DNA of 64,000 nt from Calothrix sp. PCC 7716 (lineage in GTDB: Bacteria; Cyanobacteriota; Cyanobacteriia; Cyanobacteriales; Nostocaceae), in contig NZ_AP025018.1 in assembly GCF_019977735.1 (NCBI RefSeq), forward strand, positions 10,172,580-10,236,579, in the 5' to 3' direction. Made by a program: the position numbers and the translations under genes. Under the pieces are notes generated by a model that was not told the DNA's origin, searched no databases, and saw only the letters and a list, made by a program, of their open reading frames with translations. Of the stretch, positions 1 through 64,000 are shown piece by piece (position 1 is the stretch's first letter; each line of letters opens with the position of its first letter).

Positions 1-623
1 GGATTGACAAACAACGCACGTTCACCTGTTTCTGGATGGACACGTACCACCGGATGAATTGAAACTAGTGGATTGATAGCAATGCGTTGTGCAAGTTTAC
101 TATTACTAGGAAACTGCAAACCCGCATTAAAGCGATGTTCAGCTTTCAATCCATCTGCTAGCGCGCGCAGTGGTGCAGACAAACCTTCATAAGCTGCAAC
201 TAAATTAGTCCACGTTGTATCGCCACCGATACTAGGAACATCAACCGCGCGTAATATTGATCCCGCAGGTGGGTTGACAGCTGCTGTTACATCAGTATGC
301 CAACGACTCTCATAGCTGGAACGTCGCAAACCATTACGTTTCTCAAAGCGACTACGGTCAATCGTGAGAATTTCTGAGAAACCTTCGATTGGCTCATCTT
401 CGTGTGGATGCGCGTATGTAACATCACCAAAATAACCTGTGAATGCAATCTGTGCAGCATGGTCAAGATTTTGATTCCGAAAGAATACGACTTTCCATTT
501 CAATAATGCTTGACGGATTTCTTTAACTACATCATCACTCAAAGGACGGGAAATATCTACACCACTAATTTCGGCGCCGGTGAAACCTGATGTTGGTTTG
601 ACGTCAATGTGATTGTAACTCAT
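1..623 (-). CDS. TauD/TfdA-family Fe(II)/2-oxoglutarate dioxygenase (C-terminus outside window)
   Basis: The reverse strand is open from an ATG at 623 to the window edge, giving 207 residues of a family usually near 300. The N-terminus (MSYNHIDVKPTSGFTGAEIS) and the following segment (residues 55-70, VVFFRNQNLDHAAQIAFTGY) are typical of taurine, alkylsulfonate and alkylsulfate dioxygenases. WHTDVT holds the HxD half of the iron facial triad. The distal His and the 2-oxoglutarate-binding Arg lie beyond the window. The family releases sulfite or sulfate from organosulfur compounds in the cytoplasm. Substrate cannot be assigned; AtsK (alkyl sulfatase) or TauD are both plausible. A copy of the recurrent motif ATTTACCGTATTATA lies 120 bp upstream at 742-756. 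Confidence 0.88.
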   Translation of the reverse strand, partial: MSYNHIDVKPTSGFTGAEISGVDISRPLSDDVVKEIRQALLKWKVVFFRNQNLDHAAQIAFTGYFGDVTYAHPHEDEPIEGFSEILTIDRSRFEKRNGLRRSSYESRWHTDVTAAVNPPAGSILRAVDVPSIGGDTTWTNLVAAYEGLSAPLRALADGLKAEHRFNAGLQFPSNSKLAQRIAINPLVSIHPVVRVHPETGERALFVN

Positions 624-741
624 ATTTACTTCTCCACTTGGTTCGTAAGACTCTAGAAAGCTCTCGTCCAATTCATCTACTCGCTTAAAACATTTTGGAT
701 GAGCAATCGTAGCTTTTAACTATATTACACTATTTTGATAG

Positions 742-756
742 ATTTACCGTATTATA
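742..756. promoter_or_regulatory. Putative operator, ATTTAC(M)GTA(K)TATA motif, site 1
   Basis: ATTTACCGTATTATA lies between the divergent TauD-like gene (start 623) and the methyltransferase (start 844). It is one of about 12 near-identical copies seen upstream of sulfur- or redox-related genes in this window. The core TAC-N-GTA is an odd palindrome. The regulator is unknown and the function is inferred from recurrence only. Confidence 0.5.
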
Positions 757-843
757 AAAAATAATATTTTTGATTAATGGAATAATAGGTTTACAGGCGC
801 CAACTTATACATACTATATACTTGAACTTAATAGTACATTATT

Positions 844-1713
844 ATGTCTGATTTATCTAAATCACAAAACCTATTGTCAAATGAAGCTGTAAAACATTAT
901 GAAGCTGGTGAAGAAGCTCAACGATTATTAAAAGGTACAAGTCGCTTAGAGTTTGAACGTACTAAAGAACTTCTTAGTCGCTATTTACCTCCTCCACCCG
1001 CAGTCATTTATGATGTTGGTGGAGGTTCAGGAGTTTATGCTTTCTGGCTTGCAGAACAGGGATATGAAGTTCATTTAATTGATGCAGTTCCTTTACATAT
1101 AGAACAAGCGCGCGTTGCTTCTAAATCTCAATCTGCTCAACTTGTGAATATCATAGTTGGGGATGCTCGTCAATTAAATCAAGTGTCTAATAGTGCTGAT
1201 GCTGTTCTTTTACTTGGCCCGTTATATCATTTAATAGAACGTAGTGACCGTGTAACTGCATTACGTGAAGCTCATCGTGTTTTAAAAAGCGAAGGTTTGA
1301 TTTTTGCTGCTGGAATTTCTCGCTTTGCCTCAACTTTAGATGGGTTATTTAGCGGGTATCTTGATGACCCAGATTTTGTAAAGATTGTACAACAGGATTT
1401 AATTGATGGACAACATCGCAACCCGAAAAACCATCCTGCTTACTTTACCACAGCATTTCTACATCAACCAGAAGAATTAAAGTCAGAGGTAGAAGACGCA
1501 GGTTTCTATACTGAAAATATTTTAGCTATCGAAGGAGCAGGTTGGTTATTACAAAACTTTGAGGAGCATTGGAGCAATCCAAGGTGCCGCTCTAGACTGT
1601 TAGAATCTATTCGTTGGGTAGAAAATGAACCTTCTATATTAGGTGTAAGCGCTCATATTTTGGCTGTTGGGAAAAAGGCGCCTGTTTTTAATTATGGCAC
1701 GCATAAAGAATAA
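844..1713 (+). CDS. Class I SAM-dependent methyltransferase
   Basis: 289 residues with a Rossmann methyltransferase core. Motif I is VIYDVGGGSGVYAFWLAEQG (about residues 54-73), followed by the acidic ribose-binding end of strand 2 (HLIDAVPLHI) and a post-motif II/III region (DAVLLLGPLYHLIERSDR). It belongs to the Methyltransf_11 type of soluble small-molecule methyltransferase; substrate is unknown. No good Shine-Dalgarno is visible before ATG 844. Its last ~35 nt are duplicated at 9714-9750 before the GNAT gene, suggesting methyltransferase and GNAT were once adjacent. The proximity to TauD and a shared putative operator make a link with organosulfur metabolism possible but unproven. Confidence 0.85.
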   Translation: MSDLSKSQNLLSNEAVKHYEAGEEAQRLLKGTSRLEFERTKELLSRYLPPPPAVIYDVGGGSGVYAFWLAEQGYEVHLIDAVPLHIEQARVASKSQSAQLVNIIVGDARQLNQVSNSADAVLLLGPLYHLIERSDRVTALREAHRVLKSEGLIFAAGISRFASTLDGLFSGYLDDPDFVKIVQQDLIDGQHRNPKNHPAYFTTAFLHQPEELKSEVEDAGFYTENILAIEGAGWLLQNFEEHWSNPRCRSRLLESIRWVENEPSILGVSAHILAVGKKAPVFNYGTHKE

Positions 1714-1736
1714 TATAATTGGCAGAATCTAATTCT
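1677..1736. repeat. Direct repeat copy 1: methyltransferase 3' end plus GNAT 5' scar
   Basis: The segment contains GGCGCC, the last codons of the methyltransferase and then about 25 nt matching the start of the GNAT gene at 9783 (AATTGGCAGAATCT). The second copy lies at 9714-9823, where the two blocks are separated by the GNAT promoter/start region (about 50 nt). Here that spacer is deleted and GNAT sequence stops after about 25 nt. The pair brackets an ~8-kb block. Confidence 0.8.
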
Positions 1737-1749
1737 CAAAAGTAAATTG

Positions 1750-1785
1750 TGTAGAGACAAGGGTTTAATCACGTCTCTACATTTT
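1750..1785. repeat. Interspersed palindromic repeat (GTAGAGAC...GTCTCTAC type)
   Basis: An imperfect inverted repeat with arms GTAGAGAC and GTCTCTAC, followed by a T-rich run. The same family occurs at 2891-2918, 33908-33935 (perfect 28-bp palindrome) and 60916-60953 inside a gene. It may also act as a transcription terminator after the methyltransferase. Confidence 0.75.
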
Positions 1786-1823
1786 TCCGAAGATATTTAT
1801 TATTCTCGTTTCGGTTGATAAAG

Positions 1824-2579
1824 TTATGCGTTTGCCTCTGAAACTTTAACCTCTTCTTCTGTTAAATTCGTCTGATTTTTGTACGGTCGAATTATGGCGT
1901 AAACACCTACAACCCAAGCAAGCGCAATCAACCATCCTGCTATAATATCGCTAGGAAAATGAACTGCTAAATATAACCGTGTCCAAGCAACTCCTGGCAC
2001 AAAAGCGGCGCCAAATATAAAAGCGAGTACACGCCAGCGGGTATGCCAAGCTAAAACAATTAAAATTGCTGCAAATGTAAAACTTGCCATTGCATGACCG
2101 CTAGGAAATGCAAAACTCCCTTCGTGAACTATTGGCTCCCAAAGGTGAGGACGCACGCGATGAAAAAACACTTTTGCAGCATGATTAATTGTTGCGCTTC
2201 CGAAACCTGCCGCTAATAAATAAGCAGACAGGCGCCATCTCTTGCTAAAAACCAGTACTAGATTTATTACAAGCAAAACTGGTATTAAAGTCTTTGGAGA
2301 GCCAATTTTAGCTAAGGTGACAGCAAAAACGTCAAGCTGTGAATTTACTGTTTCATGAACTGCGAGCAAAATTGGCACATCGAAAGGAAAACCAGCTTCA
2401 TATTGCCATAGCTTGGTAGCCATGATTCCAAAGATTTGTAAAGGAATATAAACTCCTATTGCTAGCAGTAATAACTGGTGCCAGTTATTAGCTAATAACT
2501 TACTGATAAATTTTATCCCGTTATCAAAGTTAAACTTTTGTTTTTCGATTTCTGGAAGATTGTTGTTTTCTACTTTCAT
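1824..2579 (-). CDS. PAP2-superfamily membrane phosphatase
   Basis: 251 residues with about six membrane segments. The three phosphatase motifs are present in order: K-x6-RP (KVFFHRVRP), PSGH (FAFPSGHAMAS) and R-x5-H-x3-D (TRLYLAVHFPSD, with Thr where Ser is usual). Such enzymes dephosphorylate phosphatidate, undecaprenyl pyrophosphate or related lipid phosphates at the membrane. An extra N-terminal helix (about 30-55) precedes the core. It is divergently arranged with a small ORF at 2632. Specific substrate is not readable from sequence. Confidence 0.9.
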   Translation of the reverse strand: MKVENNNLPEIEKQKFNFDNGIKFISKLLANNWHQLLLLAIGVYIPLQIFGIMATKLWQYEAGFPFDVPILLAVHETVNSQLDVFAVTLAKIGSPKTLIPVLLVINLVLVFSKRWRLSAYLLAAGFGSATINHAAKVFFHRVRPHLWEPIVHEGSFAFPSGHAMASFTFAAILIVLAWHTRWRVLAFIFGAAFVPGVAWTRLYLAVHFPSDIIAGWLIALAWVVGVYAIIRPYKNQTNLTEEEVKVSEANA

Positions 2580-2631
2580 AATTCGCTATGATGGGGTTAA
2601 TGAATTATTTGAATCTTTGAAGAGTAAAGCT

Positions 2632-2880
2632 GTGAATAACTTGTTGATATCAGGTCTGGTCTGCTTGGCAATCGCGATTATCGGGCAAGCAAAACTTTTT
2701 TTTCTTGAAATTAATCCTGGCTGTTTCGGAAGATTACTAGCTTTGATTGTTGGTATTTTCTGTTTAAGTTCAACCATGTCTAATGGTTTATTTTCAATAC
2801 CCACTGAACAATTAAACAGCTTTGTACAAGAAGCTATTCCTAGGTTTAGAGAAATGATTGATCAAGTTTTGAATGCGTAA
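2632..2880 (+). CDS. Small membrane protein of unknown function
   Basis: An open frame extends from 2560, but that start lies inside the 5' end of the opposite-strand PAP2 gene, so a later start such as GTG 2632 is more credible (82 residues). The product has one or two hydrophobic stretches (LLISGLVCLAIAIIGQ and LLALIVGIFCLSS) and an amphipathic C-terminus. It is divergent from the PAP2 gene. No family is recognised, and it could be a conserved cyanobacterial membrane peptide. Confidence 0.4.
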   Translation: MNNLLISGLVCLAIAIIGQAKLFFLEINPGCFGRLLALIVGIFCLSSTMSNGLFSIPTEQLNSFVQEAIPRFREMIDQVLNA

Positions 2881-3496
2881 TTGGTTAATGCTGTAGAGAC
2901 GTGATTAATCACGTCTTTACATTACATTTTACAATTTTTGCTTTAATCGGATTTTACATTTTCATCCATATTTATACTCACCATCTTCAGTACAAACTTA
3001 CCGCCCAGAAATAAAAAAGTCAAGCACAATATGTTTTTAAATCGATAAATATAAATAATTGAACGAACCGTAGGTTGGAGTCTTTCCTTAAATATTTAGT
3101 CAGGGGTTAGCATCATGTATGTAGTCGATGTTAAAAATATAGCAAACATTCAAGCTGGCACCAGCGTGGTTGAGGCAGCAGAGAGCGCAATTAATTGGAC
3201 TAGCAACAGGTAATGAGAGTGAAATATACTTAGTAACGATAAATACAAATGTCGGAAATTTTAGCTTTTTAGTAGGTGAGTAAAGAAAATAACCTTTGCT
3301 TATGCTTTGAAAAAAAAATAATATTTGATTTTAGATGACTGGGGGCTTAATCTAAAACTATGCTTGCAGACAGAGGCGAAGACAAGAGGACATGCCAATT
3401 GCGTCTCCCATTCATCTCTCAGTCTTGGCTTTAATTAAAGTCATTAATCATAAGCATACTTATTTTATTGTTGTGCAATCTAAAGGGTGATGAATT
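2881..3496. other. Intergenic region with palindromic repeat and a 32-codon ORF
   Basis: This 616-bp gap holds the palindromic repeat GTAGAGACGTGATTAATCACGTCTTTAC-type element at 2891-2918. It also has a short ORF at 3115-3213 preceded by AGGGG and an AT-rich element at 3311-3330 (AAAAAAAATAATATTTGATT). Similar AT-rich elements recur at 5797 and 8712 upstream of other genes of this block. Confidence 0.6.
3115..3213 (+). CDS. Possible 32-residue peptide
   Basis: ATG 3115 preceded by an AGGGG-like ribosome site opens a 32-codon frame ending in tandem stops (TAA TGA). The sequence (MYVVDVKNIANIQAGTSVVE at the start) has no recognised family. It may be a real small protein, a leader peptide, or a remnant of a longer decayed gene. 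Low confidence. Confidence 0.2.
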   Translation: MYVVDVKNIANIQAGTSVVEAAESAINWTSNR

Positions 3497-4333
3497 GTGA
3501 ACATCCTAGAGTTTTCTTTGTTGATTTTTATTGGGTCATTTGGCGCAGGCTTTTTAGGTGCGTTGACTGGGTTAGGGGGTGGAGTGGTTATTGTCCCCTT
3601 GTTAACTTCGGTGTTTGGTGTTGATATTCGATACGCAATTGGCGCCTCCTTAGTATCTGTAATCGCGACTTCTTGCGCTGCAGCATCAACATATATAAAG
3701 AAAGGCTATACTAATCTGCGCTTAGGAATGTTTCTAGAAGTCGCAACGATAGGGGGAGCATTAATTGGAGCAACAATAGCTTCTTTTATCTCTGTAAAAA
3801 TTCTCACTATTGTACTTGCGATAGTACTACTTTATTCAGCTTATATATCAGGAAAACCGAAACCTGAACAAACCGAGGAAGAGGCGCCTTCGGAGTTAGC
3901 AGTTAGTCTCAAACTCAATGGAACATATCCAACTGAGGAAGGAATTACAGCATATCAAGTTCATGCAGTGCCTGCTGGGTTTGGCATCATGACTATAGCA
4001 GGATTACTTTCTGGTTTACTAGGTATTGGTTCAGGTGCGTTTAAAGTTTTGGCAATGGATCAAGCAATGGGTATCCCATTCAAAGTTTCCACAAGCACCA
4101 GTAATTTTATGATTGGTGTAACCGCAGCAGCTAGTGCAGGTGTTTACCTTGCATGGGGATATATTGAACCAGGTATAACAATGCCTGTGATGCTAGGTGT
4201 ATTACCTGGCGCCTTATTGGGAGCGAAAGTTTTAGTCGGAGCAAAAACTCAAACTTTAAGAATAGTTTTTAGTTTTGTACTTGCCGCAATGGCATTAAAG
4301 ATGGTCTACAACAGCTTGACAGGAGGATTATAA
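3497..4333 (+). CDS. TauE/SafE-family sulfite/anion exporter
   Basis: 278 residues, start GTG 3497 with AAAGGG nearby. The protein is two homologous halves of hydrophobic helices with the family's glycine-rich repeats: FGAGFLGALTGLGGGVVIVP (about 15-34) and GLLSGLLGIGSGAFKVLA (about 169-186), joined by a charged loop (about 115-150). TauE/SafE proteins export sulfite, sulfoacetate or related anions. It overlaps functionally with the following DUF1634 gene, 1 bp downstream, a common pairing. It lies in the ~8-kb block between the methyltransferase and GNAT repeats. A TauE fragment also exists at 20375-20800. Confidence 0.9.
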   Translation: MNILEFSLLIFIGSFGAGFLGALTGLGGGVVIVPLLTSVFGVDIRYAIGASLVSVIATSCAAASTYIKKGYTNLRLGMFLEVATIGGALIGATIASFISVKILTIVLAIVLLYSAYISGKPKPEQTEEEAPSELAVSLKLNGTYPTEEGITAYQVHAVPAGFGIMTIAGLLSGLLGIGSGAFKVLAMDQAMGIPFKVSTSTSNFMIGVTAAASAGVYLAWGYIEPGITMPVMLGVLPGALLGAKVLVGAKTQTLRIVFSFVLAAMALKMVYNSLTGGL

Positions 4334-4334
4334 A

Positions 4335-4754
4335 ATGCATTTATCTAATTTTGATAACCAGGGTCTTGATAAAAACGTTTATTCAAATCATGACGAACAG
4401 CAATTAGAAAATTTGATAAGTAACTTACTCAGATTCGGCGTTATTGCTGCCTGCTCGACAGTGTTAATAGGTGGAGTTTTATACTTAGCTCAATCTGGTA
4501 TGCAGCCTGTAGACTACCGATTTTTTGAAGGTCAACCATCTGTATTAAATGCTCCTAAGTTAATGATTAGTGGAGTTTTAGTAGGTAGTTACAACAGCAT
4601 TATCATACTTGGACTCTTACTATTAATCGCTATTCCGATTGTCAGAGTTATACTCTCACTATTAACGTTTGTGAAACAAAGAGATTTGACGTACATAACA
4701 ATGACATCTCTTGCGTTATCAGGATTAATTTATAGTTTCGTCACCGCTTGCTAA
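4335..4754 (+). CDS. DUF1634 membrane protein, TauE partner
   Basis: 139 residues with three predicted helices (about 30-53, 75-102 and 118-137) after a polar N-terminus. This matches DUF1634, a small membrane family often encoded directly after TauE/SafE exporters. Start ATG 4335 follows the TauE stop by one base and AGGAGG lies just upstream (4320-4325) as a strong ribosome site. Probably an accessory subunit; mechanism unknown. Confidence 0.8.
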   Translation: MHLSNFDNQGLDKNVYSNHDEQQLENLISNLLRFGVIAACSTVLIGGVLYLAQSGMQPVDYRFFEGQPSVLNAPKLMISGVLVGSYNSIIILGLLLLIAIPIVRVILSLLTFVKQRDLTYITMTSLALSGLIYSFVTAC

Positions 4755-4771
4755 GAGGCAGTACTAAGACA

Positions 4772-4951
4772 ATGACAGAACAACTCGTCAATACCTCGTC
4801 AAATGCAGGAATTGGAATTTTGGTAGCACTCGTCGTGATTATGTTTTTAGAGGCAGCTATATTTGCTGTAATTGCATACATTTTGAATTTAATCCTGTGT
4901 AATTCAAAGGGTAAGAGGCGAAGGAATATTAAGATTACGCCAATAAATTAA
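4772..4951 (+). CDS. Small single-span membrane protein
   Basis: The frame opens at 4748 inside the DUF1634 gene, but ATG 4772 (MTEQLVNTSSNAGIG) is a likelier start, giving 59 residues. One long hydrophobic helix (VALVVIMFLEAAIFAVIAYI) is followed by a basic tail (KGKRRRNIK). It is in the same direction as the TauE-DUF1634 pair and may be part of that transporter. No family recognised. Confidence 0.45.
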   Translation: MTEQLVNTSSNAGIGILVALVVIMFLEAAIFAVIAYILNLILCNSKGKRRRNIKITPIN

Positions 4952-5032
4952 TCTAGCAGGGGTGGGTGGTAGGGCTTTGTGAAGTTTGAACAACTTCAAA
5001 TGAACAATTGTATTTCTCAAAGGATAAAAACC

Positions 5033-5647
5033 ATGAAATTTTTGAAAGTGGCTCTTGTTGTTGCAGTAATGTTGGTTAATTTAGTCATCGCTCAACCATC
5101 TTGGGCAGACCCAAATTACCGCCAAAACCCTGATTACATTGCAGTGACAAAGACCCTCAAAGAGTTAAAAGAAAATGTACAAGGTGCAATTCCAGATTCC
5201 GTACAACAGCGAATTGATGAATTAGAGTATCAAAAACAGGCAATAAAATCAGGAACTGCATGGGGACAGTGCCGCAACGAGAGTGGCGCCAACCTGGCAA
5301 TTTACGGAACTGGTAGTGAAGAATCTGAAGAGAGTGGCAACAAAAATCAACTTTACTTCTTAGGAAACGGTCAAACCACACCTGACCAATGGGACTGTCA
5401 AGGTGTTTATCTTCCTAGCAATGTTAAGGTTGCTTCCCTAGATAAGACTGGTGCTGCCGCAGTCAAAATCATGGATGGTACACAAATCTTAGTTAAGAAA
5501 AATCCAAAAACTTCTGAACTAGAGTTAAATCTTCCCGACGCGAAAATTGTCAAATCTGACGAAAAGGGTTGGTTTATCCCCAACGTATCACAAGCATTCA
5601 TTAATTCTCGCATTCCCAACACTTTCTCTGGTGGCGATAATGGTTAG
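5033..5647 (+). CDS. Secreted protein of unknown function
   Basis: ATG 5033 with AAAGGA upstream is preferred over the frame start at 4979, because it places a signal peptide at the N-terminus (MKFLKVALVVAVMLVNLVIA, cleavage near SWA-DP). The mature part of about 175 residues has two cysteines (GQCRNES and WDCQGVY) that could form a disulfide, and an acidic middle. It ends in SGGDNG. It may be periplasmic. No family is recognised. It follows the TauE operon and is followed by a tandem repeat and hairpin. Confidence 0.6.
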   Translation: MKFLKVALVVAVMLVNLVIAQPSWADPNYRQNPDYIAVTKTLKELKENVQGAIPDSVQQRIDELEYQKQAIKSGTAWGQCRNESGANLAIYGTGSEESEESGNKNQLYFLGNGQTTPDQWDCQGVYLPSNVKVASLDKTGAAAVKIMDGTQILVKKNPKTSELELNLPDAKIVKSDEKGWFIPNVSQAFINSRIPNTFSGGDNG

Positions 5648-5653
5648 AGTATC

Positions 5654-5684
5654 GAGTGCTGAGTGTTGAGTGCTGAGTGCTGAG
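5654..5684. repeat. Short tandem heptamer repeat (GAGTGCT x4)
   Basis: Four head-to-tail copies of GAGTGCT (one with GAGTGTT) plus a partial copy. Short tandemly repeated heptanucleotides are a known feature of heterocystous cyanobacteria. A second array (AACTCCT x3) lies at 56920-56944. Confidence 0.85.
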
Positions 5685-5710
5685 GGTATAGGGCGCCTGA
5701 AATAGCAGAT

Positions 5711-5745
5711 TTAGATTCCTGTTTTCTTCAAGAAGACAGGAATCT
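5711..5745. terminator. Hairpin, probable terminator of the TauE block
   Basis: Arms AGATTCCTGTTTTCTT and AAGAAGACAGGAATCT pair almost perfectly around a 2-4 nt loop. An AT-rich but not pure T-tract follows. It sits 65 bp after the secreted-protein gene. Confidence 0.6.
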
Positions 5746-5967
5746 AATTTATATAGGTTTTTCAAACTATTGTTTAATACATTTTATTTATCATCTAAAA
5801 AAATAATAGTGTTTGATTTTGCCACAAAAATTACTTATTGTTAAAACATACCTAGATAACGACTTGAATTCATGACATTTACGAATACTTAAATTAAAAG
5901 CTGTTAATAGCGCAAATAAACCAAATTTATAATTGGTTTATAACTTACAATCATGAGGAGTATTAAA

Positions 5968-6717
5968 ATGATAGAGCATTTAAGTGGGCACATAAATTTA
6001 GATACTGTATTTACCTTTAAAACATTTGGTCTTTTAATAGTCTTAGTAGTATTAGAAACTGTTCTTTCCGCTGATAATGCAGTTGCGTTAGCTGCTTTGG
6101 TTCAAGATATTAAAGACCCAACTCAACAACAACGCGCTTTAAATTGGGGATTAATTATTGCTTTTATATTGCGGATTACCTTACTTTTTACCGCTACATG
6201 GGTAATTAAGTTCTGGCAATTTGAGTTGGGAGGCGCCCTTTATTTACTATGGTTATCAGGTAAGCATTTCTGGAATTATTTTTACCCAGAAGCCGAGTCG
6301 GGGCAAGAAATTACTGAGTCATCAAAAGATAAAAGTTGCGCTTTCGGACAATTAATTTTATTAATAGCTTTCACAGACTTAGCATTCTCTATAGATAGTG
6401 TCACAGCAGCAGTAGCAGTTTCAAGTCAAACATGGTTAGTTTTAACTGGCTGCATTATTGGTATTATCACTTTGCGATTTATGGCTGGTTTATTTGTTCG
6501 TTGGTTATCGGAGTTTACTTATTTGCTTGATGCAGCTTATTTGACTGTGTTCAGCGTAGGTGTACGATTAATGTTTAAAGCCATCGTACCCGACCACGTA
6601 CCACCTCAATGGATGATGCTAACATTAATTGCTACTCTCTTCGTGTGGGGATTTTCTAAACGAGTTGTATCTGTCAACGGAGATGGTGTACTACAAAATT
6701 ATGAACAAGAAGGGTAA
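5968..6717 (+). CDS. TerC-family integral membrane protein
   Basis: 249 residues from ATG 5968, which has GAGGAG 8-12 nt upstream; the in-frame ATG 5953 overlaps that ribosome site and is less likely. About seven helices. The conserved acidic signatures are present: ETVLSADNAVALAALV near the N-terminus and DLAFSIDSVTAAVAV mid-protein. TerC proteins are linked to tellurite resistance and to Mn2+ efflux or membrane-protein metallation. Here the neighbours (TauE, SPFH, CadD) suggest metal or oxyanion stress. It is 126 bp before the SPFH gene with a repeat in between. Confidence 0.9.
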   Translation: MIEHLSGHINLDTVFTFKTFGLLIVLVVLETVLSADNAVALAALVQDIKDPTQQQRALNWGLIIAFILRITLLFTATWVIKFWQFELGGALYLLWLSGKHFWNYFYPEAESGQEITESSKDKSCAFGQLILLIAFTDLAFSIDSVTAAVAVSSQTWLVLTGCIIGIITLRFMAGLFVRWLSEFTYLLDAAYLTVFSVGVRLMFKAIVPDHVPPQWMMLTLIATLFVWGFSKRVVSVNGDGVLQNYEQEG

Positions 6718-6725
6718 TTTACAAA

Positions 6726-6835
6726 ATTTTCTTGTGGAGCGGGCATCCCTGCCCGCCCCTAGATTTAAGACGGGCAAGGATGCCCATTCCACAAAAGTAA
6801 TAATCTCCCATTCCACAAGAGTAATAATGCATTGA
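6726..6835. repeat. Interspersed inverted repeat (TTGTGGA-GCGGGCATCC type)
   Basis: Arms CTTGTGGAGCGGGCATCC and GGATGCCCATTCCACAA face each other around GCCCGCCCC...GACGGGC. The outer part CATTCCACAA(A/G)AGTAATAAT is then duplicated in tandem. A related element is at 42818-42850. This is a non-coding cyanobacterial repeat; the short ORF across it is spurious. Confidence 0.7.
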
Positions 6836-6858
6836 ACTAATAAGTGAAATATAAATAT

Positions 6859-7833
6859 ATGAACATAGAATCACTAATTGACATTAGCACTAACACCAAC
6901 AGCAGAGCTACCGTAGCACCACCATCGAAACCAAACAAAGATATTCAAGCAATTGTTAGAATTGTTTTATTGCTTTTAGCATTGACTATTATCTGTAGCT
7001 TTTTCTCAATTGTCGGTGCTGGAGAAAGAGGCGTTTTGATGAAGTTTGGTGAGGTGCAACCCGAAGTGTTAGCAGAAGGAATTCATCCTGTAATTCCAAT
7101 TATGCATACTGTTGAAAAGCTAAGTGTACGGGTACAAAGTCAAGAAATTTCCACCGAAGCATCATCAAAAGACCTGCAAAATATACATACAGATGTAGCA
7201 CTTAACTGGCATATAATCCCAGAAAAGGCAAATCTAATTTTTCAGCGCGTTGGTAATCATGACGCAATTGTTAACCGTATTATCAATCCAGCGGTTAAAG
7301 AAGTGCTAAAAGCTGTAATGGCAAAATATACCGCTGAAGAAATTATTACCGCACGCGGAGAGGTTAAAAGCGAGGTTGATAATGTTTTAACGTCTCGGTT
7401 GGCAACCTACGATATCGAAATTGATGATATTTCTCTTGTAAATATTCACTTCTCAGACCAATTTAACCATGCTGTCGAAGCAAAGCAAATTGCTGAACAA
7501 GAAGCTAAACGCACGGGATTTCTAGCTCTGAAAGCTGAGAAACAAGCACAAGCAACGGTTAATTTAGCGAAAGGAGAAGCTGAAGCGCATAGTTTGATAG
7601 TCAAGTCACTAACACCCGCAATACTACAACGACAAGCAATAGCTAGATGGGATGGTAGAATGCCTTGGATATCGGCAGGTGGTGATAACGGTACTAGACT
7701 ATTTCAATTAGAATTAGACGAAATCGTCAAAGCTGCACAAAAAAATCCTGACCAAGTAAGAGTAGAATCTCGGTCAGAATTAACCGACGTACTTCTTAAA
7801 GAAAAAGAATCAGAGCAATCGAATAAAAATTAA
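6859..7833 (+). CDS. Prohibitin/SPFH (band 7) family protein
   Basis: About 324 residues from ATG 6859 (a GTG at 6844 in the same frame is possible). A polar N-terminus precedes a single membrane helix (IVRIVLLLLALTIICSFFSI). The SPFH domain follows (GAGERGVLMKFGEVQPEVLA; PAVKEVLKAVMAKYTAEEII), and then a coiled-coil rich in Ala/Glu/Lys (about 200-250). These proteins form membrane rings that scaffold proteases or lipids. It is 12 bp before the first CadD-like gene, so probably co-transcribed. Confidence 0.88.
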   Translation: MNIESLIDISTNTNSRATVAPPSKPNKDIQAIVRIVLLLLALTIICSFFSIVGAGERGVLMKFGEVQPEVLAEGIHPVIPIMHTVEKLSVRVQSQEISTEASSKDLQNIHTDVALNWHIIPEKANLIFQRVGNHDAIVNRIINPAVKEVLKAVMAKYTAEEIITARGEVKSEVDNVLTSRLATYDIEIDDISLVNIHFSDQFNHAVEAKQIAEQEAKRTGFLALKAEKQAQATVNLAKGEAEAHSLIVKSLTPAILQRQAIARWDGRMPWISAGGDNGTRLFQLELDEIVKAAQKNPDQVRVESRSELTDVLLKEKESEQSNKN

Positions 7834-7845
7834 AATGGAACCACG

Positions 7846-8535
7846 ATGAATGACTTTATTAGTGCAATCTCTACTGGGTTTGCAGCCTTCACTGCCACTA
7901 ATTTAGATGATATTGTTGTCTTGCTGTTGTTTTTCTCGCAGGTAAATGCTTCCTTCCGCACTCAGCATATCGTTATCGGACAATATTTAGGTTTTACAGC
8001 GCTTGTGCTTGCCAGTCTACCTAGTTTCTTTGGTGGTAGATTATTTCCACAATCTTGGATTGGACTTTTAGGCACCGTTCCTATTATTATTGGCATTAAT
8101 CGTTTCTTCAATCCAGAAACAGATGACTCGGAACCCCCAAGCCAAAGCGAATTTCAAAATCCTTTGTTAGCTAGCTTGTTCTCTCCGCAAGCTTACAGTG
8201 TTGCTGCTGTTACCATAGCAAATGGTGGTGATAATCTCAGCATTTATGTTCCACTATTTGCAAACAGTACACCCGATGAGTTAGGAGTTATCTTAACTAT
8301 CTTCTTTTCCTTGGTAGCAGTTTGGTGTTATGTAGCGTATCGGTTAACGAAAATCCCCGCACTTGGCACAGTTTTAACACGCTACGGTAGTTACTTTGTA
8401 CCTTTTGTTCTCATCGGCTTGGGTATTTTTATCCTAGTTGAAAGTCATACTCTTGAAAATCGTGGTTTGCTTGTAATTACCGCTTCACTCATCGGTTTCT
8501 GCTTGATAACAGAAGCTAAACAAGAGTATTTGTAG
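7846..8535 (+). CDS. Cadmium-resistance-transporter (CadD) family protein, copy 1
   Basis: 229 residues with about six helices. Family hallmarks are FTATNLDDIVVLLLFFSQVN near the N-terminus and VTIANGGDNLSIYVPLFA in the middle. CadD-type transporters export Cd2+ or act in other cation resistance. The gene follows the SPFH gene by 12 bp. It is clearly paralogous to 8950-9609: the same motifs and length, with shared phrases such as TALVLASLPSFFGG versus TALVIASLPGFFGG. Substrate is not predictable. Confidence 0.85.
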   Translation: MNDFISAISTGFAAFTATNLDDIVVLLLFFSQVNASFRTQHIVIGQYLGFTALVLASLPSFFGGRLFPQSWIGLLGTVPIIIGINRFFNPETDDSEPPSQSEFQNPLLASLFSPQAYSVAAVTIANGGDNLSIYVPLFANSTPDELGVILTIFFSLVAVWCYVAYRLTKIPALGTVLTRYGSYFVPFVLIGLGIFILVESHTLENRGLLVITASLIGFCLITEAKQEYL

Positions 8536-8949
8536 GTTGGGGAACCACCTCCGTGCGCGGGTTTCCCGCGTTGAGGAGAGTGGCGTTGAAGCAACGAAAC
8601 CCAACACACATATCGCAATATTTAAGGCGCCCCATAAGCCGCAAATCCCGACCGAAGCAGGCAAGTTGGGATTATTATTTGCAGTTATTAATCACTTTTA
8701 TTTATCGTTTTTAAAAAAAATAATATTTGCAGTTGTCAGAATGCAGCTACTAATATTTAAGTCATCAAATACCTGATGTTAGGTCAGATACAAATGACTA
8801 ATAAACTTAAATTAATACGTAGTTAAGAAAAACTAATAGGATTGTTTAGCTACTGCTGACTAAAACGTTAAATCAAACCTGAAACTGGCATCACGTCGAT
8901 AAGCAATAAAGAACTGGAAAAAACGATTAAATTATTGTAAGAGGCAATT
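8536..8949. other. Intergenic region with interspersed repeat and AT-rich element
   Basis: From 8537 to about 8610 lies a common cyanobacterial repeat (GGTTGGGGAACCACC... then GAAGCAACGAAACCCAACAC) that fortuitously stays open for 79 codons. At 8695-8730 is an AT-rich block resembling 5781-5820. No convincing gene is present. Confidence 0.6.
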
Positions 8950-9609
8950 ATGGATTGGTTATTTAGTACTTTACTTGTTGCGGTTTCTGCTGCGTTTGCA
9001 ACCACTTTTGACGACAATGTGTACTTGACAGCGTTTTTTGGCAAAGTCAATCGCCACTTCCGTCCTAAACATGTTGTTGTTGGTGAATTTCTTGGGTTTA
9101 CTGCATTAGTTATTGCTAGTCTACCCGGTTTCTTCGGGGGTTTAATCATTCCAGAAATATGGATTGGATGGCTTGGTATTCTGCCAATTATCATTGGTAT
9201 CAGTAGTCTAATAAGTCGGGATTTGGAGGAAGTAGTTCAAGATGTATCGCTTGACATGACTCCTGACGAACCTCGACCTCCAAAAAAATCGTTGTTGTCA
9301 ACTCTACGCGACCGTCAAACTTACCGTGTTTCTGCTGTAACCATTGCCAACGGAGGAAACAACATTGGAATTTATGTACCTTTGTTCGCTACTAGCACTA
9401 TTCACAGTTTAGGAGTAATTGTTGCAATCTGCTACCTCACAGTCGGAGTTTGGTGTTTCCTTTCTTATCGCATGACTCATAATCCTTTAATGGCGCCGCT
9501 TTTAGCTCGCTATGGTCGCAAAGTCTTCCCATTAGTACTAATCTGGTTAGGATTCTCAATTATTATGAAAAGCGAAAGTTATCGGCTTTTACCCGGTTTT
9601 GGGGCATAA
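8950..9609 (+). CDS. Cadmium-resistance-transporter (CadD) family protein, copy 2
   Basis: 219 residues with the CadD pattern: SAAFATTFDDNVYLTAFFGK at the N-terminus, a hydrophilic loop (about 93-117) and VTIANGGNNIGIYVPLFATS. GAGGC lies upstream of ATG 8950. It arose by duplication with 7846-8535; the first-helix acidic pair is DD in both, but LDDIVVL is replaced by FDDNVYL, so specificity may have diverged. A good terminator follows at 9637-9680. Confidence 0.85.
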   Translation: MDWLFSTLLVAVSAAFATTFDDNVYLTAFFGKVNRHFRPKHVVVGEFLGFTALVIASLPGFFGGLIIPEIWIGWLGILPIIIGISSLISRDLEEVVQDVSLDMTPDEPRPPKKSLLSTLRDRQTYRVSAVTIANGGNNIGIYVPLFATSTIHSLGVIVAICYLTVGVWCFLSYRMTHNPLMAPLLARYGRKVFPLVLIWLGFSIIMKSESYRLLPGFGA

Positions 9610-9636
9610 GCTCAAACATGTAAATATATTTATTAA

Positions 9637-9680
9637 TAAAAACGTTCTGCTTTCTTGGTGATATTGCAGAGCGTTTTTTA
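9637..9680. terminator. Rho-independent terminator after CadD copy 2
   Basis: AAAAACGTTCTGC pairs with GCAGAGCGTTTTTT across a 15-nt loop, with a T run at the end on the plus strand. It is about 30 bp after the CadD stop. Confidence 0.8.
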
Positions 9681-9713
9681 AGCTTGAGTACAAAAAATAA
9701 TAAACTTAGTTTG

Positions 9714-9823
9714 GGCGCCTGCTTTTAATTATGGCACGCATAAAGACTAATACAAGTATAAATAATATTTATAGGAGTACTAATGGTATTAATACAATTG
9801 GCAGAATCTGATTCTCAAATCTT
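9714..9823. repeat. Direct repeat copy 2: methyltransferase tail remnant plus GNAT start
   Basis: GGCGCCTGCTTTTAATTATG and the next 17 nt match the end of the methyltransferase at 1677-1713 with about two mismatches. After a 50-nt spacer the start of the GNAT gene matches the scar at 1712-1736. Together with copy 1 it delimits the 8-kb block. Confidence 0.8.
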
Positions 9824-10205
9824 GGGGTGTTTTTCTGTTATGTACCAGTTGCGTCCCCATCTTGAAGAAGTTAATTTTGTAGAGCAAGTTAGGTATCAAA
9901 TGAAAGAGGGATATCAGCTTGCTTTCTTAGAAGTGGAGGGACAAGCTGTTGCAGTAGCTGGGTTTCGTATTTCTACAAATTTAGGTTTCGGAAAGTTTTT
10001 ATATGTTGATGATTTAGTGGTTGATGAGTTAAAGCGGTCAAAAAGTTATGGTGAACAATTATTTCAGTGGCTAATAAAATATGCAAAAATCCATAACTGT
10101 AAACACTTAAGTCTTGATTCCGCTGTGCATCGGTTTAGAGCGCATAGGTTTTATTTAATTCAAGACATGAATATTACGAGCCATCACTTTTCAATAGAGT
10201 TGTAA
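9783..10205 (+). CDS. GNAT-family N-acetyltransferase
   Basis: 140 residues; start ATG 9783 with TAGGAG 6-11 nt upstream. The GNAT fold is visible: strand 4 with FLYVDDLVVDELKRSKSYGEQLFQWLIKYA (about 79-108), where the acetyl-CoA loop is degenerate (KRSKSYG in place of R/QxxGxG/A), then an aromatic-rich C-terminus (HRFYLIQDMNITSHHFSIEL). Substrate unknown. Its first codons are found as a scar after the methyltransferase at 1712, so the two genes were probably neighbours. Confidence 0.82.
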   Translation: MVLIQLAESDSQILGCFSVMYQLRPHLEEVNFVEQVRYQMKEGYQLAFLEVEGQAVAVAGFRISTNLGFGKFLYVDDLVVDELKRSKSYGEQLFQWLIKYAKIHNCKHLSLDSAVHRFRAHRFYLIQDMNITSHHFSIEL

Positions 10206-10247
10206 TTATCCTATTAAATAGTGTAGAATTAGTATTTTACTACGAAA

Positions 10248-10901
10248 ATGTCCAACTTTGTAATTTTATTTGACCTCGACGGTACACTCACAGACCCGAA
10301 AATAGGCATTACTCGTAGTATTCAGTATGCTTTAACTGAAATGGGTTATTCACTTGATGATGATTATTTACTGGACTGGTGTATTGGTCCGCCATTGAAA
10401 GGTTGTTTTGCACAGTTGCTGAACACTTCTGATGAAACAATATTAAATAAAGCACTTTCGCTTTACCGCAGTCGTTTTTCCACAATTGGATTATTTGAAA
10501 ATTTTCTTTATCCCCAAATTACAGAAACGTTAAAAATTATTCGTCACAATTATAAAACTTTTGTTGCTACTTCAAAACCTCATGTATATGCCAAACGCAT
10601 TATTGAGCATTTTGGTTTATTATCGCTGTTTGATGGTATATACGGTAGTGAACTTGATGGTACTCATAGTAATAAAGGTGACTTAATTCAACATATTTTA
10701 CTAATGGAAAATTTGTCACCTACTTCTACGGTTATGGTCGGAGACCGTTACCATGATATTATCGGCGCCAAAGCTAATGGTGTTTACTCTATAGGAGTAA
10801 CTTATGGTTATGGAACTGAGCAGGAATTAGAGCTTCATGGCGCCGACTTGATTGCTTATTCTCCTGATGATATCCCTAAATTAGTGGAAAAATTAAAATG
10901 A
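10248..10901 (+). CDS. HAD-family hydrolase, phosphoglycolate-phosphatase-like
   Basis: 217 residues with all HAD motifs: FDLDGTLTD (about 7-15, nucleophile and acid Asp), a helical cap domain, TSKPHVYAKRI (motif II/III) and VGDRYHDIIGAKANG (motif IV). The size and cap type match the phosphoglycolate phosphatase/PpaX/Gph group. Substrate is unassigned. It is followed at once by two tandem copies of a palindromic repeat that overlap its stop. Confidence 0.9.
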   Translation: MSNFVILFDLDGTLTDPKIGITRSIQYALTEMGYSLDDDYLLDWCIGPPLKGCFAQLLNTSDETILNKALSLYRSRFSTIGLFENFLYPQITETLKIIRHNYKTFVATSKPHVYAKRIIEHFGLLSLFDGIYGSELDGTHSNKGDLIQHILLMENLSPTSTVMVGDRYHDIIGAKANGVYSIGVTYGYGTEQELELHGADLIAYSPDDIPKLVEKLK

Positions 10902-10978
10902 TAAAACAAAGTAGGGCGGGCACTGCCCACCTTACTAAAATGATAAAACGAAGTAGGGTGGGCACTGCCCACCTTACC
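10895..10978. repeat. Two 42-bp tandem units: gene 3' end plus GTGGGC-GCCCAC palindrome
   Basis: Unit 1 (10895-10936) and unit 2 (10937-10978) differ at two positions. Each starts with AAAATGATAAAAC, which includes the HAD stop codon, and ends in the palindrome GTAGGGTGGGCACTGCCCAC-CTTAC. So the palindrome and part of the host gene were duplicated together. An equivalent arrangement is at 15724-15835. Confidence 0.85.
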
Positions 10979-10979
10979 A

Positions 10980-11759
10980 TTATGGTTTCCAAATGGCATC
11001 TTTAATTTGAATTTCTTTTGGTATTAATTTTTGCTTATAAAACAAATCAACTACCTGTTGCTGTTCACGAACGAATTCGTCGGTAATATCAAATACGCCA
11101 AAGAACGAGCGCTTCCCTAGAGCATATTCCCATACTGAAGTATCATATTCAGTTTGCTTTGCCAATAGTTGGGCAACTTCATTCTTATTACTTTTTGCCC
11201 AATCTTCTACCTTGCGTTGCTCTTCCAAAATTATCTTGACTAATTCTGGGTGTTTTTGGGCAAAATTCTGGGTAGCTATATAATATGCTCTTTGTGGCGC
11301 CACATCAGAACCTTTCACTAAAATGCGAATTTGTCCTGTTTTCTCTTTTTGAGCATAATATGGGTCACTAATGGGTATAGCATCAACCTGACCTCCTTCA
11401 AAAGCAGTTATGCTATCGGGAATGTTAAGATAAACAGGTTTAATATCATTTAATGTTAATTTTGCACTTTCGAGAGCTTTTAGTGCTAAGTATTGAAGTG
11501 CTGTTCCTTTCTGAATTGCAAGTTTTTTACCTTTTAAATCGGCAAGAGTCTTGATTGGAGAATATGAAGGTACTACAATTGCTTGGGCGCCTGCATTGGA
11601 AGCTGTAGCTGCAACATAAACTATCTGATTACCACCAGCTTGTGCGAAAATTGGAGGTAAGTTACCAACATTACCAATATCAACGTTCCCAGATGCCATC
11701 GCTTCCATCATTGGAGGTCCTTCCAAAATTTGTACCTTGCAGTAACCCGATAAAAGCAC
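10980..11759 (-). pseudogene. Sulfonate-type ABC substrate-binding protein, 5'-truncated
   Basis: 259 residues that match the SsuA/TauA binding-protein family only from the equivalent of residue ~85 of its neighbour (EGPPMMEAMASGNVDIGNVG aligns with AGPQLLEAVNVGSLDVGMVG). The signal peptide and first ligand-binding segment are missing. The remaining part is open and well conserved to the stop. The upstream end (CKVQIL) joins directly to the spacer after the intact paralogue at 11795. Most likely a deletion remnant of a tandem duplicate; without export signal it cannot function in the periplasm. Confidence 0.75.
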
Positions 11760-11794
11760 GCCTCTCTGGGCGCCTCTACTTTTATTCTTTAAAG

Positions 11795-12853
11795 TTACTT
11801 GCTAGAAATTTCTGAAGACTTGATATTTGCTGGAGTAATGGCAGTGTACTCTTCAGGAGAAAGAGCCTTCTCTTTAACCTTTATTGGCTTATTAATGATT
11901 TTCTGCTCATAAAATAAGTCCGCTATTTCCTGTTGCCCTGCAAGAATTTCATTCGTAATAGGTCTTAAGGTAGCACGGCGCCGTCTCACTATTTTTTCTA
12001 AAGTATCAAGGTCAAGCTTAACATCACGTGCAATAATTTCGGCAACTTCTCTAGGATTTGCGTCAGCCCATTTACCAGCATTGTTGACTTCTTCAAGAAT
12101 AGTTTTGATTAGTTCAGGATTGTCTTTAACAAAATCACGTTGAGCAATCCAGTAGCCTCCTTGAGTGGAAAGCCCTTTAGCGTTGCGGACAACACGAACT
12201 CCTAGCGTTCTTTGAAACTCAGCAAGCTGGGGGTCGCTAACCACGGCAGCATCAACACTACTATTTAATAGCGCTGCACGAGTTTCTGATGCGATAAGAT
12301 TTAAATGTTTGACATCACTAAGCTTGAGTCCAACTTCCTGCAAAGCTTTAACAACAAAGTACTGACTAGCTGTACCTCTTTGAAATGCGATATTTCGACC
12401 CTTAAGGTCAGCTGCAGTTTTAATCTGGGAGTCTTTTGGTACTACAATTGCCGTCCCTTCACCAGTTCCTGGTCTTGTACTAGCTATGAAAACAAAAGGA
12501 ATACCAGCAGCTTGGGCAAAGATGGGAGGAGTTTCACCTACCATGCCAACATCCAAACTTCCCACATTTACTGCCTCTAAAAGTTGTGGTCCAGCCGTAA
12601 ATTTCGACCACTCTAACTTAATACCTAATGGATTCAAACGTTTTTCTAAAACTCCTCTTGACCTCGTTATATCTGAGGCTGAAAAATAGCCTACTCTCAC
12701 CGCCTTAGCCTTAATGCCTTGAGAGGCAACAGCATTTTTCTCTGGTGTATTCGGAGCATTACAACCAGCTAAAGTTGTGGATAGAGCAACTACTCCAATC
12801 ACTAAGTAAGCTAAAAAATTTCTAGCGTGGCTTTTCCTAGATATTGCTACCAT
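11795..12853 (-). CDS. Sulfonate/taurine ABC transporter substrate-binding lipoprotein (SsuA-like)
   Basis: 352 residues with a lipoprotein signal (helix 13-28, lipobox LAGC, Cys31). The binding-protein fold is recognisable by VRVGYFSASDITRSRGVLEK, AGPQLLEAVNVGSLDVGMVG and ADLKGRNIAFQRGTASQYF (phosphate/sulfonate-loop region). It delivers aliphatic sulfonates or sulfate esters to an ABC transporter. No permease or ATPase gene is nearby, so it must use one encoded elsewhere or be an orphan. A copy of the ATTTAC(M)GTA motif is 229 bp upstream (13082-13096). Confidence 0.88.
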   Translation of the reverse strand: MVAISRKSHARNFLAYLVIGVVALSTTLAGCNAPNTPEKNAVASQGIKAKAVRVGYFSASDITRSRGVLEKRLNPLGIKLEWSKFTAGPQLLEAVNVGSLDVGMVGETPPIFAQAAGIPFVFIASTRPGTGEGTAIVVPKDSQIKTAADLKGRNIAFQRGTASQYFVVKALQEVGLKLSDVKHLNLIASETRAALLNSSVDAAVVSDPQLAEFQRTLGVRVVRNAKGLSTQGGYWIAQRDFVKDNPELIKTILEEVNNAGKWADANPREVAEIIARDVKLDLDTLEKIVRRRRATLRPITNEILAGQQEIADLFYEQKIINKPIKVKEKALSPEEYTAITPANIKSSEISSK

Positions 12854-13081
12854 GACATACCACCAATTATCTAATGTTTAATGTGGTTGAATACAAACTT
12901 CTTCCACCTTTCTAAGGGGAATCTAAGCGACAAGCATTGACCTGCTCCCAACATGATTGGCATTTCACTCGCCAATTTTGATTGAAAGTTGCAAGCAGTA
13001 ATATTTATGTACCTAATGTTAGCTGACTTTACACATCACGTCTAAACTTAAGCACAATTTTAAACTACGTTATCTCTATCT

Positions 13082-13096
13082 ATTTACCGTATTTTA
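13082..13096. promoter_or_regulatory. Putative operator, site 2
   Basis: ATTTACCGTATTTTA, 14/15 identical to site 1 at 742. It is upstream of the SsuA-like gene on the minus strand. Confidence 0.5.
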
Positions 13097-13339
13097 TATA
13101 CCTAGAAAGATTATCATATATTTTTTTAAGAATCAAGTGAAAGTTCGTAAAAAGCTTTAACTAGACTTACTGGCAACTAAAGTTACATGCATTAATAATA
13201 ACATTGAATATATTTTGATAAAACTCTCGTATATTCTACAAGCTATATCAAAGCGCTAAACTAATTTATACATGATTGCGCTTTTGAATTTATGGGGTTA
13301 AAGTTATAAATTTTGTTTAAAATTACATTATCTTGATAA

Positions 13340-13354
13340 ATATACAGTAGTATG
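13340..13354. promoter_or_regulatory. Putative operator, site 3
   Basis: ATATACAGTAGTATG, 90 bp before the RpiB-like start at 13444, which heads the AprA-like cluster. Confidence 0.45.
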
Positions 13355-13443
13355 TTGCCATCTATAGCTTGTTGTTACAGGCTATAGATTATTCTTAGGC
13401 AGGCACCTTTCTTAAAATTGCAACATAGATACTATATAGATGT

Positions 13444-13923
13444 ATGAAGATAGCTATTGGCAGTGACGAGCGCACGCATCTTACAGACAAAGTGATAGAG
13501 GAACTGAAAGCTAGGGGGCACCAAGTCCTGGCCTTTGGTTCTTTACTGGAAAATGAATCTGAAGTAGATTGGCCTCTTAGTTGTAGTAAAGCTGCTCTTG
13601 CCGTCGCAAACAATAAAGCGGATGAGGGTATTGTTTTTTGCTGGACTGGTACAGGCGCCTCTATTGCCGCTAATAAAGTTTCTGGGATACGCGCGGCTTT
13701 ATGTCACGATGCCGAAACTGCGAAGGGCGCCAGAATTTGGAACCATGCAAATGTTCTAGTGCTGAGTCTGCGCGCTACAACAGAAGCAGTCGCCAAAGAA
13801 ATATTAGATGCTTGGTTTGCAACGCCTTACTCCGACGATGAATGGAACCTTGAACAAATAGAACGTATAAAACAGTTAGAAAAAACCGTAATCAAGCAAA
13901 AGCAAAACGTGAGTGTAAGCTAA
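13444..13923 (+). CDS. RpiB/LacA/LacB-family sugar-phosphate isomerase-like protein
   Basis: 159 residues. The N-terminus MKIAIGSDERTHLTDKVIEE and the loop DEGIVFCWTGTGASIAANKVSGIRAA (with the cysteine base in FCWTGTG) match RpiB-type isomerases; HDAETAKGARIWNHANVLVL is the next conserved block. Normal RpiB converts ribose-5-P and ribulose-5-P. Being placed before an AprA-like flavoprotein, its role here may differ. The C-terminus has a short Lys/Gln-rich extension. No clear Shine-Dalgarno. Confidence 0.82.
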   Translation: MKIAIGSDERTHLTDKVIEELKARGHQVLAFGSLLENESEVDWPLSCSKAALAVANNKADEGIVFCWTGTGASIAANKVSGIRAALCHDAETAKGARIWNHANVLVLSLRATTEAVAKEILDAWFATPYSDDEWNLEQIERIKQLEKTVIKQKQNVSVS

Positions 13924-14040
13924 TAGAAACATCCGTAAGGGCGGGTTAACAGACATCCATACAACAGTACCTACCATCCAGTAAACCTGCCCCCTCACTG
14001 CTCCCCAACAACTCAAAATCAAACAACAGGGTGATAACAC

Positions 14041-15741
14041 ATGAATACTCAACATATAAAAACAGATGTCCTAGTCATTGGTGGTGGAACAGCGGGGACA
14101 ATGGCAGGTATAAAAGCCAAGCAAGCCAACCCTGAAGGTGAAGTCTTAATTTTAGAAAAAGCAAACATTCGTCGTAGCGGTGCCATTGCAATGGGAATGG
14201 ATGGAGTCAACACAGCAGTCATTCCCGGACATTCCACTCCAGAACAGTACGTTCGCGAAGTTACTATTGCCAACGATGGGATTTTACATCAAAAAGCAGT
14301 TTATCAAACCGCTCTTTTAGGTTACGAAACAATTCAAGAATTAGAAAGTTGGGGCGTTAAATTCCAAAAAGATACTCAAGGAAATTATGATGTCAAGCAA
14401 GTGCATCGTGTCGGTAAATATGTATTGCCAATGCCAGAAGGAAAAGATTTAAAAACTATTCTTACTCGACAAGTAAAACGTCATAAAGTACGAGTAACTA
14501 ACCGAGTCATGGCGACACGGGTAATAGTAAAAGATGGTAGAGCAATTGGAGCAGTAGGTTTTGATGTGCGAGGTGGAGATTTTGTTGTTATCCAAGCCAA
14601 AGCGGTAATTCTCTGTACAGGCGCCTGCGGAAGATTAGGACTACCAGCATCTGGGTATCTTTACGGTACTTATGAAAATCCGACTAATGCGGGGGATGGT
14701 TACTCAATGGCGTATCATGCAGGCGCCGAGCTTACCAATATTGAATCATTTCAAATCAACCCACTAATTAAAGATTACAACGGTCCCGCCTGTGCGTATG
14801 TAGCAGGTCCTTTTGGCGCCTATACTGCAAACGCTGAAGGATACCGCTTTATTAATTGTGATTATTGGAGTGGTCAAATGATGCTAGAGATTTGGAAAGA
14901 GTTAAACTCTGGCAAGGGACCAATTCAATTAAAAATGACCCACTTAGATGAAGATACAATCTCCGAAATTGAATCTATTTTATGGTCAAATGAGCGACCA
15001 AGCCGAGGACGTTTTCACGAGGGTAGAGGTGAAGACTATCGCACTCACGGTATAGAAATGAACATTTCCGAGATTGGGTTATGTAGTGGACATAGTGCAT
15101 CTGGAGTCTGGGTGAATGAGAAAGCAGAAACAACAGTACCAGGATTATATGCAGCCGGAGACATGGCAAGCGTGCCTCATAATTATATGATTGGCGCCTT
15201 TGTATTCGGTCGTTTAGCGGGAATAAATGCAGTTGATTACATCCAGCACTTAGAACATTTAGAACCTGATACAGAATTTTTAGAAGCAGAGAAAGCTAGA
15301 ATTTACGAACCATTGAATCAACCTCATGGTATCCCTCATACTCAGATAGAGTATAAATTACGACGCTTAGTAAATGATTATTTACAACCGCCGAAATCAG
15401 GTTACAAAATGGAAATAGGGCTAAATCATTTTATTCGCTATCACGAAACATTAAAACAGATGGGCGCCCGCGATGCTCATGAATTAATGCGCTGTATGGA
15501 AGTGCATTTTATTCGCGACTGTGCAGAAATGGCCGCACGCGCGTCTTTATATCGTCGAGAAAGTCGTTGGGGATTATATCATTATCATTTAGATTATCCA
15601 CAAAAAAATAATCAAGAATGGTTTTGTCACGTAAACTTAAAGAAAAGCGAAGGAGAAATGGTACTCTTTAAACGCCCCGTAGAACCCTATGTCATAGAAG
15701 TAGATTTAGTAAAAGAAATTTATAACGTAACAACAAGATAA
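14041..15741 (+). CDS. AprA-like FAD flavoprotein (SdhA/FrdA/AprA superfamily)
   Basis: 566 residues. FAD-binding motifs are clear: VLVIGGGTAGTMAGIKAK (about 11-28) and VPGLYAAGDMASVPHNYMIG near residue 370. At the flavin site the sequence reads RRSGAIAMGMDGVNTAV. The covalent-FAD His of succinate dehydrogenases is absent and the pattern resembles adenylylsulfate reductase alpha. An AprB-like ferredoxin is encoded at 17131, so the two could form an electron-transfer pair acting on a sulfur compound. It is shorter than true AprA (usually over 600 residues). Substrate is unknown; sulfite/AMP is a hypothesis only. GGTGATAACAC precedes ATG 14041. Confidence 0.8.
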   Translation: MNTQHIKTDVLVIGGGTAGTMAGIKAKQANPEGEVLILEKANIRRSGAIAMGMDGVNTAVIPGHSTPEQYVREVTIANDGILHQKAVYQTALLGYETIQELESWGVKFQKDTQGNYDVKQVHRVGKYVLPMPEGKDLKTILTRQVKRHKVRVTNRVMATRVIVKDGRAIGAVGFDVRGGDFVVIQAKAVILCTGACGRLGLPASGYLYGTYENPTNAGDGYSMAYHAGAELTNIESFQINPLIKDYNGPACAYVAGPFGAYTANAEGYRFINCDYWSGQMMLEIWKELNSGKGPIQLKMTHLDEDTISEIESILWSNERPSRGRFHEGRGEDYRTHGIEMNISEIGLCSGHSASGVWVNEKAETTVPGLYAAGDMASVPHNYMIGAFVFGRLAGINAVDYIQHLEHLEPDTEFLEAEKARIYEPLNQPHGIPHTQIEYKLRRLVNDYLQPPKSGYKMEIGLNHFIRYHETLKQMGARDAHELMRCMEVHFIRDCAEMAARASLYRRESRWGLYHYHLDYPQKNNQEWFCHVNLKKSEGEMVLFKRPVEPYVIEVDLVKEIYNVTTR

Positions 15742-15835
15742 ATTAAAAGTAGGGTGGGCAGTGCCCACCATACTAAAATAACGTAACAACAAGATAAATT
15801 AAAAGTAAGGTGGGCAGTGCCCACCTTACAAACTA
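15724..15835. repeat. Two ~56-bp tandem units: gene 3' end plus GTGGGCAGTGCCCAC palindrome
   Basis: Each unit begins with AACGTAACAACAAGATAAAT, which includes the last codons and stop of the flavoprotein gene, and ends with the palindrome GTAGGGTGGGCAGTGCCCAC. Units differ at few bases. This is the same design as at 10895-10978. The palindrome family also occurs near 24511. Confidence 0.85.
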
Positions 15836-15852
15836 AAAACATTTAAATAATC

Positions 15853-16302
15853 ATGACAATAGCCAACAAAATAAAAATCAGACAAGCAGAAATTCAAGAT
15901 GCAGAAAGAATAGCAACTCTTTCCCAACAACTTGGATATTCTGTAACACTAGAAGAAATAAAGCAACGCTTAGATAGAATCCTAAACAATGATTCTTACA
16001 TATTCTACGTTGCAACTTTAGCAAATGATTATGTCATAGGTTGGGCGCAAGCACACATATATGAAATAATACTTATGCCAACCCTAGCACTGTTACATGG
16101 TTTAGTAGTAGATGAAAATTATCGAAACAATGGAATTGGAAAGCTTTTAATGCAGCAAATTGAAAAGTGGGCTTATGAAGTTGGATGTGAAGGTGTTTCA
16201 GTACGTTCAAGTATTAGACGTAAAGAAGCGCACTTGTTTTATGAAAAGATTGGCTACATTAATATTAAAGAGCAGAAAGCTTTTCATAAAACATTGATTT
16301 AA
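15853..16302 (+). CDS. GNAT-family N-acetyltransferase
   Basis: 149 residues. Typical GNAT: IKIRQAEIQDAERIATLSQQ at the start, LHGLVVDENYRNNGIGKLLM (motif A with acetyl-CoA loop RNNGIG) and a C-terminal motif B (RRKEAHLFYEKIGYINIKEQ). Substrate unknown. It sits between the flavoprotein and the DsbA-like gene in the same direction. It may be a passenger of the cluster. Confidence 0.88.
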   Translation: MTIANKIKIRQAEIQDAERIATLSQQLGYSVTLEEIKQRLDRILNNDSYIFYVATLANDYVIGWAQAHIYEIILMPTLALLHGLVVDENYRNNGIGKLLMQQIEKWAYEVGCEGVSVRSSIRRKEAHLFYEKIGYINIKEQKAFHKTLI

Positions 16303-16321
16303 CCACTTGCTGGCAATAAGA

Positions 16322-16981
16322 ATGATTAGTAAAGCCAACCAAATCAAAATTTACTCATACTCAATATATCACTCCGCCAATTCCTACATAGGCATTACCC
16401 TTGCTGAAAAATCATTACAAGGTTTACCAGTTGACATTCAAAGGCGCCCAATTTATATTCCCAAAGAAAGAGGTATTAAAGTTGCTGACCTACAAGGACG
16501 AAGTGAAAGCGCTACCCTCTCAGCTTATCATGGGGAAGACTGTCTTCGATGGGCTGACAAGTACGGTATTGAAATTCGACTTAAAGAACCTGAAGAATTT
16601 GCTAACTGGGTAAAGCGTTGGGGTAAAATGAGCTTAGGTCGAGAAGAACTTCCCGCTAGAGTGTACTATGCTGCTTGTGGAACCGGGAAAGAACATCTTC
16701 TTGATGCTGCATTTTTCCGTGCGTCATATATTGAACTTTTGGATATAAACGAAGAGTCAGCCATCATCAAAATTTTAAATGAGGTAGGACTAAATGCACA
16801 GCAAATTCTTAAATTAGCATATGGAGAAGCAGCTAAACAAACAGCCCTAGAAGCTTTAGAAGAATACGAAAATTTTGGTTGTCCTGGTGTACCAACTTGG
16901 GTAGTTGAAGGAGAAAGATTTTGGGGTAAAGACAGGGTAGACTGGGTGACAGAGAAAGTAAAACAATTATGCAAGACCTGA
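16322..16981 (+). CDS. DsbA-family protein, 2-hydroxychromene-2-carboxylate isomerase-like
   Basis: 219 residues from ATG 16322 (frame open from 16307). The thioredoxin-fold N-terminus has no CxxC: it reads IYSYSIYHSANSYIGITLAE, typical of the HCCA-isomerase/kappa-GST branch. The signature GCPGVPTWVVEGERFWGKDR (about 183-202) confirms the branch, with a helical insert between. These proteins bind glutathione and isomerise or conjugate small molecules. In this cluster it may process a glutathione- or thiol-linked sulfur compound; this is inference. Confidence 0.82.
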   Translation: MISKANQIKIYSYSIYHSANSYIGITLAEKSLQGLPVDIQRRPIYIPKERGIKVADLQGRSESATLSAYHGEDCLRWADKYGIEIRLKEPEEFANWVKRWGKMSLGREELPARVYYAACGTGKEHLLDAAFFRASYIELLDINEESAIIKILNEVGLNAQQILKLAYGEAAKQTALEALEEYENFGCPGVPTWVVEGERFWGKDRVDWVTEKVKQLCKT

Positions 16982-16997
16982 CTTTTCACAGGCTTAG

Positions 16998-17090
16998 AAA
17001 CCTCTCCCCCAACCCCTCTCCTACAAGGAGAGGGGAGCAATTATACTCCCCCTTCCCTTGTAGGGAAGGGGGCTGGGGGTTTAGGTTCTA
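16998..17090. repeat. Two facing palindromic repeats (CTCTCCCC / CCCCCTTCCC)
   Basis: CCCCTCTCCTACAAGGAGAGG is an almost perfect hairpin, and CCCCCTTCCCTTGTAGGGAAGG is a second one. The outer bases (CCCCCAACCC and GGCTGGGGGT) also pair. This is a common interspersed cyanobacterial repeat; it could end transcription of the DsbA gene. Confidence 0.75.
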
Positions 17091-17130
17091 CAGCTATGCC
17101 TCACATACAAATTAAAAAGGATAAAAAATT

Positions 17131-17358
17131 ATGGCTTTAATAACACAAAGAATAGATGTTCCTGTAATTGTAGACGAATCAAAATGTTTAGAAAAGTGTA
17201 CAGCTTGTATTGAAGTTTGTCCACTGGATGTATTGGCGAAAAATCCAGAAACAGGTAAAGCTTATATGAAGTATGACGAATGTTGGTTTTGTCTACCTTG
17301 CGAAAAGGAATGTCCAACAAACGCAATTACTGTACAAATACCATTTTTATTGCGGTAG
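17131..17358 (+). CDS. AprB-like ferredoxin with two 4Fe-4S clusters
   Basis: 75 residues with eight cysteines: C19, C23, C26 and C30 (CLEKCTACIEVCP) and C51, C54, C57 and C61 (CWFCLPCEKECP). The segment after the first cluster and the ECWFCLPCEKECPTNAIT block resemble the beta subunit of adenylylsulfate reductase, but the long AprB C-terminal tail is lacking. It should carry electrons to or from the AprA-like flavoprotein at 14041. AAAAAGGATAAAA gives a ribosome site. Confidence 0.88.
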   Translation: MALITQRIDVPVIVDESKCLEKCTACIEVCPLDVLAKNPETGKAYMKYDECWFCLPCEKECPTNAITVQIPFLLR

Positions 17359-17503
17359 TAAAATTGATTTACTTAATGGAGTTGCTAAACCATCAATACT
17401 GACCATATTTTTTTGCTGGTGATATTCTTTAAGTCCAACTTCACCTTTTTTCTGTGCCCATTTTACTAAAGTCTCTTTACCGCATTACAAAATAATTTAT
17501 ATT

Positions 17504-18460
17504 ATGTCTATAAATACAGATTCGGAATTAAAACAATGGCTGGAAATGCTGCAATCAATCGATGTAAACGAGCGGTTGGTTGCCGTCAAAACCTTACAAC
17601 ATTTGGGTGAAGAAGAAGCAATTGATGGTTTAATAATTGCTTTAGATGACGAAAATGCAGCCGTAAAAAAAATTGCGGTAAGCGCGCTGTGGGAAATTGC
17701 CAATCCTGTTGCTGTTCCTGCTTTGTTAAAATGCCTTACTTCCACAGATGCAGAAATTCGCAGCGAAGCATTATCAGCTTTAGGTGAATTGATATCTAAC
17801 GAACATTTACTTTTATTATTGGACGCTTTGCAGCAGGAGGATGTAAATTTACAGCTTAACATTTTAATTATACTACGAAAAATTCATGATGCTCAATCGT
17901 TACCTGCCGTACTAAGCTTTTTTAATTCCAATCATCCACAACTTCGAGAAGCAGCAGTCACAACTTTAAGTTATCTTAATCAAGTTAAAATATGTCCACC
18001 AGCTTTGCAACTAATGGCTGATTCTGATGACAATGTACGTCGTGCAGCAACTTTGACTTTAGGGCATTTAGCAGATGAAAAAGTCGTAGACTTACTTAGT
18101 AAAGCTTTAATTAATGATATCGATTGGCAAGTACGCCGAAATGCCGCCAAATCTCTGGCAATTCACGCTGACCCAAAAGCACTTCCATCTGTTGCTATTG
18201 CCCTCAAAGATGAACATTGGCAAGTGCAAAAATTTGCTCTACAGGTATTCCATAAAATACCAAACATTAAATATTTACCCAACGTAATAGAAGCTTTGGC
18301 TTCGGAATATTCAGATGTGAGAAAAGAAGCAGCAATTGCACTTAGTCATTTTAACAGCCCCGATGCTCTTAATGCTCTCCAGCAAATATTAGACGACCCT
18401 GATAGAGAAGTTTGTATTTACGTAGAAAGAGCAATTAAAAAAATTCAGGCGCCAAAATAA
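17504..18460 (+). CDS. HEAT-repeat protein
   Basis: 318 residues made almost entirely of about nine HEAT-like helical pairs of ~31 residues, e.g. NERLVAVKTLQHLGEEEAID, AVKKIAVSALWEIANPVAVP, NVRRAATLTLGHLADEKVVD and DVRKEAAIALSHFNSPDALN. No catalytic residues are recognised. Such proteins scaffold or act as lyase/chaperone subunits in cyanobacteria. Its place right after the AprB-like ferredoxin suggests a structural partner of the AprAB-like enzyme. This is inference. Confidence 0.85.
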   Translation: MSINTDSELKQWLEMLQSIDVNERLVAVKTLQHLGEEEAIDGLIIALDDENAAVKKIAVSALWEIANPVAVPALLKCLTSTDAEIRSEALSALGELISNEHLLLLLDALQQEDVNLQLNILIILRKIHDAQSLPAVLSFFNSNHPQLREAAVTTLSYLNQVKICPPALQLMADSDDNVRRAATLTLGHLADEKVVDLLSKALINDIDWQVRRNAAKSLAIHADPKALPSVAIALKDEHWQVQKFALQVFHKIPNIKYLPNVIEALASEYSDVRKEAAIALSHFNSPDALNALQQILDDPDREVCIYVERAIKKIQAPK

Positions 18461-18533
18461 TACTTTTTCTCTTCTCTTTTCTTCCTTTGCGTCCTTTGCG
18501 CCTTTGCGGTTCATTTCATAAAGATATTTTTTC

Positions 18534-19568
18534 ATGAACAACGCAACTTCATCTCCCGACCCTCTTACCGCAGACCATCAACAAGAAGTTATCCAACTTC
18601 TCAAACAAGTCATGGAACCCACCCTAAAAAACGACATCGTGAGTTTAGGAATGGTGCGAAATTTACGTATAGTAGATGACTATATTTACCTACGTCTCTA
18701 CATAGGCTCCCACCAACACCAATTAGAAACAGAAATTCAAACTGTATTATCACCACTTTCCTGGTGCAAAAAAACTTACATTCAACTTTGCACAATTCCA
18801 GGTGTAAGAACAACTATAGCAATTTCCAGCGGTAAAGGCGGCGTAGGTAAATCTACAACTTCTGTAAATCTAGCAGCTGCATTACAAATAGCAGGCGCCA
18901 AAGTTGGTTTACTAGATGCTGATGTTTATGGTCCTAACGTCCCCCAAATGCTTGGACTAGGCAAATCTGAAGTTGAAGTTATTAACACACCCAACGGTCA
19001 AAGATTTTTACCTTTATTAGCCCACGGTATAAAAGTAATGTCTGTAGGTTTATTAGCTTCCCCTGACCATCCCCTAGCATGGCGTGGTCCTGTTTTACAT
19101 AAAATTATTACCCAATTTCTCAATGATGTAGACTGGGGAGAACTAGATTATTTACTAATAGACCTTCCTCCTGGTACAGGTGATGCTCAAATTACTATCG
19201 TTCAAGAAAGCCCAATATGCGGAGTCATATTAGTTACAACCCCTCAACAAGTCGCTGTCTCCGATGTGCGTCGTAGTATTCATATGTTTCGCCAAGTTGG
19301 AGTTCCAGTACTTGGTATTATCGAAAACATGAGTTATTTCATCAATAATGATGGTGAGCAAACCTACATTTTTGGTAGTGGTGGCGGTCAAAAGTTAGCA
19401 GAAGAACTTCAGGCGCCATTACTAGGACAAGTTCCTATTGACCCGCACGTTTGTGCTGGTGGAGATGCAGGAGAACCTTTAACGCGCGCTGAACCTAATT
19501 CTACTGTCAGTAAAGTGTTTACACAAATTGCAACGGCGTTAAATGCTACATTTTCTCCCTCTATATAA
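18534..19568 (+). CDS. Mrp/NBP35-family Fe-S cluster carrier ATPase
   Basis: 344 residues. N-terminal MIP18/DUF59-like domain (about 10-90) followed by a P-loop ATPase with the Mrp-type deviant Walker A (SSGKGGVGKSTTSVNLAAAL, about 98-117). Further conserved blocks are LLDADVYGPNVPQMLG and LLIDLPPGTGDAQ. Mrp proteins store and deliver 4Fe-4S clusters. Being 74 bp from the HEAT gene in the same direction, it may mature the ferredoxin at 17131. A separate housekeeping mrp copy may exist elsewhere. The region 18478-18520 before it is a common CTTTGCG-type repeat. Confidence 0.9.
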   Translation: MNNATSSPDPLTADHQQEVIQLLKQVMEPTLKNDIVSLGMVRNLRIVDDYIYLRLYIGSHQHQLETEIQTVLSPLSWCKKTYIQLCTIPGVRTTIAISSGKGGVGKSTTSVNLAAALQIAGAKVGLLDADVYGPNVPQMLGLGKSEVEVINTPNGQRFLPLLAHGIKVMSVGLLASPDHPLAWRGPVLHKIITQFLNDVDWGELDYLLIDLPPGTGDAQITIVQESPICGVILVTTPQQVAVSDVRRSIHMFRQVGVPVLGIIENMSYFINNDGEQTYIFGSGGGQKLAEELQAPLLGQVPIDPHVCAGGDAGEPLTRAEPNSTVSKVFTQIATALNATFSPSI

Positions 19569-19581
19569 ATTAAAAATAAAA

Positions 19582-20208
19582 ATGAATAAATTCATCGATG
19601 AAACAAGAGTGATTTTAATTGGTGGCGCCTCTCATACAGGAAAATCAACCCTTGCTCAAGCTTTGGCACAACATCTTGGTTGGAATTATCGTTCCACAGA
19701 CAAACTTGCTCGACATCCTGGGCGCCCTTGGGTAAGTGCGTATGGAAAGGCTATTCCAGAACACGTAGTAAAACATTATAGAGAGTTGTCTGTCGAAGCT
19801 CTTTTTTTAGATGTATTATCGCACTATAGTCAAAATGTGATACCACAAGTAGAGACTATTGTTCATTCTCATGCCTTTGGAAAATCTAGAGAATGCCTTA
19901 TACTTGAAGGGTCTGCGTTATGGCCAGCATTTGTAACAAATTTAGTTAGCAAAAAAGGTGTTAAAGCAATTTGGCTTACCGCTTCAGACCAACTCCTTCA
20001 AAACCGAATCAAGCATGATAGTAATTTTTGTAATGTTTGTGAGAATGAAAAACATTTAATTCAAAAGTTTTTGCATCTTACCCTATTCTACAATAAACGT
20101 ATGAGAGAAGAAATTGACCGTCTTGGATATACGTGTATTGATGTAGAATCAGTATCAACGGCAGAGGAACTTTTAAACAAATGTATAGATTGTTCGAGGC
20201 TTCATTAA
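19582..20208 (+). CDS. P-loop kinase, 2-phosphoglycerate-kinase-like
   Basis: 208 residues from ATG 19582; the frame start at 19543 lies within the Mrp gene and is unlikely. Walker A is LIGGASHTGKSTLAQALAQH. A later block (LTASDQLLQNRIKHDSNFCN) is the lid region of small-molecule kinases. The family converts small phosphorylated acids or nucleosides; substrate unknown. It overlaps nothing and is the last gene of the run starting at 13444. Confidence 0.75.
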   Translation: MNKFIDETRVILIGGASHTGKSTLAQALAQHLGWNYRSTDKLARHPGRPWVSAYGKAIPEHVVKHYRELSVEALFLDVLSHYSQNVIPQVETIVHSHAFGKSRECLILEGSALWPAFVTNLVSKKGVKAIWLTASDQLLQNRIKHDSNFCNVCENEKHLIQKFLHLTLFYNKRMREEIDRLGYTCIDVESVSTAEELLNKCIDCSRLH

Positions 20209-20249
20209 AGGTTGTTTGAAAAGTATAAAATTAAATTATAGCATTGGAA

Positions 20250-20325
20250 AATCCCCCCAACCCCTTACTAAGGGGGGCTTAAATACCTCTTTTCCCCCCT
20301 TATTAAGGGGGGTTAGGGGGGATTA
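20250..20325. repeat. Interspersed palindromic repeat (CCCCCCAA / TTAGGGGGG)
   Basis: AATCCCCCCAACCCCTTACTAAGGGGGG and CCCCCCTTATTAAGGGGGGTTAGGGGGGATT-type halves form nested hairpins. This is a frequent cyanobacterial repeat. It probably also stops convergent transcription between the kinase and the TauE remnant. Confidence 0.75.
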
Positions 20326-20374
20326 AACATTCATATTATAACTTTTCAGACATTCTCTCAAACTAAAAGCACCC

Positions 20375-20800
20375 CTATCCATGAATAAAAAAGTAAGCAG
20401 TCATGGAAACAGCAACAAATATAACAAATCTACGAATATATATGGCATCAAGTCTCCGCGCGTAATGAGCAATCAAAAAACCACCAAGCGAACCACCCAC
20501 TGCCATTAAAATCGCTTGAGGCCAAGCAATTACTCCAGCTAACACAAAAGGAATAATAGCGACACCATTAATACAACCTCCTAGAAACGTTTTAAAAGCA
20601 TTCAGAGTGTGAATACTTTTGATTCCCAAAAACGATAGAGTTGCCAACATCAAAATTCCTAAATCGGCGCCGAACAGTAGCGAGTTGTGTAAAACTGGTA
20701 ATTGAGACACTGAATTTTTTTGGCTAGGTTTATATAAATCGCTAAAATACAGTAAATCGATACATGTACCGGGATTAAGGCAACAACAGAACGATATCAC
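20375..20800 (-). pseudogene. TauE/SafE-family exporter remnant (C-terminal half)
   Basis: The frame gives 141 residues, but only the part from about residue 42 (GADLGILMLATLSFLGIKSI) resembles a TauE/SafE C-terminal half; it includes LGGCINGVAIIPFVLAGVIA and VGGSLGGFLIAHYARRLD. The first ~40 residues (cysteine- and proline-rich) look non-coding. The N-terminal half is missing, so this is a deletion remnant. An operator-like motif (20743-20757) lies inside the apparent 5' part, suggesting the original promoter lay just upstream of the break. Confidence 0.65.
20743..20757. promoter_or_regulatory. Putative operator, site 4
   Basis: Reads ATTTACTGTATTTTA on the minus strand, 13/15 match to site 1. 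It faces the TauE remnant. Confidence 0.4.
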
Positions 20801-20852
20801 AGGCTAATTATAGAATCAAGCCCTAATTGCATAAAGTGCTTAAACTCTATCT

Positions 20853-20867
20853 ATATACAGTGGTATT
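20853..20867. promoter_or_regulatory. Putative operator, site 5
   Basis: ATATACAGTGGTATT, 82 bp before the TTG start of the ChrB-like gene. It is a weaker match than sites 1-4. Confidence 0.35.
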
Positions 20868-20948
20868 GTAGATTAAATTAATCATGAAACAGATGTTGCT
20901 TGTGATTGAAACAATTGTTAGATTAGAGATTTAATTGAGGTATAGATA

Positions 20949-21896
20949 TTGAGTTGGATAGTTTTCTCCTACTCGCTCCCTTCTAAATCGTCTTCCAGTC
21001 CTCGTGTGGCGTTATGGCGCCGACTGCGAAGAATAGGAGCAATTTCAATGAAAAGTGGTATACATATTCTACCTGCTCGTGATGAGTGTATTGAGTCGTT
21101 CCAATGGCTAGCGCAGGAGGTGCAACAAACAAAGGGTGAAGCTTTAATAATGCGGGTCGAACGATTTGAGGGATTAGCGGATTCGGAAATTATAGAGCTA
21201 TTCCGTACTGCGCGCAGCGAAGAATATCAAGAGATTGAAGCCCAAGCAATAGAGCTTGAAAAGTCTATAAGTTCCGACGCCAATATGGAACGCAGCAGTT
21301 TTCTGGAAACTTTAGAAAAACTACGGAAACAGCATAGCGAAATTGCTCGCGTGGACTTTTTTGATTGTATTGATGGACAACGCTTAATAACTACATTGAA
21401 CCGTTTATCTCAAGCACTCTCTTTAAGTATTTATACTGTAAATATACAACACACGGCAATTACTGAATACCAAAATAAGCGATGGGTAACAAGACCTAGA
21501 CCTTATATAGACCGCCTAGCCTGCATTTGGCTAATTCGTCGATTTATTAATTCAAATGCCGAAATTCGATATTCTCATGAGGCTGCCCCTGATGAAGTTT
21601 CCTTTGAAATGAAAGATGCTCAATTTGGACATTGTGGTAATCTTTGCACCTTTGAGGTGATGGCAGCTGCGTTTAGCTTGAATAAACCTGCAATACAGGC
21701 TATCGGAGAAATTGTACACGAGATTGACCTGCGAGACGGACAATACGCGCGTCCTGAAACCGCAGGAGTAGATGCTCTCTTACAAGGCTGGTTTATTGCA
21801 AATATGAGTGACACTGAACTAGAAACCTGCGGTATCAACCTGTTTGAGGGCTTATATGCTGTGTTCGCCAAGCAGCAGCGTGAGTTCGGGAATTAG
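20949..21896 (+). CDS. chrB: Chromate resistance protein ChrB (two-domain)
   Basis: 315 residues from TTG 20949. The N-terminal ChrB domain (WIVFSYSLPSKSSSSPRVAL WRRLRRIGA) is followed by a helical linker and the ChrB C-terminal domain (WVTRPRPYIDRLACIWLIRR; EVMAAAFSLNK; GLYAVFAKQQREF). ChrB proteins are chromate-responsive regulators in characterised systems. Here the neighbours are an MFS pump and a separate ChrB-C protein (23514); the ChrA pump is distant at 46255. A motif copy lies at 20853-20867. Confidence 0.85.
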   Translation: MSWIVFSYSLPSKSSSSPRVALWRRLRRIGAISMKSGIHILPARDECIESFQWLAQEVQQTKGEALIMRVERFEGLADSEIIELFRTARSEEYQEIEAQAIELEKSISSDANMERSSFLETLEKLRKQHSEIARVDFFDCIDGQRLITTLNRLSQALSLSIYTVNIQHTAITEYQNKRWVTRPRPYIDRLACIWLIRRFINSNAEIRYSHEAAPDEVSFEMKDAQFGHCGNLCTFEVMAAAFSLNKPAIQAIGEIVHEIDLRDGQYARPETAGVDALLQGWFIANMSDTELETCGINLFEGLYAVFAKQQREFGN

Positions 21897-22002
21897 TACA
21901 AATATCTTAAAAACTATTTTGTAACAGTAGTTGCTTTATAAAGAAACATCTATTACAGTAATATTAAATCAAATCAGCTACGCTCTCCTTTTTGGGTTGG
22001 CG

Positions 22003-23160
22003 ATGTCTAATCATTCTGCATTTTTGCTTCTATGTTCAATTGGGGGATTGGCAATTTTTAGTTCGACAATCGCCAAAAACCCAGTGTTGCCTATCCTGGC
22101 TCAACAATTAGGCGCCAACCCAGCTACCATTGGGGCAATCGCCGCAACCTCGACACTAAGTGGCATCTTAGCTAGTTTTCCAGCAGGACTACTTAGTGAT
22201 TACTGGGGCAGAAAGCCTTTGCTAATGTTTGCAGGAGTAGTGTTTTGCAGCGCACCTCTAGCTTATTTATTAGTCTTCAATCCCTGGCAACTGGGGTTAG
22301 TACGTGGATATCATGGATTGGCAACAGCGATTCTTAGTCCAGTAGCAATGGCTTATGTGACTGACTTGGCGCCTACCCATAAGGGAGAACGCTTAGGTTG
22401 GTATTCCTCGTTTACACTGGCAGGACGTGCATTGGCGCCCGTAGTTGGCGGTTTATTTCTAACCGTAAGTACATGGCAATCTGTTTATGTCGTATGTGCC
22501 ATTGTGGGCATCCTGACTTTGGTCGGGATAAAACTACTGCCTCAAACCAAAACAAAGCGCAATCGAAAAATCAGGCAGATTAACTCAACTTTACCTGCGA
22601 TTAGGACAGTTTTGTCTCATCGCATGATTCTAATTACGAGTTTGGTAGAAGCTGCTCAGTTTCTGGCATTTGGTGCCGTTGAAACTTTTCTGCCACTATA
22701 TGCCTTGAGTATTGGAATTGATAAAGCTACTGTTGGATTAATTTTTGCCAGTCAGGTTGGAATTAAGGTACTAGCACGTCTTCTCATGGGTCGGATGAGT
22801 GACCGTTATGGACCCAAGCGGCAGATTGTCGTAGGTCTTCTGCTTACCAGCGTTGCAATGTGGTTTTTGTGCCAAGTCAAATCAGTAGTTTTACTACTGT
22901 TAATCTCAGCCGTATTTGTATTAGGAATTGCTATCTCCTCAGCTGCAACATCAGCTTTTGTAGCAGATTTAGCTCCTGTAGATAGTCGTGGTACTGCATT
23001 GGGGATTATGAGCGCAATTATGGACGTGGGGCAGGCAAGTGGCCCTGTTTTCTTGGGATTTTTACTGATGCACACGTCTTATCAAATTGGCTTTACAGTT
23101 GTTGGAGGATTGCTTTTGGCGAGTAGTATACTTTTCGCTTTGATTGCAACAGAAACATAA
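22003..23160 (+). CDS. MFS transporter
   Basis: 385 residues from ATG 22003; the TTG frame start at 21931 adds a poor extension. Twelve hydrophobic helices and the MFS loop 2-3 signature (GLLSDYWGRKPLLMFAG) are visible, with a second copy in the middle (GRMSDRYGPKRQIVVGLLL). It pumps drugs, metabolites or oxyanions; substrate unknown. It lies 106 bp after chrB and 15 bp before a broken ABM gene, so it is probably co-transcribed. Confidence 0.88.
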   Translation: MSNHSAFLLLCSIGGLAIFSSTIAKNPVLPILAQQLGANPATIGAIAATSTLSGILASFPAGLLSDYWGRKPLLMFAGVVFCSAPLAYLLVFNPWQLGLVRGYHGLATAILSPVAMAYVTDLAPTHKGERLGWYSSFTLAGRALAPVVGGLFLTVSTWQSVYVVCAIVGILTLVGIKLLPQTKTKRNRKIRQINSTLPAIRTVLSHRMILITSLVEAAQFLAFGAVETFLPLYALSIGIDKATVGLIFASQVGIKVLARLLMGRMSDRYGPKRQIVVGLLLTSVAMWFLCQVKSVVLLLLISAVFVLGIAISSAATSAFVADLAPVDSRGTALGIMSAIMDVGQASGPVFLGFLLMHTSYQIGFTVVGGLLLASSILFALIATET

Positions 23161-23175
23161 AAATCGGAGGTTTGA

Positions 23176-23486
23176 ATGACTGTACAGGCGCCAAAACCGC
23201 TGGTTTGCGTTCGTAGTGTTGAAATTCCTAAAACAATGAACAAGCTTTTTTTGATTGGATAGAGTCAAATAGGGAATTAAGACAACGATACGGCATTTTG
23301 ATGGAGCGAATTCTCAAACCTACTGATAATCAGGGGGAATGGTTGATTATCACAATGTGGGAAAGTGAAGAAAAGTTTGAGAAGTGGTTAGTTGCAGAGG
23401 AAAAGCCAAGTGTTGATGCTTCAGCAGGACACGCCCTAGTCAAATTTGGCAAAATCAAACGCTATGACACCCAAGCTGGTTATTAA
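23176..23486 (+). pseudogene. Antibiotic-biosynthesis-monooxygenase-like protein, frameshifted
   Basis: ATG 23176 with GGAGG upstream opens a frame that stops at the TAG after 28 codons (MTVQAPKPLVCVRSVEIPKT...). A second frame continues as AFFDWIESNRELRQRYGILM and later LIITMWESEEKFEKWL, a typical ABM (dimeric alpha-beta barrel) pattern ending at 23486. Adding a single T to the run of seven T near 23237 joins the two into about 103 residues. Either a pseudogene, transcription slippage at the T run, or a sequencing error. Confidence 0.7.
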
Positions 23487-23513
23487 TTTGTAAATTAAAA
23501 AGGAAGACTTTAA

Positions 23514-23951
23514 ATGAAATGGGTAACGCGCAAACACATTCGGGTAAATAGAGTTGCAACACCTTGGTTAATTCAACGATTTGTTGATAAACAAGCAAAG
23601 TTTCTTTTTGTAGAGCCTGTAGAAGTTACTCAAGTCGAGCAGTCCCATAATGCTATTGGTTTTGATGCTCCCGGCGCCAAGTATAACCATGATGGTATTA
23701 CTTCCTTTGAACAAGTTATTCGAGACTATAAATTAAATGATTCTGTATTAAAGGAACTACTTGAGATTGTTCATGCTGCTGATATTCCAGGCGCCATTGA
23801 ACAAAGACCAGAAGCAAGCGGACTCAGAGCAATTAGTCACGGCTTTCCCCTGGTGACAAATAACGATGATGAAACCTTGCAAAAAGCATTCTTTATTTAC
23901 GACTCTTTGTATGCATACCTGCAAGCGCGTCAGCAAAATCAGGTGAAATAG
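23514..23951 (+). CDS. ChrB C-terminal-domain protein
   Basis: 145 residues, single ChrB-C domain: KWVTRKHIRVNRVATPWLIQ at the start, DAPGAKYNHDGITSFEQVIR and LLEIVHAADIPGAIEQRPEA in the middle and YDSLYAYLQARQQ at the end. It is paralogous to the C-terminal half of the 315-residue ChrB at 20949, with the same order of motifs. Function of the isolated domain is not established; chromate or sulfur-oxyanion sensing has been proposed for the family. AGGAAG lies before ATG 23514. It is likely in an operon with the MFS and cupin genes. Confidence 0.82.
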   Translation: MKWVTRKHIRVNRVATPWLIQRFVDKQAKFLFVEPVEVTQVEQSHNAIGFDAPGAKYNHDGITSFEQVIRDYKLNDSVLKELLEIVHAADIPGAIEQRPEASGLRAISHGFPLVTNNDDETLQKAFFIYDSLYAYLQARQQNQVK

Positions 23952-23997
23952 TTTTTTAAGCTCACATATCGAACTTACACTTAACGGAGAAAAACAA

Positions 23998-24462
23998 ATG
24001 TCAAGTGAAATTACCAACGAAACTGGATTGATTCCCTTACAAGCTGATACAACTCTTTTACAAGACCCCAAAAAATTCAGCAATGGAGACCTTAAAACTC
24101 TAGAAGAAATAGCTCAATTCAACCCTCGCTTTTTTGTTCGGCGCCGGATTTTCTTAACTGATTCAATGCACTTTAATATTTACTGCATTGAGCCAGGGCA
24201 GTCAAACCCGTTGCATAAGCACTCCCAAAGTGATGAAATCTGTTATTTCGTGCAAGGAACAGGAGATGTAATTATTGGTGATGAAATCGGCGCCGTTAAG
24301 TCTGGAGACTGCGTTCATATTCCCAAAGATGTGGGACATGAAATTATTAATACTGGTACAGAGAGAATGATTGTAATCTTAGCTCAATCTCCTCTTCCCT
24401 GTGCCCATGAAAAAGTGCCCAACCCACCTTCAGAATATCGCAGAGTCGAATTCAGCCATTAA
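23998..24462 (+). CDS. Cupin-domain protein
   Basis: 154 residues with one cupin barrel. The metal-binding motif is NPLHKHSQSDEICYFVQGTG (G/P-x-H-x-H plus E-x6-G) and the second is GDCVHIPKDVGHEIINTG. The N-terminal 50 residues form a helix. Single-domain cupins are small-molecule dioxygenases or binding proteins. Substrate is unknown. ACGGAG precedes ATG 23998. Last gene of the chrB-MFS-cupin run. Confidence 0.85.
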   Translation: MSSEITNETGLIPLQADTTLLQDPKKFSNGDLKTLEEIAQFNPRFFVRRRIFLTDSMHFNIYCIEPGQSNPLHKHSQSDEICYFVQGTGDVIIGDEIGAVKSGDCVHIPKDVGHEIINTGTERMIVILAQSPLPCAHEKVPNPPSEYRRVEFSH

Positions 24463-24891
24463 ATTCTTTTAATCAACCGTAGGTTAGGCGTCCCGCCTGA
24501 CCCTTGTATGGTGGGCATTGCCCACCTTACTATCATGTCATGAGTCGTGAACGTAAACGGAGTTTCCCGTTATCCGGGGATATCCCGAAGGGTAGGGTAG
24601 CATCTTAAAGATTTTGAGGTGAAGGCGCCTGTGAACCTAAGCGTTTAAATTGGTGGCGCACTGACTTGGTTGATGAAGAAGGTGGAGGTAACTTTTTTGG
24701 GCGCCTGTTGCCTAAAACTTCTAAATTATCAAAATATTTTGCAAGTCTTGTTGGAGTATTTTCTGATTTTCCAATCCGTCATTAATAATTTTGACTGTAT
24801 TGATATTTTCTAAAATAATTGTAAATATTGCTTTGAGTTCTGAAGCGAGATTATTTTTGTCAAGATATCAAATATATAAGGAAAATTAACA
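24463..24891. other. Intergenic region with repeats and a decayed frame
   Basis: It holds a GTGGGCATTGCCCAC palindrome (~24511), a GGAGTTTCCCGTTATCC-type repeat and two GGCGCC sites. Around 24640-24782 a plus frame reads NWWRTDLVDEEGGGNFF then a stop after FPIRH. This may be the tail of a lost gene, but no family is recognised. Confidence 0.45.
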
Positions 24892-25188
24892 ATGACTTAT
24901 TCAGCTAATCATAATTACACAAAACAAGAGGTTGATGCGTGGGTTGAACAATTGCATGAACTAGAAAGCTCTGCAATGGCTGGTAGAATCATGACAGATG
25001 AGGAATACAATGCTAGGATTCAATCGGTAATAGATGGTAGTTGTTTCCAAAAATATCTAAATAAAATATTGCAACAAAAGGAAGAAACTCTCAAAAAGTT
25101 AGCTGATTTATCAGAAGCAGAGCAAATGCTGAGAAAAAAAATTGCAGAAATTCAAGGTCACAAAATAAATCATGACTCAGAGAAATAA
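24892..25188 (+). CDS. Small helical/coiled-coil protein of unknown function
   Basis: 98 residues, start ATG 24892 with AAGGAAAA nearby. Hydrophilic and helical with a Lys/Glu-rich heptad-like segment (LQQKEETLKKLADLSEAEQM LRKKIAEIQ, about 62-90). One cysteine (GSCFQ). No family recognised and no clear link to neighbours. Confidence 0.55.
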   Translation: MTYSANHNYTKQEVDAWVEQLHELESSAMAGRIMTDEEYNARIQSVIDGSCFQKYLNKILQQKEETLKKLADLSEAEQMLRKKIAEIQGHKINHDSEK

Positions 25189-25216
25189 CTGATAGTGCAT
25201 AAATAACAATTTATGA

Positions 25217-25420
25217 CTGCCAAATTCTCTTTATTTGGGAATTTGGCATTTACATGGAGACAATTTAGAACTAGATGCAATTGCCGCAAGAAACGTTGGC
25301 TTAGTAGGAGTTTGGCTTAACCGTCTTCATGACGATTTTAAAAACTATTCTCTAGATTTACAACGAATTAATAGTCTAACTGAACTAAGTGAAATTATCA
25401 ATACATTAGAGGAACAATGA
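25217..25420 (+). pseudogene. HAD-hydrolase remnant (C-terminal end)
   Basis: Only the last ~60 residues of a HAD phosphatase are present: HLHGDNLELDAIAARNVGLV (motif IV, normally VGDNLELDA) and GVWLNR, ending LSEIINTLEEQ. The frame is closed by TGA just upstream at 25214, and the nucleophile and cap domains are absent. It is a truncated relict next to the interrupted hydrolase. Confidence 0.7.
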
Positions 25421-25465
25421 AATCATTCTAAATACAATAATATAAAATATTAAAAGGGTTATTGA

Positions 25466-25749
25466 ATGAATAAAGATGATTTTCTTTCCTTACTCGGCGC
25501 CATGCCTACAAAAGCTTCTCTGATGTTCAATGTAATTGAGGAGGTAGATTGCGGAACATTTGTTCGTAATAAAATTAGCTATTCTGCCGAAGAGGGAGAA
25601 ACTATTAGTGCATTTCTTTGCATTCCAAAAGTAAAACATGCACTGCTTCCTGCTGTTTATTGCTTCCATCAACACGCAGCTAACTGGCGCCTCGGCAAAA
25701 GCGAAGTTGTCGGACTTGCGGGTTCACCAGACCAAGCATATGCACTCAT
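25466..25749 (+). pseudogene. Alpha/beta-hydrolase (dienelactone-hydrolase-like), 5' half split by the recombinase element
   Basis: ATG 25466 with AAAAGGG upstream. The first ~94 residues (MNKDDFLSLLGAMPTKASLM ... FLCIPKVKHALLPAVYCFHQ HAANWRLGKS) are the N-terminal part of a DLH-type hydrolase. The match ends after GSPDQAYAL at about 25749; a further 15 codons from the inserted DNA end at TAA 25795. The missing part resumes at 32482 (LAPDAICFEE). The catalytic Ser lies in the other half (GHSYGGR). The gene is inactive. Confidence 0.82.
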
Positions 25750-25884
25750 AGTTAGCGGAACGGGGATATGTAACTTTGGTAAAGCAATACAGTAAAGATT
25801 TGTTAAACAACAACAACAGCAATCGATTTTTTATATACCGTTAAATTATAAGCTTATACAAATAAAAATTTTATACGACGTAAA

Positions 25885-26970
25885 ATGCGGTTAGTACTTC
25901 AGAAGGGTATTGACCCTTATACAGGCGCGACAGTTTGGGTAATGCTTGACTCTGATTACCAAGTCATAGAACCGATTCAGCGATACTTAACTTACCTGTG
26001 TAGTTTAAAATCTCCGAACACGGTGGAGACTTACGCCTATGGACTAAAAGCTTGGTGGGAATTTTTATTAAGCAAGAACTTAGATTGGCGTTCAATAGAG
26101 CTTTCTGATTTACAAGATTTTGTTTACTGGTTAAGAGTTGGAGAGACTGGCGATATTATTTCAATGCAACTAGTTCAAGCAAAAAGGTCAGAGCGTAGTA
26201 TTAATTTGACAATTACTGCTGTAACGACTTTTTATGAATACCATGTAGCTTGTAAAAATATTGACCCAGTAGAATTTATCGCTATTTCAGCATGTAAAGG
26301 AGCAGTTCGTAAAGGTTTACTAACAGGTATTGGAAAATCCAAGCCCAGAAGGGAGATGTTAGTTAAACTGAGAGAACCAAAAAAGTTTCCAGGTTGTTTA
26401 AGCGATAAAGAAATTGAAATATTAGTGAATGCTTGCAACAGATTAAGAGATAAACTTATCATTCTAATGCTTAATAGCACAGGAATGAGAAAAGGAGAAC
26501 TATTAGGGTTGTGCCATTCGGATGTGGGGGATAGAGGCAATAATATAGTTCAAGTAGTTAAAAGGCTAAACAACCCCAATTTAGCAAGAGCAAAGGGTAA
26601 TTCAAGACCTATCCCTGTGCCATTAGAATTGCTAAAAATGTACAATGATTATCTAATTTATGAATACCCTGATATTATATCAGATTACGTATTTGTAAAT
26701 ATTTGGGAAGGTGAGATAGGAGCGCCAATGAACCCCAAAGTGTTGAATACAATGTTTAGCAGGTTAACAAAAAAGACAGGAATAAAAGTGTACCCACATC
26801 TTTTTCGTCATACATATGCAACTCGTTTAATTAAAGCGGGCTATTCAGCAGATAGAGTGAAGTACTTATTAGGACATGCATCAATTCAAACAACTTTAGA
26901 TATTTATAATCATGTGATTGAAGAAGATAAATTAATCTCAGTAATAGAAAGAGAAGAGAGGATAGAATGA
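25885..26970 (+). CDS. Tyrosine recombinase 1 (TnpA-like)
   Basis: 361 residues, the same length as Tn554 TnpA. N-terminal SAM-like DNA-binding domain (about 25-115, with SPNTVETYAYGLKAWWEFLL), then the catalytic domain. Catalytic residues: Arg in NSTGMRKGELLGLC, Lys in ARAKGNSRPIP, H-x-x-R in HLFRHTYATRLI, His in YLLGHASIQTT and the nucleophile Tyr in LDIYNHV. All are intact, so it should be active. It starts the operon and its ATGA end overlaps recombinase 2 by 4 bp. No good ribosome site seen. Confidence 0.9.
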   Translation: MRLVLQKGIDPYTGATVWVMLDSDYQVIEPIQRYLTYLCSLKSPNTVETYAYGLKAWWEFLLSKNLDWRSIELSDLQDFVYWLRVGETGDIISMQLVQAKRSERSINLTITAVTTFYEYHVACKNIDPVEFIAISACKGAVRKGLLTGIGKSKPRREMLVKLREPKKFPGCLSDKEIEILVNACNRLRDKLIILMLNSTGMRKGELLGLCHSDVGDRGNNIVQVVKRLNNPNLARAKGNSRPIPVPLELLKMYNDYLIYEYPDIISDYVFVNIWEGEIGAPMNPKVLNTMFSRLTKKTGIKVYPHLFRHTYATRLIKAGYSADRVKYLLGHASIQTTLDIYNHVIEEDKLISVIEREERIE

Positions 26971-28424
26971 ATCAAATAGATTTTCTAGATAACTTTCATA
27001 GCATACTGCCAAGTCCAGAAAGTAAACAGATTTTTGAGAATCCTTTACTAAAACAAGATATATGGTCAACAAAGGATTTGGGGCTGAAAATAAGAGAGCA
27101 TAACAGATGTTTGACATTGAACTTTAATGAGTTATCTCAAGATTGGTTCAAATTTTTAGTAAAACTTTATGTTTTATTAAGAGCATTACGTAAAATATCT
27201 CTTGGAACAATTCAGAATGAGATACAGAAATTTAGGCAATTTTCCAGATTTATGAAGCAGTATTCTATCAATAACATTGAAGAAATTAATGAGCAATTAT
27301 TTGATTCGTTTAATGAATATTTGCTTTTTCAAAAGCTGAAAAAGAATACAATTACGGGTTATTACATCGCGCTTAGTAATTTCTTTAACATATGTCGTGG
27401 TGAGGGGTGGCTTGAAGTTAATACTTTCTGGTTTCAAGGTCGTTTAATACGTTTTCGCCCCAATAATGACGAAGTAGACTATATTCCTGAAGATGTTTGG
27501 AATCAATTAGACCAAAACCTTAATAAATTACCAGAACCTATACAACGAATGGTTTTACTAATTAGAACGACAGGTATGAGAATAGGGGAGCTACTTAACT
27601 TACCTTTTGATTGCTTGCGAAGAAGAGGTAAACAATGGTGTTTACGATTGACTACTGAAAAGTATGATATAGAGGACGAATTACCTATTTGTCCAGAATT
27701 AGTCAGTGTTATAAGAGAACAGCAAAACTACATAAAAGAGAATCTTGGTGCTATTTACGATAAATTATTTTGCAGTAATGGTGGTCATGGGATATCAGAT
27801 TTTTATCCGAAACCAAAAGTGATGTCTGGAGAAAGTTTTAATAAATGGTTGAACAGATTATCAGGTGATTGTAATATTTGTGCGAAAGGAAAAACAGAGC
27901 CTTGGAAATTTAAATCTCATCAATTTCGTAAAACAGTCGCAACTATAATGACGAATAATGGTATTAGGGATTTAATAATTCAAAAATATCTTAGACACCG
28001 TTCTCTTGACATGCAAAATTATTATAAACATTTGCTAAAACAAGTGTTAGAAGCAGAATATGAAGAGTTAATGCGGGAGAAAAAATATATTGATATTTCA
28101 GGTCATATAGTAGCTACTTACAAACCTGATAATCCAGTGACTGAATTGATGCGTCGTAAAATGCACTCGATTACAACTATATATGGAGAATGTCATCGTC
28201 CGATTTTAAAGAATCCTTGTGAAATTGTAAATGCTTGCCTACACTGTCAGCATCTACATATTTCCATTGATGATTTACCTTTTCTTAAGCAAGACTTAAA
28301 GCGAGTAGAGTCCGAATTAGAAATTGCAAAAAAATTAGGAATGATTAGACAACAGCAAGGGTTGGAATCCGATTACAAACGTTTAATAACTCTAATACAA
28401 TTGTTGGAAACTAGTAATGATTAA
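26967..28424 (+). CDS. Tyrosine recombinase 2
   Basis: 485 residues. Core residues: Arg in RTTGMRIGELLNLP, H-x-x-R in HQFRKTVATIMT, His in KYLRHRSLDMQ and Tyr in NYYKHLLK. After the nucleophile comes a 110-residue tail with a cysteine-rich patch (GECHRPILKNPCEIVNACLHCQ) and a C-terminal coiled coil. Such tails are found in TnpB-type recombinases of Tn554-like elements. It overlaps its neighbours by 4 and 8 bp, implying coupled translation. Confidence 0.88.
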   Translation: MNQIDFLDNFHSILPSPESKQIFENPLLKQDIWSTKDLGLKIREHNRCLTLNFNELSQDWFKFLVKLYVLLRALRKISLGTIQNEIQKFRQFSRFMKQYSINNIEEINEQLFDSFNEYLLFQKLKKNTITGYYIALSNFFNICRGEGWLEVNTFWFQGRLIRFRPNNDEVDYIPEDVWNQLDQNLNKLPEPIQRMVLLIRTTGMRIGELLNLPFDCLRRRGKQWCLRLTTEKYDIEDELPICPELVSVIREQQNYIKENLGAIYDKLFCSNGGHGISDFYPKPKVMSGESFNKWLNRLSGDCNICAKGKTEPWKFKSHQFRKTVATIMTNNGIRDLIIQKYLRHRSLDMQNYYKHLLKQVLEAEYEELMREKKYIDISGHIVATYKPDNPVTELMRRKMHSITTIYGECHRPILKNPCEIVNACLHCQHLHISIDDLPFLKQDLKRVESELEIAKKLGMIRQQQGLESDYKRLITLIQLLETSND

Positions 28425-30252
28425 TATTAACTGGAAGACCGATTATCATCGTGAATTTACATGTCCTAATTGTGGCCAAAAAAGCTTAGTATTACAAGGC
28501 ACTACTAACTATAAACGGAGATTTCAATGTAAAAACTGTAAAAAATATGTCAACAATTCTTGCAATGTAAAAATAGATATTAATACAGTTCAATCAAAAA
28601 TAAATTGGCGTACAGACTATAAAGTTGGTGAGTTTGCTTGTCCTAATCCTAATTGCCATGATCGAAATGTTAGACTTAGTGGCAAAGACAGTCATTCTGG
28701 TAAAAAATTTTTTCAATGTAAAACTTGTTTAGCCACGGCAGTAGAGTCGAATGGCTTAACATCTGCCAATTTAAGTAAATATACTAACACAAAACCTAAC
28801 ATAAAACCTTTCAATTTTAATGATGCTCAATGGGATTTAAGAGCAATTAATCTTTTGTACAACGAACGCACAAAAGTCACAATTATAAATTTTGATTTAA
28901 TTAAAGTTGATTGGTTAAAATTGTTTGTAAAAAAATATATTTATCAGCAGTGTCAAAGAGAAAGCTCTCATGATACAATCAATAGAAAATTCTATGTTCT
29001 TTTCAAATTTTCTGAATATTTATTTAGACGGTGTGTTTTAACAATCGAGCAAATCAGTCGTGATATAATTCGAGACTTTGTTTATAACTGTACTAGAAGC
29101 AATGGAGAAATACGTAGAAACTTAGGCGCATTAAAAGATTTTTTTACAACAGGAAATTTGCATAATTGGTTTAAAATCAGTCAAGATATAGTCAGAAATG
29201 AAGATTATCCAAAAAAGAAAATAAAGAATCCGGACCCAATTTCTGACACTGTTAGATTACAAATAGAAAGTAATTTAAAGAAATTACCTGAGCCAATTGC
29301 AAGAATGTGGGTAGTAGCATTTTTCACAGCAGTAAGACCCGAGGAGTTAGCCTTTTTAAAAAAAGATTGTTTAATTCAAGATGGCGGTCATTGGAAAATT
29401 ATTTGGCACAGAAATAAAACCAAAGATAAACATGAAGTACCTGTAACAAGAATTATTGCAAAGGTAATTCAAGAGCAGGTGGAATATATTGAAGAACTTT
29501 GGGGTAATGATTGGCCATATTTATTCTGTCATTATCAAGGCATATCAAAAAATGACATAAATCATCCGAAAATTCAACCTGTAAAAAAAGTAATATCTTC
29601 AAACAATAACCCACTCAAACGAGCTATTTGTTGTTTAATTATAACAGAAAATATTCGAGATGATAATGGTGAACTAGCAACATTTAGTCCTAGTTTAGTA
29701 CGACCAACTCGTTTAACCCAACTTTTTGAGCAGGGGCATGACCTTGCTGTTGTTAGCACATGGGCAGGACATAAACAGTTAGCAACAACAAGCCTTCACT
29801 ATACAAAAGTCAGTTGCGAGTTAATTGAGAAAGAAGCAGGACATATTCAAAAAGTTCTAGTTAACACTGATGGTAAGCCTTTACATTATGAATCAATGCC
29901 TAAAACTTTTTGGGAGAATCCTCGCGCTCATGAATTAAGTTTACCAGCCGACCATATCAACACTCCAATTTATGGTTATTGTGGTTTACCATTGAATGAA
30001 GATTGCAATAAGTTTCGTGCTTGTTATACGTGTCCCTGTTTTGTTCCAATACCTGAAAAATTAACCTTGTATATTACAAATCGTGATCAATTAAGAGCAA
30101 AAGAATCAAGAGCTAGGCTGAACGGGCATGATGTATTAGTTGAACAATATGGACGGCAAGCCGACCAATTAGATAAAATTATTGCTATTTTAACAGGAGG
30201 TGACTATGAACAAGGAATCAATAAGAGCAGCCAGGATAAAAACCTTAACTGA
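28417..30252 (+). CDS. Tyrosine recombinase 3 with N-terminal zinc ribbons
   Basis: 611 residues. Two N-terminal zinc-ribbon-like modules (CPNCGQ...CKNCKK at about 11-40, and CPNPNCHD...CKTC at about 72-105) precede the SAM-like and catalytic domains. Arg is present (FFTAVRPEELAFLK). The usual H-x-x-R is replaced by SLVRPTRLTQL (Ser for His); WAGHKQLATTSLHYTKVS carries His and Tyr. A cysteine-rich tail (YCGLPLNEDCNKFRACYTCP) follows. It may be catalytically impaired or a DNA-binding partner. Confidence 0.85.
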   Translation: MININWKTDYHREFTCPNCGQKSLVLQGTTNYKRRFQCKNCKKYVNNSCNVKIDINTVQSKINWRTDYKVGEFACPNPNCHDRNVRLSGKDSHSGKKFFQCKTCLATAVESNGLTSANLSKYTNTKPNIKPFNFNDAQWDLRAINLLYNERTKVTIINFDLIKVDWLKLFVKKYIYQQCQRESSHDTINRKFYVLFKFSEYLFRRCVLTIEQISRDIIRDFVYNCTRSNGEIRRNLGALKDFFTTGNLHNWFKISQDIVRNEDYPKKKIKNPDPISDTVRLQIESNLKKLPEPIARMWVVAFFTAVRPEELAFLKKDCLIQDGGHWKIIWHRNKTKDKHEVPVTRIIAKVIQEQVEYIEELWGNDWPYLFCHYQGISKNDINHPKIQPVKKVISSNNNPLKRAICCLIITENIRDDNGELATFSPSLVRPTRLTQLFEQGHDLAVVSTWAGHKQLATTSLHYTKVSCELIEKEAGHIQKVLVNTDGKPLHYESMPKTFWENPRAHELSLPADHINTPIYGYCGLPLNEDCNKFRACYTCPCFVPIPEKLTLYITNRDQLRAKESRARLNGHDVLVEQYGRQADQLDKIIAILTGGDYEQGINKSSQDKNLN

Positions 30253-31063
30253 AACACAATTAATAAGAAAACAAGAGACTTTACAAAAAGTTTATACAGC
30301 AATCGAGCGTTTGCAAAAAAACGGTGCAAAAATTAACTTTCAAACTATTGCCAAAGAAGCGAACGTTAGTGTTCCATATTTGTATAAATACCCGGAATTA
30401 AAAGCACATATAGCTCAATTACGTAACCAACAATCATCAATGTCATCAAGCACGACAGTACAACCCCCTGTTACTGCTAAAACCCACTCTCAAATAGTTG
30501 AGCGTTTGAAAAAACGTATACATGAATTAGAAGCGGATATGAGCGAGATTAAGCGAAAAAATGAAGCATTAGCAGGGCAAGTTTATAGAGTACATTCCTT
30601 GCAAGAGCAAGTTGAACGTCAAAGAGATATAATAGAAACCTTAGAAAATCGTTTAAAATCAGCCAATCAACAAGTAAGTGAAAGTAAAGTTATTCCTCTA
30701 AATAAAAAATCAGTGGTTATAAGTGAGCGTATATTAGGTGAACTGAATCAAATAGGAATAGAACTAAACAGTAACTTAACTAATCTGATTAAAGCTGCTA
30801 CAGAATCAGAGATTTTAGCAGCTATTGAATATTATAAATATGAACAAGAACGAATAGATATTGAAAATCCTGGTGGGTGGTTAGCGCGTGCAATAAAAGG
30901 TCGTTGGAAGAAACCTGATAAATCACAACAAACCTCAGAGCCTGCAAAAGTACCAAAACAATCTGAAATATTTTCATCATCTACTCAAGTAGGTAGAGAA
31001 TTTGTATCTCTAGAAGAACTTACGAATATTAGTACTATATTTGGCGATAAATCAGATGACTAA
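30206..31063 (+). CDS. DUF6262/TnpC-like DNA-binding accessory protein
   Basis: 286 residues from ATG 30206 with AGGAGG 6-12 nt upstream; the GTG 30200 start is less likely. The N-terminal ~75 residues have a TetR/HTH-like pattern (QKNGAKINFQTIAKEANVSV PYLYKYPELKAHI) found in TnpC/DUF6262 proteins of Tn554-type elements. A coiled coil follows (about 90-165). The C-terminus has a glycine-tryptophan rich region (NPGGWLARAIKGRW). It overlaps recombinase 3 (47 bp) and the DnaB gene (8 bp). Likely guides transposition. Confidence 0.75.
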   Translation: MNKESIRAARIKTLTETQLIRKQETLQKVYTAIERLQKNGAKINFQTIAKEANVSVPYLYKYPELKAHIAQLRNQQSSMSSSTTVQPPVTAKTHSQIVERLKKRIHELEADMSEIKRKNEALAGQVYRVHSLQEQVERQRDIIETLENRLKSANQQVSESKVIPLNKKSVVISERILGELNQIGIELNSNLTNLIKAATESEILAAIEYYKYEQERIDIENPGGWLARAIKGRWKKPDKSQQTSEPAKVPKQSEIFSSSTQVGREFVSLEELTNISTIFGDKSDD

Positions 31064-32369
31064 TAAGATACCTCCACAAAATCTTGAAGCAGAGGAAAGC
31101 ATACTTGGTGGTTGTTTACTAGACCCCAATGCTATTGGCAGAATTGCTGATATTTTAATCCCAGAAGCCTTTTATTTTTCTGCTCACCAACAAATTTATA
31201 AAGCAATGTTAGAATTATATAATCATTCATTACCAACTGATTTATTAACAGTTACTTCTTGGCTGTCTGACCACAAATTATTAACTAAAGTTGGCGGCAG
31301 AAATCAGCTAAGTAAATTAGTTGAGAGTACAGTATCAGCCGTAAATATAGACCATATAGCAAACTTAGTTGTGGAGCAATATCAACGTCGGCAGTTAATT
31401 AGTGTCGGTTATGAAATTGTCGAATTAGGTTATGATGTCACATTTAAAATTCAAGAAGTTTTAGAGCAGTCCGAAAGTAAAATTTTTAATTTAACTTCAA
31501 ACAAACAAGATAAATTTAAACCACAATTAATAAGTGATTGCCTTCGTGAAGTATTTCAAGAGTTAAAACAAGGATATACTCCAGGTTATCCGACTGGATT
31601 AAAAGACTTAGATGGATTAATTGGAGGATTAAATAAACAAGATTTAATTGTAATTGCTGCAAGAGCATCAATGGGTAAAACTTGGTTGGGTTGTTATTTT
31701 GCAAATTATATTGCCATACAGCAACAGTTACCTGTTGTTTTCTTCTCTGCTGAAATGTCCTCTTCACAATTAACCAAAAGATTTTTAGCCATACATTCAG
31801 GTATTGATTCTAGCAGGCTAATTCGTAACCAAATATATCAGGACGAGATAGATAGCTTAAAACAAGCTTTGTGTACTTTGCTCAGATTACCTATTGTCAT
31901 CGATGATACACCTGCACTTTATCAAAATCCCGGACGTATATGTTCTGTACTGCGAAGAATTAAGTCAGAGCGAGGTAATTTAGGCTTAGTCGTTATGGAT
32001 TATATTCAAAAACTTGGTGATAGAGCAGTAAGTAATAGAGCGCAAGCAGTTGGCAAATTCTCCGGCGCATTTAAAGACATTGCTAAAGAATTTGACGTTC
32101 CATTTATAGCTTTAGCTCAAATTAATAGAGGTGTAGAAAGCCAAACAAATAAACGCCCAACGATGGCGGATATAAAAGACTCAGGTGATATAGAACAAGA
32201 TATGGATATTGGATTACTTCTTTATCGAGATGAGTATTACAATCCAGATACACAAGATAAAGGAGTAATGGAGATTAACGTTGCTAAAAATCGCAATGGC
32301 GCCACAGGAACTTGTAAAGTCTCATTAGACCCAATTATTGGAACTTTTCGCGATATCACAGTTTCTTAA
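31056..32369 (+). CDS. DnaB-type replicative helicase carried by the element
   Basis: 437 residues from ATG 31056 (overlapping the previous stop). N-terminal DnaB domain (PPQNLEAEESILGGCLLDPN; about 4-105), linker, and RecA-like C-terminal domain with Walker A AARASMGKTWLG, Walker B LGLVVMDYIQKL and the arginine-finger region (SGDIEQDMDIGLLLYRDEYY). Full length, no intein. A replicative helicase as passenger of a recombinase-trio transposon is unusual. It could be recruited for replication of an excised circle; speculative. It carries the element's only GGCGCC (32298). Confidence 0.88.
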   Translation: MTNKIPPQNLEAEESILGGCLLDPNAIGRIADILIPEAFYFSAHQQIYKAMLELYNHSLPTDLLTVTSWLSDHKLLTKVGGRNQLSKLVESTVSAVNIDHIANLVVEQYQRRQLISVGYEIVELGYDVTFKIQEVLEQSESKIFNLTSNKQDKFKPQLISDCLREVFQELKQGYTPGYPTGLKDLDGLIGGLNKQDLIVIAARASMGKTWLGCYFANYIAIQQQLPVVFFSAEMSSSQLTKRFLAIHSGIDSSRLIRNQIYQDEIDSLKQALCTLLRLPIVIDDTPALYQNPGRICSVLRRIKSERGNLGLVVMDYIQKLGDRAVSNRAQAVGKFSGAFKDIAKEFDVPFIALAQINRGVESQTNKRPTMADIKDSGDIEQDMDIGLLLYRDEYYNPDTQDKGVMEINVAKNRNGATGTCKVSLDPIIGTFRDITVS

Positions 32370-32481
32370 GACCGACCAAATTGCTACCAAAGTCCAAAAG
32401 CTTAAATATCGTTGTATAAAGTGTTAACAACAATCAATGCCTTATGTTGCAAACGTTGTATACGTTGTGTATTACATAAGT

Positions 32482-33051
32482 TTGGCGCCTGATGCCATAT
32501 GTTTTGAAGAGAGCATGTCTAAATGACCCTGTGCTACATCATGCTTATCAACTTCACACAAGGTTATTGAGAGGGCAAACTCTACTTGCAAAGGTGTTAT
32601 TTGATATCAGTGTTGGTATTGATTTGCTTGAAAGCCTTCCAGAAGTGGACTCTACAAGAATTGGTTTTATTGGACATTCATACGGTGGTAGAACCGCACT
32701 ATTCGCGCCAGCATTCGATAAAAGAATTAAAGCCTCGGTTAGTAACTGCGGCTCTACCACTTTTAAACAAATGTTAGCCCAGAATATTAAAATACAGTTT
32801 GATTATGTAGTTCCCAATTTTCTAGCTTTCGGTGACGTTGAAGATGTTGTACGATTAGTAGAGCCATGTAACTTGCTTATCCTTGGCGCCGATGATGATA
32901 AATATAGTCAAAATATTGAAACCATTTTTGAATACGCTGCGGGAGCGTTTATTATGGTACACTTGAACGACAAATATATCCTGGTAAGCATGTATTTTCT
33001 GAGGAGATGCGTTTGAGAGCATATCAGTTTTTGGATTATCACCTCAATTAG
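32482..33051 (+). pseudogene. Alpha/beta-hydrolase (DLH-like), 3' half split by the recombinase element
   Basis: Starts with LAPDAICFEE at 32482 in one frame, then shifts after ~10 codons (near 32515) to ACLNDPVLHHAYQLHTRLLR. It continues through the nucleophile elbow GHSYGGRTALF to the region VEPCNLLILGADDD. A second frameshift near 32945 restores GTLERQIYPGKHVFSEEMR to the original stop at 33049. Thus the gene has decayed with two frameshifts besides the insertion, so the insertion is not very recent. Confidence 0.8.
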
Positions 33052-33053
33052 TA

Positions 33054-33473
33054 ATGAATATTAGACTTTTCCAAGAATCCGATACAGAATCAGTTATTGC
33101 ACTTTGGAAACAAGTGTTTTCTGATAAACAACCGCATAATAATCCAGTATTAGTCATAAATCAAAAACTTGCCAGACAACCTGAATTATTTTTTGTTGCG
33201 GAGATTGATTCTGTAATTGCTGGCACCATTATGGCAGGATATGACGGTCATCGTGGTTGGTTATATACAGTTGCCGTTAACCCTCAGTATCGGCGCCGTG
33301 GTATTGGAACAAAGCTAGTACAACATGCCGAAAAGGCACTTACAGCAATGGGATGTCTAAAAATCAATCTCCAAGTACGCGCTAACAATGCCGAAGTAGT
33401 GGAATTTTATCAAAAACTTGGTTATCTAACTGATGGAAATATCAGTATGGGAAAAGTAGTTACAGGAGTATAG
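33054..33473 (+). CDS. GNAT-family N-acetyltransferase (RimI/YpeA type)
   Basis: 139 residues starting 2 bp after the hydrolase stop. Motif A is LYTVAVNPQYRRRGIGTKLV (acetyl-CoA loop RRRGIG), motif B is LQVRANNAEVVEFYQKLGY. It is a compact single-domain enzyme; substrate unknown. It lies directly downstream of the decayed hydrolase and was probably in its operon. Confidence 0.9.
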   Translation: MNIRLFQESDTESVIALWKQVFSDKQPHNNPVLVINQKLARQPELFFVAEIDSVIAGTIMAGYDGHRGWLYTVAVNPQYRRRGIGTKLVQHAEKALTAMGCLKINLQVRANNAEVVEFYQKLGYLTDGNISMGKVVTGV

Positions 33474-33479
33474 ATAAAA

Positions 33480-33860
33480 ATGTTGATTGAAGCAATAGAC
33501 CACATTCAAATTACATCGTCTCCTGATGTAGAAGATGCAATATTATTTTTCTATAGTAATATTTTAGGGTTAACAGAAATCAGCAAACCAGAAAATCTCA
33601 AAGCTAACGGTGGCGCCTGGTATTTGTTAGGAAACATTCAGTTACACATCAGTATAGAGAAAGTCACAAATAATGAGACATCAAGACGGCATATTTGTTT
33701 TCGAGTTCGTGATTTGAATACTTTGAAGAGGCGCCTTGAAGCACACGGAGTAGAAATAATTCCAGACCAAAACCCTATACCAGGATGGAACAGATTTTTT
33801 ATTCGCGACCCAGGAGGAAATAGAGTCGAACTAGCAGAAAGTAATATTAATGAACCATAA
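33480..33860 (+). CDS. VOC/glyoxalase-family protein
   Basis: 126 residues with the paired beta-alpha-beta-beta-beta modules of the vicinal-oxygen-chelate fold. Metal-ligand positions: His near the N-terminus (AIDHIQITS), Glu/Gln in NIQLHISIEK and Glu in the last strand GGNRVELAES. IRDPGGNRVELAE is the typical ending. Possibly glyoxalase, dioxygenase or an antibiotic-binding protein. ATAAAAATG spacing follows the GNAT by 6 bp, so the two are likely co-transcribed. Confidence 0.88.
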   Translation: MLIEAIDHIQITSSPDVEDAILFFYSNILGLTEISKPENLKANGGAWYLLGNIQLHISIEKVTNNETSRRHICFRVRDLNTLKRRLEAHGVEIIPDQNPIPGWNRFFIRDPGGNRVELAESNINEP

Positions 33861-33907
33861 GCATTTAATATAGCAATCCTATATGAGTTGTGAAAAATTA
33901 TACCCAC

Positions 33908-33935
33908 GTAGAGACGCGATTAATCGCGTCTCTAC
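33908..33935. repeat. Perfect 28-bp palindromic interspersed repeat
   Basis: GTAGAGACGCGATT followed by its exact reverse complement. Best copy of the family also present at 1750, 2891 and 60916. It lies in the gap between the VOC gene and the methyltransferase remnant and could serve as a terminator. Confidence 0.9.
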
Positions 33936-33978
33936 AACGTGTGGATTTTACAAATGATTTAGGACTGCTATATATATT

Positions 33979-34266
33979 TATGATATCTTAGAAAATAATG
34001 GAATATTTCTTATCTCTGACCGCGTTGCTATAGATACAGCATACTTATCCAGCTTATACATAACTCTTTGGGAACGCTTGGAGGAACAAGCAAATGTCAG
34101 AAGTGGATGGAGTGGAGAATATTATTTGCAAAGATTACCGCAAAAATCAGATTATCCCGCAACCATTGAAGAACATTTACACTGGTTAAGAGATGCTGGT
34201 TTTCATGCAAGCTGTTTATTTTTGCATTTAGATAGAGCATTAATTGCAGCAGTTAAGCAATTATAA
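33979..34266 (+). pseudogene. SAM-methyltransferase remnant (C-terminal ~95 residues)
   Basis: The frame from about 33979 reads YDILENNGIFLISDRVAIDT, WERLEEQANVRSGWSGEYYL and HLHWLRDAGFHASCLFLHLD, typical of the C-terminal third of small-molecule class I methyltransferases. No SAM-binding motif I is present upstream. A later in-frame TTG at 34078 is not a credible start for a functional protein. A relict of a deleted gene. Confidence 0.7.
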
Positions 34267-34295
34267 TAATGTTTATTTTAAGGAGAAAGTAGACA

Positions 34296-34988
34296 ATGGT
34301 AGATAATATTATTAAACAACAAATCGAATATTACCGTGCGCGCGCTGGTGAGTACGATGAATGGTTTTATAGACAAGGACGTTATGACCGTGGAGAGGAG
34401 TTTAACGCGCGTTGGTTTAATGAAGCTGATGTTTTAAAAAGTGCATTACATCAACTTGGAAAATTCAATAGTATTTTAGAATTAGCATCAGGAACAGGAA
34501 TCTGGACACAGGAACTCTTAACTATTGGCGATAAAATTACTGCAATTGATGCTTCCCAAGAAGTAATTGAAATTAATCGTTACAAATTGAATTCACCGAA
34601 AGTCGAGTATCGCCAAGTTGATTTATTTGCATGGGAACCCAATGCTGAATATGATTTAGTATTTTTTTCATTTTGGTTATCCCACGTACCACCAGAATTA
34701 ATCGATGTCTTTTTACAAAAAGTATATAAATCAGTGCGTGTTGGTGGAAAAGTATTTATTATTGACTCTCGTTTTGAGCCAACATCTACTGCTAATAATC
34801 ATACTCTTAAAGATGATGGAAATGTATACATAAGTAGAAAATTGAATGATGGTCAAGAATACCAAATTGTCAAAGTTTTTTATCAGTCCGAACAACTTTA
34901 CAATAAGCTTACACAAGCTGGTTTTCAGCCTGATGTTAAAGTGACAGATAATTATTTTATCTACGCAAATGGTACAAAACTAGTATAA
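34296..34988 (+). CDS. Class I SAM-dependent methyltransferase
   Basis: 230 residues; start ATG 34296 with AAGGAG 8-13 nt upstream. Motif I ILELASGTGIWTQELLTIGD (about 67-86), acidic loop ITAIDASQEVIEI, and YDLVFFSFWLSHVPPEL. N-terminus IEYYRARAGEYDEWFYRQGR is typical of this group, with a short cysteine-free core. Substrate unknown. Immediately downstream of the methyltransferase remnant. Confidence 0.9.
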   Translation: MVDNIIKQQIEYYRARAGEYDEWFYRQGRYDRGEEFNARWFNEADVLKSALHQLGKFNSILELASGTGIWTQELLTIGDKITAIDASQEVIEINRYKLNSPKVEYRQVDLFAWEPNAEYDLVFFSFWLSHVPPELIDVFLQKVYKSVRVGGKVFIIDSRFEPTSTANNHTLKDDGNVYISRKLNDGQEYQIVKVFYQSEQLYNKLTQAGFQPDVKVTDNYFIYANGTKLV

Positions 34989-35104
34989 CTACCCATAATA
35001 CTTATAGGAAAATCAAAAACATCTTGTATTCATTTTAACTTTTACTTTATATAATTATTAAAAAAATAAATATTATATCAAGTAAAACAACAATGGGAGA
35101 GATT

Positions 35105-35515
35105 ATGGCTTTGACTGGCGGTTGTTTCTGCGGACGGATTCGGTATCAGATTGATTCACCGCTTAGGGCAGGGCGCAGCTGCCACTGCTCTCGTTGTAGA
35201 AAGGCATTTAGCGGTGCTGGTTCTGCTTACGCTGAAGTTGCGCCAGGTTCATTCTCCTGGCTCAGTGGTGATGAGAATCTCACCTTCTATGAGACGATGC
35301 CTGGATGGGGTTTGTGCTTCTGTCGAATTTGTGGAACCACGCTGTGTGGTACAGCCGACGGCAAGGTGCATGGAGTGACCCTCGGAAGCGTCGATGGAGA
35401 TCCAGGTGTTCAGATCGAGATGCACATTTTCGTTGGCTCCAAGGCAATGTGGGATCACATCGGCGGACACGCCCCTCAGTTCTTGGAGTTTCCTCCCAAA
35501 GCTACATCGAACTAG
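35105..35515 (+). CDS. GFA-family (glutathione-dependent formaldehyde-activating-like) zinc protein
   Basis: 136 residues from ATG 35105. The cysteine pattern for two zinc sites is present: GGCFCGRIRY, SCHCSRCRKAFSG and CFCRICGTTLCG. Family members resemble glutathione-dependent formaldehyde-activating enzyme; true function is usually unknown. The gene is clearly richer in G+C (about 55%) than its neighbours and uses different codons, suggesting recent acquisition from a proteobacterium-like donor. No neighbouring genes of similar composition. Confidence 0.85.
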   Translation: MALTGGCFCGRIRYQIDSPLRAGRSCHCSRCRKAFSGAGSAYAEVAPGSFSWLSGDENLTFYETMPGWGLCFCRICGTTLCGTADGKVHGVTLGSVDGDPGVQIEMHIFVGSKAMWDHIGGHAPQFLEFPPKATSN

Positions 35516-35591
35516 CTGTTGCGAACTGCTATTTACGCCTTGGCAAGTTTTAATATACTCTTGAAAGCATATGTATTTGAGTGCATAATTA

Positions 35592-35963
35592 ATGAATTGG
35601 GTTGTTGAATTTCATGAGGACTTTGAGCCGGAATTTAATGCTCTACCGAACCAGGTGCGAAACCGAATGTTGGCTCGTATCAGTCTGCTGGAAGCTTTTG
35701 GTTCCGAGCTAGGACGCCCTCATGTTGACACACTTAACGGTTCACGGCATAGCAACATGAAAGAATTAAGGTTTAATGCGGGGGATGGTGTATGGCGTGT
35801 AGCGTTTGCGTTCGACCCAAGACGGTGTGCAATACTACTGGTAGCAGGAGATAAGTCAGGGAGTAGTGAAAGTCGTTTTTATAAGCAACTTATTAAAATG
35901 GCTGATGATAGGTTTGACGCGCACTTAGCCCAATTAAAAACAGAAGAAGAGGAAGAAAAGTGA
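35592..35963 (+). CDS. higB: Type II toxin, HigB/RelE (Gp49-like) family
   Basis: 123 residues with the RelE-like mRNA-interferase fold of the HigB/Gp49 branch: VVEFHEDFEPEFNALPNQVR, SLLEAFGSELGRPHVDTLNG, KELRFNAGDGVWRVAFAFDP and a C-terminal DRFDAHLAQLKTEEEEEK. It is followed 9 bp later by an XRE-type antitoxin; the toxin-first order is typical of higBA. Probably ribosome-dependent mRNA cleavage, as in characterised HigB. Toxin residues are intact. Confidence 0.88.
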   Translation: MNWVVEFHEDFEPEFNALPNQVRNRMLARISLLEAFGSELGRPHVDTLNGSRHSNMKELRFNAGDGVWRVAFAFDPRRCAILLVAGDKSGSSESRFYKQLIKMADDRFDAHLAQLKTEEEEEK

Positions 35964-35972
35964 GAGTAACTT

Positions 35973-36317
35973 ATGGGTAAAACTTTAAAGGAAAAACTAG
36001 AAGAATTATCGCCTGAAGATCGCAAAGAGGTTGAAGAAGAAGCTAATCTTCTGATCGCAGAGGAAATGACACGACAACAATTGAGACAGGCACTTAAGTT
36101 GACTCAGGAACAGATGGCAGAATTTCTTCAGGTTGACCAAGGAAATGTTTCTCGACTTGAACAACGTACTGATTTGATGCTTTCGACTCTGCGGAGATAC
36201 ATTACTGCAATGGGAGGTGAGTTAAAACTTGTTGTTGAATTTCCAAACCGTCCACCCGTTACCTTAGTAGGTATTTCAGAAATCGAAGAACCATCAGTAT
36301 CAGTCACTTGTGAGTAA
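35973..36317 (+). CDS. higA: HigA-type antitoxin (XRE HTH)
   Basis: 114 residues. The HTH core is EMTRQQLRQALKLTQEQMAE FLQVDQGNVSRLEQRTD (about 32-67), giving DNA binding and autorepression; flanking helices bind the toxin. It starts 9 bp after higB with TTATGGG before ATG, so translation is likely coupled. Autoregulation is expected for the family. Together they form a stabilising module in an accessory region. Confidence 0.88.
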   Translation: MGKTLKEKLEELSPEDRKEVEEEANLLIAEEMTRQQLRQALKLTQEQMAEFLQVDQGNVSRLEQRTDLMLSTLRRYITAMGGELKLVVEFPNRPPVTLVGISEIEEPSVSVTCE

Positions 36318-36364
36318 TTTCTCCAAGCATGGATGACTGATGACACACAGTTAAGAGAGTTAAA

Positions 36365-36425
36365 GTTAGGCGCCAATCTTAAATCTCTCTTCCTCTCTTC
36401 TCTGTGCCCTCTGCGCCTCTGTGGT
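36365..36425. repeat. Interspersed repeat (CTCTGTGCCCTCTGCGCCTC type)
   Basis: A CT-rich sequence (TCTGTGCCCTCTGCGCCTCT then GTGGTG) between higA and the MFS gene. A related CTTTGCGTCCTTTGCGCC-type copy lies at 18478-18520 before the Mrp gene. A widespread cyanobacterial repeat. Confidence 0.6.
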
Positions 36426-36478
36426 GAAAAAACTTTCGGCATGAAATATTAATGACATAGATTACTATAAACCCGTCT

Positions 36479-37762
36479 CTAGGTATATAGTGTGTACAAT
36501 TTTTTTATCTCAGGTAACTTCTTATAAAAATAAGTAGCACCTATAAGGCAACAAGCGCCACCAAAAAGTAAAGCATTGTTAACTCCAACTTTATCTGCCA
36601 GTCCACCAAAAAATAAATTGCCGAAAGGTAATATTCCTAAAAAACAAGTTGTAAATATACTTGTGACTCGACCTCGCTTATTTTCATCAGCAATAATTAA
36701 TTGTACAAAGTTACCAATTGCGGCAAGGGTGAGAGTATTAGTCATCCCAACAATGAAAATTAACACAATAGCAGTTTGTAAATCAGTTGAGCGAGAAAAA
36801 AGTATTAAACTTAAACCGAGAATAGTCGTAGAGCTTGCAATAATTTTTTCTAACCCCTTAGCTTTATTACGAAAGACTAAGTAAAGACCCGAAATTATTG
36901 AACCAAATGCTGAAGCAGTCATCAGAAAACCCATAGTTTCAGCATTACCATTTAATATATTATTGGCAAAAATTGGCATTAAATTTACATAAGTCATTGC
37001 CATAAAACAAATGGTAATTTGTAAAATCAAAACACATTTGATTGGTACAAAATTATATGCATAAACAAAACCTTCCTTTAAATTATTCCAAACTTGAGCT
37101 TTTTTTGCAACAGAATTATTAGGAATAGACTGAATTTTTACAGTTAAAATAGCAGAAATAAAAGGTAAATAACTAATGCTATCTACCAGAAAACACGAAC
37201 CTGCTCCACTTTTAGCAAGCAATATACCTCCAATCATCGGACTAATAAACTTAGCTGAATTAACCATGAACCAATGAATGGAAATTGCACTATAGGTATC
37301 TGTCTTGTTATCCACAAGTCTGGGAATTGTAACCAAACGCGCGGGTAAATCAAAAGCTTTTACTATTCCCTGAAGCATTCCAATCACAATAATCCATGTG
37401 AAAGTAATGTAACCATTAAGAGTCAGAAAAGTCAAAGTAGCAGATAGTACCATAGATACTAACTGAGTACTTAGCAGAACATACCGTAAATTCCAACGGT
37501 CGAGTAAGACTCCCACCAAAGGTGTAATAACCAAACCCATTGCTTGACTAGTGAATCCAGCTACACCAACTAATACAGCAGAATTAGTCAACTGATACAC
37601 CAACCATATCAGAGCGATTTGAGTCATCCAAGACCCAAAGAACGAAAAGCTCTCACCCATTACGAAACAACAAACGTTTAAAGATTTAACAGCAGGTGGT
37701 ATCTGCAAAAAACCGAACAGTTGTTTGCCTGCTTTTGTATTTTCTTGATTAGTACGATGCAT
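36479..37762 (-). CDS. MFS exporter (EntS-like)
   Basis: 427 residues, twelve helices. The start is ATG 37762. The N-terminus (FFGSWMTQIALIWLVYQLTN) and the loop LLDRWNLRYVLLSTQL are typical of the EntS/antibiotic exporter group. The fourth helix contains the GMLQGIVKAFDLPARLVTIP-type signature. It exports a siderophore, drug or metabolite; substrate unknown. ATTTAC-like motif F (ATCTACCGTAGTATA, 37928-37942) lies 166 bp upstream. Confidence 0.88.
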   Translation of the reverse strand: MHRTNQENTKAGKQLFGFLQIPPAVKSLNVCCFVMGESFSFFGSWMTQIALIWLVYQLTNSAVLVGVAGFTSQAMGLVITPLVGVLLDRWNLRYVLLSTQLVSMVLSATLTFLTLNGYITFTWIIVIGMLQGIVKAFDLPARLVTIPRLVDNKTDTYSAISIHWFMVNSAKFISPMIGGILLAKSGAGSCFLVDSISYLPFISAILTVKIQSIPNNSVAKKAQVWNNLKEGFVYAYNFVPIKCVLILQITICFMAMTYVNLMPIFANNILNGNAETMGFLMTASAFGSIISGLYLVFRNKAKGLEKIIASSTTILGLSLILFSRSTDLQTAIVLIFIVGMTNTLTLAAIGNFVQLIIADENKRGRVTSIFTTCFLGILPFGNLFFGGLADKVGVNNALLFGGACCLIGATYFYKKLPEIKKLYTLYT

Positions 37763-37927
37763 CCCTATCTTCCTTTAGATAGCTTAAGTACGCTTGTATC
37801 TCACTTTCAGAGGCTTTATTAGAAAAGCTTAAAGTTAGATAATCATAAATTTAGTATACTTAGTATATCTCAATATCTGTTATTGGCAGTAATTGCAGCT
37901 ATAGATAAAAATGCTAAAAATCAGTCA

Positions 37928-37942
37928 ATCTACCGTAGTATA
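37928..37942. promoter_or_regulatory. Putative operator, site 6
   Basis: ATCTACCGTAGTATA, upstream of the MFS exporter on the minus strand. Confidence 0.4.
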
Positions 37943-38118
37943 CTAAACTCTAGTATATTGACAAACATGTCATAGTGTGGGCTTTACAGATATATACTGC
38001 AAACGGGTAAAATCTGAACTTATGTCATGCTGAGGAACGAAGCATCTGATAGATTTTGATTTTATTTAAAAGTTTAGTTTTAACCCGTTCATAGTATAAA
38101 AAGTCTAAAAAGCAATTG

Positions 38119-38152
38119 GCTTACAGTAGTATGATATTGACACGGTGTATTT
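38119..38152. repeat. Direct repeat copy A (contains putative operator)
   Basis: TTACAGTAGTATGATATTGA followed by (C/A)ACGGTGTATT; matches 41329-41361 with one difference. The two copies bracket the ABC-2 permease remnant and its IS. The copy at 41329 is 50-80 bp before the monooxygenase start. Confidence 0.8.
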
Positions 38153-38197
38153 TTACTGCACAGGCGAGACGCCTATGCTACAACAGTCCAAAATTAA

Positions 38198-38725
38198 TCA
38201 TCCACGCATTTCCATTAAGTTGCCCGAAGTATAGCGACGCAACCCGTAATAAAATACACTAGTACTTATACACATGACGGCGCCTGCTCCAGTAACGGCG
38301 CCCAAAGTATGCAGCCATGATAAGCTTCGCAAAGCTTCTATTGGCAAATAACTTACAAATCCAGCAGGAATCAAAGTATACAAAAGTAACTTTACCCATC
38401 CATCAAATAAAGTTGCCGGGTAGGTACTAAAAGTAATCATGGCATTTCGCCACTGTGATGCTAATCCTTCAGAATTTCCAAGGAAAAAACTTAGACTGCC
38501 AGTAATGACGCTAAAACCAACGAATACAAGAGCTGCTGAAAAAGTTAATCCAGCAAATAGGGCAAAATGTAATACATCTGGTTTGACGAAAAATATATAA
38601 ACTCCATAGCCAAATAACATATCTCCCCAAGATGTTGCGTTCATTTGTCCTAATAATAAATGTGGTAGAAGCGCGCGCGGATAAAGCATCCATACATCTA
38701 GTTGTCCCCGTACAATTAAACTTGT
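38198..38725 (-). pseudogene. ABC-2-type permease, 3' part (split by IS630)
   Basis: In the native frame this part reads VTSLIVRGQLDVWMLYPRALLPHLLLG-type sequence into the IS junction, then a 163-residue C-terminal half with several helices (FALFAGLTFSAALVFVGFSV and TLIPAGFVSYLPIEALRSLS) ending at TGA 38198. It is the membrane domain of a DUF990/ABC2_membrane_6-like ABC exporter. The 5' part is at 41064-41320. The two parts join precisely (CGNALQ-LTSLIVRG) when the IS and one TA are removed. Confidence 0.85.
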
Positions 38726-39422
38726 TACTCCCTTCCCGCTGGAAAACGACCAACTATGTAAGATAGATTACTACAAAAAAATACAATTGGATATTTAGTA
38801 AAAATCTATACGAGTATTCAACTTGACTATAGGCGCCTCTTCAAAGATAGCTAAGATTAGAGGCTTGTTAAGAATAATATTCAATAAATATTTGCTCGCC
38901 TTGAACACTAAATATGAAGAGCGAAATATTTAACTATATAAACAAATAATTTATCAACTTAAAATCACTAAACAAGACTCTAGTGCAGGCTGGCAAAAAT
39001 AACTTATCAGTTTACAAAGTAGAGTGGCGCCGTGGTCAGTACTAATAAACATCAACTTTATTTACAAATATTAAACTATCATTTTTAAATAATTTAATTA
39101 TATTACCAATCGCAATTCCATAATACTAATATACTAAAAACACATTAATTAAAGCGGAGGGCGCGATTTAATAACGCGCCGACGCTCATGGCGCCTGTAA
39201 AAAACTGGGCGTTCGCTTATTTTTAGAGCTAAAGGGGAATTAAAGCCTTGATATGAAAGAAAAAAGGCTTCTACTAAGTACTTTTGAATTTGAGTAAGTA
39301 ATATTTATAACCATCACATTCGCCTAAGAGAGGCGGTTATTTGAGGTATGGGGATAACATAAATCATAAAATAGCAATTATCTTATGATAATATCGATTA
39401 ATTAGGATAAGTAGGAGGGTGT

Positions 39423-40528
39423 ATGGTGAATCGAACATTTAGGCTTGAAATAACTAATTTAGATTTAGATTTATGGCAGAAATTCTATTATAAGCATCAG
39501 CAAGAATATATTAGAAAAAGATTGTTAGCAATTAAATACTTATACTCCGGTCAAAGCAGAGCGGAAGTAACAAAGATATTAGATTGCACGTATAAAACAT
39601 TATCCAGATGGATAGATAAATTTTTAAATGGTGGATTGAATGAGTTAGTGAAGCCAATAGAACATCAAGTGAATGAAAAATTAAGTCAACAACAAAAACA
39701 AGAATTAAAAACAATAATTTTAACATCAACACCAATTAACTATGGCATAGATAGAAATCTTTGGACAGGTAAAATTATTGCTGAAATCTTGCGTGAACAA
39801 ATGGGAGTCGAACTAAAAATTAGTAGAATATATGAAATTTTAGATGAATTAAATCTGTCGCATCAAAAAGCCCATAGAGATTATGCGAATGCAGATAAAG
39901 ACCAGCAAAATATTTTTGTATCTAATTTAAAAAAAAACTTGAAGATAAAGAATAAAAAGAGAAAATAGTCTTTTTTGACGAATTTGCAGTTTACGAACGT
40001 CCAAGTATTTTTTATGGTTGGGCAGAAAGAAATACTCGCCCTCAAGTACCAAGTAATGAAAAAGGACGAAGAAATAAATTGAATGGGATGCTTTGTGCAG
40101 ACGCATTAACAGGAGAAGAATACTTTCAATTAAAATTTAAATCAAAAACTGAAGATGTTTCCGAATATTTCGCATCGCTTGCGAGCGATTGTGTTCAAAA
40201 TGAATATGAAAAGCTAAGTATAATTTTAGATAATAATTCTACACATAAAATCAAAATGCAGCTTCAATTACAAGCTCATTTAACTAATTTAAATATTCAA
40301 GATAAAATTATTGTAGAATTCATTTATACTCCCCCTTACTCACCAAATTTTAATTTAGTTGAATACTTGATTCACCTTTTACGACTTAAGTTTTTACATC
40401 ATCTACCTCTTGGTGCTAACATACAACAAATTCAAGAAAAACTCGAAAATTATTTTCAATATAATCAGCTTCAAACACCACATCAAATTCAAAATATCCT
40501 TAATCATATTTGTAATTTAGTTCAATAG
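39423..40528 (+). CDS. IS630-family transposase, split by a -1 frameshift
   Basis: ORF A (39423-39968, 181 aa) has the N-terminal HTH domain: LAIKYLYSGQSRAEVTKILD CTYKTLSRWIDKFL. The DDE part continues in the -1 frame from about 39960 (VFFDEFAVYERPSIFYGWAE) to 40528, where the usual annotation starts only at 40079. Catalytic residues: Asp in FFDEFA, Asp in IILDNNSTHK and Glu in SPNFNLVEYL. AAAAAG just before the ORF A stop is a possible slippery site. Thus one protein, made by frameshifting, or a recently broken gene. Confidence 0.8.
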
Positions 40529-40711
40529 TAAACTAGACAAAACATGGTTTAGATATAGTTAACAATTAATTTTATTGCTCCTAAAAAGTAGCGCATCCAC
40601 GCATAAATAGAAATATAATTTTATTTTTATAGCGGCGCCCGTTCCTCGGCTATAGCTTGCGCCATACCCTCGTACTGACCGTTTTTTTTAATTGTTTTAA
40701 TTAAACGTGTT

Positions 40712-40804
40712 ATATCATGTCCGGTTGATTACCCATAATGTTCTTACGTTATATGTAACGTCGAGACATCGTTTTTATTACGGTTATGCTAGCGGACATG
40801 ATAT
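40712..40804. repeat. Nested inverted repeats in IS630 3' end
   Basis: ATATCATGTCCG (40712-40723) and CGGACATGATAT (40793-40804) form a perfect 12-bp inverted repeat; inside is the palindrome ACGTTATATGTAACGT (40746-40761). Function unknown; it may be a transposase-binding site or a separate small insertion. Confidence 0.6.
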
Positions 40805-41063
40805 TATTTAATGTTTTTGTACTAAAATTTATTTAGTTATATAGTTAAATATTTATATTGTTAAATATCCTCTTTCCGTATTTGGTATCCAACCTAAGCC
40901 TTTACTGGATATTATTCTTAATAAGTCCGCTAATTTTAGCTATTTTTGAAGAGGCGCCTATAGCCAAGTTGAATCTTCATATAGATTATTACTAGGTATA
41001 TATTTGTATTTTTTTGTAGTCATCTATCTTACATTATTGGTTGTTTTCCAGCGGGAAGGGAGT

Positions 41064-41320
41064 AATTGCAAAGCGTTACCACAAATAGCATGAGCAATTC
41101 CAAATCCTGCTGATGTCATTGCCCAAAGTGTAATAACATCTTTTATATTCCAACCGCGTAGTATGGGAAAGCGCGTGAAAAACAATGCCCAAAAAGCTAC
41201 CCAAACTAAGTTATTCAAAATCATTGCAAATACTTGAGTAATAAACGCTCCACGATATTCTAAGTGCGCTTTGAAATTAAGGCGAATGTATATAAATGTT
41301 GAAATAAAATACTATAAAGC
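41064..41320 (-). pseudogene. ABC-2-type permease, 5' part (split by IS630)
   Basis: From about 41318 the minus strand reads FISTFIYIRLNFKAHLEYRG AF, then MILNNLVWVAFWALFFTRFP and LWAMTSAGFGIAHAICGNAL, the N-terminal helices of the permease. Upstream of 41318 the frame closes with TAG and no start codon is seen, so the 5' end is also lost. The right-hand copy of the direct repeat begins 8 bp away, suggesting the gene fragment was cut and pasted with it. Confidence 0.78.
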
Positions 41321-41326
41321 TATCGA

Positions 41327-41361
41327 CTTACAGTAGTATGATATTGAAACGGTGTATTGGC
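41327..41361. repeat. Direct repeat copy B with putative operator
   Basis: ACTTACAGTAGTATG (41327-41341) and the following bases match 38119-38152. It sits 50-80 bp before the monooxygenase start at 41410, so it likely holds its control region. Confidence 0.75.
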
Positions 41362-41409
41362 GCCCGCACGTCAACTGCACTTATATCACTCTTTAACCCC
41401 AGAAACACA

Positions 41410-42777
41410 ATGAGTCAGAAGCAACTAAAACTAGGTGCATTTTTACCAGGTAACGGACATCACGTAGCAGCATGGCGCCATCCAAATGCCCAAGCGAATG
41501 GAGGTATAAATTTCCTGCATTACCAAAATATTGCACAGACAGCAGAGCGGGGAAAATTTGACATGGTTTTCCTAGCAGATAATGTAGCTGTATGGGGTTG
41601 GGGTAAAGGTACTGAAGATTTAACACGTTCGGGTCAGATTATCCACTTTGAACCTTTGACTTTATTGTCTGCTTTATCTGTGGTTACAGAGCATATTGGT
41701 TTAGCGGCTACAGCATCAACCACTTATAACGAACCTTATCACCTCGCGCGTAAGTTCGCTTCATTAGACCATTTGAGTAGTGGTCGCGCGGGTTGGAATC
41801 TTGTAACCTCAGCAACCGAAGCTGAAGCAAAAAACTTTTCTCGTGATAAGCACATGGAGCATATGCTGCGTTATGAGCGTGCCAAAGAATTTGTAGATGT
41901 CGTGACATCGCTATGGGATAGTTGGGAAGATGATGCTTTTGTGCGAGATAAAGAGTCTGGAGTTTACTTCGACTCAGACAAATTGCACGTTCCCAACCAT
42001 AAAGGTGAGCATTTTTCAGTCAAAGGTCCCCTCAACGTCGCGCGTCCACCCCAAGGTTATCCCGTTATTATCCAAGCAGGTTCATCTCTTGATGGTAAAA
42101 ATTTAGCCGCGCAAACAGCAGAGGTAATATTCACCGCACAGCAAACTTTGGCAGAAGCTCAAGCATTTTATATCGATGTAAAGCAAAGAGTCGCAAAATA
42201 TGGACGCAACCCTAATGATGTCAAAATAATGCCAGGGGTGTTTCCAGTAATTGGTAGCACCGAGCAAGAAGCATTAGAAAAATACGAGCAACTACAGGAA
42301 TTAATTCATCCAAGCGTTGGTTTAGCTTTACTTTCTGGTTTAGTAGGTGGTATTGATTTATCTAAGTATCCATTAGACGAACCATTACCAGACTTACCAG
42401 AAACTAACCTTCATAAAAGTCGCTTACAGTTACTAACCGACCTTGCCCACAGAGAAAAATTAACTATTCGGCAACTCTATTTACGCATAGCAGGCGCCCG
42501 TGGACATCGTACCATTATCGGAACACCCGAACAGATTGCCGATAAATTAGAAGAGTGGTTTATTAATAGTGGCGCCGATGGGTACAATATCATGCCACCT
42601 TATTTACCAGATGGGTTAAACGAATTTGTAGACTTAGTAATTCCAGAACTACAACGTCGAGGACTATTCCGCACCGAGTACGAAGGAAAAACCTTACGAG
42701 AAAATCTCGGTCTACCACGTCCAACAAATAAATTTACTAAAGTCAAAAAGGTAGAATTAGTTGGCGCCTTAATTTAA
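41410..42777 (+). CDS. FMN-dependent LLM-class monooxygenase (NtaA/SnaA/DszA/SfnG group)
   Basis: 455 residues from ATG 41410 (frame open from 41338). Signature regions: LGAFLPGNGHHVAAWRHPNA near the N-terminus, KFDMVFLADNVAVWG, HLARKFASLDHLSSGRAGWN LVTS and PVIIQAGSSLDGKNLAAQTA. This group uses reduced FMN from a separate reductase to attack sulfonates, sulfones or aminopolycarboxylates. A candidate reductase is the FMN reductase at 54171. Next to sulfur genes, organosulfur desulfonation is likely but substrate is not established. A motif copy precedes it. Confidence 0.88.
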   Translation: MSQKQLKLGAFLPGNGHHVAAWRHPNAQANGGINFLHYQNIAQTAERGKFDMVFLADNVAVWGWGKGTEDLTRSGQIIHFEPLTLLSALSVVTEHIGLAATASTTYNEPYHLARKFASLDHLSSGRAGWNLVTSATEAEAKNFSRDKHMEHMLRYERAKEFVDVVTSLWDSWEDDAFVRDKESGVYFDSDKLHVPNHKGEHFSVKGPLNVARPPQGYPVIIQAGSSLDGKNLAAQTAEVIFTAQQTLAEAQAFYIDVKQRVAKYGRNPNDVKIMPGVFPVIGSTEQEALEKYEQLQELIHPSVGLALLSGLVGGIDLSKYPLDEPLPDLPETNLHKSRLQLLTDLAHREKLTIRQLYLRIAGARGHRTIIGTPEQIADKLEEWFINSGADGYNIMPPYLPDGLNEFVDLVIPELQRRGLFRTEYEGKTLRENLGLPRPTNKFTKVKKVELVGALI

Positions 42778-43043
42778 TTCACCTTAAAACTCCATCTCAG
42801 CCTAAAAATAAACTCTTGTGGAACGGCTGAGAACAGCCGTTCTTATAAAAATCGCCATGCTTTCTAATTTCACCTTGATTGGTTCATCTGACGGAGATTG
42901 ACCAGAAGCTTTATTACGTAAATATGCTATTTCTGCAATAAATTTCTTTTTTTAGCGAAGAGTATGTTAGTATTAGAAGCGTTCTCTACTAAGAATTACT
43001 CTGATGATTACCCTCGGTATCACCAAAGCGATTACCAATCTAA
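42778..43043. other. Gap with repeat and decayed frames before ISAs1
   Basis: It contains an inverted repeat (CTTGTGGAACGGCTG...CAGCCGTTCTTATAAAAA, 42818-42852) and, on the minus strand, a short frame ending with FIAEIAYLRNKASGQSPSDE. The flank at 42960-43043 may be remnants of a gene lost beside the IS. No function assigned. Confidence 0.45.
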
Positions 43044-44729
43044 CCAGGGGAAACGCATCTAAAAAATGTTAAGGGATATTGACAAAATTCGATATTAATG
43101 TATTAAAAATGATTTGAGTTTATTTGGGCTATCAAAGTAAATCATTTTAGTAATTCAATGCTTTTGTATGTAAGCTATCTTCAAAATGTATTATTTTTAC
43201 TATTGTCTTATTTATCACAATACATATATTTTTTGACTAGTATATTTTTGGTTGACAGAAGTGTCAATTAGTGAGTTTATCTCAAAATTGGTAATTATTT
43301 GTGCAATTTACACCTAGTGATGGTATTTTAAATTTTAACAAAACACTGAAAATTAAAATTTACAGATGAAGCTAAAACCAAAAATTACTATCGCAGACCA
43401 CTTTGACTTAATTGAAGATCCAAGAATTGAACGGACAAAATTACATGATTTAAATGATATTATCACCATCGCAATTTGTGCTGTAATCTGTGGTGCAGAT
43501 ACATGGGTTGATATTCAAGAATATGGAAAATCAAAACAAAAATGGCTAAAAAAAATTCTAAAGTTATCTAATGGTATACCTTCACATGATACTTTCTCTC
43601 GTGTATTTGCACGTATAAACCCAGAACAATTTCAAAGCAGTTTTATAAATTGGATTCAGTCAATTAGTAATTTAACTGAGGGAGAAATTGTTGCAGTTGA
43701 TGGTAAAGCACTACGTCATTCATATGATAAAAGTAAGGATAAAGCTGCTATTCATATGATTAGCGCATGGGCTACAAATGCGCGATTAGTTTTAGGCCAA
43801 TTAAAAGTTAATGATAAATCAAATGAAATAACAGCAATTCCTGAATTGATTAAGCTATTATCTTTGAAAGGCTGTATTGTTTCTATCGACGCAATCGGTT
43901 GCCAAAAAACCATTGTTAAACAAATTGTAGAGCAAGAAGCTGATTATATTATTGCTCTTAAAAAGAATCAAAAAAACTTGTATAATGAAGTAGAAGCTAT
44001 ATTTAGAAATGCAGTTATTTCTAAATACAAAGGATATAAACATACCGAATATCGTTTAGTTGATGAAAGCCACGGGCGTACAGTCACTAGATATTACAGT
44101 GTACTAAATAATGTTGGGCATCTAGTAGACCCAAAAAACGAATGGGCTAATTTAAATAGTATTGGCAAAGTTGATACTTTGAGGATTGCAAATGGTAAAA
44201 TAAAATTAGAAAGTCGTTACTATATTTTAAGTGTAAACCGTAATGCAGAATTTTTTGGCAATTCAATACGTAGTCATTGGCAAATAGAAAATTGCTTACA
44301 TTGGGTATTGGATGTTCAGTTCCATGAAGACGATTCTAGAATTCGTAAAGATAATGCTCCGGCTAACTTTGCCGTTTTAAGACATATTGCCCATAGCCTT
44401 TTAACCCAGGAAAAGTCTTTGAATACAGGAGTAAGCAATAAGCGAAAAAAAGCTGGCTGGGATGATAAATATTTATTGAATGTGTTGACTATCTAATTTT
44501 ATCTTAAGTTTTATAAAAATTTTTATTATACATAAAATACGTAAGTGTATTTGCACTTACGACTTTTTGGGCTGCGAGTTTTAGTGGAAACACTTGCATT
44601 TTTGAAAATTATTATTGAAATTTATATCACATTTTTTTATTTGACAATAACAAGAGCAAATTACTCTTTTTTATTGTTTGAAACGCTTATTTAGCTTAGA
44701 TTGTGACTATTAAGATGCGTTTCCCCTGG
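43044..44729 (+). mobile_element. ISAs1-family insertion sequence
   Basis: About 1.69 kb bounded by inverted ends CCAGGGGAAACGCATCT (43044-43060) and its complement (44713-44729). It contains one transposase (43366-44496). No clear target duplication is visible at the borders (left TCTAA, right AACCAG), so the flanks may have been rearranged after insertion. The left part (43061-43365) and right part (44497-44712) contain no further genes. No GGCGCC inside. Confidence 0.82.
43366..44496 (+). CDS. ISAs1-family transposase
   Basis: 376 residues, full length for the family. The N-terminus IADHFDLIEDPRIERTKLHD and a core with ISAs1 signatures: GEIVAVDGKALRHSYDKSKD, DAIGCQKTIVKQIVEQEADYI and SHWQIENCLHWVLDVQFHED. 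The DDE-type catalytic residues are Asp in AVDGK, Asp in SIDAIG and Glu in WQIENC. Probably active. No frameshift. Confidence 0.92.
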   Translation: MKLKPKITIADHFDLIEDPRIERTKLHDLNDIITIAICAVICGADTWVDIQEYGKSKQKWLKKILKLSNGIPSHDTFSRVFARINPEQFQSSFINWIQSISNLTEGEIVAVDGKALRHSYDKSKDKAAIHMISAWATNARLVLGQLKVNDKSNEITAIPELIKLLSLKGCIVSIDAIGCQKTIVKQIVEQEADYIIALKKNQKNLYNEVEAIFRNAVISKYKGYKHTEYRLVDESHGRTVTRYYSVLNNVGHLVDPKNEWANLNSIGKVDTLRIANGKIKLESRYYILSVNRNAEFFGNSIRSHWQIENCLHWVLDVQFHEDDSRIRKDNAPANFAVLRHIAHSLLTQEKSLNTGVSNKRKKAGWDDKYLLNVLTI

Positions 44730-45426
44730 AACCAGATGAAGTTCCAAAGCTCACTATCACACCGTCAGGAGCAACTAAATTCAGAGCAGTTCCTAAAGTA
44801 TTTCCACCAACAGACTCTAGAATTAAATGATATGGAGAGTATTCAATCGCAGGCGCCAAGTCTTCACTAATTATTACAAAATCTGCTCCTGCTTCTTTAA
44901 CTAAAGATTCATGTTCAGCACGGCGAATATGTGCTGTTACATTAGCTCCGCTAAGTTTTGCTAGTTGAATTGCAAAATTACCGACACCCCCTGATGCACC
45001 TGTTATTAAAACTTGGCGCCCTAAAATAGAACCACCTTTGAGTAAAGCATGATATGCAGTTAAACCAGCTACGGGTAAAGTAGCAGCTTGTGCAAAAGAC
45101 ACATCAGTTGGTAATACCGCTATCGAGTTACTAGGTACAGATACTAACTCTGACCAGGCACCAGAACGTAATAAACCAACAACGCGATAACCTTCTTTTG
45201 GACTCGAACCATCGGCAGCACTTTGTTCAATAGTGCCCGCAAAATCCCATCCAGGGCGCCAACCAGCATCCGCAGTACTTGCGCGTCTGACTTCACCCCG
45301 ATTCAATGAAATTGCTGCCACTCTTACCAACACTTCATTCTTTTCAGGTATTGGCGCCTCAACTTCGCGTAATACCAAACGTCCTGTTACATTTGGGTCA
45401 ACAACTACAGCGCGTATTTTGCTCAT
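44710..45426 (-). pseudogene. Quinone oxidoreductase (medium-chain dehydrogenase), 3' end removed by ISAs1
   Basis: 238 residues from ATG 45426; the family is usually 310-330. N-terminal GroES-like fold (RPGWDFAGTIEQSAADGSSP) and NAD(P)-binding Rossmann loop (VLITGASGGVGNFAIQLAKL). After DGVIVSFGTSSGS at about 44730 the frame runs into the IS end and stops, so about 80 C-terminal residues are missing and no continuation is found past the left IS end (43043). It may be folded but is likely inactive. Confidence 0.82.
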
Positions 45427-45442
45427 AAAATATCTATCCTAA

Positions 45443-46258
45443 TTATGATAACGAAGGTACTGAGTCAGGTAATTTTGGAGGTTCAGTGTTGAACCATTTC
45501 TGGTAAATTTGTTTGTATGTGCCGTTTTCTATTATGGTAGCTATGGCTTTATTGATTGAATCTAGATGTGAAGAATTTTTCGGCACTGCAATACCATAGT
45601 ATTCTTGAGTTAGCAATTCACCAACAACTTTAACGCGACTAAGATTACCTGTTTTTATAGCATATAAAGTTGCGAAGCCATCACAAATTACAGCATCAAC
45701 ATTACCATTAATCAAATCTTGAAAAAATTCGTAACCTGTATTATAATTCCGAATTTCGACATTAGGTATCGTTTTTGCATAATTAGCTCCTGTAGTACCT
45801 ATTTGCACACCAATTATTTTACCTGCAAGGTTGTTAAAATCTTTAATATCTTGGTTATCTTCTCGAACTGCAATAGCTAATCCAGCTTTCATATAAGGTC
45901 GTGAAAAAGAAATTGTTTGAAGTCTTTCACGAGTAATTGTAATACCGTTAATTGCAGCATCTACTCTGTTTACAACCAATGCAGCAATCATACCATCAAA
46001 AGTTATGCTTTCCAACTCAAGCGTCAATCCAGCAGCTTGAGAAACTGCATTAATTATATCAATATCAAAACCTTCCAATTTCCCATTAGCAGTTTGATAG
46101 CTAAAAGGAAGAAAAGTTGGGTCTGTAGCAACCTTGAAATTGGAAATGCCTTTCGTATTATAATTAATACTACAGGCAATTATCATCACGCTTACAATTA
46201 TGCCTAAAAACAGTTGGCGCCACTTCCGATTAATCATAGATTTGATTATTCGTATCAA
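45443..46258 (-). CDS. Amino-acid/cystine-type ABC substrate-binding lipoprotein
   Basis: 271 residues with an N-terminal helix and a lipobox-like MIIAC (Cys29). Family-3 binding-protein signatures: VATDPTFLPFSYQTANGKLE GFDIDI and GKIIGVQIGTTGANYAKTIP. Ligand could be glutamine, cystine or another amino acid. It overlaps the ChrA gene by 4 bp (ATGA), so the two are co-transcribed. The following stop is 17 bp from the quinone reductase start. No permease or ATPase nearby. Confidence 0.85.
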   Translation of the reverse strand: MIRIIKSMINRKWRQLFLGIIVSVMIIACSINYNTKGISNFKVATDPTFLPFSYQTANGKLEGFDIDIINAVSQAAGLTLELESITFDGMIAALVVNRVDAAINGITITRERLQTISFSRPYMKAGLAIAVREDNQDIKDFNNLAGKIIGVQIGTTGANYAKTIPNVEIRNYNTGYEFFQDLINGNVDAVICDGFATLYAIKTGNLSRVKVVGELLTQEYYGIAVPKNSSHLDSINKAIATIIENGTYKQIYQKWFNTEPPKLPDSVPSLS

Positions 46259-47457
46259 ATTAAAATTTTAGCACCCCATCCAATTAAAGCACCCCCCAAA
46301 ACCAACCAAGCAGCATTAATTTTATAGCGAATTGCTAATACAGTAGAACTAATCGCAATTGCAACAGCTAAAAAATCTATAAACGGAGCTTGGGATAATT
46401 TGAAAGTTGCTATTCCTAACTGGAGTGTGACAACAAACATTAGCGCTACAGCACCAACATTTACAGCATCAAGAAATGCACTCGTCCACTTAGACGAACG
46501 TAATAAAGGAACTAAAGGGTTTAGAAGTGCAGTAAATAAGAAAGACGGAATAAAAATTCCCAAAGTCGAAACAACGGCGCCTGGAATTCCTGCGATAATA
46601 TATCCAATAAAGGTAGCAGTAGAAAGTATAGGGCCTGGAGTAAATTGACCAATTGCTATTGCATCGAGTAACTGCTGTTGCGTTAACCAACCATACTCCT
46701 GAACTAACTCACCTTGCAAAAACGCAATTAATACAAATCCACCACCAAATAAAACGCTACCAACTTTGAGAAAAAACAAACCTAATTGCCACAACGAAAA
46801 ATTTGCAGGAGTATACGCTGTAGCTGCCATTACCGCAGTACTTTTAAAAGCTGCACCTGTACTTAAAGCAGAAATCAGTAAATTGGCTTTTTCTCCAGGT
46901 GCATCACCACCCTTACCAGTACGCAACCAAATCATACCCACAATTCCCCCAATTAACAGGGCAATAACTTCATTCAGCTTTAATAGCAATATTAGTACAA
47001 CAACAGCAAACGCAATTACTAGAAGCTTGCGAGTTTTTACTGCTTTTTTGGCTAAACCCCAAAGTGCATTAACAACAACTGCAAAAACTGCTGGTTTAAT
47101 ACCATAAAGCAGAGGCGCCACTTGTGGTAAACTACCATAGTTAACATAAAGCCAAGCTAATACACCTGTAATTAATACCGCAGGTAAAATAAAACTTACA
47201 CCCGATACAACAAGCCCTAACCATCCCGCATAAACATATCCTACATGAATCGCCATTTCTGTAGAATTAGGTCCAGGTATCAAATTTGTAGCACCTAACA
47301 AATCTAGAAAATGCTCCCGCGTTAACCATCGGCGCCGTTTGACAACTTCATCTTCAATCATTGCAATATGAGCAACTGGTCCACCAAAACCGATGATACC
47401 CAGTTTTAAAAAGAGTCCAGCAAGTTCGCCTAAACGATTTGGCAAGGATTTTTCCAT
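46255..47457 (-). CDS. chrA: Chromate transporter ChrA (two-domain)
   Basis: 400 residues with two homologous CHR domains. Each begins with the pattern LKLGIIGFGGPVAHIAMIED and LFFLKVGSVLFGGGFVLIAF, respectively, with the PGP signature in NLIPGPNSTE and GQFTPGPILS. ChrA exports chromate and, given chromate's sulfate mimicry, ties with sulfur transport. It overlaps the downstream binding-protein gene by 4 bp, an odd partner. The chrB homologue lies 25 kb away. Confidence 0.92.
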   Translation of the reverse strand: MEKSLPNRLGELAGLFLKLGIIGFGGPVAHIAMIEDEVVKRRRWLTREHFLDLLGATNLIPGPNSTEMAIHVGYVYAGWLGLVVSGVSFILPAVLITGVLAWLYVNYGSLPQVAPLLYGIKPAVFAVVVNALWGLAKKAVKTRKLLVIAFAVVVLILLLKLNEVIALLIGGIVGMIWLRTGKGGDAPGEKANLLISALSTGAAFKSTAVMAATAYTPANFSLWQLGLFFLKVGSVLFGGGFVLIAFLQGELVQEYGWLTQQQLLDAIAIGQFTPGPILSTATFIGYIIAGIPGAVVSTLGIFIPSFLFTALLNPLVPLLRSSKWTSAFLDAVNVGAVALMFVVTLQLGIATFKLSQAPFIDFLAVAIAISSTVLAIRYKINAAWLVLGGALIGWGAKILI

Positions 47458-47479
47458 GTAATTTAAGTAATATAATTAA

Positions 47480-47580
47480 GGTAATAAACTGTCATTCTGA
47501 GCGTAGCGAAGAATCTTAAATATTTTGAGATTTAAGAGATGCTTCACTGCGTTCAGCATGACAATTGGGGGTTCACCGTG
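47480..47580. repeat. Inverted repeat (GTCATTCTGAGCG...CGTTCAGCATGAC)
   Basis: GTCATTCTGAGCGTAGCGAAG and CTTCACTGCGTTCAGCATGAC are inverted around ATCTTAAATATTTTGAGATT. A widespread cyanobacterial/bacterial repeat in the gap before chrA; a related piece is near 38023. Confidence 0.7.
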
Positions 47581-47584
47581 ACAA

Positions 47585-48028
47585 TTACGAATTTTGTTTT
47601 TCATTCTGCTTATCGAGCAAGAATTGCTTTAAATGTGGCTGGTCTAAACTGATACCAACCTCCTTAGCTTTTTGCGTTATTTCCTCATAACTCAACCCTT
47701 CTTCAATTGCAGCAGCAATCAAAGCGATTCCACCAGCCCTGGCGCCTCCTCCACAATGAATTAAAATAGGTTTAGGTAAATTCTCGACTTGCTCAATTGC
47801 TTGTTTCGTCAATTCTTCGTCAGCTTGTTTTGGTTGCAGTGGGACATTCGCATATTCTAATCCTAATTTTTCCGCTTGCTGCTGTTCGTCACTAAAAAAG
47901 CCCTCTTCATTACTATCGCGCAAATTCAGAACCGATTTAAATCCTTCGGACGCTAACTGTTGTAACTCTTCTTTTGTCACTTGCCCAGCTACACTCAAAT
48001 TATCGCTAACTTTTTTTGTGTTTGACAT
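47585..48028 (-). CDS. DUF442-type (Blh/tyrosine-phosphatase-like) protein
   Basis: 147 residues. N-terminal half KVSDNLSVAGQVTKEELQQL ASEGFKSVLNLR is typical for DUF442, and a phosphatase-like P-loop IHCGGGARAGGIALIA (HC-x5-R) is present. DUF442 proteins are found fused to or near persulfide-dioxygenase-type MBL enzymes and rhodaneses, which fits with the MBL gene at 49767. An operator-like motif (48029-48043) abuts the start codon. Confidence 0.82.
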   Translation of the reverse strand: MSNTKKVSDNLSVAGQVTKEELQQLASEGFKSVLNLRDSNEEGFFSDEQQQAEKLGLEYANVPLQPKQADEELTKQAIEQVENLPKPILIHCGGGARAGGIALIAAAIEEGLSYEEITQKAKEVGISLDQPHLKQFLLDKQNEKQNS

Positions 48029-48043
48029 AATAATACAGTAACT
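48029..48043. promoter_or_regulatory. Putative operator, site next to DUF442 start
   Basis: Minus strand reads AGTTACTGTATTATT, 12-13 of 15 matching the consensus. It ends 1 bp from ATG 48028. Confidence 0.3.
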
Positions 48044-48094
48044 CGATAAATATATTGTAATTATCCTACAGAAGGATAGAATTAGCGTTTGGTA

Positions 48095-48766
48095 TTAATT
48101 GACCGAAATAGGAGCAGCAGTTGCAAATCGCCCGTATCGTTCAATGTAAAACTCTTTGGGATTTGCGATTTTCTTTACAGACTCCCGTTGACTTACCGTA
48201 TCTTTCCATCTGTGAAGACGAGTTAGTTTTGATGGTAAAGAAAAACCGCGATGATGCTCAAGTGCAGGTAATCTCTCAAACCAAGGATAAAAACTTAGGT
48301 CAACTAGACTGATATTCTCACCAAACCAATAAGCACCATCACCTGATTTTCCTAAAGCCTCATTCTCAATAAATTCCAAGTGCTTATATAATGAGTCTGT
48401 AGCTTCTGATTGTTTTTGAGGGTCTGGGGAACGCAAAACATCCGAAAAAGCTGGAACTAATCTAGTATTAGCAAAATCAATCCAAATTCTTGCTAACGCT
48501 TTATCAATCGGATTACTTGGTAATAATGGCGGGTTAGGAAATACTTCATCTAAATATTCATTTATAATTGCAGATTCCCAAACACGATTACCATCATGTG
48601 TAATCGCAGGCACTTTTCCGTAAGGAGAAATATCAGTAAATCCCGGTGGCTTGTTCTGCAAGTCAATCTCGATTAAATCAAATTCCACGCCCTTCTCTAA
48701 CAATACCAAACGTGAGCGATGAGCATAAGGACAAACTACTGCACTATAGATTTTTATATTAGCCAT
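48095..48766 (-). CDS. Glutathione S-transferase family protein (omega-like)
   Basis: 223 residues. Thioredoxin-like N-terminal domain with the active-site region VVCPYAHRSRLVLLEKGVEF (CPYA, cysteine-type as in omega/glutaredoxin-like GSTs) and cis-Pro loop GKVPAIT, then the helical C-terminal domain (DKALARIWIDFANTRLV). Probably a thiol transferase or dehydroascorbate reductase-type enzyme. Motif site H (48820-48834) is 54 bp upstream of the start. Confidence 0.88.
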   Translation of the reverse strand: MANIKIYSAVVCPYAHRSRLVLLEKGVEFDLIEIDLQNKPPGFTDISPYGKVPAITHDGNRVWESAIINEYLDEVFPNPPLLPSNPIDKALARIWIDFANTRLVPAFSDVLRSPDPQKQSEATDSLYKHLEFIENEALGKSGDGAYWFGENISLVDLSFYPWFERLPALEHHRGFSLPSKLTRLHRWKDTVSQRESVKKIANPKEFYIERYGRFATAAPISVN

Positions 48767-48819
48767 ATTTTTATGCCTCCTGGTTGAGTCGATGTACTCA
48801 CAAAAAACTTTATTAATAT

Positions 48820-48834
48820 TATACTACAGTAAAT
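48820..48834. promoter_or_regulatory. Putative operator, GST/nitroreductase region
   Basis: Reads ATTTACTGTAGTATA on the minus strand, 13/15 identical to the consensus. It lies between the divergent GST (48766) and nitroreductase (48909) genes. Confidence 0.45.
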
Positions 48835-48908
48835 CGCTAGAATAACCGTAGTTAAGATAATTTTCAGTTTATTATAAATTGGTAAATCATACAAGTAAGT
48901 TTAGTCTT

Positions 48909-49730
48909 ATGTCTTATCCTGCTGAATTAATACACGCGCGTTATGGAGAAATTCCATTCAATGTAGATGTTGAGTGGAACAATACACTAGATACTTTACT
49001 ATCTCATCGCTCAGTACGCAAGTATCAAACTAAGCCCTTACCATCTAGAACATTAGAATTACTTGTTGCGTCCGCCCAATCTGCCGCAACTTCCTCAAAT
49101 CTTCAAACGTGGAGCGTGGTAGCGGTAGAAAATCAAGAGCGTAAAGAAGAACTAGCTACTCTTGCAGGAAACCAAGCACATATTCGCCAATGTCCACTAT
49201 TCTTAGTATGGCTAGCTGATTTAGCACGTCTTGCTCACATCGCCGAAAGTCGCGGTATATCTTACGACGGTTTAGATTATTTGGAAATGTTTATAATGGC
49301 AACGATTGATGCAGCTTTGGCAGCACAAAATGCCGTAATAGCTGCTGAGTCATTAGGTTTGGGTACTGTTTATATCGGCGCCATGCGTAACAAACCTCTT
49401 GAAGTCGCCGACGTATTACAATTACCTCCATCTGTGTTTGCCGTATTTGGCTTATGCGTAGGATATCCAGAACCAGATATTGCAACAGCGGCCAAACCCA
49501 GATTACCACAATCAGCAATTTTGCATCGTGAAACATATAAACTAGCAGAACAAGACGAAGCAATCGCGCGTTACAATCAAGTAATGAAAGATTTTTATAC
49601 GCAGCAACAAATGAATGTTCCTGGTGATTGGTCAGAACATTCAGTCAAGCGAATTGCAACTCCACAATCTTTGTCAGGACGCGATAAGCTACGTGAAGCG
49701 TTAAATCACCTTGGCTTTAAATTAAAGTAA
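48909..49730 (+). CDS. NADPH-dependent nitro/flavin oxidoreductase (NfsA/FRP type)
   Basis: 273 residues from ATG 48909; the frame is open from TTG 48879. Nitroreductase fold: LLSHRSVRKYQTKPLPSRTL (FMN binding), ASAQSAATSSNLQTWSVVAV and GTVYIGAMRNKPLEVADVLQ. These enzymes reduce flavins or nitro-compounds with NADPH. It might supply reduced FMN for the LLM monooxygenase. Starts opposite to the GST, sharing a motif site. Confidence 0.88.
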   Translation: MSYPAELIHARYGEIPFNVDVEWNNTLDTLLSHRSVRKYQTKPLPSRTLELLVASAQSAATSSNLQTWSVVAVENQERKEELATLAGNQAHIRQCPLFLVWLADLARLAHIAESRGISYDGLDYLEMFIMATIDAALAAQNAVIAAESLGLGTVYIGAMRNKPLEVADVLQLPPSVFAVFGLCVGYPEPDIATAAKPRLPQSAILHRETYKLAEQDEAIARYNQVMKDFYTQQQMNVPGDWSEHSVKRIATPQSLSGRDKLREALNHLGFKLK

Positions 49731-49766
49731 TTTGTATGGTGGGTTTGTACGGTGGCTTAAGCCACC

Positions 49767-50456
49767 CTACGAAATATGACCACAAGTTTGATTTGCTGGT
49801 ACTGCGACCGTCATTTTTTGAGGATAAGGCAAATTTAAATTATTCATCAATTCAATAAAACTATTACGGTTACGTCCCTTGAACCGCGCGTTAAATAATT
49901 TTTCTTCACCAATAGTAGATACAGTAAACCCTTTGTAATCATGTCCAGGGTAAACTAAAGTATTATCATCTAAAGTAAATAACCTTTGGGTAACAGAGTC
50001 ATACAAAGTACCAGCATCTCCACTTTGAAAGTCAGTTCTGCCACAACCGCGAATTAATAAAGCGTCTCCTGTTAACACTGAAACTTTATTTATTAAATAA
50101 GCTACATGACTATCTGTGTGTCCTGGGGTTGCTATAGCTTTTATTTCTACACCACCCAATTGTAATATTTCCCCGTCTGTAATTTTACGGTCAGCACAGT
50201 TATAATTCGCATGTTCTGGCAAAATTTTTAAGCATCCTGTTGCTTCTTGTAATTTATTGGCGCCAGTAATATGGTCTGCATGGATATGTGTTTCGAGACT
50301 ATAGCGAAGTGTCAACCCTAATTCTTGCAATACTTGTAAGTCGCGTTCAACTTGTTCTAAAACCGGGTCAACTAGCACAGCACTTTTTGTTACTTCATCA
50401 GCGATTAAATAAGTATATGTGCTTGTTTCTTTATCAAAAAGCTGACGAAATAACAT
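49767..50456 (-). CDS. Persulfide dioxygenase-like MBL-fold protein (ETHE1 type)
   Basis: 229 residues from ATG 50456, with GGAGA upstream; the longer frame start (50543) lies inside the preceding gene. Metal ligands: ETHIHADHITG (HxHxDH), GHTDSH and GDALLIRGCGRTDFQ (ETHE1-type signature), and PGHDYKG. The family oxidises glutathione persulfide to sulfite with Fe(II). It follows the FAD gene at 50474 by 18 bp and is likely co-transcribed, which ties it to sulfide/persulfide detoxification. Confidence 0.9.
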   Translation of the reverse strand: MLFRQLFDKETSTYTYLIADEVTKSAVLVDPVLEQVERDLQVLQELGLTLRYSLETHIHADHITGANKLQEATGCLKILPEHANYNCADRKITDGEILQLGGVEIKAIATPGHTDSHVAYLINKVSVLTGDALLIRGCGRTDFQSGDAGTLYDSVTQRLFTLDDNTLVYPGHDYKGFTVSTIGEEKLFNARFKGRNRNSFIELMNNLNLPYPQKMTVAVPANQTCGHIS

Positions 50457-50473
50457 CTTACTGTCTCCTATTG

Positions 50474-51838
50474 TTATTTTAATAATTCTTCTGCAAGCTC
50501 TTGTGCTTGTTTTCTCAGTTCGGGTACTGCTATCGTTTCCCATTTTTGACCAATCTCAGGTGGGCCAAGAGTATACAGTTGCTCTGATATATTTCCTGCT
50601 GCATCTATAACGGCGCCATTTGCAGCAACATCCAAGCCTAAATTCACCTCATGTGGACGAATTAATCCCGACTCGAGTAGTTGCTGAACCAAAGGATGTT
50701 CTATTCGACGATAGTTAGATTGTGGGCCTGTACAGTTAACTACAAGTCCGACTCGTAAAGTTTCTTCGCCACTACCTCGCTTACGAATCACAACATTTAC
50801 ACCATCAGCATCTTCTTGATAAGCCTGAATTCTTGCAGCATAAGAAATAATCTGCCGATTTTGAGTCAGTTCAGTCAAAACTTGTGCTACAGTTGGCGCC
50901 ACTCGGTGACGGTGAACATCCCAATAAATTCTCACGTGTCTTAAAAAACGCCGCTTTTCCTTTAGGGATAGATTTTGCCAGAGTGCTTGAGTTTCTGAGC
51001 GAAGAGCATCAATGACCGGGCGCCAGTCAATCGAACGTGAAGCAGCTAATTTAACTTCAGTACGCACATCACGAACTAAAGCACGGATGGTTTGCGGAGA
51101 TTCTGCTTTCAAAAAAGAATGGTAAGGAGATGTAGCTTTATGAACTTGAGGTTGTAAACCTCGACGGGAAACAATATGAATTTTGCCCTTGTGTCCTTGT
51201 TGATGCAGCGACAAAACTACATCTAAACCCGTTAAACCAGAACCAATTAAAAGTACTGACTCATCAACAGGTAATTTCTCTAACCAATTTTTAGACCATA
51301 CCCATTGAACGTAACGTTTGCTCTCATAAAAAGTGGAGTCATTTACAGGTGGATTTCCACTTTTAAAATTACCTAATGCTAAAACCGCGCGGTCACACTC
51401 AATAATCTCGCCACTTTTAGTACTAATATTTACATTATTTCCCACATTCAGAGAAATTACTTCAGCTCGATAACGTTCTAACTTTACCCAAGCAGGAGCA
51501 TTCAAGAGCGCTTCATTTAAAACAGCTTGAATGTATTGACCATATATTTGGCGAGGTACAAAAGTCGTAGCATCAATCTCAGAAAATCCTTGATTGTGTA
51601 GCCAGTGTAAAAAATGCTCAGAGTTGTCGGCAAAAGCACTCATGTTACTAGCAGGAACATTCAACAAATGGCATTTTTTATCTGTTCCATATGCCACTCC
51701 TTGTCCTATCACTTCTTGACTATCTATTAATTTAATTACAAGTGGACGAGTAGCATTTAACAGTAAGTGTACTGCTACCATCACCCCACTGAAACCACCA
51801 CCAATAACTGCAATAACTAGCGATTTATGATTAGACAT
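50474..51838 (-). CDS. FAD/NAD(P)-binding protein (NAD_binding_9 type)
   Basis: 454 residues. N-terminal VIAVIGGGFSGVMVAVHLLL is the FAD-binding motif, with a second Rossmann segment ESVLLIGSGLTGLDVVLSLH about residue 195. Predicted amine/oxygenase-like oxidoreductase with unknown substrate; it may be linked with sulfide oxidation because it precedes the persulfide dioxygenase. A motif copy (51938-51952) lies 100 bp upstream. Confidence 0.8.
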   Translation of the reverse strand: MSNHKSLVIAVIGGGFSGVMVAVHLLLNATRPLVIKLIDSQEVIGQGVAYGTDKKCHLLNVPASNMSAFADNSEHFLHWLHNQGFSEIDATTFVPRQIYGQYIQAVLNEALLNAPAWVKLERYRAEVISLNVGNNVNISTKSGEIIECDRAVLALGNFKSGNPPVNDSTFYESKRYVQWVWSKNWLEKLPVDESVLLIGSGLTGLDVVLSLHQQGHKGKIHIVSRRGLQPQVHKATSPYHSFLKAESPQTIRALVRDVRTEVKLAASRSIDWRPVIDALRSETQALWQNLSLKEKRRFLRHVRIYWDVHRHRVAPTVAQVLTELTQNRQIISYAARIQAYQEDADGVNVVIRKRGSGEETLRVGLVVNCTGPQSNYRRIEHPLVQQLLESGLIRPHEVNLGLDVAANGAVIDAAGNISEQLYTLGPPEIGQKWETIAVPELRKQAQELAEELLK

Positions 51839-52685
51839 TACTATGACAACTAGCTAATATTATCTATGTAATTTCCCCCAACAAAAAATATCATTGGGAG
51901 TTCAGCAATCAAGTATCAAAATACGTTAAATTGATACACCTACAGTATTTTACAACTAATTTTAGAAAAACTTAGTTAAATTAGATACCAGTTTTTAACA
52001 TATGAAAGTATGTAATGCTGCAATTTAAATTCTCGACAAAAGAAACCACAGAAACCAGGTTTCTAGTGTATAGTTAAGGTTAGATTAAAAATAATTTAAC
52101 CAAAAATTAATCTATGCACTGGTACATAAATAGTGTTTATTGTTACCTTTAATAGATAGATTCTAAAACTAGCCTTTTTCCAAATTATAGAAAAGCTTGA
52201 TATATAAGCATTAGATAATATAATTAAGCAAATGTACTATTAATCGATAAACTTTTGGGTGTTTTTTTTTTAACAACTACTTGTTTTGAATAGCAGTATG
52301 TGTCATAATCTAATTTTAATAGTATAATACGGTATATGGATTGATTTACAGTATTATAGAAGCAGGTGATGCGATTCTTGATTGCAAAGCTTGTTTTGAG
52401 GGGTTACATAAACCTGATGTTTTGGTAGCTTGTTAAGCAGTACTTATTTACTACGCATTTTTACTGAGATAATATTTTGCTTTTCTAGTAAGATTTAAAT
52501 TTTATCACTTCTACTTTGTAGGCGCCTGTTTATTTAGCGTTGAATGGAATTTTGTTTTTATAGATAAAAATAAATATAATCATAAGTATATATTTTCTTT
52601 AAAATTAATTTAAACTACTCATTATCGATAAAGGTAAAGTAATATAGTAAGGTACTGCTCGTACCAAAAAGTGAAGTAAAACCCT
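51839..52685. other. 847-bp divergent AT-rich region between FAD gene and cysK
   Basis: It contains three motif copies: 51938-51952 (ACCTACAGTATTTTA), 52323-52337 (ATATACCGTATTATA, minus strand) and 52344-52358 (ATTTACAGTATTATA). It also holds a GAAACCAGGTTTC repeat (52045-52062) and one GGCGCC (52519). No ORF of interest; likely a large regulatory region. Confidence 0.6.
52323..52358. promoter_or_regulatory. Divergent pair of putative operators before cysK
   Basis: Two inverted 15-mers separated by 6 bp: ATATACCGTATTATA on the minus strand and ATTTACAGTATTATA on the plus strand. This paired arrangement is the strongest candidate for a dimer- or tetramer-binding site. It lies 328 bp before the cysK start. 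Confidence 0.55.
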
Positions 52686-53648
52686 ATGCGAATTGCTCGC
52701 GACATCACAGAAACCATTGGTAGGACTCCAATAGTCCAACTTAACCGTATTCCTCAATCAGAAGGATGTTTGGCTAAAATTTTGGTAAAGCTCGAAGGAA
52801 TGAATCCTTCAGCATCGGTAAAGGACAGAATTAGTACTAAAATGGTAGCTGCTGCTGAAGAAGCTGGATTAATTCAACCCGGTAAAACTATCTTAGTGGA
52901 ACCAACTTCGGGAAATACAGGTATAGCTTTAGCAATGGTCGCAGCAGCTAGGGGTTATCGTTTAATATTGACAATGCCAGATACTATGAGTATTGAGCGG
53001 CAATTAATACTTAAAGGTTATGGCGCCGAAGTCGAGTTGACACCTGGAATAAAGGGTATGCAAGGGTCAATTACTCGTGCGGAGCAAATAGTTGCAAGTA
53101 CTCCAAATGCATATATGTTACAGCAGTTTAGTAACCCAGCAAACCCTCAAATTCATAAAGAAACAACAGCAAAAGAAATTTGGGAAGATACCGATGGTCA
53201 AGTGGATATTTTAATTGCTGGGGTTGGGACGGGTGGAACAATTACTGGTGTTGCTGAAGCTATTAAGCAGTTAAAACCAGAATTTAAAGCAATAGCTGTT
53301 GAACCTAGCAACAGTTCGGTAATTACAGGAGGAAGACCAGGAGTTCATAAAATACAAGGAATAGGCGCCGGATTTATACCTCCGGTTTTGCGATTAGAAT
53401 TAATCGATGAAATAGTTCGAGTTCATGACGAGGATGCAATTAATTATGCACGAAGATTAGCATCTGAAGAAGGAATTCTTTCTGGCATATCAACTGGGGC
53501 TGCTTTATACGCTGCAATTAATGTAGGCAAGCGTAAAGAAAATGCAGGGCGTTTAATTGTGATGGTACAGCCTAGCTATGGTGAACGTTACTTAAGTACA
53601 CCTTTATTCAAAAATTTGGTTTTGACAGAATTAACTGCTGTCAATTAG
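52686..53648 (+). CDS. cysK: Cysteine synthase A (O-acetylserine sulfhydrylase)
   Basis: 320 residues. PLP lysine in [13 protein letters not shown] (Lys46), substrate loop [14 protein letters not shown] and the phosphate-binding [11 protein letters not shown]. It makes cysteine from O-acetylserine and sulfide, the last step of sulfur assimilation. All key residues are intact. The gene starts 328 bp after a pair of operator-like sites. Length and motifs are typical of CysK rather than CysM. Confidence 0.93.
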
Positions 53649-54170
53649 AACAAATTTAGCATCTATATTTTTATCTACCTCTTACCCAGTTAACTCATGA
53701 GTTCACGTGTATTATTTTTGCTTATTTCCAGCATTGATACATGCGGAATGCTGAGTGGCACCAAATCCACTATCTTATGTTTTATTCGGTTTTCTGGAAT
53801 AAAAAGTAGTAAAAACAGATCTTACTATCACTAAAATCTAACTAAGTTTTTAATTTTATTTTTCAATAAAAAAGAAGATGTGCAGTACACATCCCCTATT
53901 GAAGTGCAATAATGTGGAAATCTTAAACTAGCTTTGAAAACGGCGCCATTTATAAATTAGTTTTGCCGCGCTTTATTAAAACAACTTGTTATCAATACAC
54001 CAAAGGTTTTGATTGTTACGGAAAAATCAAATATTTTTAGTAGCTCTTGGATAGGTGTTTTGTACTAAACGCAGAATGTTTTATTAAGCTATGGGTAAGA
54101 CGCACCATTTATACAAATGCGATTTTTAGCTGGCATTTAGTTAAAAATCGCACTCCTGCTATTTAACTGG
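53649..54170. other. Intergenic region with hairpin
   Basis: A GGCGCC is at 53942. GCGATTTTTAGCTGGCATTT with AGTTAAAAATCGC (54119-54153) forms a hairpin, possibly a terminator for the FMN reductase transcript. Another small hairpin surrounds GATGTGCAGTACACATC (53876-53895). No gene is visible. Confidence 0.5.
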
Positions 54171-54716
54171 CTAATTTACTCCTCGTAGTTTACGAGTGTT
54201 GTCAACTAAACTTTGAGCAAATTGGTCAAATCTTTGAGAAAGTTTTTCGTCTACAAGTTTACCTTCTGGGCTAAAAGCTTTCCAAACTTGCCCAATACCT
54301 ATTTGCTCTGGTATGACCCATGCGTGTACCCAACGCATAATTACCCGCAAGTCGTTAAGTGCGTTACTGTTGGGCTGTCCACCTAAAACGCTAATTAATC
54401 CTGTTACTTTACCAGACAACTGGTCAAAGCTCATTAAATCAAGTGCATTTTTTAAGACTCCGCTAACGCTACCGTGATATTCTGGTGTCGCTAAAACCAG
54501 CCCATCAGCATTTTTGACGGCATTTTGTAATTTCTCAACATCAGGATATTCTGAATAATCGTCTCCACCATTACAAAATGGCAACTGCATCTGTCTTAAG
54601 TCTAATATTTCTACCTCGGCGCCGAGCGCTTGGAGTCTCTGTACAGCTACTTCTAAAGCTAGCTGCGAGTAAGAGTCTTTTCTAAGGCTGCCTGCAATGC
54701 CTACTATCTTCACCAT
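54171..54716 (-). CDS. NADPH-dependent FMN reductase (SsuE-type)
   Basis: 181 residues with the flavodoxin-like fold. N-terminal VKIVGIAGSLRKDSYSQLAL (FMN-phosphate loop), LVLATPEYHGSVSGVLKNAL and the SVLGGQPNSNALNDLRVIMR block. Such enzymes feed reduced FMN to sulfonate monooxygenases (SsuD, LLM class). A partner of the monooxygenase at 41410 is possible. A partial motif (ATCTACCGT) sits immediately before the start (about 54717). Confidence 0.9.
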   Translation of the reverse strand: MVKIVGIAGSLRKDSYSQLALEVAVQRLQALGAEVEILDLRQMQLPFCNGGDDYSEYPDVEKLQNAVKNADGLVLATPEYHGSVSGVLKNALDLMSFDQLSGKVTGLISVLGGQPNSNALNDLRVIMRWVHAWVIPEQIGIGQVWKAFSPEGKLVDEKLSQRFDQFAQSLVDNTRKLRGVN

Positions 54717-54895
54717 AATCTACCGTCACTCACTAAACATTTTTAAAAACTTCAGTCCTTACTTAATATCGCTTAATTCTTAATTAAGCGAACTCGTAAT
54801 GATTATGAGTTTATTGTAGCGAGTAAACATACAGTTGTCAAATGGGCTTAGGAGTAGGCGCCAAGTGACGCAGCAGAGTGCAGGATAAAAGTTAA

Positions 54896-55558
54896 TTAGG
54901 GTGAGGTGAAAGGCGCTTTTTGGATATGGTGCTTGATAGAGTCAAGGTCTATGTAGCGGTCGGCAACGTTAATTAAGCTATCGCTAGTCATGGAACGTAA
55001 ACTTACAACCTCGACTCGGACACCTTGAAAACTGATGGCATTTGCTGCATAAGCTAGGTCTCCGTCACCACTAACTAAAACAGCTGTATCGTAGTGTCCA
55101 GCTAAAGTTATCATGTCAACTGCAATTTCTACATCTAGGTTAGCTTTTTTAGAGCCATCTGCAAGTTGGATTAAATCTTTGGTAATTACACGGTAGCCAT
55201 TTCGACGCATCCACAATAAAAAACCCTGTTGCTTTTCATTGGTACGGTCTACTCCTGTATAAAAGAATGCACGTAATAACTGTGATTTTTCAATTAATAG
55301 AGAAAGTAGTTTAGTGTAATCGACTTCAATACCAAGTTGTAATGCTGCATAAAAGAGGTTTGAACCATCGAGAAAAATCGCAACACGACCACGATTTATA
55401 TTATTGAAGATGCTGATATCGCTTTTGTCTTCGGGTGTAGCAACAGTTTCTTCGTGCGTACTAGGAAAAATAATATTTTGTAATTCATAAGGCATTTCTG
55501 ACCTTAGCGATTGTTCTTGATTCATTTTTATGATATGATTATTATTAGTAAAGTTCAT
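54896..55558 (-). CDS. NYN-domain (LabA/DUF88-like) protein
   Basis: 220 residues (ATG 55525 is an alternative start). NYN/PIN-like RNase fold: acidic residues in RVAIFLDGSNLFYAAL and AVLVSGDGDLAYAANAISFQ, with LDVEIAVDMITLA between. Family members are putative nucleases; LabA is linked to cyanobacterial clock output. The N-terminal ~50 residues are low in similarity. Confidence 0.85.
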   Translation of the reverse strand: MNFTNNNHIIKMNQEQSLRSEMPYELQNIIFPSTHEETVATPEDKSDISIFNNINRGRVAIFLDGSNLFYAALQLGIEVDYTKLLSLLIEKSQLLRAFFYTGVDRTNEKQQGFLLWMRRNGYRVITKDLIQLADGSKKANLDVEIAVDMITLAGHYDTAVLVSGDGDLAYAANAISFQGVRVEVVSLRSMTSDSLINVADRYIDLDSIKHHIQKAPFTSP

Positions 55559-55659
55559 ATATACTACTAAATAATTTGTTTTTGGCGTTTTTTAAATTGT
55601 AAAACAATAATCCATACCGGAATATTAATCCGGTAGGAAAAAATAAATATTTAAGAAAC

Positions 55660-55941
55660 TTAGCAATAAATCGTTACATCCTCACCAGACTCTGCGAGAT
55701 AAGTTAAGGCTTTAAAGCGAAGTTCAACTAATTGTTCGTAGAAAGGATTTAGTTTACAAAGAGGGGGGATATGAAGAATAGTACGTTTGAAAAGTGTAAT
55801 ATTTCGTTCAAACGGACAACTGGCAGGTATAAGTTGGCAGAGTGTATGTGCTTTTTTGTAGTTGTTGACTTTGATTGATTCCAGCCATTGACGAATTGGT
55901 AGTAGAATTATCTGTAGGATTGGATTTGCGAGAAGATTCAT
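55660..55941 (-). CDS. Mo-dependent nitrogenase C-terminal-domain protein
   Basis: 93 residues: PIRQWLESIKVNNYKKAHTLCQ, ASCPFERNITLF, ILHIPPLCKLNPFYEQLVEL and SGEDVTIYC. This matches the Mo-nitro_C family (small helical proteins found in cyanobacteria, especially Nostocales). Function is unknown; a role next to nitrogenase is only inferred from the family name. Confidence 0.82.
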   Translation of the reverse strand: MNLLANPILQIILLPIRQWLESIKVNNYKKAHTLCQLIPASCPFERNITLFKRTILHIPPLCKLNPFYEQLVELRFKALTYLAESGEDVTIYC

Positions 55942-55986
55942 TTGGGTAATAGGTAGGGTGTTTAGAATAGGTGATTTGTTGCTTTT

Positions 55987-56406
55987 TCAAGCTGGGAGCA
56001 ATAATTTTTCAATTAGAAGACGTTCTGTATTGGATTTGCTGTCCATCAATACGTTTTTTACGTCTTCACTTACTAATAGTTGTCCTTGAGATGCACTAAA
56101 ATCTTTACCGGGAATAAATCCTGCTTTTAATAATTTTTGAATTGTTAACCCAGTCACTGCTTCTAGTAAATAATCACAAGCTTTTAAGTGTGAAAAATTT
56201 TCTATAGTCCAATGAAAAGTCGGTATATCAATTTCAGATAATTCAAGTATTGCGGCTGTAAAAACATTTACTGTATAATTACTTCCCAATAGTGCTATAA
56301 ATGCCTTTTCACAACTTTCAACCCGCGTTTTGTTTTGCGTTTTTAAGGCATTAATCGTTTTTGTAAGACTGAAATTAAATAACTCTGAATCATTTGTCGT
56401 ATACAT
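55987..56406 (-). CDS. Hypothetical protein, cyanobacterial
   Basis: 139 residues, mostly helical, start ATG 56406. Patterns such as VFTAAILELSEIDIPTFHWT and LLEAVTGLTIQKLLKAGFIP are readable, but no known domain is recognised. It ends 46 bp before the Mo-nitro_C gene, same strand, so could share a transcript. Not assigned a function. Confidence 0.55.
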   Translation of the reverse strand: MYTTNDSELFNFSLTKTINALKTQNKTRVESCEKAFIALLGSNYTVNVFTAAILELSEIDIPTFHWTIENFSHLKACDYLLEAVTGLTIQKLLKAGFIPGKDFSASQGQLLVSEDVKNVLMDSKSNTERLLIEKLLLPA

Positions 56407-56548
56407 AATTTCACTACCTAAATTTATTTTGTATATTTATCTACATCAATACTGGCGCCTAGCTAACTCTTACTTGCTTATGACGTTATAGCTCAAATAT
56501 GCAGAAGTTGTGGAGATACAAATAAATTTACATAACTTAACATTTCAT

Positions 56549-56914
56549 CTATCCTAGGACAGATGAAATCTGGTTAGGCAGCTTCATAGCCTTGAAGGGT
56601 TTGGTGATAACTGCTCGTACTCCAAGTTCAGCAAATCGTCGTTGGTCTGCGGCCTGTACCTTAGCTGTTAATAAAATTACTGGTATAGACTGAGTTGCAG
56701 GATTCGCTTGCAATGCATTAAAGGTAGCAATGCCATCCATATCAGGCATCATAACATCTAGTAAAATAACATCGGGTTGTTCTGCACTAGCCTTTTCTAA
56801 ACCTTCACTTCCAGAAGCAGCTGTCGAAACTTGCCAACCACCTACTGCTTTGAGAGCAAGTTCAGCAACTGCTCGAATATCAAACTCGTCATCAATAATT
56901 AAAATACGTTTCAT
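56549..56914 (-). CDS. Single-domain response regulator (CheY-like)
   Basis: 121 residues, one REC domain: acidic pair DDEFD (about 8-12), phosphoacceptor in VILLDVMMPDMDG (Asp52), VILLTAKVQ and TKPFKA. It has no output domain and probably relays phosphate or binds a target. It is encoded 26 bp after the hybrid kinase (56941) on the same strand, so it is a likely partner. Confidence 0.9.
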   Translation of the reverse strand: MKRILIIDDEFDIRAVAELALKAVGGWQVSTAASGSEGLEKASAEQPDVILLDVMMPDMDGIATFNALQANPATQSIPVILLTAKVQAADQRRFAELGVRAVITKPFKAMKLPNQISSVLG

Positions 56915-56919
56915 TTCTT

Positions 56920-56944
56920 CTAACTCCTAACTCCTAACTCCTAA
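56920..56944. repeat. Heptamer tandem repeat (AACTCCT x3)
   Basis: TAACTCCTAACTCCTAACTC then CTAA, three to four copies of AACTCCT. It overlaps the kinase stop region. Same repeat class as 5654-5684. Confidence 0.8.
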
Positions 56945-59900
56945 TTTTCTTCATTACCTCGAATCATACGGTTGAGCAAAATAATTACTCGCTGCTCAAA
57001 TTCTTGTGGAGAAATGCGTCCTTTGGTAAGGTATATAGTTTGTCCTAATTTTAATCGTTGCCGCTCGCTTTCGTTTAAGTCTTGGGCTGTATACACAACT
57101 AAAGGCACACGGCATAAACTATTATGTTGTCGTAACCAATCGACTACAGCAAAACCATCGTATTCTGGTAATCCTAGGTCAAGCACTAGTAAATCAGGAA
57201 TTATGTGCTGACTGACTTGAAGTGCTTCTCTTCCTGTAGGTGCATGATAAGTTTCAATTCCGTGACGGTTGAACATGGCAATTAGCACCTGTGCTAAATC
57301 TTGGTCGTCTTCTATAATCAAAACTTTGATACTTTGATTATTTTTAGCTAGCGCTTTTTCTAATGCTTGGCACAATAATCTAAAATTCGGTGGCTTTACA
57401 ATCCAATCGCTGACGCCAGGGGGTAAACTTTGGTTAGGAAGTAAACCACTAAGAATTATAATTGGGATATTTTGCGTATCTGTCCGCTGTTTGAGTAGTG
57501 CTAAAGTTTCCCATCCATCCATACCGGGCATCATTAAGTTAAGAAGTATTACGGCAGGATGTTGTTGAATTGCCATTTCTACAGCTTCTAATCCTGATGC
57601 AGCTGATAACACGCGATAGCCTTGTCGTTGTAGCATGGTTTGAACGACTGCCCGAATGTCGCTGTCATCGTCACACTGTAATATTAATGGGGCGCCTTCT
57701 TCTTCTATATTTACATCACAATGAGCTTCTGGCAGCAGTGGTAGGGTAAAAAAGAAAGTACTACCAACACCTAATGTACTAGTTGCCCAAATTTGCCCAC
57801 CGTGATGTTGTAAAATACTACGACAAATAGCTAAACCTAATCCTGTTCCTCCTTTTTGACGTGAGTCAGAAGCATCGACTTGCTGAAAGCGTTCAAATAT
57901 CGATTCGAGTTTATCAGCAGGTATACCTCTTCCTTGGTCTTGCACTTTGAAAAGAATGTGGGGAGATAAAGTATTTAGTTGCGAATCTTTAATTTCTGCA
58001 TTTAAATAAACTGTGGCGCCTTTGGGAGAAAATTTAATAGCGTTGCTAAGTAAATTTGTAAAAACTTGAATAATACGGTCACTATCTGCCCAAATATTCG
58101 CTTTGAGGGGAGAAACAGATAACACCACCGACTCTTGAAGAGCCATTTCTTCTACAACTTCTGCTGATTGCGTCATTAAGTCGGCAGTATTACAAATTTG
58201 TTTGGTCATTTGAATTTTACCAGACTCTATGCGCTCAATATCAAGGATATCGTTGATTAAACGTACTAGTCTATCTGTATTATTCGCGGCAATATTTAAC
58301 ATCCGCTTTTGCTCTTCGGGTTGAGTTTGTAAAATACCACTTGCTAACAAATCCAAGGCGCCTGATATTGAAGTTAATGGGGTTCGTAACTCGTGACTAA
58401 CGACCGAGACAAATTCATCTTTGAGACGTTCAACTTCTCGACGGTCGCTAATATCCTTCATAAAACAGTAGTGCCCAATAAATTCCTGTTGCGGGTTGTA
58501 AGCTGTGAGCATCATTACCTGCTTGTCAAAAACCGAGTTATCTTTCCGCACACCCTTGACCTCAATTTCGACTTTCCCGTTAGTTAACATATACTGGTAA
58601 GCAGCAATGATTCTTTCTCGGTCATCAGGATGGATGGTTCGCTGCCATTCCATACCTATTAATTCTTCTGGTTGATAACCAAGCATACTGGCATAGGCTG
58701 GATTAACTTTTATATATCGAGCAGAAGTATCTAACTGAGAAATACCTTCTACTGCACTTTCGAGAGCAGCACTCATCGTGCGTAGTTCTTCTTGAGAACG
58801 AATTAATTCTTGACGCTGTACAATTTCTTGTTCTAATAGTTGAGCTTGAGACAAAGCAATGCCTATTTGGTCTGCTAAATGCTTTAATAATGTTAGCTCA
58901 AACTCAGCCCAATAACGCGGCGCCGAGCATTGGTGAGCAATTAATAAGCCCCAAAGGTTTTCCCTAACAAAAATGGGTACTACTAAGTTTGCTTTAACAC
59001 TAAATTGCTTGAGAAATTCGACGTAACAAGGTAAAATACTACCATTATCAACATCGGTGACGGCGGTAATTTCTCCTTGGCGATATTTCTCTAGATATAC
59101 CCGTTCAAAGCAAGGGTCAAAAATATCCTGACCAAGGGTGACTGGCCAACCTGAAACTACCGACTCTTGAACAACTCTCCCTGAACCATCTAGATTTAAT
59201 TTAAAAATTAATACCCGGTCTGCTTGAAGAATTCTTTGCACCTCAGTAACGGTAGTTTGAAGAATTTCTTCAATTTGTAAAGAAGTGCGAATTTTAAGCG
59301 TTACTTCTGCAAATAGTCGCGACCGCAAATTTTGGCGCCGTAATTCCTCTTCTGTCTGTTTAATATTAGTGATATCTTGATTAACGGCAATGGCGCCATG
59401 TATGTTATTTTCAGCATCCAAAATTGGCAAAGCTGAATTAAGTACGGTTTTATAATTGCCATCGAAACATTGAATTTTAATTACTTCATCAATTGAAGTT
59501 TCTCCATATATAACTGCTCTGTAAAGTGCCCATTCTTCTAGTTCTATCCGTTTACCTGTTGATTCCCACCAACTTTTATACTCACAATACTGCTCTATAC
59601 CAACATACCTGGCGCCTGCCCATATTTGCTCTCCTGCGGGGTTTACTTGCAAGATTTGCCCAGTTTTATCAACAATCCAAACACCCACAGGTAATATTTT
59701 TAACACAGTGCGTAACAGTTGCTCATTTTCTAAAAGCGCTGATTCTGCATGTTTACGCGCGCTGATATCACTACCAATACCAAGAAAGCCTGTAATATTA
59801 TTTTCACTATCACGTAAAGCAGTTACTGACAACAACACAGGAAAATGAGAACCGTCTTTACGAATGTAAGACCATTCACGCTCGTCTACATAGCCACGAC

Positions 59901-60723
59901 GTGCCTTAGCAACAAAAACCTCAAAACCTGGTTCAATTGTAGTAGATAATTCCTGTGATAATTCTTGGGAGCGCTGTAAAATTTCTGAAGAGTTGTGAAT
60001 AATTGCAGGAGTAGTTTTGCCAATTACCTCAGCAGCAGTATATCCCAAGCATTTTTCTGCAGCAGCATTAAAAGTCCGAATCGTACCGTCTACAGTTGTG
60101 GAAATAATTGTGTAGTTTGCGCTATCTAATATTGCCTTTTGTAGTGTTGTAATTTCTTGTAGTGCTAACTCTGCTCGTTGACGTTCGTCAATTTGTGCTT
60201 GCAATGCTTGATTTGCCGTCGCTAAATCTGAGGTTCGTTCTCTAACTCGAATTTCTAATTCGTCGTGCGTTCGACGTAAAGCTTCTTCTACTTTTTGACG
60301 CTCAATAATTTGCTGTTGCAACTCTTGATTTGCTGCTTTTAATTGTGCAGGACTCGGCAACACTAACGCTTGAGGTATTAAACATACCATAATTATTGCT
60401 GTATACGCTGAAATCAACGCTGTAATTGCTTTGATTGTCCCTGATAACCAGTAAATTGGATGCCAAAGCGTCCAAATTTCGATGAAATGGGTAGTTCCAC
60501 AAGCAACGATAAAAGCTGCGAATAGTAGAAAAACCCAGTTAAAAGGTAAATCGTCACGCTTTTTAACAAAATAAAATAAGGTTATAGGTATGGAATAATA
60601 TGCTAAACCAATCAGTGCATCAGAAATGACATGCAGTGATACCAATCCAGGTTTCCATAAATAACAATGTCCGTGGGGAATAAAGTAACCTGTTGTAAAA
60701 AAGTTATGTAAAAATTCTGACAT
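56941..60723 (-). CDS. Ethylene-binding/cyanobacteriochrome hybrid histidine kinase (SynEtr1/UirS-like)
   Basis: 1260 residues. Three N-terminal helices (about 28-120) carry the ETR1-type copper/ethylene residues: D35, Y42, C75, H79 (ACGTTHF), with the same spacing as plant ETR1 D25/Y32/C65/H69. A coiled coil, two PAS domains (about 190-325, 330-455), a GAF domain (about 465-630), another PAS (650-760), HisKA with H777 (VSHELRTP), HATPase and two receivers follow. The GAF has the DXCF motif (DPCF 536-539) and the bilin-binding Cys566, as in violet/blue-green cyanobacteriochromes. The first receiver has Asn1062 instead of Asp. It combines ethylene and light sensing. Confidence 0.88.
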   Translation of the reverse strand: MSEFLHNFFTTGYFIPHGHCYLWKPGLVSLHVISDALIGLAYYSIPITLFYFVKKRDDLPFNWVFLLFAAFIVACGTTHFIEIWTLWHPIYWLSGTIKAITALISAYTAIIMVCLIPQALVLPSPAQLKAANQELQQQIIERQKVEEALRRTHDELEIRVRERTSDLATANQALQAQIDERQRAELALQEITTLQKAILDSANYTIISTTVDGTIRTFNAAAEKCLGYTAAEVIGKTTPAIIHNSSEILQRSQELSQELSTTIEPGFEVFVAKARRGYVDEREWSYIRKDGSHFPVLLSVTALRDSENNITGFLGIGSDISARKHAESALLENEQLLRTVLKILPVGVWIVDKTGQILQVNPAGEQIWAGARYVGIEQYCEYKSWWESTGKRIELEEWALYRAVIYGETSIDEVIKIQCFDGNYKTVLNSALPILDAENNIHGAIAVNQDITNIKQTEEELRRQNLRSRLFAEVTLKIRTSLQIEEILQTTVTEVQRILQADRVLIFKLNLDGSGRVVQESVVSGWPVTLGQDIFDPCFERVYLEKYRQGEITAVTDVDNGSILPCYVEFLKQFSVKANLVVPIFVRENLWGLLIAHQCSAPRYWAEFELTLLKHLADQIGIALSQAQLLEQEIVQRQELIRSQEELRTMSAALESAVEGISQLDTSARYIKVNPAYASMLGYQPEELIGMEWQRTIHPDDRERIIAAYQYMLTNGKVEIEVKGVRKDNSVFDKQVMMLTAYNPQQEFIGHYCFMKDISDRREVERLKDEFVSVVSHELRTPLTSISGALDLLASGILQTQPEEQKRMLNIAANNTDRLVRLINDILDIERIESGKIQMTKQICNTADLMTQSAEVVEEMALQESVVLSVSPLKANIWADSDRIIQVFTNLLSNAIKFSPKGATVYLNAEIKDSQLNTLSPHILFKVQDQGRGIPADKLESIFERFQQVDASDSRQKGGTGLGLAICRSILQHHGGQIWATSTLGVGSTFFFTLPLLPEAHCDVNIEEEGAPLILQCDDDSDIRAVVQTMLQRQGYRVLSAASGLEAVEMAIQQHPAVILLNLMMPGMDGWETLALLKQRTDTQNIPIIILSGLLPNQSLPPGVSDWIVKPPNFRLLCQALEKALAKNNQSIKVLIIEDDQDLAQVLIAMFNRHGIETYHAPTGREALQVSQHIIPDLLVLDLGLPEYDGFAVVDWLRQHNSLCRVPLVVYTAQDLNESERQRLKLGQTIYLTKGRISPQEFEQRVIILLNRMIRGNEEN

Positions 60724-60743
60724 ATTACCTCCTTCACAAGTCC

Positions 60744-60775
60744 AAGAAACCCGGTTTCTGAAGAAACCGGGTTTC
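60744..60775. repeat. Inverted repeat (AGAAACCCGGTTTCT)
   Basis: AAGAAACCCGGTTTCTGAAG and GAAACCGGGTTTCT form a hairpin just before the hybrid kinase start and after the 798-residue regulator gene. A GAAACCAGGTTTC copy is at 52045. It may terminate the regulator transcript. Confidence 0.75.
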
Positions 60776-63171
60776 TAATTATTTAACAATCGATTTTGTG
60801 CTACTGCTTTCGACTGTTCGAGAGCTTCATTAGCGACTCGGTATAAAGTATCTATATCGGCGCCATCTTCAGGATACTGGACAATGCCAACGTTAAAATT
60901 AACACAAAATTGTTTGTTACAGGAGACGTTACATGTCACGTCTCTACATGATGTGGCAAGATTTTTAATGACTTCAGACAGGCGCCTAGTACCCTCAACT
61001 TTAGTCATACCACACATTCCAATAATAAATTCAGTACCGCCCCAACGACCAACTACATCCTCGTAATGAAAATTTAACCTTAAAATTCGACCTAAGCGAG
61101 ATAAAACAGCATCTCCCACAGCATAACCATATTGCTGATTAATTTGCTTAAATTTATCTACCTCTACAATCGCAAAACAAAACTGTTGATTATAATTTTG
61201 ACTCCACTCTATACACCGATTCAATTCTTGAATAGACTTAGGGCGATTAGCAATACCAGTTAAAACATCCGTTTCTGCTAAACTCTTTAGTAAGCGAGTT
61301 CTCTCTAAACGATTGAGAATACGTGTTACTAATTCTACTTTCACAATTGGCTTTATTATATAATCATCGGCGCCTGCTGCAAATACCTCCTGCCTTGTTT
61401 TAGTATTATTGTGTGCCGTTAAGAATAAAATTGGAATTGCACTATAACGTGTGTCACTGCGAACAACTTGGCATAATTCAATACCAGTAATTACAGGCAT
61501 TTCCACATCTAAAATTAATAAATCGGGATTTACAGTTGTTATCACATCCCAAAAACGAGAAGGATTATCGAGGGTATAAACTTTTAAACCCCAAGGTGTA
61601 AGCAAAGTTTGCAGAGCAGTTAATATTTGTGGGTCATCATCGACAACCATTACCTTTGCTTCTCTTGAAGGAGTATTCTTTAGTACTTGGGTAACAGCTT
61701 CTAGTACTTGAGTTACTGACACAGGTTTTTGCAAAACTCCACGTCCACCGAGACGCGCAATTTTAACGCGGTCAATCAAACTATCTTGCGCGGTAGTTAC
61801 AATAACTGATAAGGGAGGAGTGCGACTGGTTAATTCCACTAGTAACCCAAGAGCTTCTTCTGCGGTATCACCACAAGAAAGGTCAAGCAATACAATATCA
61901 GGACATAAATCTACAATTAGCTTTTTAGCAGTAATTACGTCGGGAGTAACTTGTACCTTGATACCCCAGCTAGAAGCTATAGTAATTAAACTACTTGTAA
62001 ATTCTATGTCTTCATCGACAATCAGTAGTAAAGGACTTTTATTTAAAGTTTCATTTGAAAGTATTTCTGGAATTTCTTCACCATTCATGCTTTGCAGACA
62101 GTCACGCAAGGTACCAACTAATTCAGAAAAGTGAATTATTTGTGAACTATCCAGTGTTTTCCCATTTACAAATAAAGATTCGATTTTACTAGCAACATAA
62201 GAACCTTTATCGGAACCAAACATTCCTAGAGAACCAACCAGTTTGTGAGCTTCTTGCTTTACTTTTGATAGCACTTCGTCACCCAGTAATTTATTCTGTA
62301 ATAAAGTACTCAATGCTTCTTCAATTACAGTAATACGCTGACTAAGAGTTTCTGCTACCTGCTCCCATACTTGGGAGACACCAGTGCTAATTTGACTTTG
62401 CTCTGCATATGAAGGGGTTTGAGTTGCTAATTTTAAGTTTTTTTCCTTTTCGACTTCTTTGTGTTTCCGTGTTCTCACTTTCGTGAGTTCTTCCTTCTCA
62501 ACGGTTTTAAGACGATAGCCAATACCGTACACTGTCTCTATTACATCACTCTTGACTCCCGCAGCTTTAAGTTTTTGACGTAATCCCTTAATATGTGACC
62601 GCACGGTATCATCAGAAGGAGGTTCTTCAAATGACCATAAATGCTGAATCAACATTCCACAGCTAAATACTCGCTGTGTATTACGGAGAAAAAGCTCAAG
62701 TAGACTATATTCCTTGGGTGTTAAGTGTAAAAGTTGACCATCGCTCATTACTTGGCAAGTGCTGGGGTCAAGTTGTAAGTTCTGCCATACAAGCATTGGA
62801 GGTAAGGTAGAACCACCTCGACGCAGTAAAGCACGAATACGAGCTAATAATTCTTGAAAATCAAAAGGTTTGGCTAAATAATCATCGGCGCCTGCATCCA
62901 AACCCATAACTTTAGTAGTACTATTGTCTTGGGCAGTTAATAAAAGAATTGGGGTTTTATTACCAGTAGAGCGTAATCTTCGACAAAGACTAATTCCATC
63001 AAGCTTGGGTAACATGACATCGAGCAATATCAAATCATAGCTAAAACAGTCCATTAGTTCCCAAGCAGCTTCACCATCTGTTGCAAAATCAACAGTATAA
63101 TGCTGGTCATTCAAAATCTTGACCAACCTTCCTACAATTAAATCATCATCTTCAACTACGATAATTCTCAT
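60775..63171 (-). CDS. Multi-domain response regulator: REC-wHTH-HPt-REC-REC-GGDEF
   Basis: 798 residues. REC1 (about 1-115, Asp51) and an OmpR-type winged helix (128-222) form a normal PhoB/OmpR regulator; then HPt (262-365; His309 in EAHKLVGSL), REC2 (Asp430), REC3 (Asp555), and a GGDEF-type domain (630-795). The A-site motif reads GGTEF (711-715), so cyclase activity is doubtful. Residues ~741-752 (SCRDVTCNVSCN) come from an interspersed repeat. It lies 52 bp upstream of the hybrid kinase in the same direction and probably receives its signal. Confidence 0.85.
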   Translation of the reverse strand: MRIIVVEDDDLIVGRLVKILNDQHYTVDFATDGEAAWELMDCFSYDLILLDVMLPKLDGISLCRRLRSTGNKTPILLLTAQDNSTTKVMGLDAGADDYLAKPFDFQELLARIRALLRRGGSTLPPMLVWQNLQLDPSTCQVMSDGQLLHLTPKEYSLLELFLRNTQRVFSCGMLIQHLWSFEEPPSDDTVRSHIKGLRQKLKAAGVKSDVIETVYGIGYRLKTVEKEELTKVRTRKHKEVEKEKNLKLATQTPSYAEQSQISTGVSQVWEQVAETLSQRITVIEEALSTLLQNKLLGDEVLSKVKQEAHKLVGSLGMFGSDKGSYVASKIESLFVNGKTLDSSQIIHFSELVGTLRDCLQSMNGEEIPEILSNETLNKSPLLLIVDEDIEFTSSLITIASSWGIKVQVTPDVITAKKLIVDLCPDIVLLDLSCGDTAEEALGLLVELTSRTPPLSVIVTTAQDSLIDRVKIARLGGRGVLQKPVSVTQVLEAVTQVLKNTPSREAKVMVVDDDPQILTALQTLLTPWGLKVYTLDNPSRFWDVITTVNPDLLILDVEMPVITGIELCQVVRSDTRYSAIPILFLTAHNNTKTRQEVFAAGADDYIIKPIVKVELVTRILNRLERTRLLKSLAETDVLTGIANRPKSIQELNRCIEWSQNYNQQFCFAIVEVDKFKQINQQYGYAVGDAVLSRLGRILRLNFHYEDVVGRWGGTEFIIGMCGMTKVEGTRRLSEVIKNLATSCRDVTCNVSCNKQFCVNFNVGIVQYPEDGADIDTLYRVANEALEQSKAVAQNRLLNN
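60916..60953. repeat. Palindromic interspersed repeat inside the regulator gene
   Basis: Complement reads TGTAGAGACGTGACATGTAA then CGTCTCCTG, the same family as 1750, 2891 and 33908. It is in frame and adds about 12 residues to the GGDEF-like domain, between helix and strand (LATS-CRDVTCNVSC-NKQF). Confidence 0.75.
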
Positions 63172-63543
63172 AGTTAATTGTTATATTAATTACATTTTAT
63201 TTAATAACCACAGATATGAAATTTTATTATTTAATTCTGGTCTAATTAGCGATAATCAAACCCTTTTTAATTTTAACCAAGTAAATACATCTTCAACACA
63301 CACTGCAAGATTTATACCTGGTAATACTGGCAAAATATCCGTCTCGCTTAACATGCTTGGTAAATTATATGGTACAATTTTACTAAAAAATTGTCGATTC
63401 TTTGGCATAAGGAAGTTTGATAAATTTTTCCAGAGTAGTTATTGAAGTTAAAATCGTCATAATAAATTTTTGGTGTATACATTTATTATTGTAGGTATTG
63501 AATCACGTAAATACATTAACATTTATTTACATTAGGAAAGTGC
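63172..63543. other. Intergenic region, no gene seen
   Basis: AT-rich, with no motif or clear terminator. ORFs across it are short and not credible. It is the divergent control region of the regulator and the GH74-like gene. Confidence 0.5.
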
Positions 63544-64000
63544 ATGAAACGGCGCCTAAGATCATTCTTATTACGACTAACGGCAAGCGTGCTGGTACTA
63601 TTAAATTTACATGCCTGTACACAAGCGCCTATTGTAGAGAATGTACAAAATGCAACAACTCAAGCACCTATTTTAGTACGTGCAAAGGCGCCTCCAGCAA
63701 TACGCAAACCTTCTTCAGTACAGAGCAATAATCTATTTACTTGGCGCAATGTTAATATTCAAGGAATGGGTTATGTTACAGGTCTGGTAATTAGTAAAAC
63801 TTCGCCTTATGATGTATACGTTCGTACAGATGTAGGTGGCGCCTATCGCTTCGACCGTAAAAATAAAACATGGTTTCCTTTAATGGACATGTTTGACACT
63901 AATTTCGCTGGTGGTGGAATTGGAGTAGAAAGTATTGCTGTTGATGGATTGACAAATCGTGTTTATGCTGCTGTAAATCGATATAATTCAACTTTCACAG
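63544..64000 (+). CDS. Secreted GH74-like glycosidase (xyloglucanase/BNR repeats), partial
   Basis: ATG 63544 opens a frame that runs off the window. A lipoprotein-type signal (helix LRLTASVLVLLNLHAC, Cys27) is followed by a proline-rich linker and then TWRNVNIQGMGYVTGLVISK, YVRTDVGGAYRFDRKNKTWF and PLMDMFDTNFAGGG, the typical start of GH74 oligoxyloglucan/xyloglucan hydrolases and related sialidase-like propellers. It may digest xyloglucan or another beta-glucan outside the cell. The catalytic Asp pair is only partly within the window. Three GGCGCC sites lie in its first 300 bp. Confidence 0.75.
   Translation, partial: MKRRLRSFLLRLTASVLVLLNLHACTQAPIVENVQNATTQAPILVRAKAPPAIRKPSSVQSNNLFTWRNVNIQGMGYVTGLVISKTSPYDVYVRTDVGGAYRFDRKNKTWFPLMDMFDTNFAGGGIGVESIAVDGLTNRVYAAVNRYNSTFT

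Follow-up and report, generated by a model that had tools for sequence, protein, structure and literature searches.

A predicted 36-bp palindromic operator of a putative, conserved sulfur-starvation regulon in Calothrix sp. PCC 7716

Introduction

A 64,000-nucleotide stretch of the Calothrix sp. PCC 7716 genome (the whole stretch analysed here, referred to as the window) carries variants of a short sequence close to dispersed sulfur and redox genes, which raises the question of whether these genes are under common control and, if so, by which regulator. A sequence-only reading had proposed that a 15-bp motif, built around TAC-N-GTA and present at about 12–13 sites, links these genes in a putative undescribed regulon. 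Our analysis points to a longer site, a 36-bp operator predicted to control a conserved sulfur-starvation regulon, and we consider it very probable, judging from sequence and its conservation, that both are genuine.

Results

A 36-bp palindrome contains the 15-bp motif as one of its arms

All 13 sites listed for the 15-bp motif were found in the window, with a single slip in position (41327, which should be 41326). When matched loosely, however, the 15-mer alone is weak evidence. Allowing three mismatches, the window holds 78 matches against 61 expected, a number reached by 2 of 100 shuffles, and allowing one mismatch the whole genome holds 80 matches against 68 for a reversed control, on which ground the single 15-mer was rejected as the functional unit. 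Of the 72 genome matches lying outside the window, six fell within the 101 kb that continue the sulfur gene island to the left of it, where about 0.6 would be expected from length (0.8% of 12.37 Mb).

The sites are genuine, but the real unit is a palindrome of 36 bp, in which a second core stands exactly 19 bp from the first and the 15-mer forms one arm. Of the 25 island matches that keep TACnGTA exact and differ from the 15-mer at no more than two positions, 23 carry a C at −17 and 21 agree with at least four of the six core letters exactly 19 bp upstream; the mean match of the second core is 4.5 letters at 19 bp, as opposed to 0.84 at 18 bp and 1.12 at 20 bp. Five comparable matches in flanks fetched outside the island had C at −17 once and the second core never. 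A two-armed pattern with 18 bp spacing, used as a control, gave 67 genome matches against 70 in its own control and none in the island. A pattern derived from island sites placed 27 of its 33 best matches in the island, which, given that origin, is not an independent test.

A 36-bp matrix was built on 24 seeds picked partly by eye (the island matches 10080547 and 10117178, which have no second arm, were dropped and 20853 was added). It detected 37 operators in 179 kb. In a scan of 463 kb that included the island, two matches outside the island scored at least 10 (14.4 and 10.1), and a Markov model predicts 3.6 matches at score 10 and 0.6 at score 14 for the whole 463 kb. A perfect palindrome stands at C1:10088277–10088312. 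The inner triplets read GTA-N12-TAC. C at −11 and G at +11 form the most constant pair and do not vary across the 37 operators; as that set was itself picked by the matrix, the second-arm test on 15-mer matches is the less biased of the two.

Operator centres avoid genes, only one of 37 lying inside an ORF of at least 90 aa even though 81% of the island consists of such ORFs, and most operators are less than 200 bp from a start. Distances to the start range from 15 to 353 bp, which is inconsistent with one fixed promoter position, and among the 30 operators with a single target just 14 have their stronger arm on the side of the gene.

Operators and their targets in the window

Thirteen of the 37 operators lie in the window, one of them weak. 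Two corrections to the earlier list were made: the copies at 52323 and 52344 belong together as arms of a single operator, and an operator at 52611, absent from that list, was added. Genes in the window were named by family search, unless stated otherwise, and other island genes by eye.

721–756, plus strand: operator 1, both-arm score 60.0; its centre precedes a TauD-like gene by 67 bp (minus strand, from 671 leftwards, named by eye) and a methyltransferase-like ORF at 844–1713 by 105 bp
11795–12853, minus strand: SsuA-family sulfonate binding protein, target of operator 2
13061–13096, plus strand: operator 2, score 69.4; 225 bp upstream of the SsuA-family gene
13319–13354, plus strand: operator 3, score 50.2; 107 bp upstream of an RpiB-family gene (13444–13923), itself followed by a fumarate-reductase/AprA-like flavoprotein gene (14041–15741)
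20743–20778, minus strand: operator 4, score 45.0; 188 bp upstream of ORF 20949
20832–20867, plus strand: operator 5, score 36.3; 99 bp upstream of ORF 20949–21896
37907–37942, plus strand: operator 6, score 47.8; 162 bp upstream of an MFS-type transporter gene (36479–37762, minus strand)
38098–38133, plus strand: weak operator-like site, score 29.2, containing the copy listed at 38119
41305–41340, plus strand: operator 7, score 67.4; upstream of the monooxygenase gene
41338–42777, plus strand: NtaA/DmoA-family FMN-dependent monooxygenase, target of operator 7
48029–48064, minus strand: operator 8, score 47.8; 18 bp upstream of a BLH-phosphatase-like gene (47585–48028, minus strand)
48820–48855, minus strand: operator 9, score 56.2; between divergent GST (48095–48766, minus strand) and nitroreductase (48879–49730, plus strand) genes
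51917–51952, plus strand: operator 10, score 60.6; 96 bp upstream of an FAD/NAD(P)-binding gene (50474–51838, minus strand)
52323–52358, no strand assigned: operator 11, score 79.5, a nearly perfect palindrome; 345 bp upstream of the cysK-like gene
52611–52646, plus strand: operator 12, score 34.6; 57 bp upstream of the cysK-like gene
52686–53648, plus strand: cysteine-synthase-like (PALP) gene, cysK-like, target of operators 11 and 12

The sites had been placed in front of named genes. Their position near gene starts was borne out, whereas the assignment at the left edge needed correction, as the plus-strand gene at 844 is methyltransferase-like and the TauD-like gene is found to the left of 742, encoded on the minus strand. 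The ORF at 20949–21896, earlier called ChrB-like, had no NCBIfam match in the family search. Operator 4 reaches into the 5' end of ORF 20375–20800 (minus strand), which encodes a TauE fragment, and is the sole operator whose centre falls within an ORF. The true start of the monooxygenase probably lies further inside its ORF.

A sulfur island with sulfur-poor products

The island spans 153 kb, and its operators stand before 30-odd genes; a few further operators occur elsewhere in the genome, some of them before regulator genes. Its content comprises genes for sulfate, sulfonate, taurine and arylsulfate use and for cysteine synthesis, together with a phycocyanin that has no internal methionine, and some targets have no obvious role in sulfur metabolism (groES-like, RpiB). 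Direct targets encode proteins poor in sulfur: their median Cys+Met content is 1.46% (n = 33), whereas 190 ORFs from beyond the island have a median of 2.61% (p = 1e-5). The phycocyanin pair stands under two operators: CpcB has two cysteines, CpcA one, and neither has an internal methionine, the remaining cysteines being, we presume, those that carry the chromophores. In the relative G005, CpcB has three cysteines. The operator further points to sulfur sparing as a trait shared by the whole regulon and not confined to one protein.

The operator is also conserved. With at most two mismatches it was matched in 39 of 60 relatives and in 136 of 147 genomes of the family (own genome counted in both), and 98 of the 147 have at least four matches, G035 having 29. 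It was kept before matching genes in relatives, one of the two checks by which the regulon had been proposed to stand or fall; the other, position relative to genes, was run on the two-armed operator within the island, where one centre of 37 fell inside an ORF. Operators precede a Met-free cpcB in four of five genomes examined (G000, G002, G005 and G015, but not G009), in a non-random sample of loci fetched around operators, and at one locus (L296) two operators lie less than 400 bp from a cysK-matching gene, one of them shared with CRP-S, a candidate regulator described below.

Placement in the island, gene content and conservation in relatives thus support the claim that the site stands before functionally related sulfur genes, and the operator is likely, on these sequence grounds, to be the control site of a regulon responding to sulfate or cysteine limitation. 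What the window reveals is little more than a third of the regulon. No description of the operator was found in the literature searched, in the parts available of sources that included PMC8049743, PMC9338935, PMC2869319, PMC4424289 and PMC12016511 (subscription journals mostly fell outside the search), nor, in the same material, a control site for sulfur-poor antenna proteins or for cyanobacterial sulfonate use.

Two candidate regulators carry the operator upstream of their own genes

Two candidate regulators, CRP-S and the CymR-like Rrf2 protein Rrf2-R, are encoded beside sulfate-uptake genes and both are preceded by the operator. CRP-S was also identified in Trichormus variabilis ATCC 29413. 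CRP-S adjoins cysT-, cysW- and sbpA-like genes (by eye) and is divergently encoded from Rrf2-R in this genome.

C1:10718170–10718733: own copy of CRP-S, a CysR-like CRP-family protein

The CRP-S proteins P0002 and P0004 score above cut-off for PF13545 and PF00325, the Crp-type helix-turn-helix domain. The operator lies 22–79 bp upstream of CRP-S in 66 of 80 named orthologs at a combined score of at least 20, using a matrix trained on our own island only and with many close relatives among the 80; the other 14 have none at that score, and 4.3% of 1472 random stretches of CRP-S loci reach the threshold. In a tree of CRP proteins whose bootstrap support has not settled, the operator is found upstream of 19 of 29 genes in the CRP-S clade as opposed to 1 of 41 in the sister clade. 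The N-clade proteins, which include our own P0001, whose gene in the island is flanked by cysA-like and cysT-like genes, were rejected as the self-regulated factor, as only 1 of 41 has an operator, weak and 266 bp away.

In G050 the single operator match of the genome is the one upstream of CRP-S. Five genomes lacking a detected Rrf2-R (L417 and L419–L422, 20-kb stretches) all have the operator before CRP-S, two of them also before an sbpA-like gene, while a sixth (G066, L418) has none before CRP-S despite 15 genome matches. Operators also occur where CRP-S was not detected (G008, G030, G033); G156, assembled as one contig, has 12 matches and no detected CRP-S, where a diverged copy could have been missed, as happened in G091. 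A CRP/FNR site is a dyad of about 22 bp with half-sites some 11 bp apart, and the GTA-N12-TAC arrangement, with its constant pair at −11/+11, departs from it. The recognition helix of CRP-S reads RVTxTR, a sequence also present in NtcA. Taken together, the sequence evidence makes CRP-S a candidate for the direct, self-regulating binder with a chance just short of even.

The same regulon could alternatively be read by Rrf2-R, sitting as a repressor on the promoters when cysteine is plentiful, with CRP-S merely one of its targets; we regard this as a tentative reading and on the whole unlikely. CysK may act as its sensor partner, by analogy with Bacillus, and the repressor would come off the promoters when sulfur is short; in the retrieved parts of PMC9338935 and PMC2869319, CymR of B. 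subtilis works with CysK. The Rrf2 tree was built from 65 of the 91 proteins found, after removal of near-copies that came from named Nostoc loci. In two of its clades the operator precedes 8 of 8 and 17 of 18 rows, mostly around −54, −129 or −146, compared with 2 of 35 in the clade holding the universal paralog. A cysK-like gene adjoins Rrf2-R in G156 (L413) and in Nostoc flagelliforme (L249), where the order, by eye, is cysK, Rrf2-R, operator, cysE, CRP-S, NIL-like, cysW/T, sbpA. CymR is the best NCBIfam equivalog for Rrf2-R, though all three proteins fall below its cut-off of 195 (NF047409; 110.1 bits for P0010, 93.2 for P0011 and 101.8 for P0012) and exceed the 73.3 of the Rrf2 superfamily (TIGR00738; 115.4, 111.1 and 111.8 bits). 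The universal paralog has a promoter box of its own whose half reads AACCGGAGTATA and resembles the operator half TTACCGTAGTATA, but its spacing, judged by eye, is much shorter. DNA in solved Rrf2 complexes measures 23, 29 and 39 bp, which makes a long site possible. A −10-like TAKTAT lies inside an operator arm; were it a −10 element, the operator centre would fall near −24, a position typical of repressors and thus in favour of Rrf2, but the spread of operator-to-start distances (15 to 353 bp) limits this argument.

The number of operators across the family bears on both candidates. In raw counts from 147 genomes, which ignore kinship, the median was 15.5 matches with both CRP-S and Rrf2-R (n = 90), 3 with CRP-S but no detected Rrf2-R (n = 13), and 1, near background, where neither was detected (n = 40), so that operator number tracks Rrf2-R more closely than CRP-S. 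Rrf2-R was called present where a match to P0011 reached E ≤ 1e-55 and, by manual assignment, in eight more genomes (G000, G002, G004, G005, G006, G015, G028 and G121), as score separation from the universal Rrf2 failed for the type of our own genus. G001 and G003 pass the CRP-S threshold but were scored as lacking it because their sole match is an L216-type copy, and G091 was counted as negative although it has CRP-S at 51.7% identity. Against Rrf2-R as binder stand the 13 CRP-S-bearing genomes in which it was not detected, five of which have at least four operator matches, and four genomes (G039, G046, G050, G057) with operators by pattern or matrix and no detected Rrf2-R.

A third reading, somewhat less likely again, holds that another protein binds the site (a LysR-type regulator of the P0013 family, a MarR, a small ribbon-helix-helix protein or an unrecognised regulator) and that CRP-S, Rrf2-R and LysR are all mere targets. 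G008 and G033 have clear operators while CRP-S, assigned Rrf2-R and P0013-type LysR were all not found in them, and each TACnGTA half may be seen as a small palindrome within one groove, as favoured by ribbon-helix-helix dimers. A LysR gene does have the operator in front in some genomes, but at a combined score of at least 20 this holds for only 9 of 29 orthologs, and a search with E up to 1e-70 yielded no P0013-type LysR in the operator-bearing G030, G039, G046 and G050; LysR was therefore rejected as sole explanation.

The notion of a mobile or structural repeat of the REP/MITE type spread through the island, suggested by the many copies in one region and by the 53-bp partial copy (87% identical) of the 41305 region in which the weak site at 38098–38133 sits, is already largely refuted and highly improbable, given that seed sites show little conservation beyond the 36 bp, that copies lie outside genes and near starts, and that the same site precedes matching genes in other genera.

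Discussion

The model we favour is one in which the regulator is most likely encoded in the sulfate-uptake locus that carries the same operator, CRP-S being the self-regulating direct binder and Rrf2-R the runner-up or a partner. With sulfur plentiful the promoters would be off; when it runs short they would be switched on, the regulators' own genes included. The regulon would then take up and split organic sulfur compounds (sulfonates, taurine, arylsulfates) and install proteins low in methionine and cysteine, Met-free phycocyanin among them. The operator may act as an activator site or as a repressor site. It is conceivable, if doubtful, that CRP-S and Rrf2-R jointly read one nested 36-bp palindrome as a two-input switch; similarly speculative is that its inputs would be sulfate/cysteine status and a second signal, and its output the whole sulfur-scavenging and sulfur-sparing proteome, the Met-free phycocyanin included. 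The operator predicts members of the regulon gene by gene and names two candidate regulators.

Among known systems, CysR of Synechococcus elongatus PCC 7942 is, like CRP-S, a CRP/FNR-family protein tied to sulfate-transport genes in a cyanobacterium. Its gene presumably lies between cysA and cysT, and P0001, between cysA-like and cysT-like genes, resembles it in this. The likeness of CRP-S and P0001 to CysR is one of family and gene neighbourhood, and the 36-bp site misfits simple CRP spacing; the name CysR was absent among the 120 listed of 706 homologs, and no operator for CysR was found in the parts of the literature searched. NtcA has a recognition helix nearly identical to that of CRP-S, and GTA/TAC triplets occur in both sites, but the NtcA site is GTA-N8-TAC and serves nitrogen control, whereas the operator here is GTA-N12-TAC. 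CysB/Cbl and SsuR of proteobacteria are LysR-type activators of sulfonate regulons and likewise switch on ssu, tau and sulfate uptake together under sulfur limitation; their sites are different, and LysR is here at most a frequent target. The CymR-CysK regulon of Bacillus and Staphylococcus, under an Rrf2 protein that forms a complex with CysK and is released by O-acetylserine, controls cysteine supply, and here Rrf2-R adjoins a cysK-like gene, a likeness of gene neighbourhood; Rrf2-R is below the CymR cut-off, and organism, operator and gene content differ. At low sulfate, Tolypothrix sp. PCC 7601 (Calothrix/Fremyella) makes antenna proteins that are depleted in sulfur amino acids, and the loss of Met and Cys from antenna proteins during sulfate starvation was already recognised in 1989 (both according to the retrieved part of PMC4424289, the latter through a reference cited there). 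No control site for the Tolypothrix genes was found in the parts of the literature searched; the phycocyanin pair without internal methionine, which stands under two operators in the island, parallels that low-sulfate antenna.

Results

The window covers bases 10172580-10236579 of contig C1 in a 12.37-Mb genome. We found every copy of the 15-bp motif (core TACnGTA) that the sequence-only reading had reported in it, but as a unit the motif is incomplete: it represents one arm of an operator whose consensus is a 36-bp palindrome. In the island, a 153-kb sulfur-gene region of contig C1, a second, inverted core lies exactly 19 bp upstream in 21 of the 25 matches to the 15-mer, and 23/25 carry C at -17; the five matches found in fetched flanks had this C in one case and the second core in none. 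Nearly perfect palindromes are found at C1:10088277-10088312 and at window 52323-52358.

Twenty-four seeds, which scored 15.8 to 42.1 in leave-one-out tests, served to build a matrix for scanning 463 kb; two island 15-mer matches without second arm, included in the count of 25, were not among these seeds. Operators spanned C1 10071727 to 10225211, and two matches scoring at least 10 (14.4 and 10.1) were found beyond the island. For the whole 463 kb, a Markov model predicts 3.6 at this threshold and 0.6 at 14. Scoring of both arms gave 37 operators in the island, 13 of them inside the window; of these, one (38098) is weak and one (52611) was absent from the earlier list. C at -11, G at +11 and T at +12 were invariant among the 37, whose selection by matrix favours both arms. 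The 53 bp at window 38099-38151 repeat the promoter region of the monooxygenase (41306-41358), operator included, at 87% identity; no matching gene was seen behind this copy, which is likely a duplication leftover. Further genomic copies were located at about C1:7973658 and C1:7989328, and at the following loci, where Rrf2 denotes the regulator family to which CymR belongs and CRP-S a CysR-like CRP-family regulator:
about C1:7976083, Rrf2 gene
about C1:10718081, divergent Rrf2/CRP-S pair adjoining cysT/cysW/sbpA-like genes
about C2:50412, LysR gene

Where an operator had just one nearby target (30 cases), the distance from centre to start was 15-353 bp, and 200 bp or less in 26. Predicted targets were assigned by family search in the window and named by eye from sequence, rather than from databases, in the rest of the island:
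Window: SsuA-family binding protein, RpiB family, NtaA/DmoA monooxygenase, MFS-type transporter, GST, nitroreductase, BLH-phosphatase-like gene, FAD/NAD(P)-binding protein, PALP/cysteine-synthase-like gene, TauE fragment
Island beyond the window: sulfate ABC transporter parts; sulfonate-type binding proteins, permeases and ATPases; TauD-like, rhodanese-like, arylsulfatase-like, acyl-CoA-dehydrogenase-like and outer-membrane-receptor-like genes; GST, groES, phycocyanin subunits

The groES-like gene (C1:10144343-10144744, with a groEL-like gene behind it by eye) is under a clear operator (46.5), which links the chaperonin with the sulfur regulon.

Median Cys+Met content was 1.46% in 33 operator-proximal proteins versus 2.61% in 190 ORFs outside the island, and 1.88% in the whole island (118), considering mechanically called ORFs of at least 150 aa and operators within 250 bp of the start. 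Operators 10077863 and 10078082 precede a phycocyanin pair that lacks internal Met. In the relatives G002 and G005, the Met-free cpcB is preceded by two operators, placed almost identically (-58 and about -295); that of G015 has one at -314, and none was found for that of G009. At low sulfate, Tolypothrix PCC 7601 reportedly makes antenna proteins that are poor in sulfur amino acids (PMC4424289).

Read by eye, a transposon-like block (window 25885-32369), with a tyrosine-recombinase-like ORF, a zinc-ribbon protein and a DnaB-like helicase, appears to interrupt a single dienelactone-hydrolase-like gene (flanks 25466-25795 and 32492-33016). An ISAs1 transposase (43366-44496, family search) and a DDE transposase pair that looks broken (39423-40528, by eye) adjoin regulon genes.

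A 30-bp pattern, allowing up to two mismatches, was present in 39/60 relatives and 136/147 family genomes, own genome counted; its reversed control gave 0-3 matches per strand. At least four matches occurred in 98/147 family genomes (summed over the four regulator-presence groups below); a single match in a genome is not yet a regulon. In 112 relative loci, selected for operators or CRP-S, 343 proteins within operator reach were compared with the island. Counterparts were CRP-S (58), sbpA-like (11), TauD-like, monooxygenase-like, GST-like, SsuA-like and rhodanese-like (4 each), cysK (2), Met-free cpcB (1) and fewer of others; 203 had none, in part because the comparison took in the genes on either side of an operator. 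Loci with CRP-S orthologs come from Nostoc, Calothrix, Scytonema and Fischerella, among other cyanobacteria.

The operator precedes two regulator genes themselves, CRP-S (P0002, own, and P0004, cyanobacterium PCC 7702) and Rrf2-R, the CymR-like protein (P0010, own, and P0011, Nostoc). Named CRP-S orthologs had it upstream in 66/80 cases at a score of at least 20 and in 47/80 at 30 or above; by tree, it occurred in 19/29 of the CRP-S clade versus 1/41 of the sister clade. In an Rrf2 tree of 65 rows, operator-bearing rows fell in two clades (8/8 and 17/18), with one more each from G055 and G056, and the clade containing the universal paralog had 2/35. In a LysR family, 9/29 had it.

This universal paralog (loci L323-L357) has a distinct conserved upstream box, typically CAAACCCCAGTGGAGAACCGGAGTATAC, with the half CCGG[AG]GT in 24/27; the right half of the box is similar to the operator half, and G057 (L353) carries the operator's version of the half, ACCGTAGTATA. 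In-frame stops occur in Rrf2 copies of G020 (C1:1048833-1049246) and G092 (C343:3365-3646), genomes with only two operator matches each, a pattern that joint decay of regulator and sites would predict.

Among the 147 family genomes, median strand matches were 15.5 with both regulators (n=90), 6.5 with Rrf2-R only (n=4), 3 with CRP-S only (n=13) and 1 with neither (n=40). We rank CRP-S first as candidate direct binder, mainly because, among six genomes without Rrf2-R whose CRP-S neighbourhood was inspected, the operator precedes CRP-S in five (and also sbpA in two of them), being absent there from the sixth, G066. We nevertheless put this assignment at slightly under an even chance, because CRP spacing misfits the operator, because CRP-S was not detected in operator-bearing G008, G030, G033 and G156, and because match number is tied more closely to Rrf2-R.

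Discussion

Judging from sequence comparison, the operator and its regulon are very probably real, conserved and of the sulfur-starvation type, which would place them among nutrient-limitation regulons. The open-access literature searched yielded no description of the control site, and the word "motif" is absent from the main text of a paper on Synechococcus elongatus CysR (PMC12016511). Rrf2-R is an Rrf2 family member scoring under the CymR cut-off. CRP-S has Crp domains and scores under the NtcA and PtrA cut-offs, and the operator's spacing differs from that of CRP-type sites. S. elongatus CysR governs sulfate assimilation and is connected with phycobilisome breakdown (PMC12016511).
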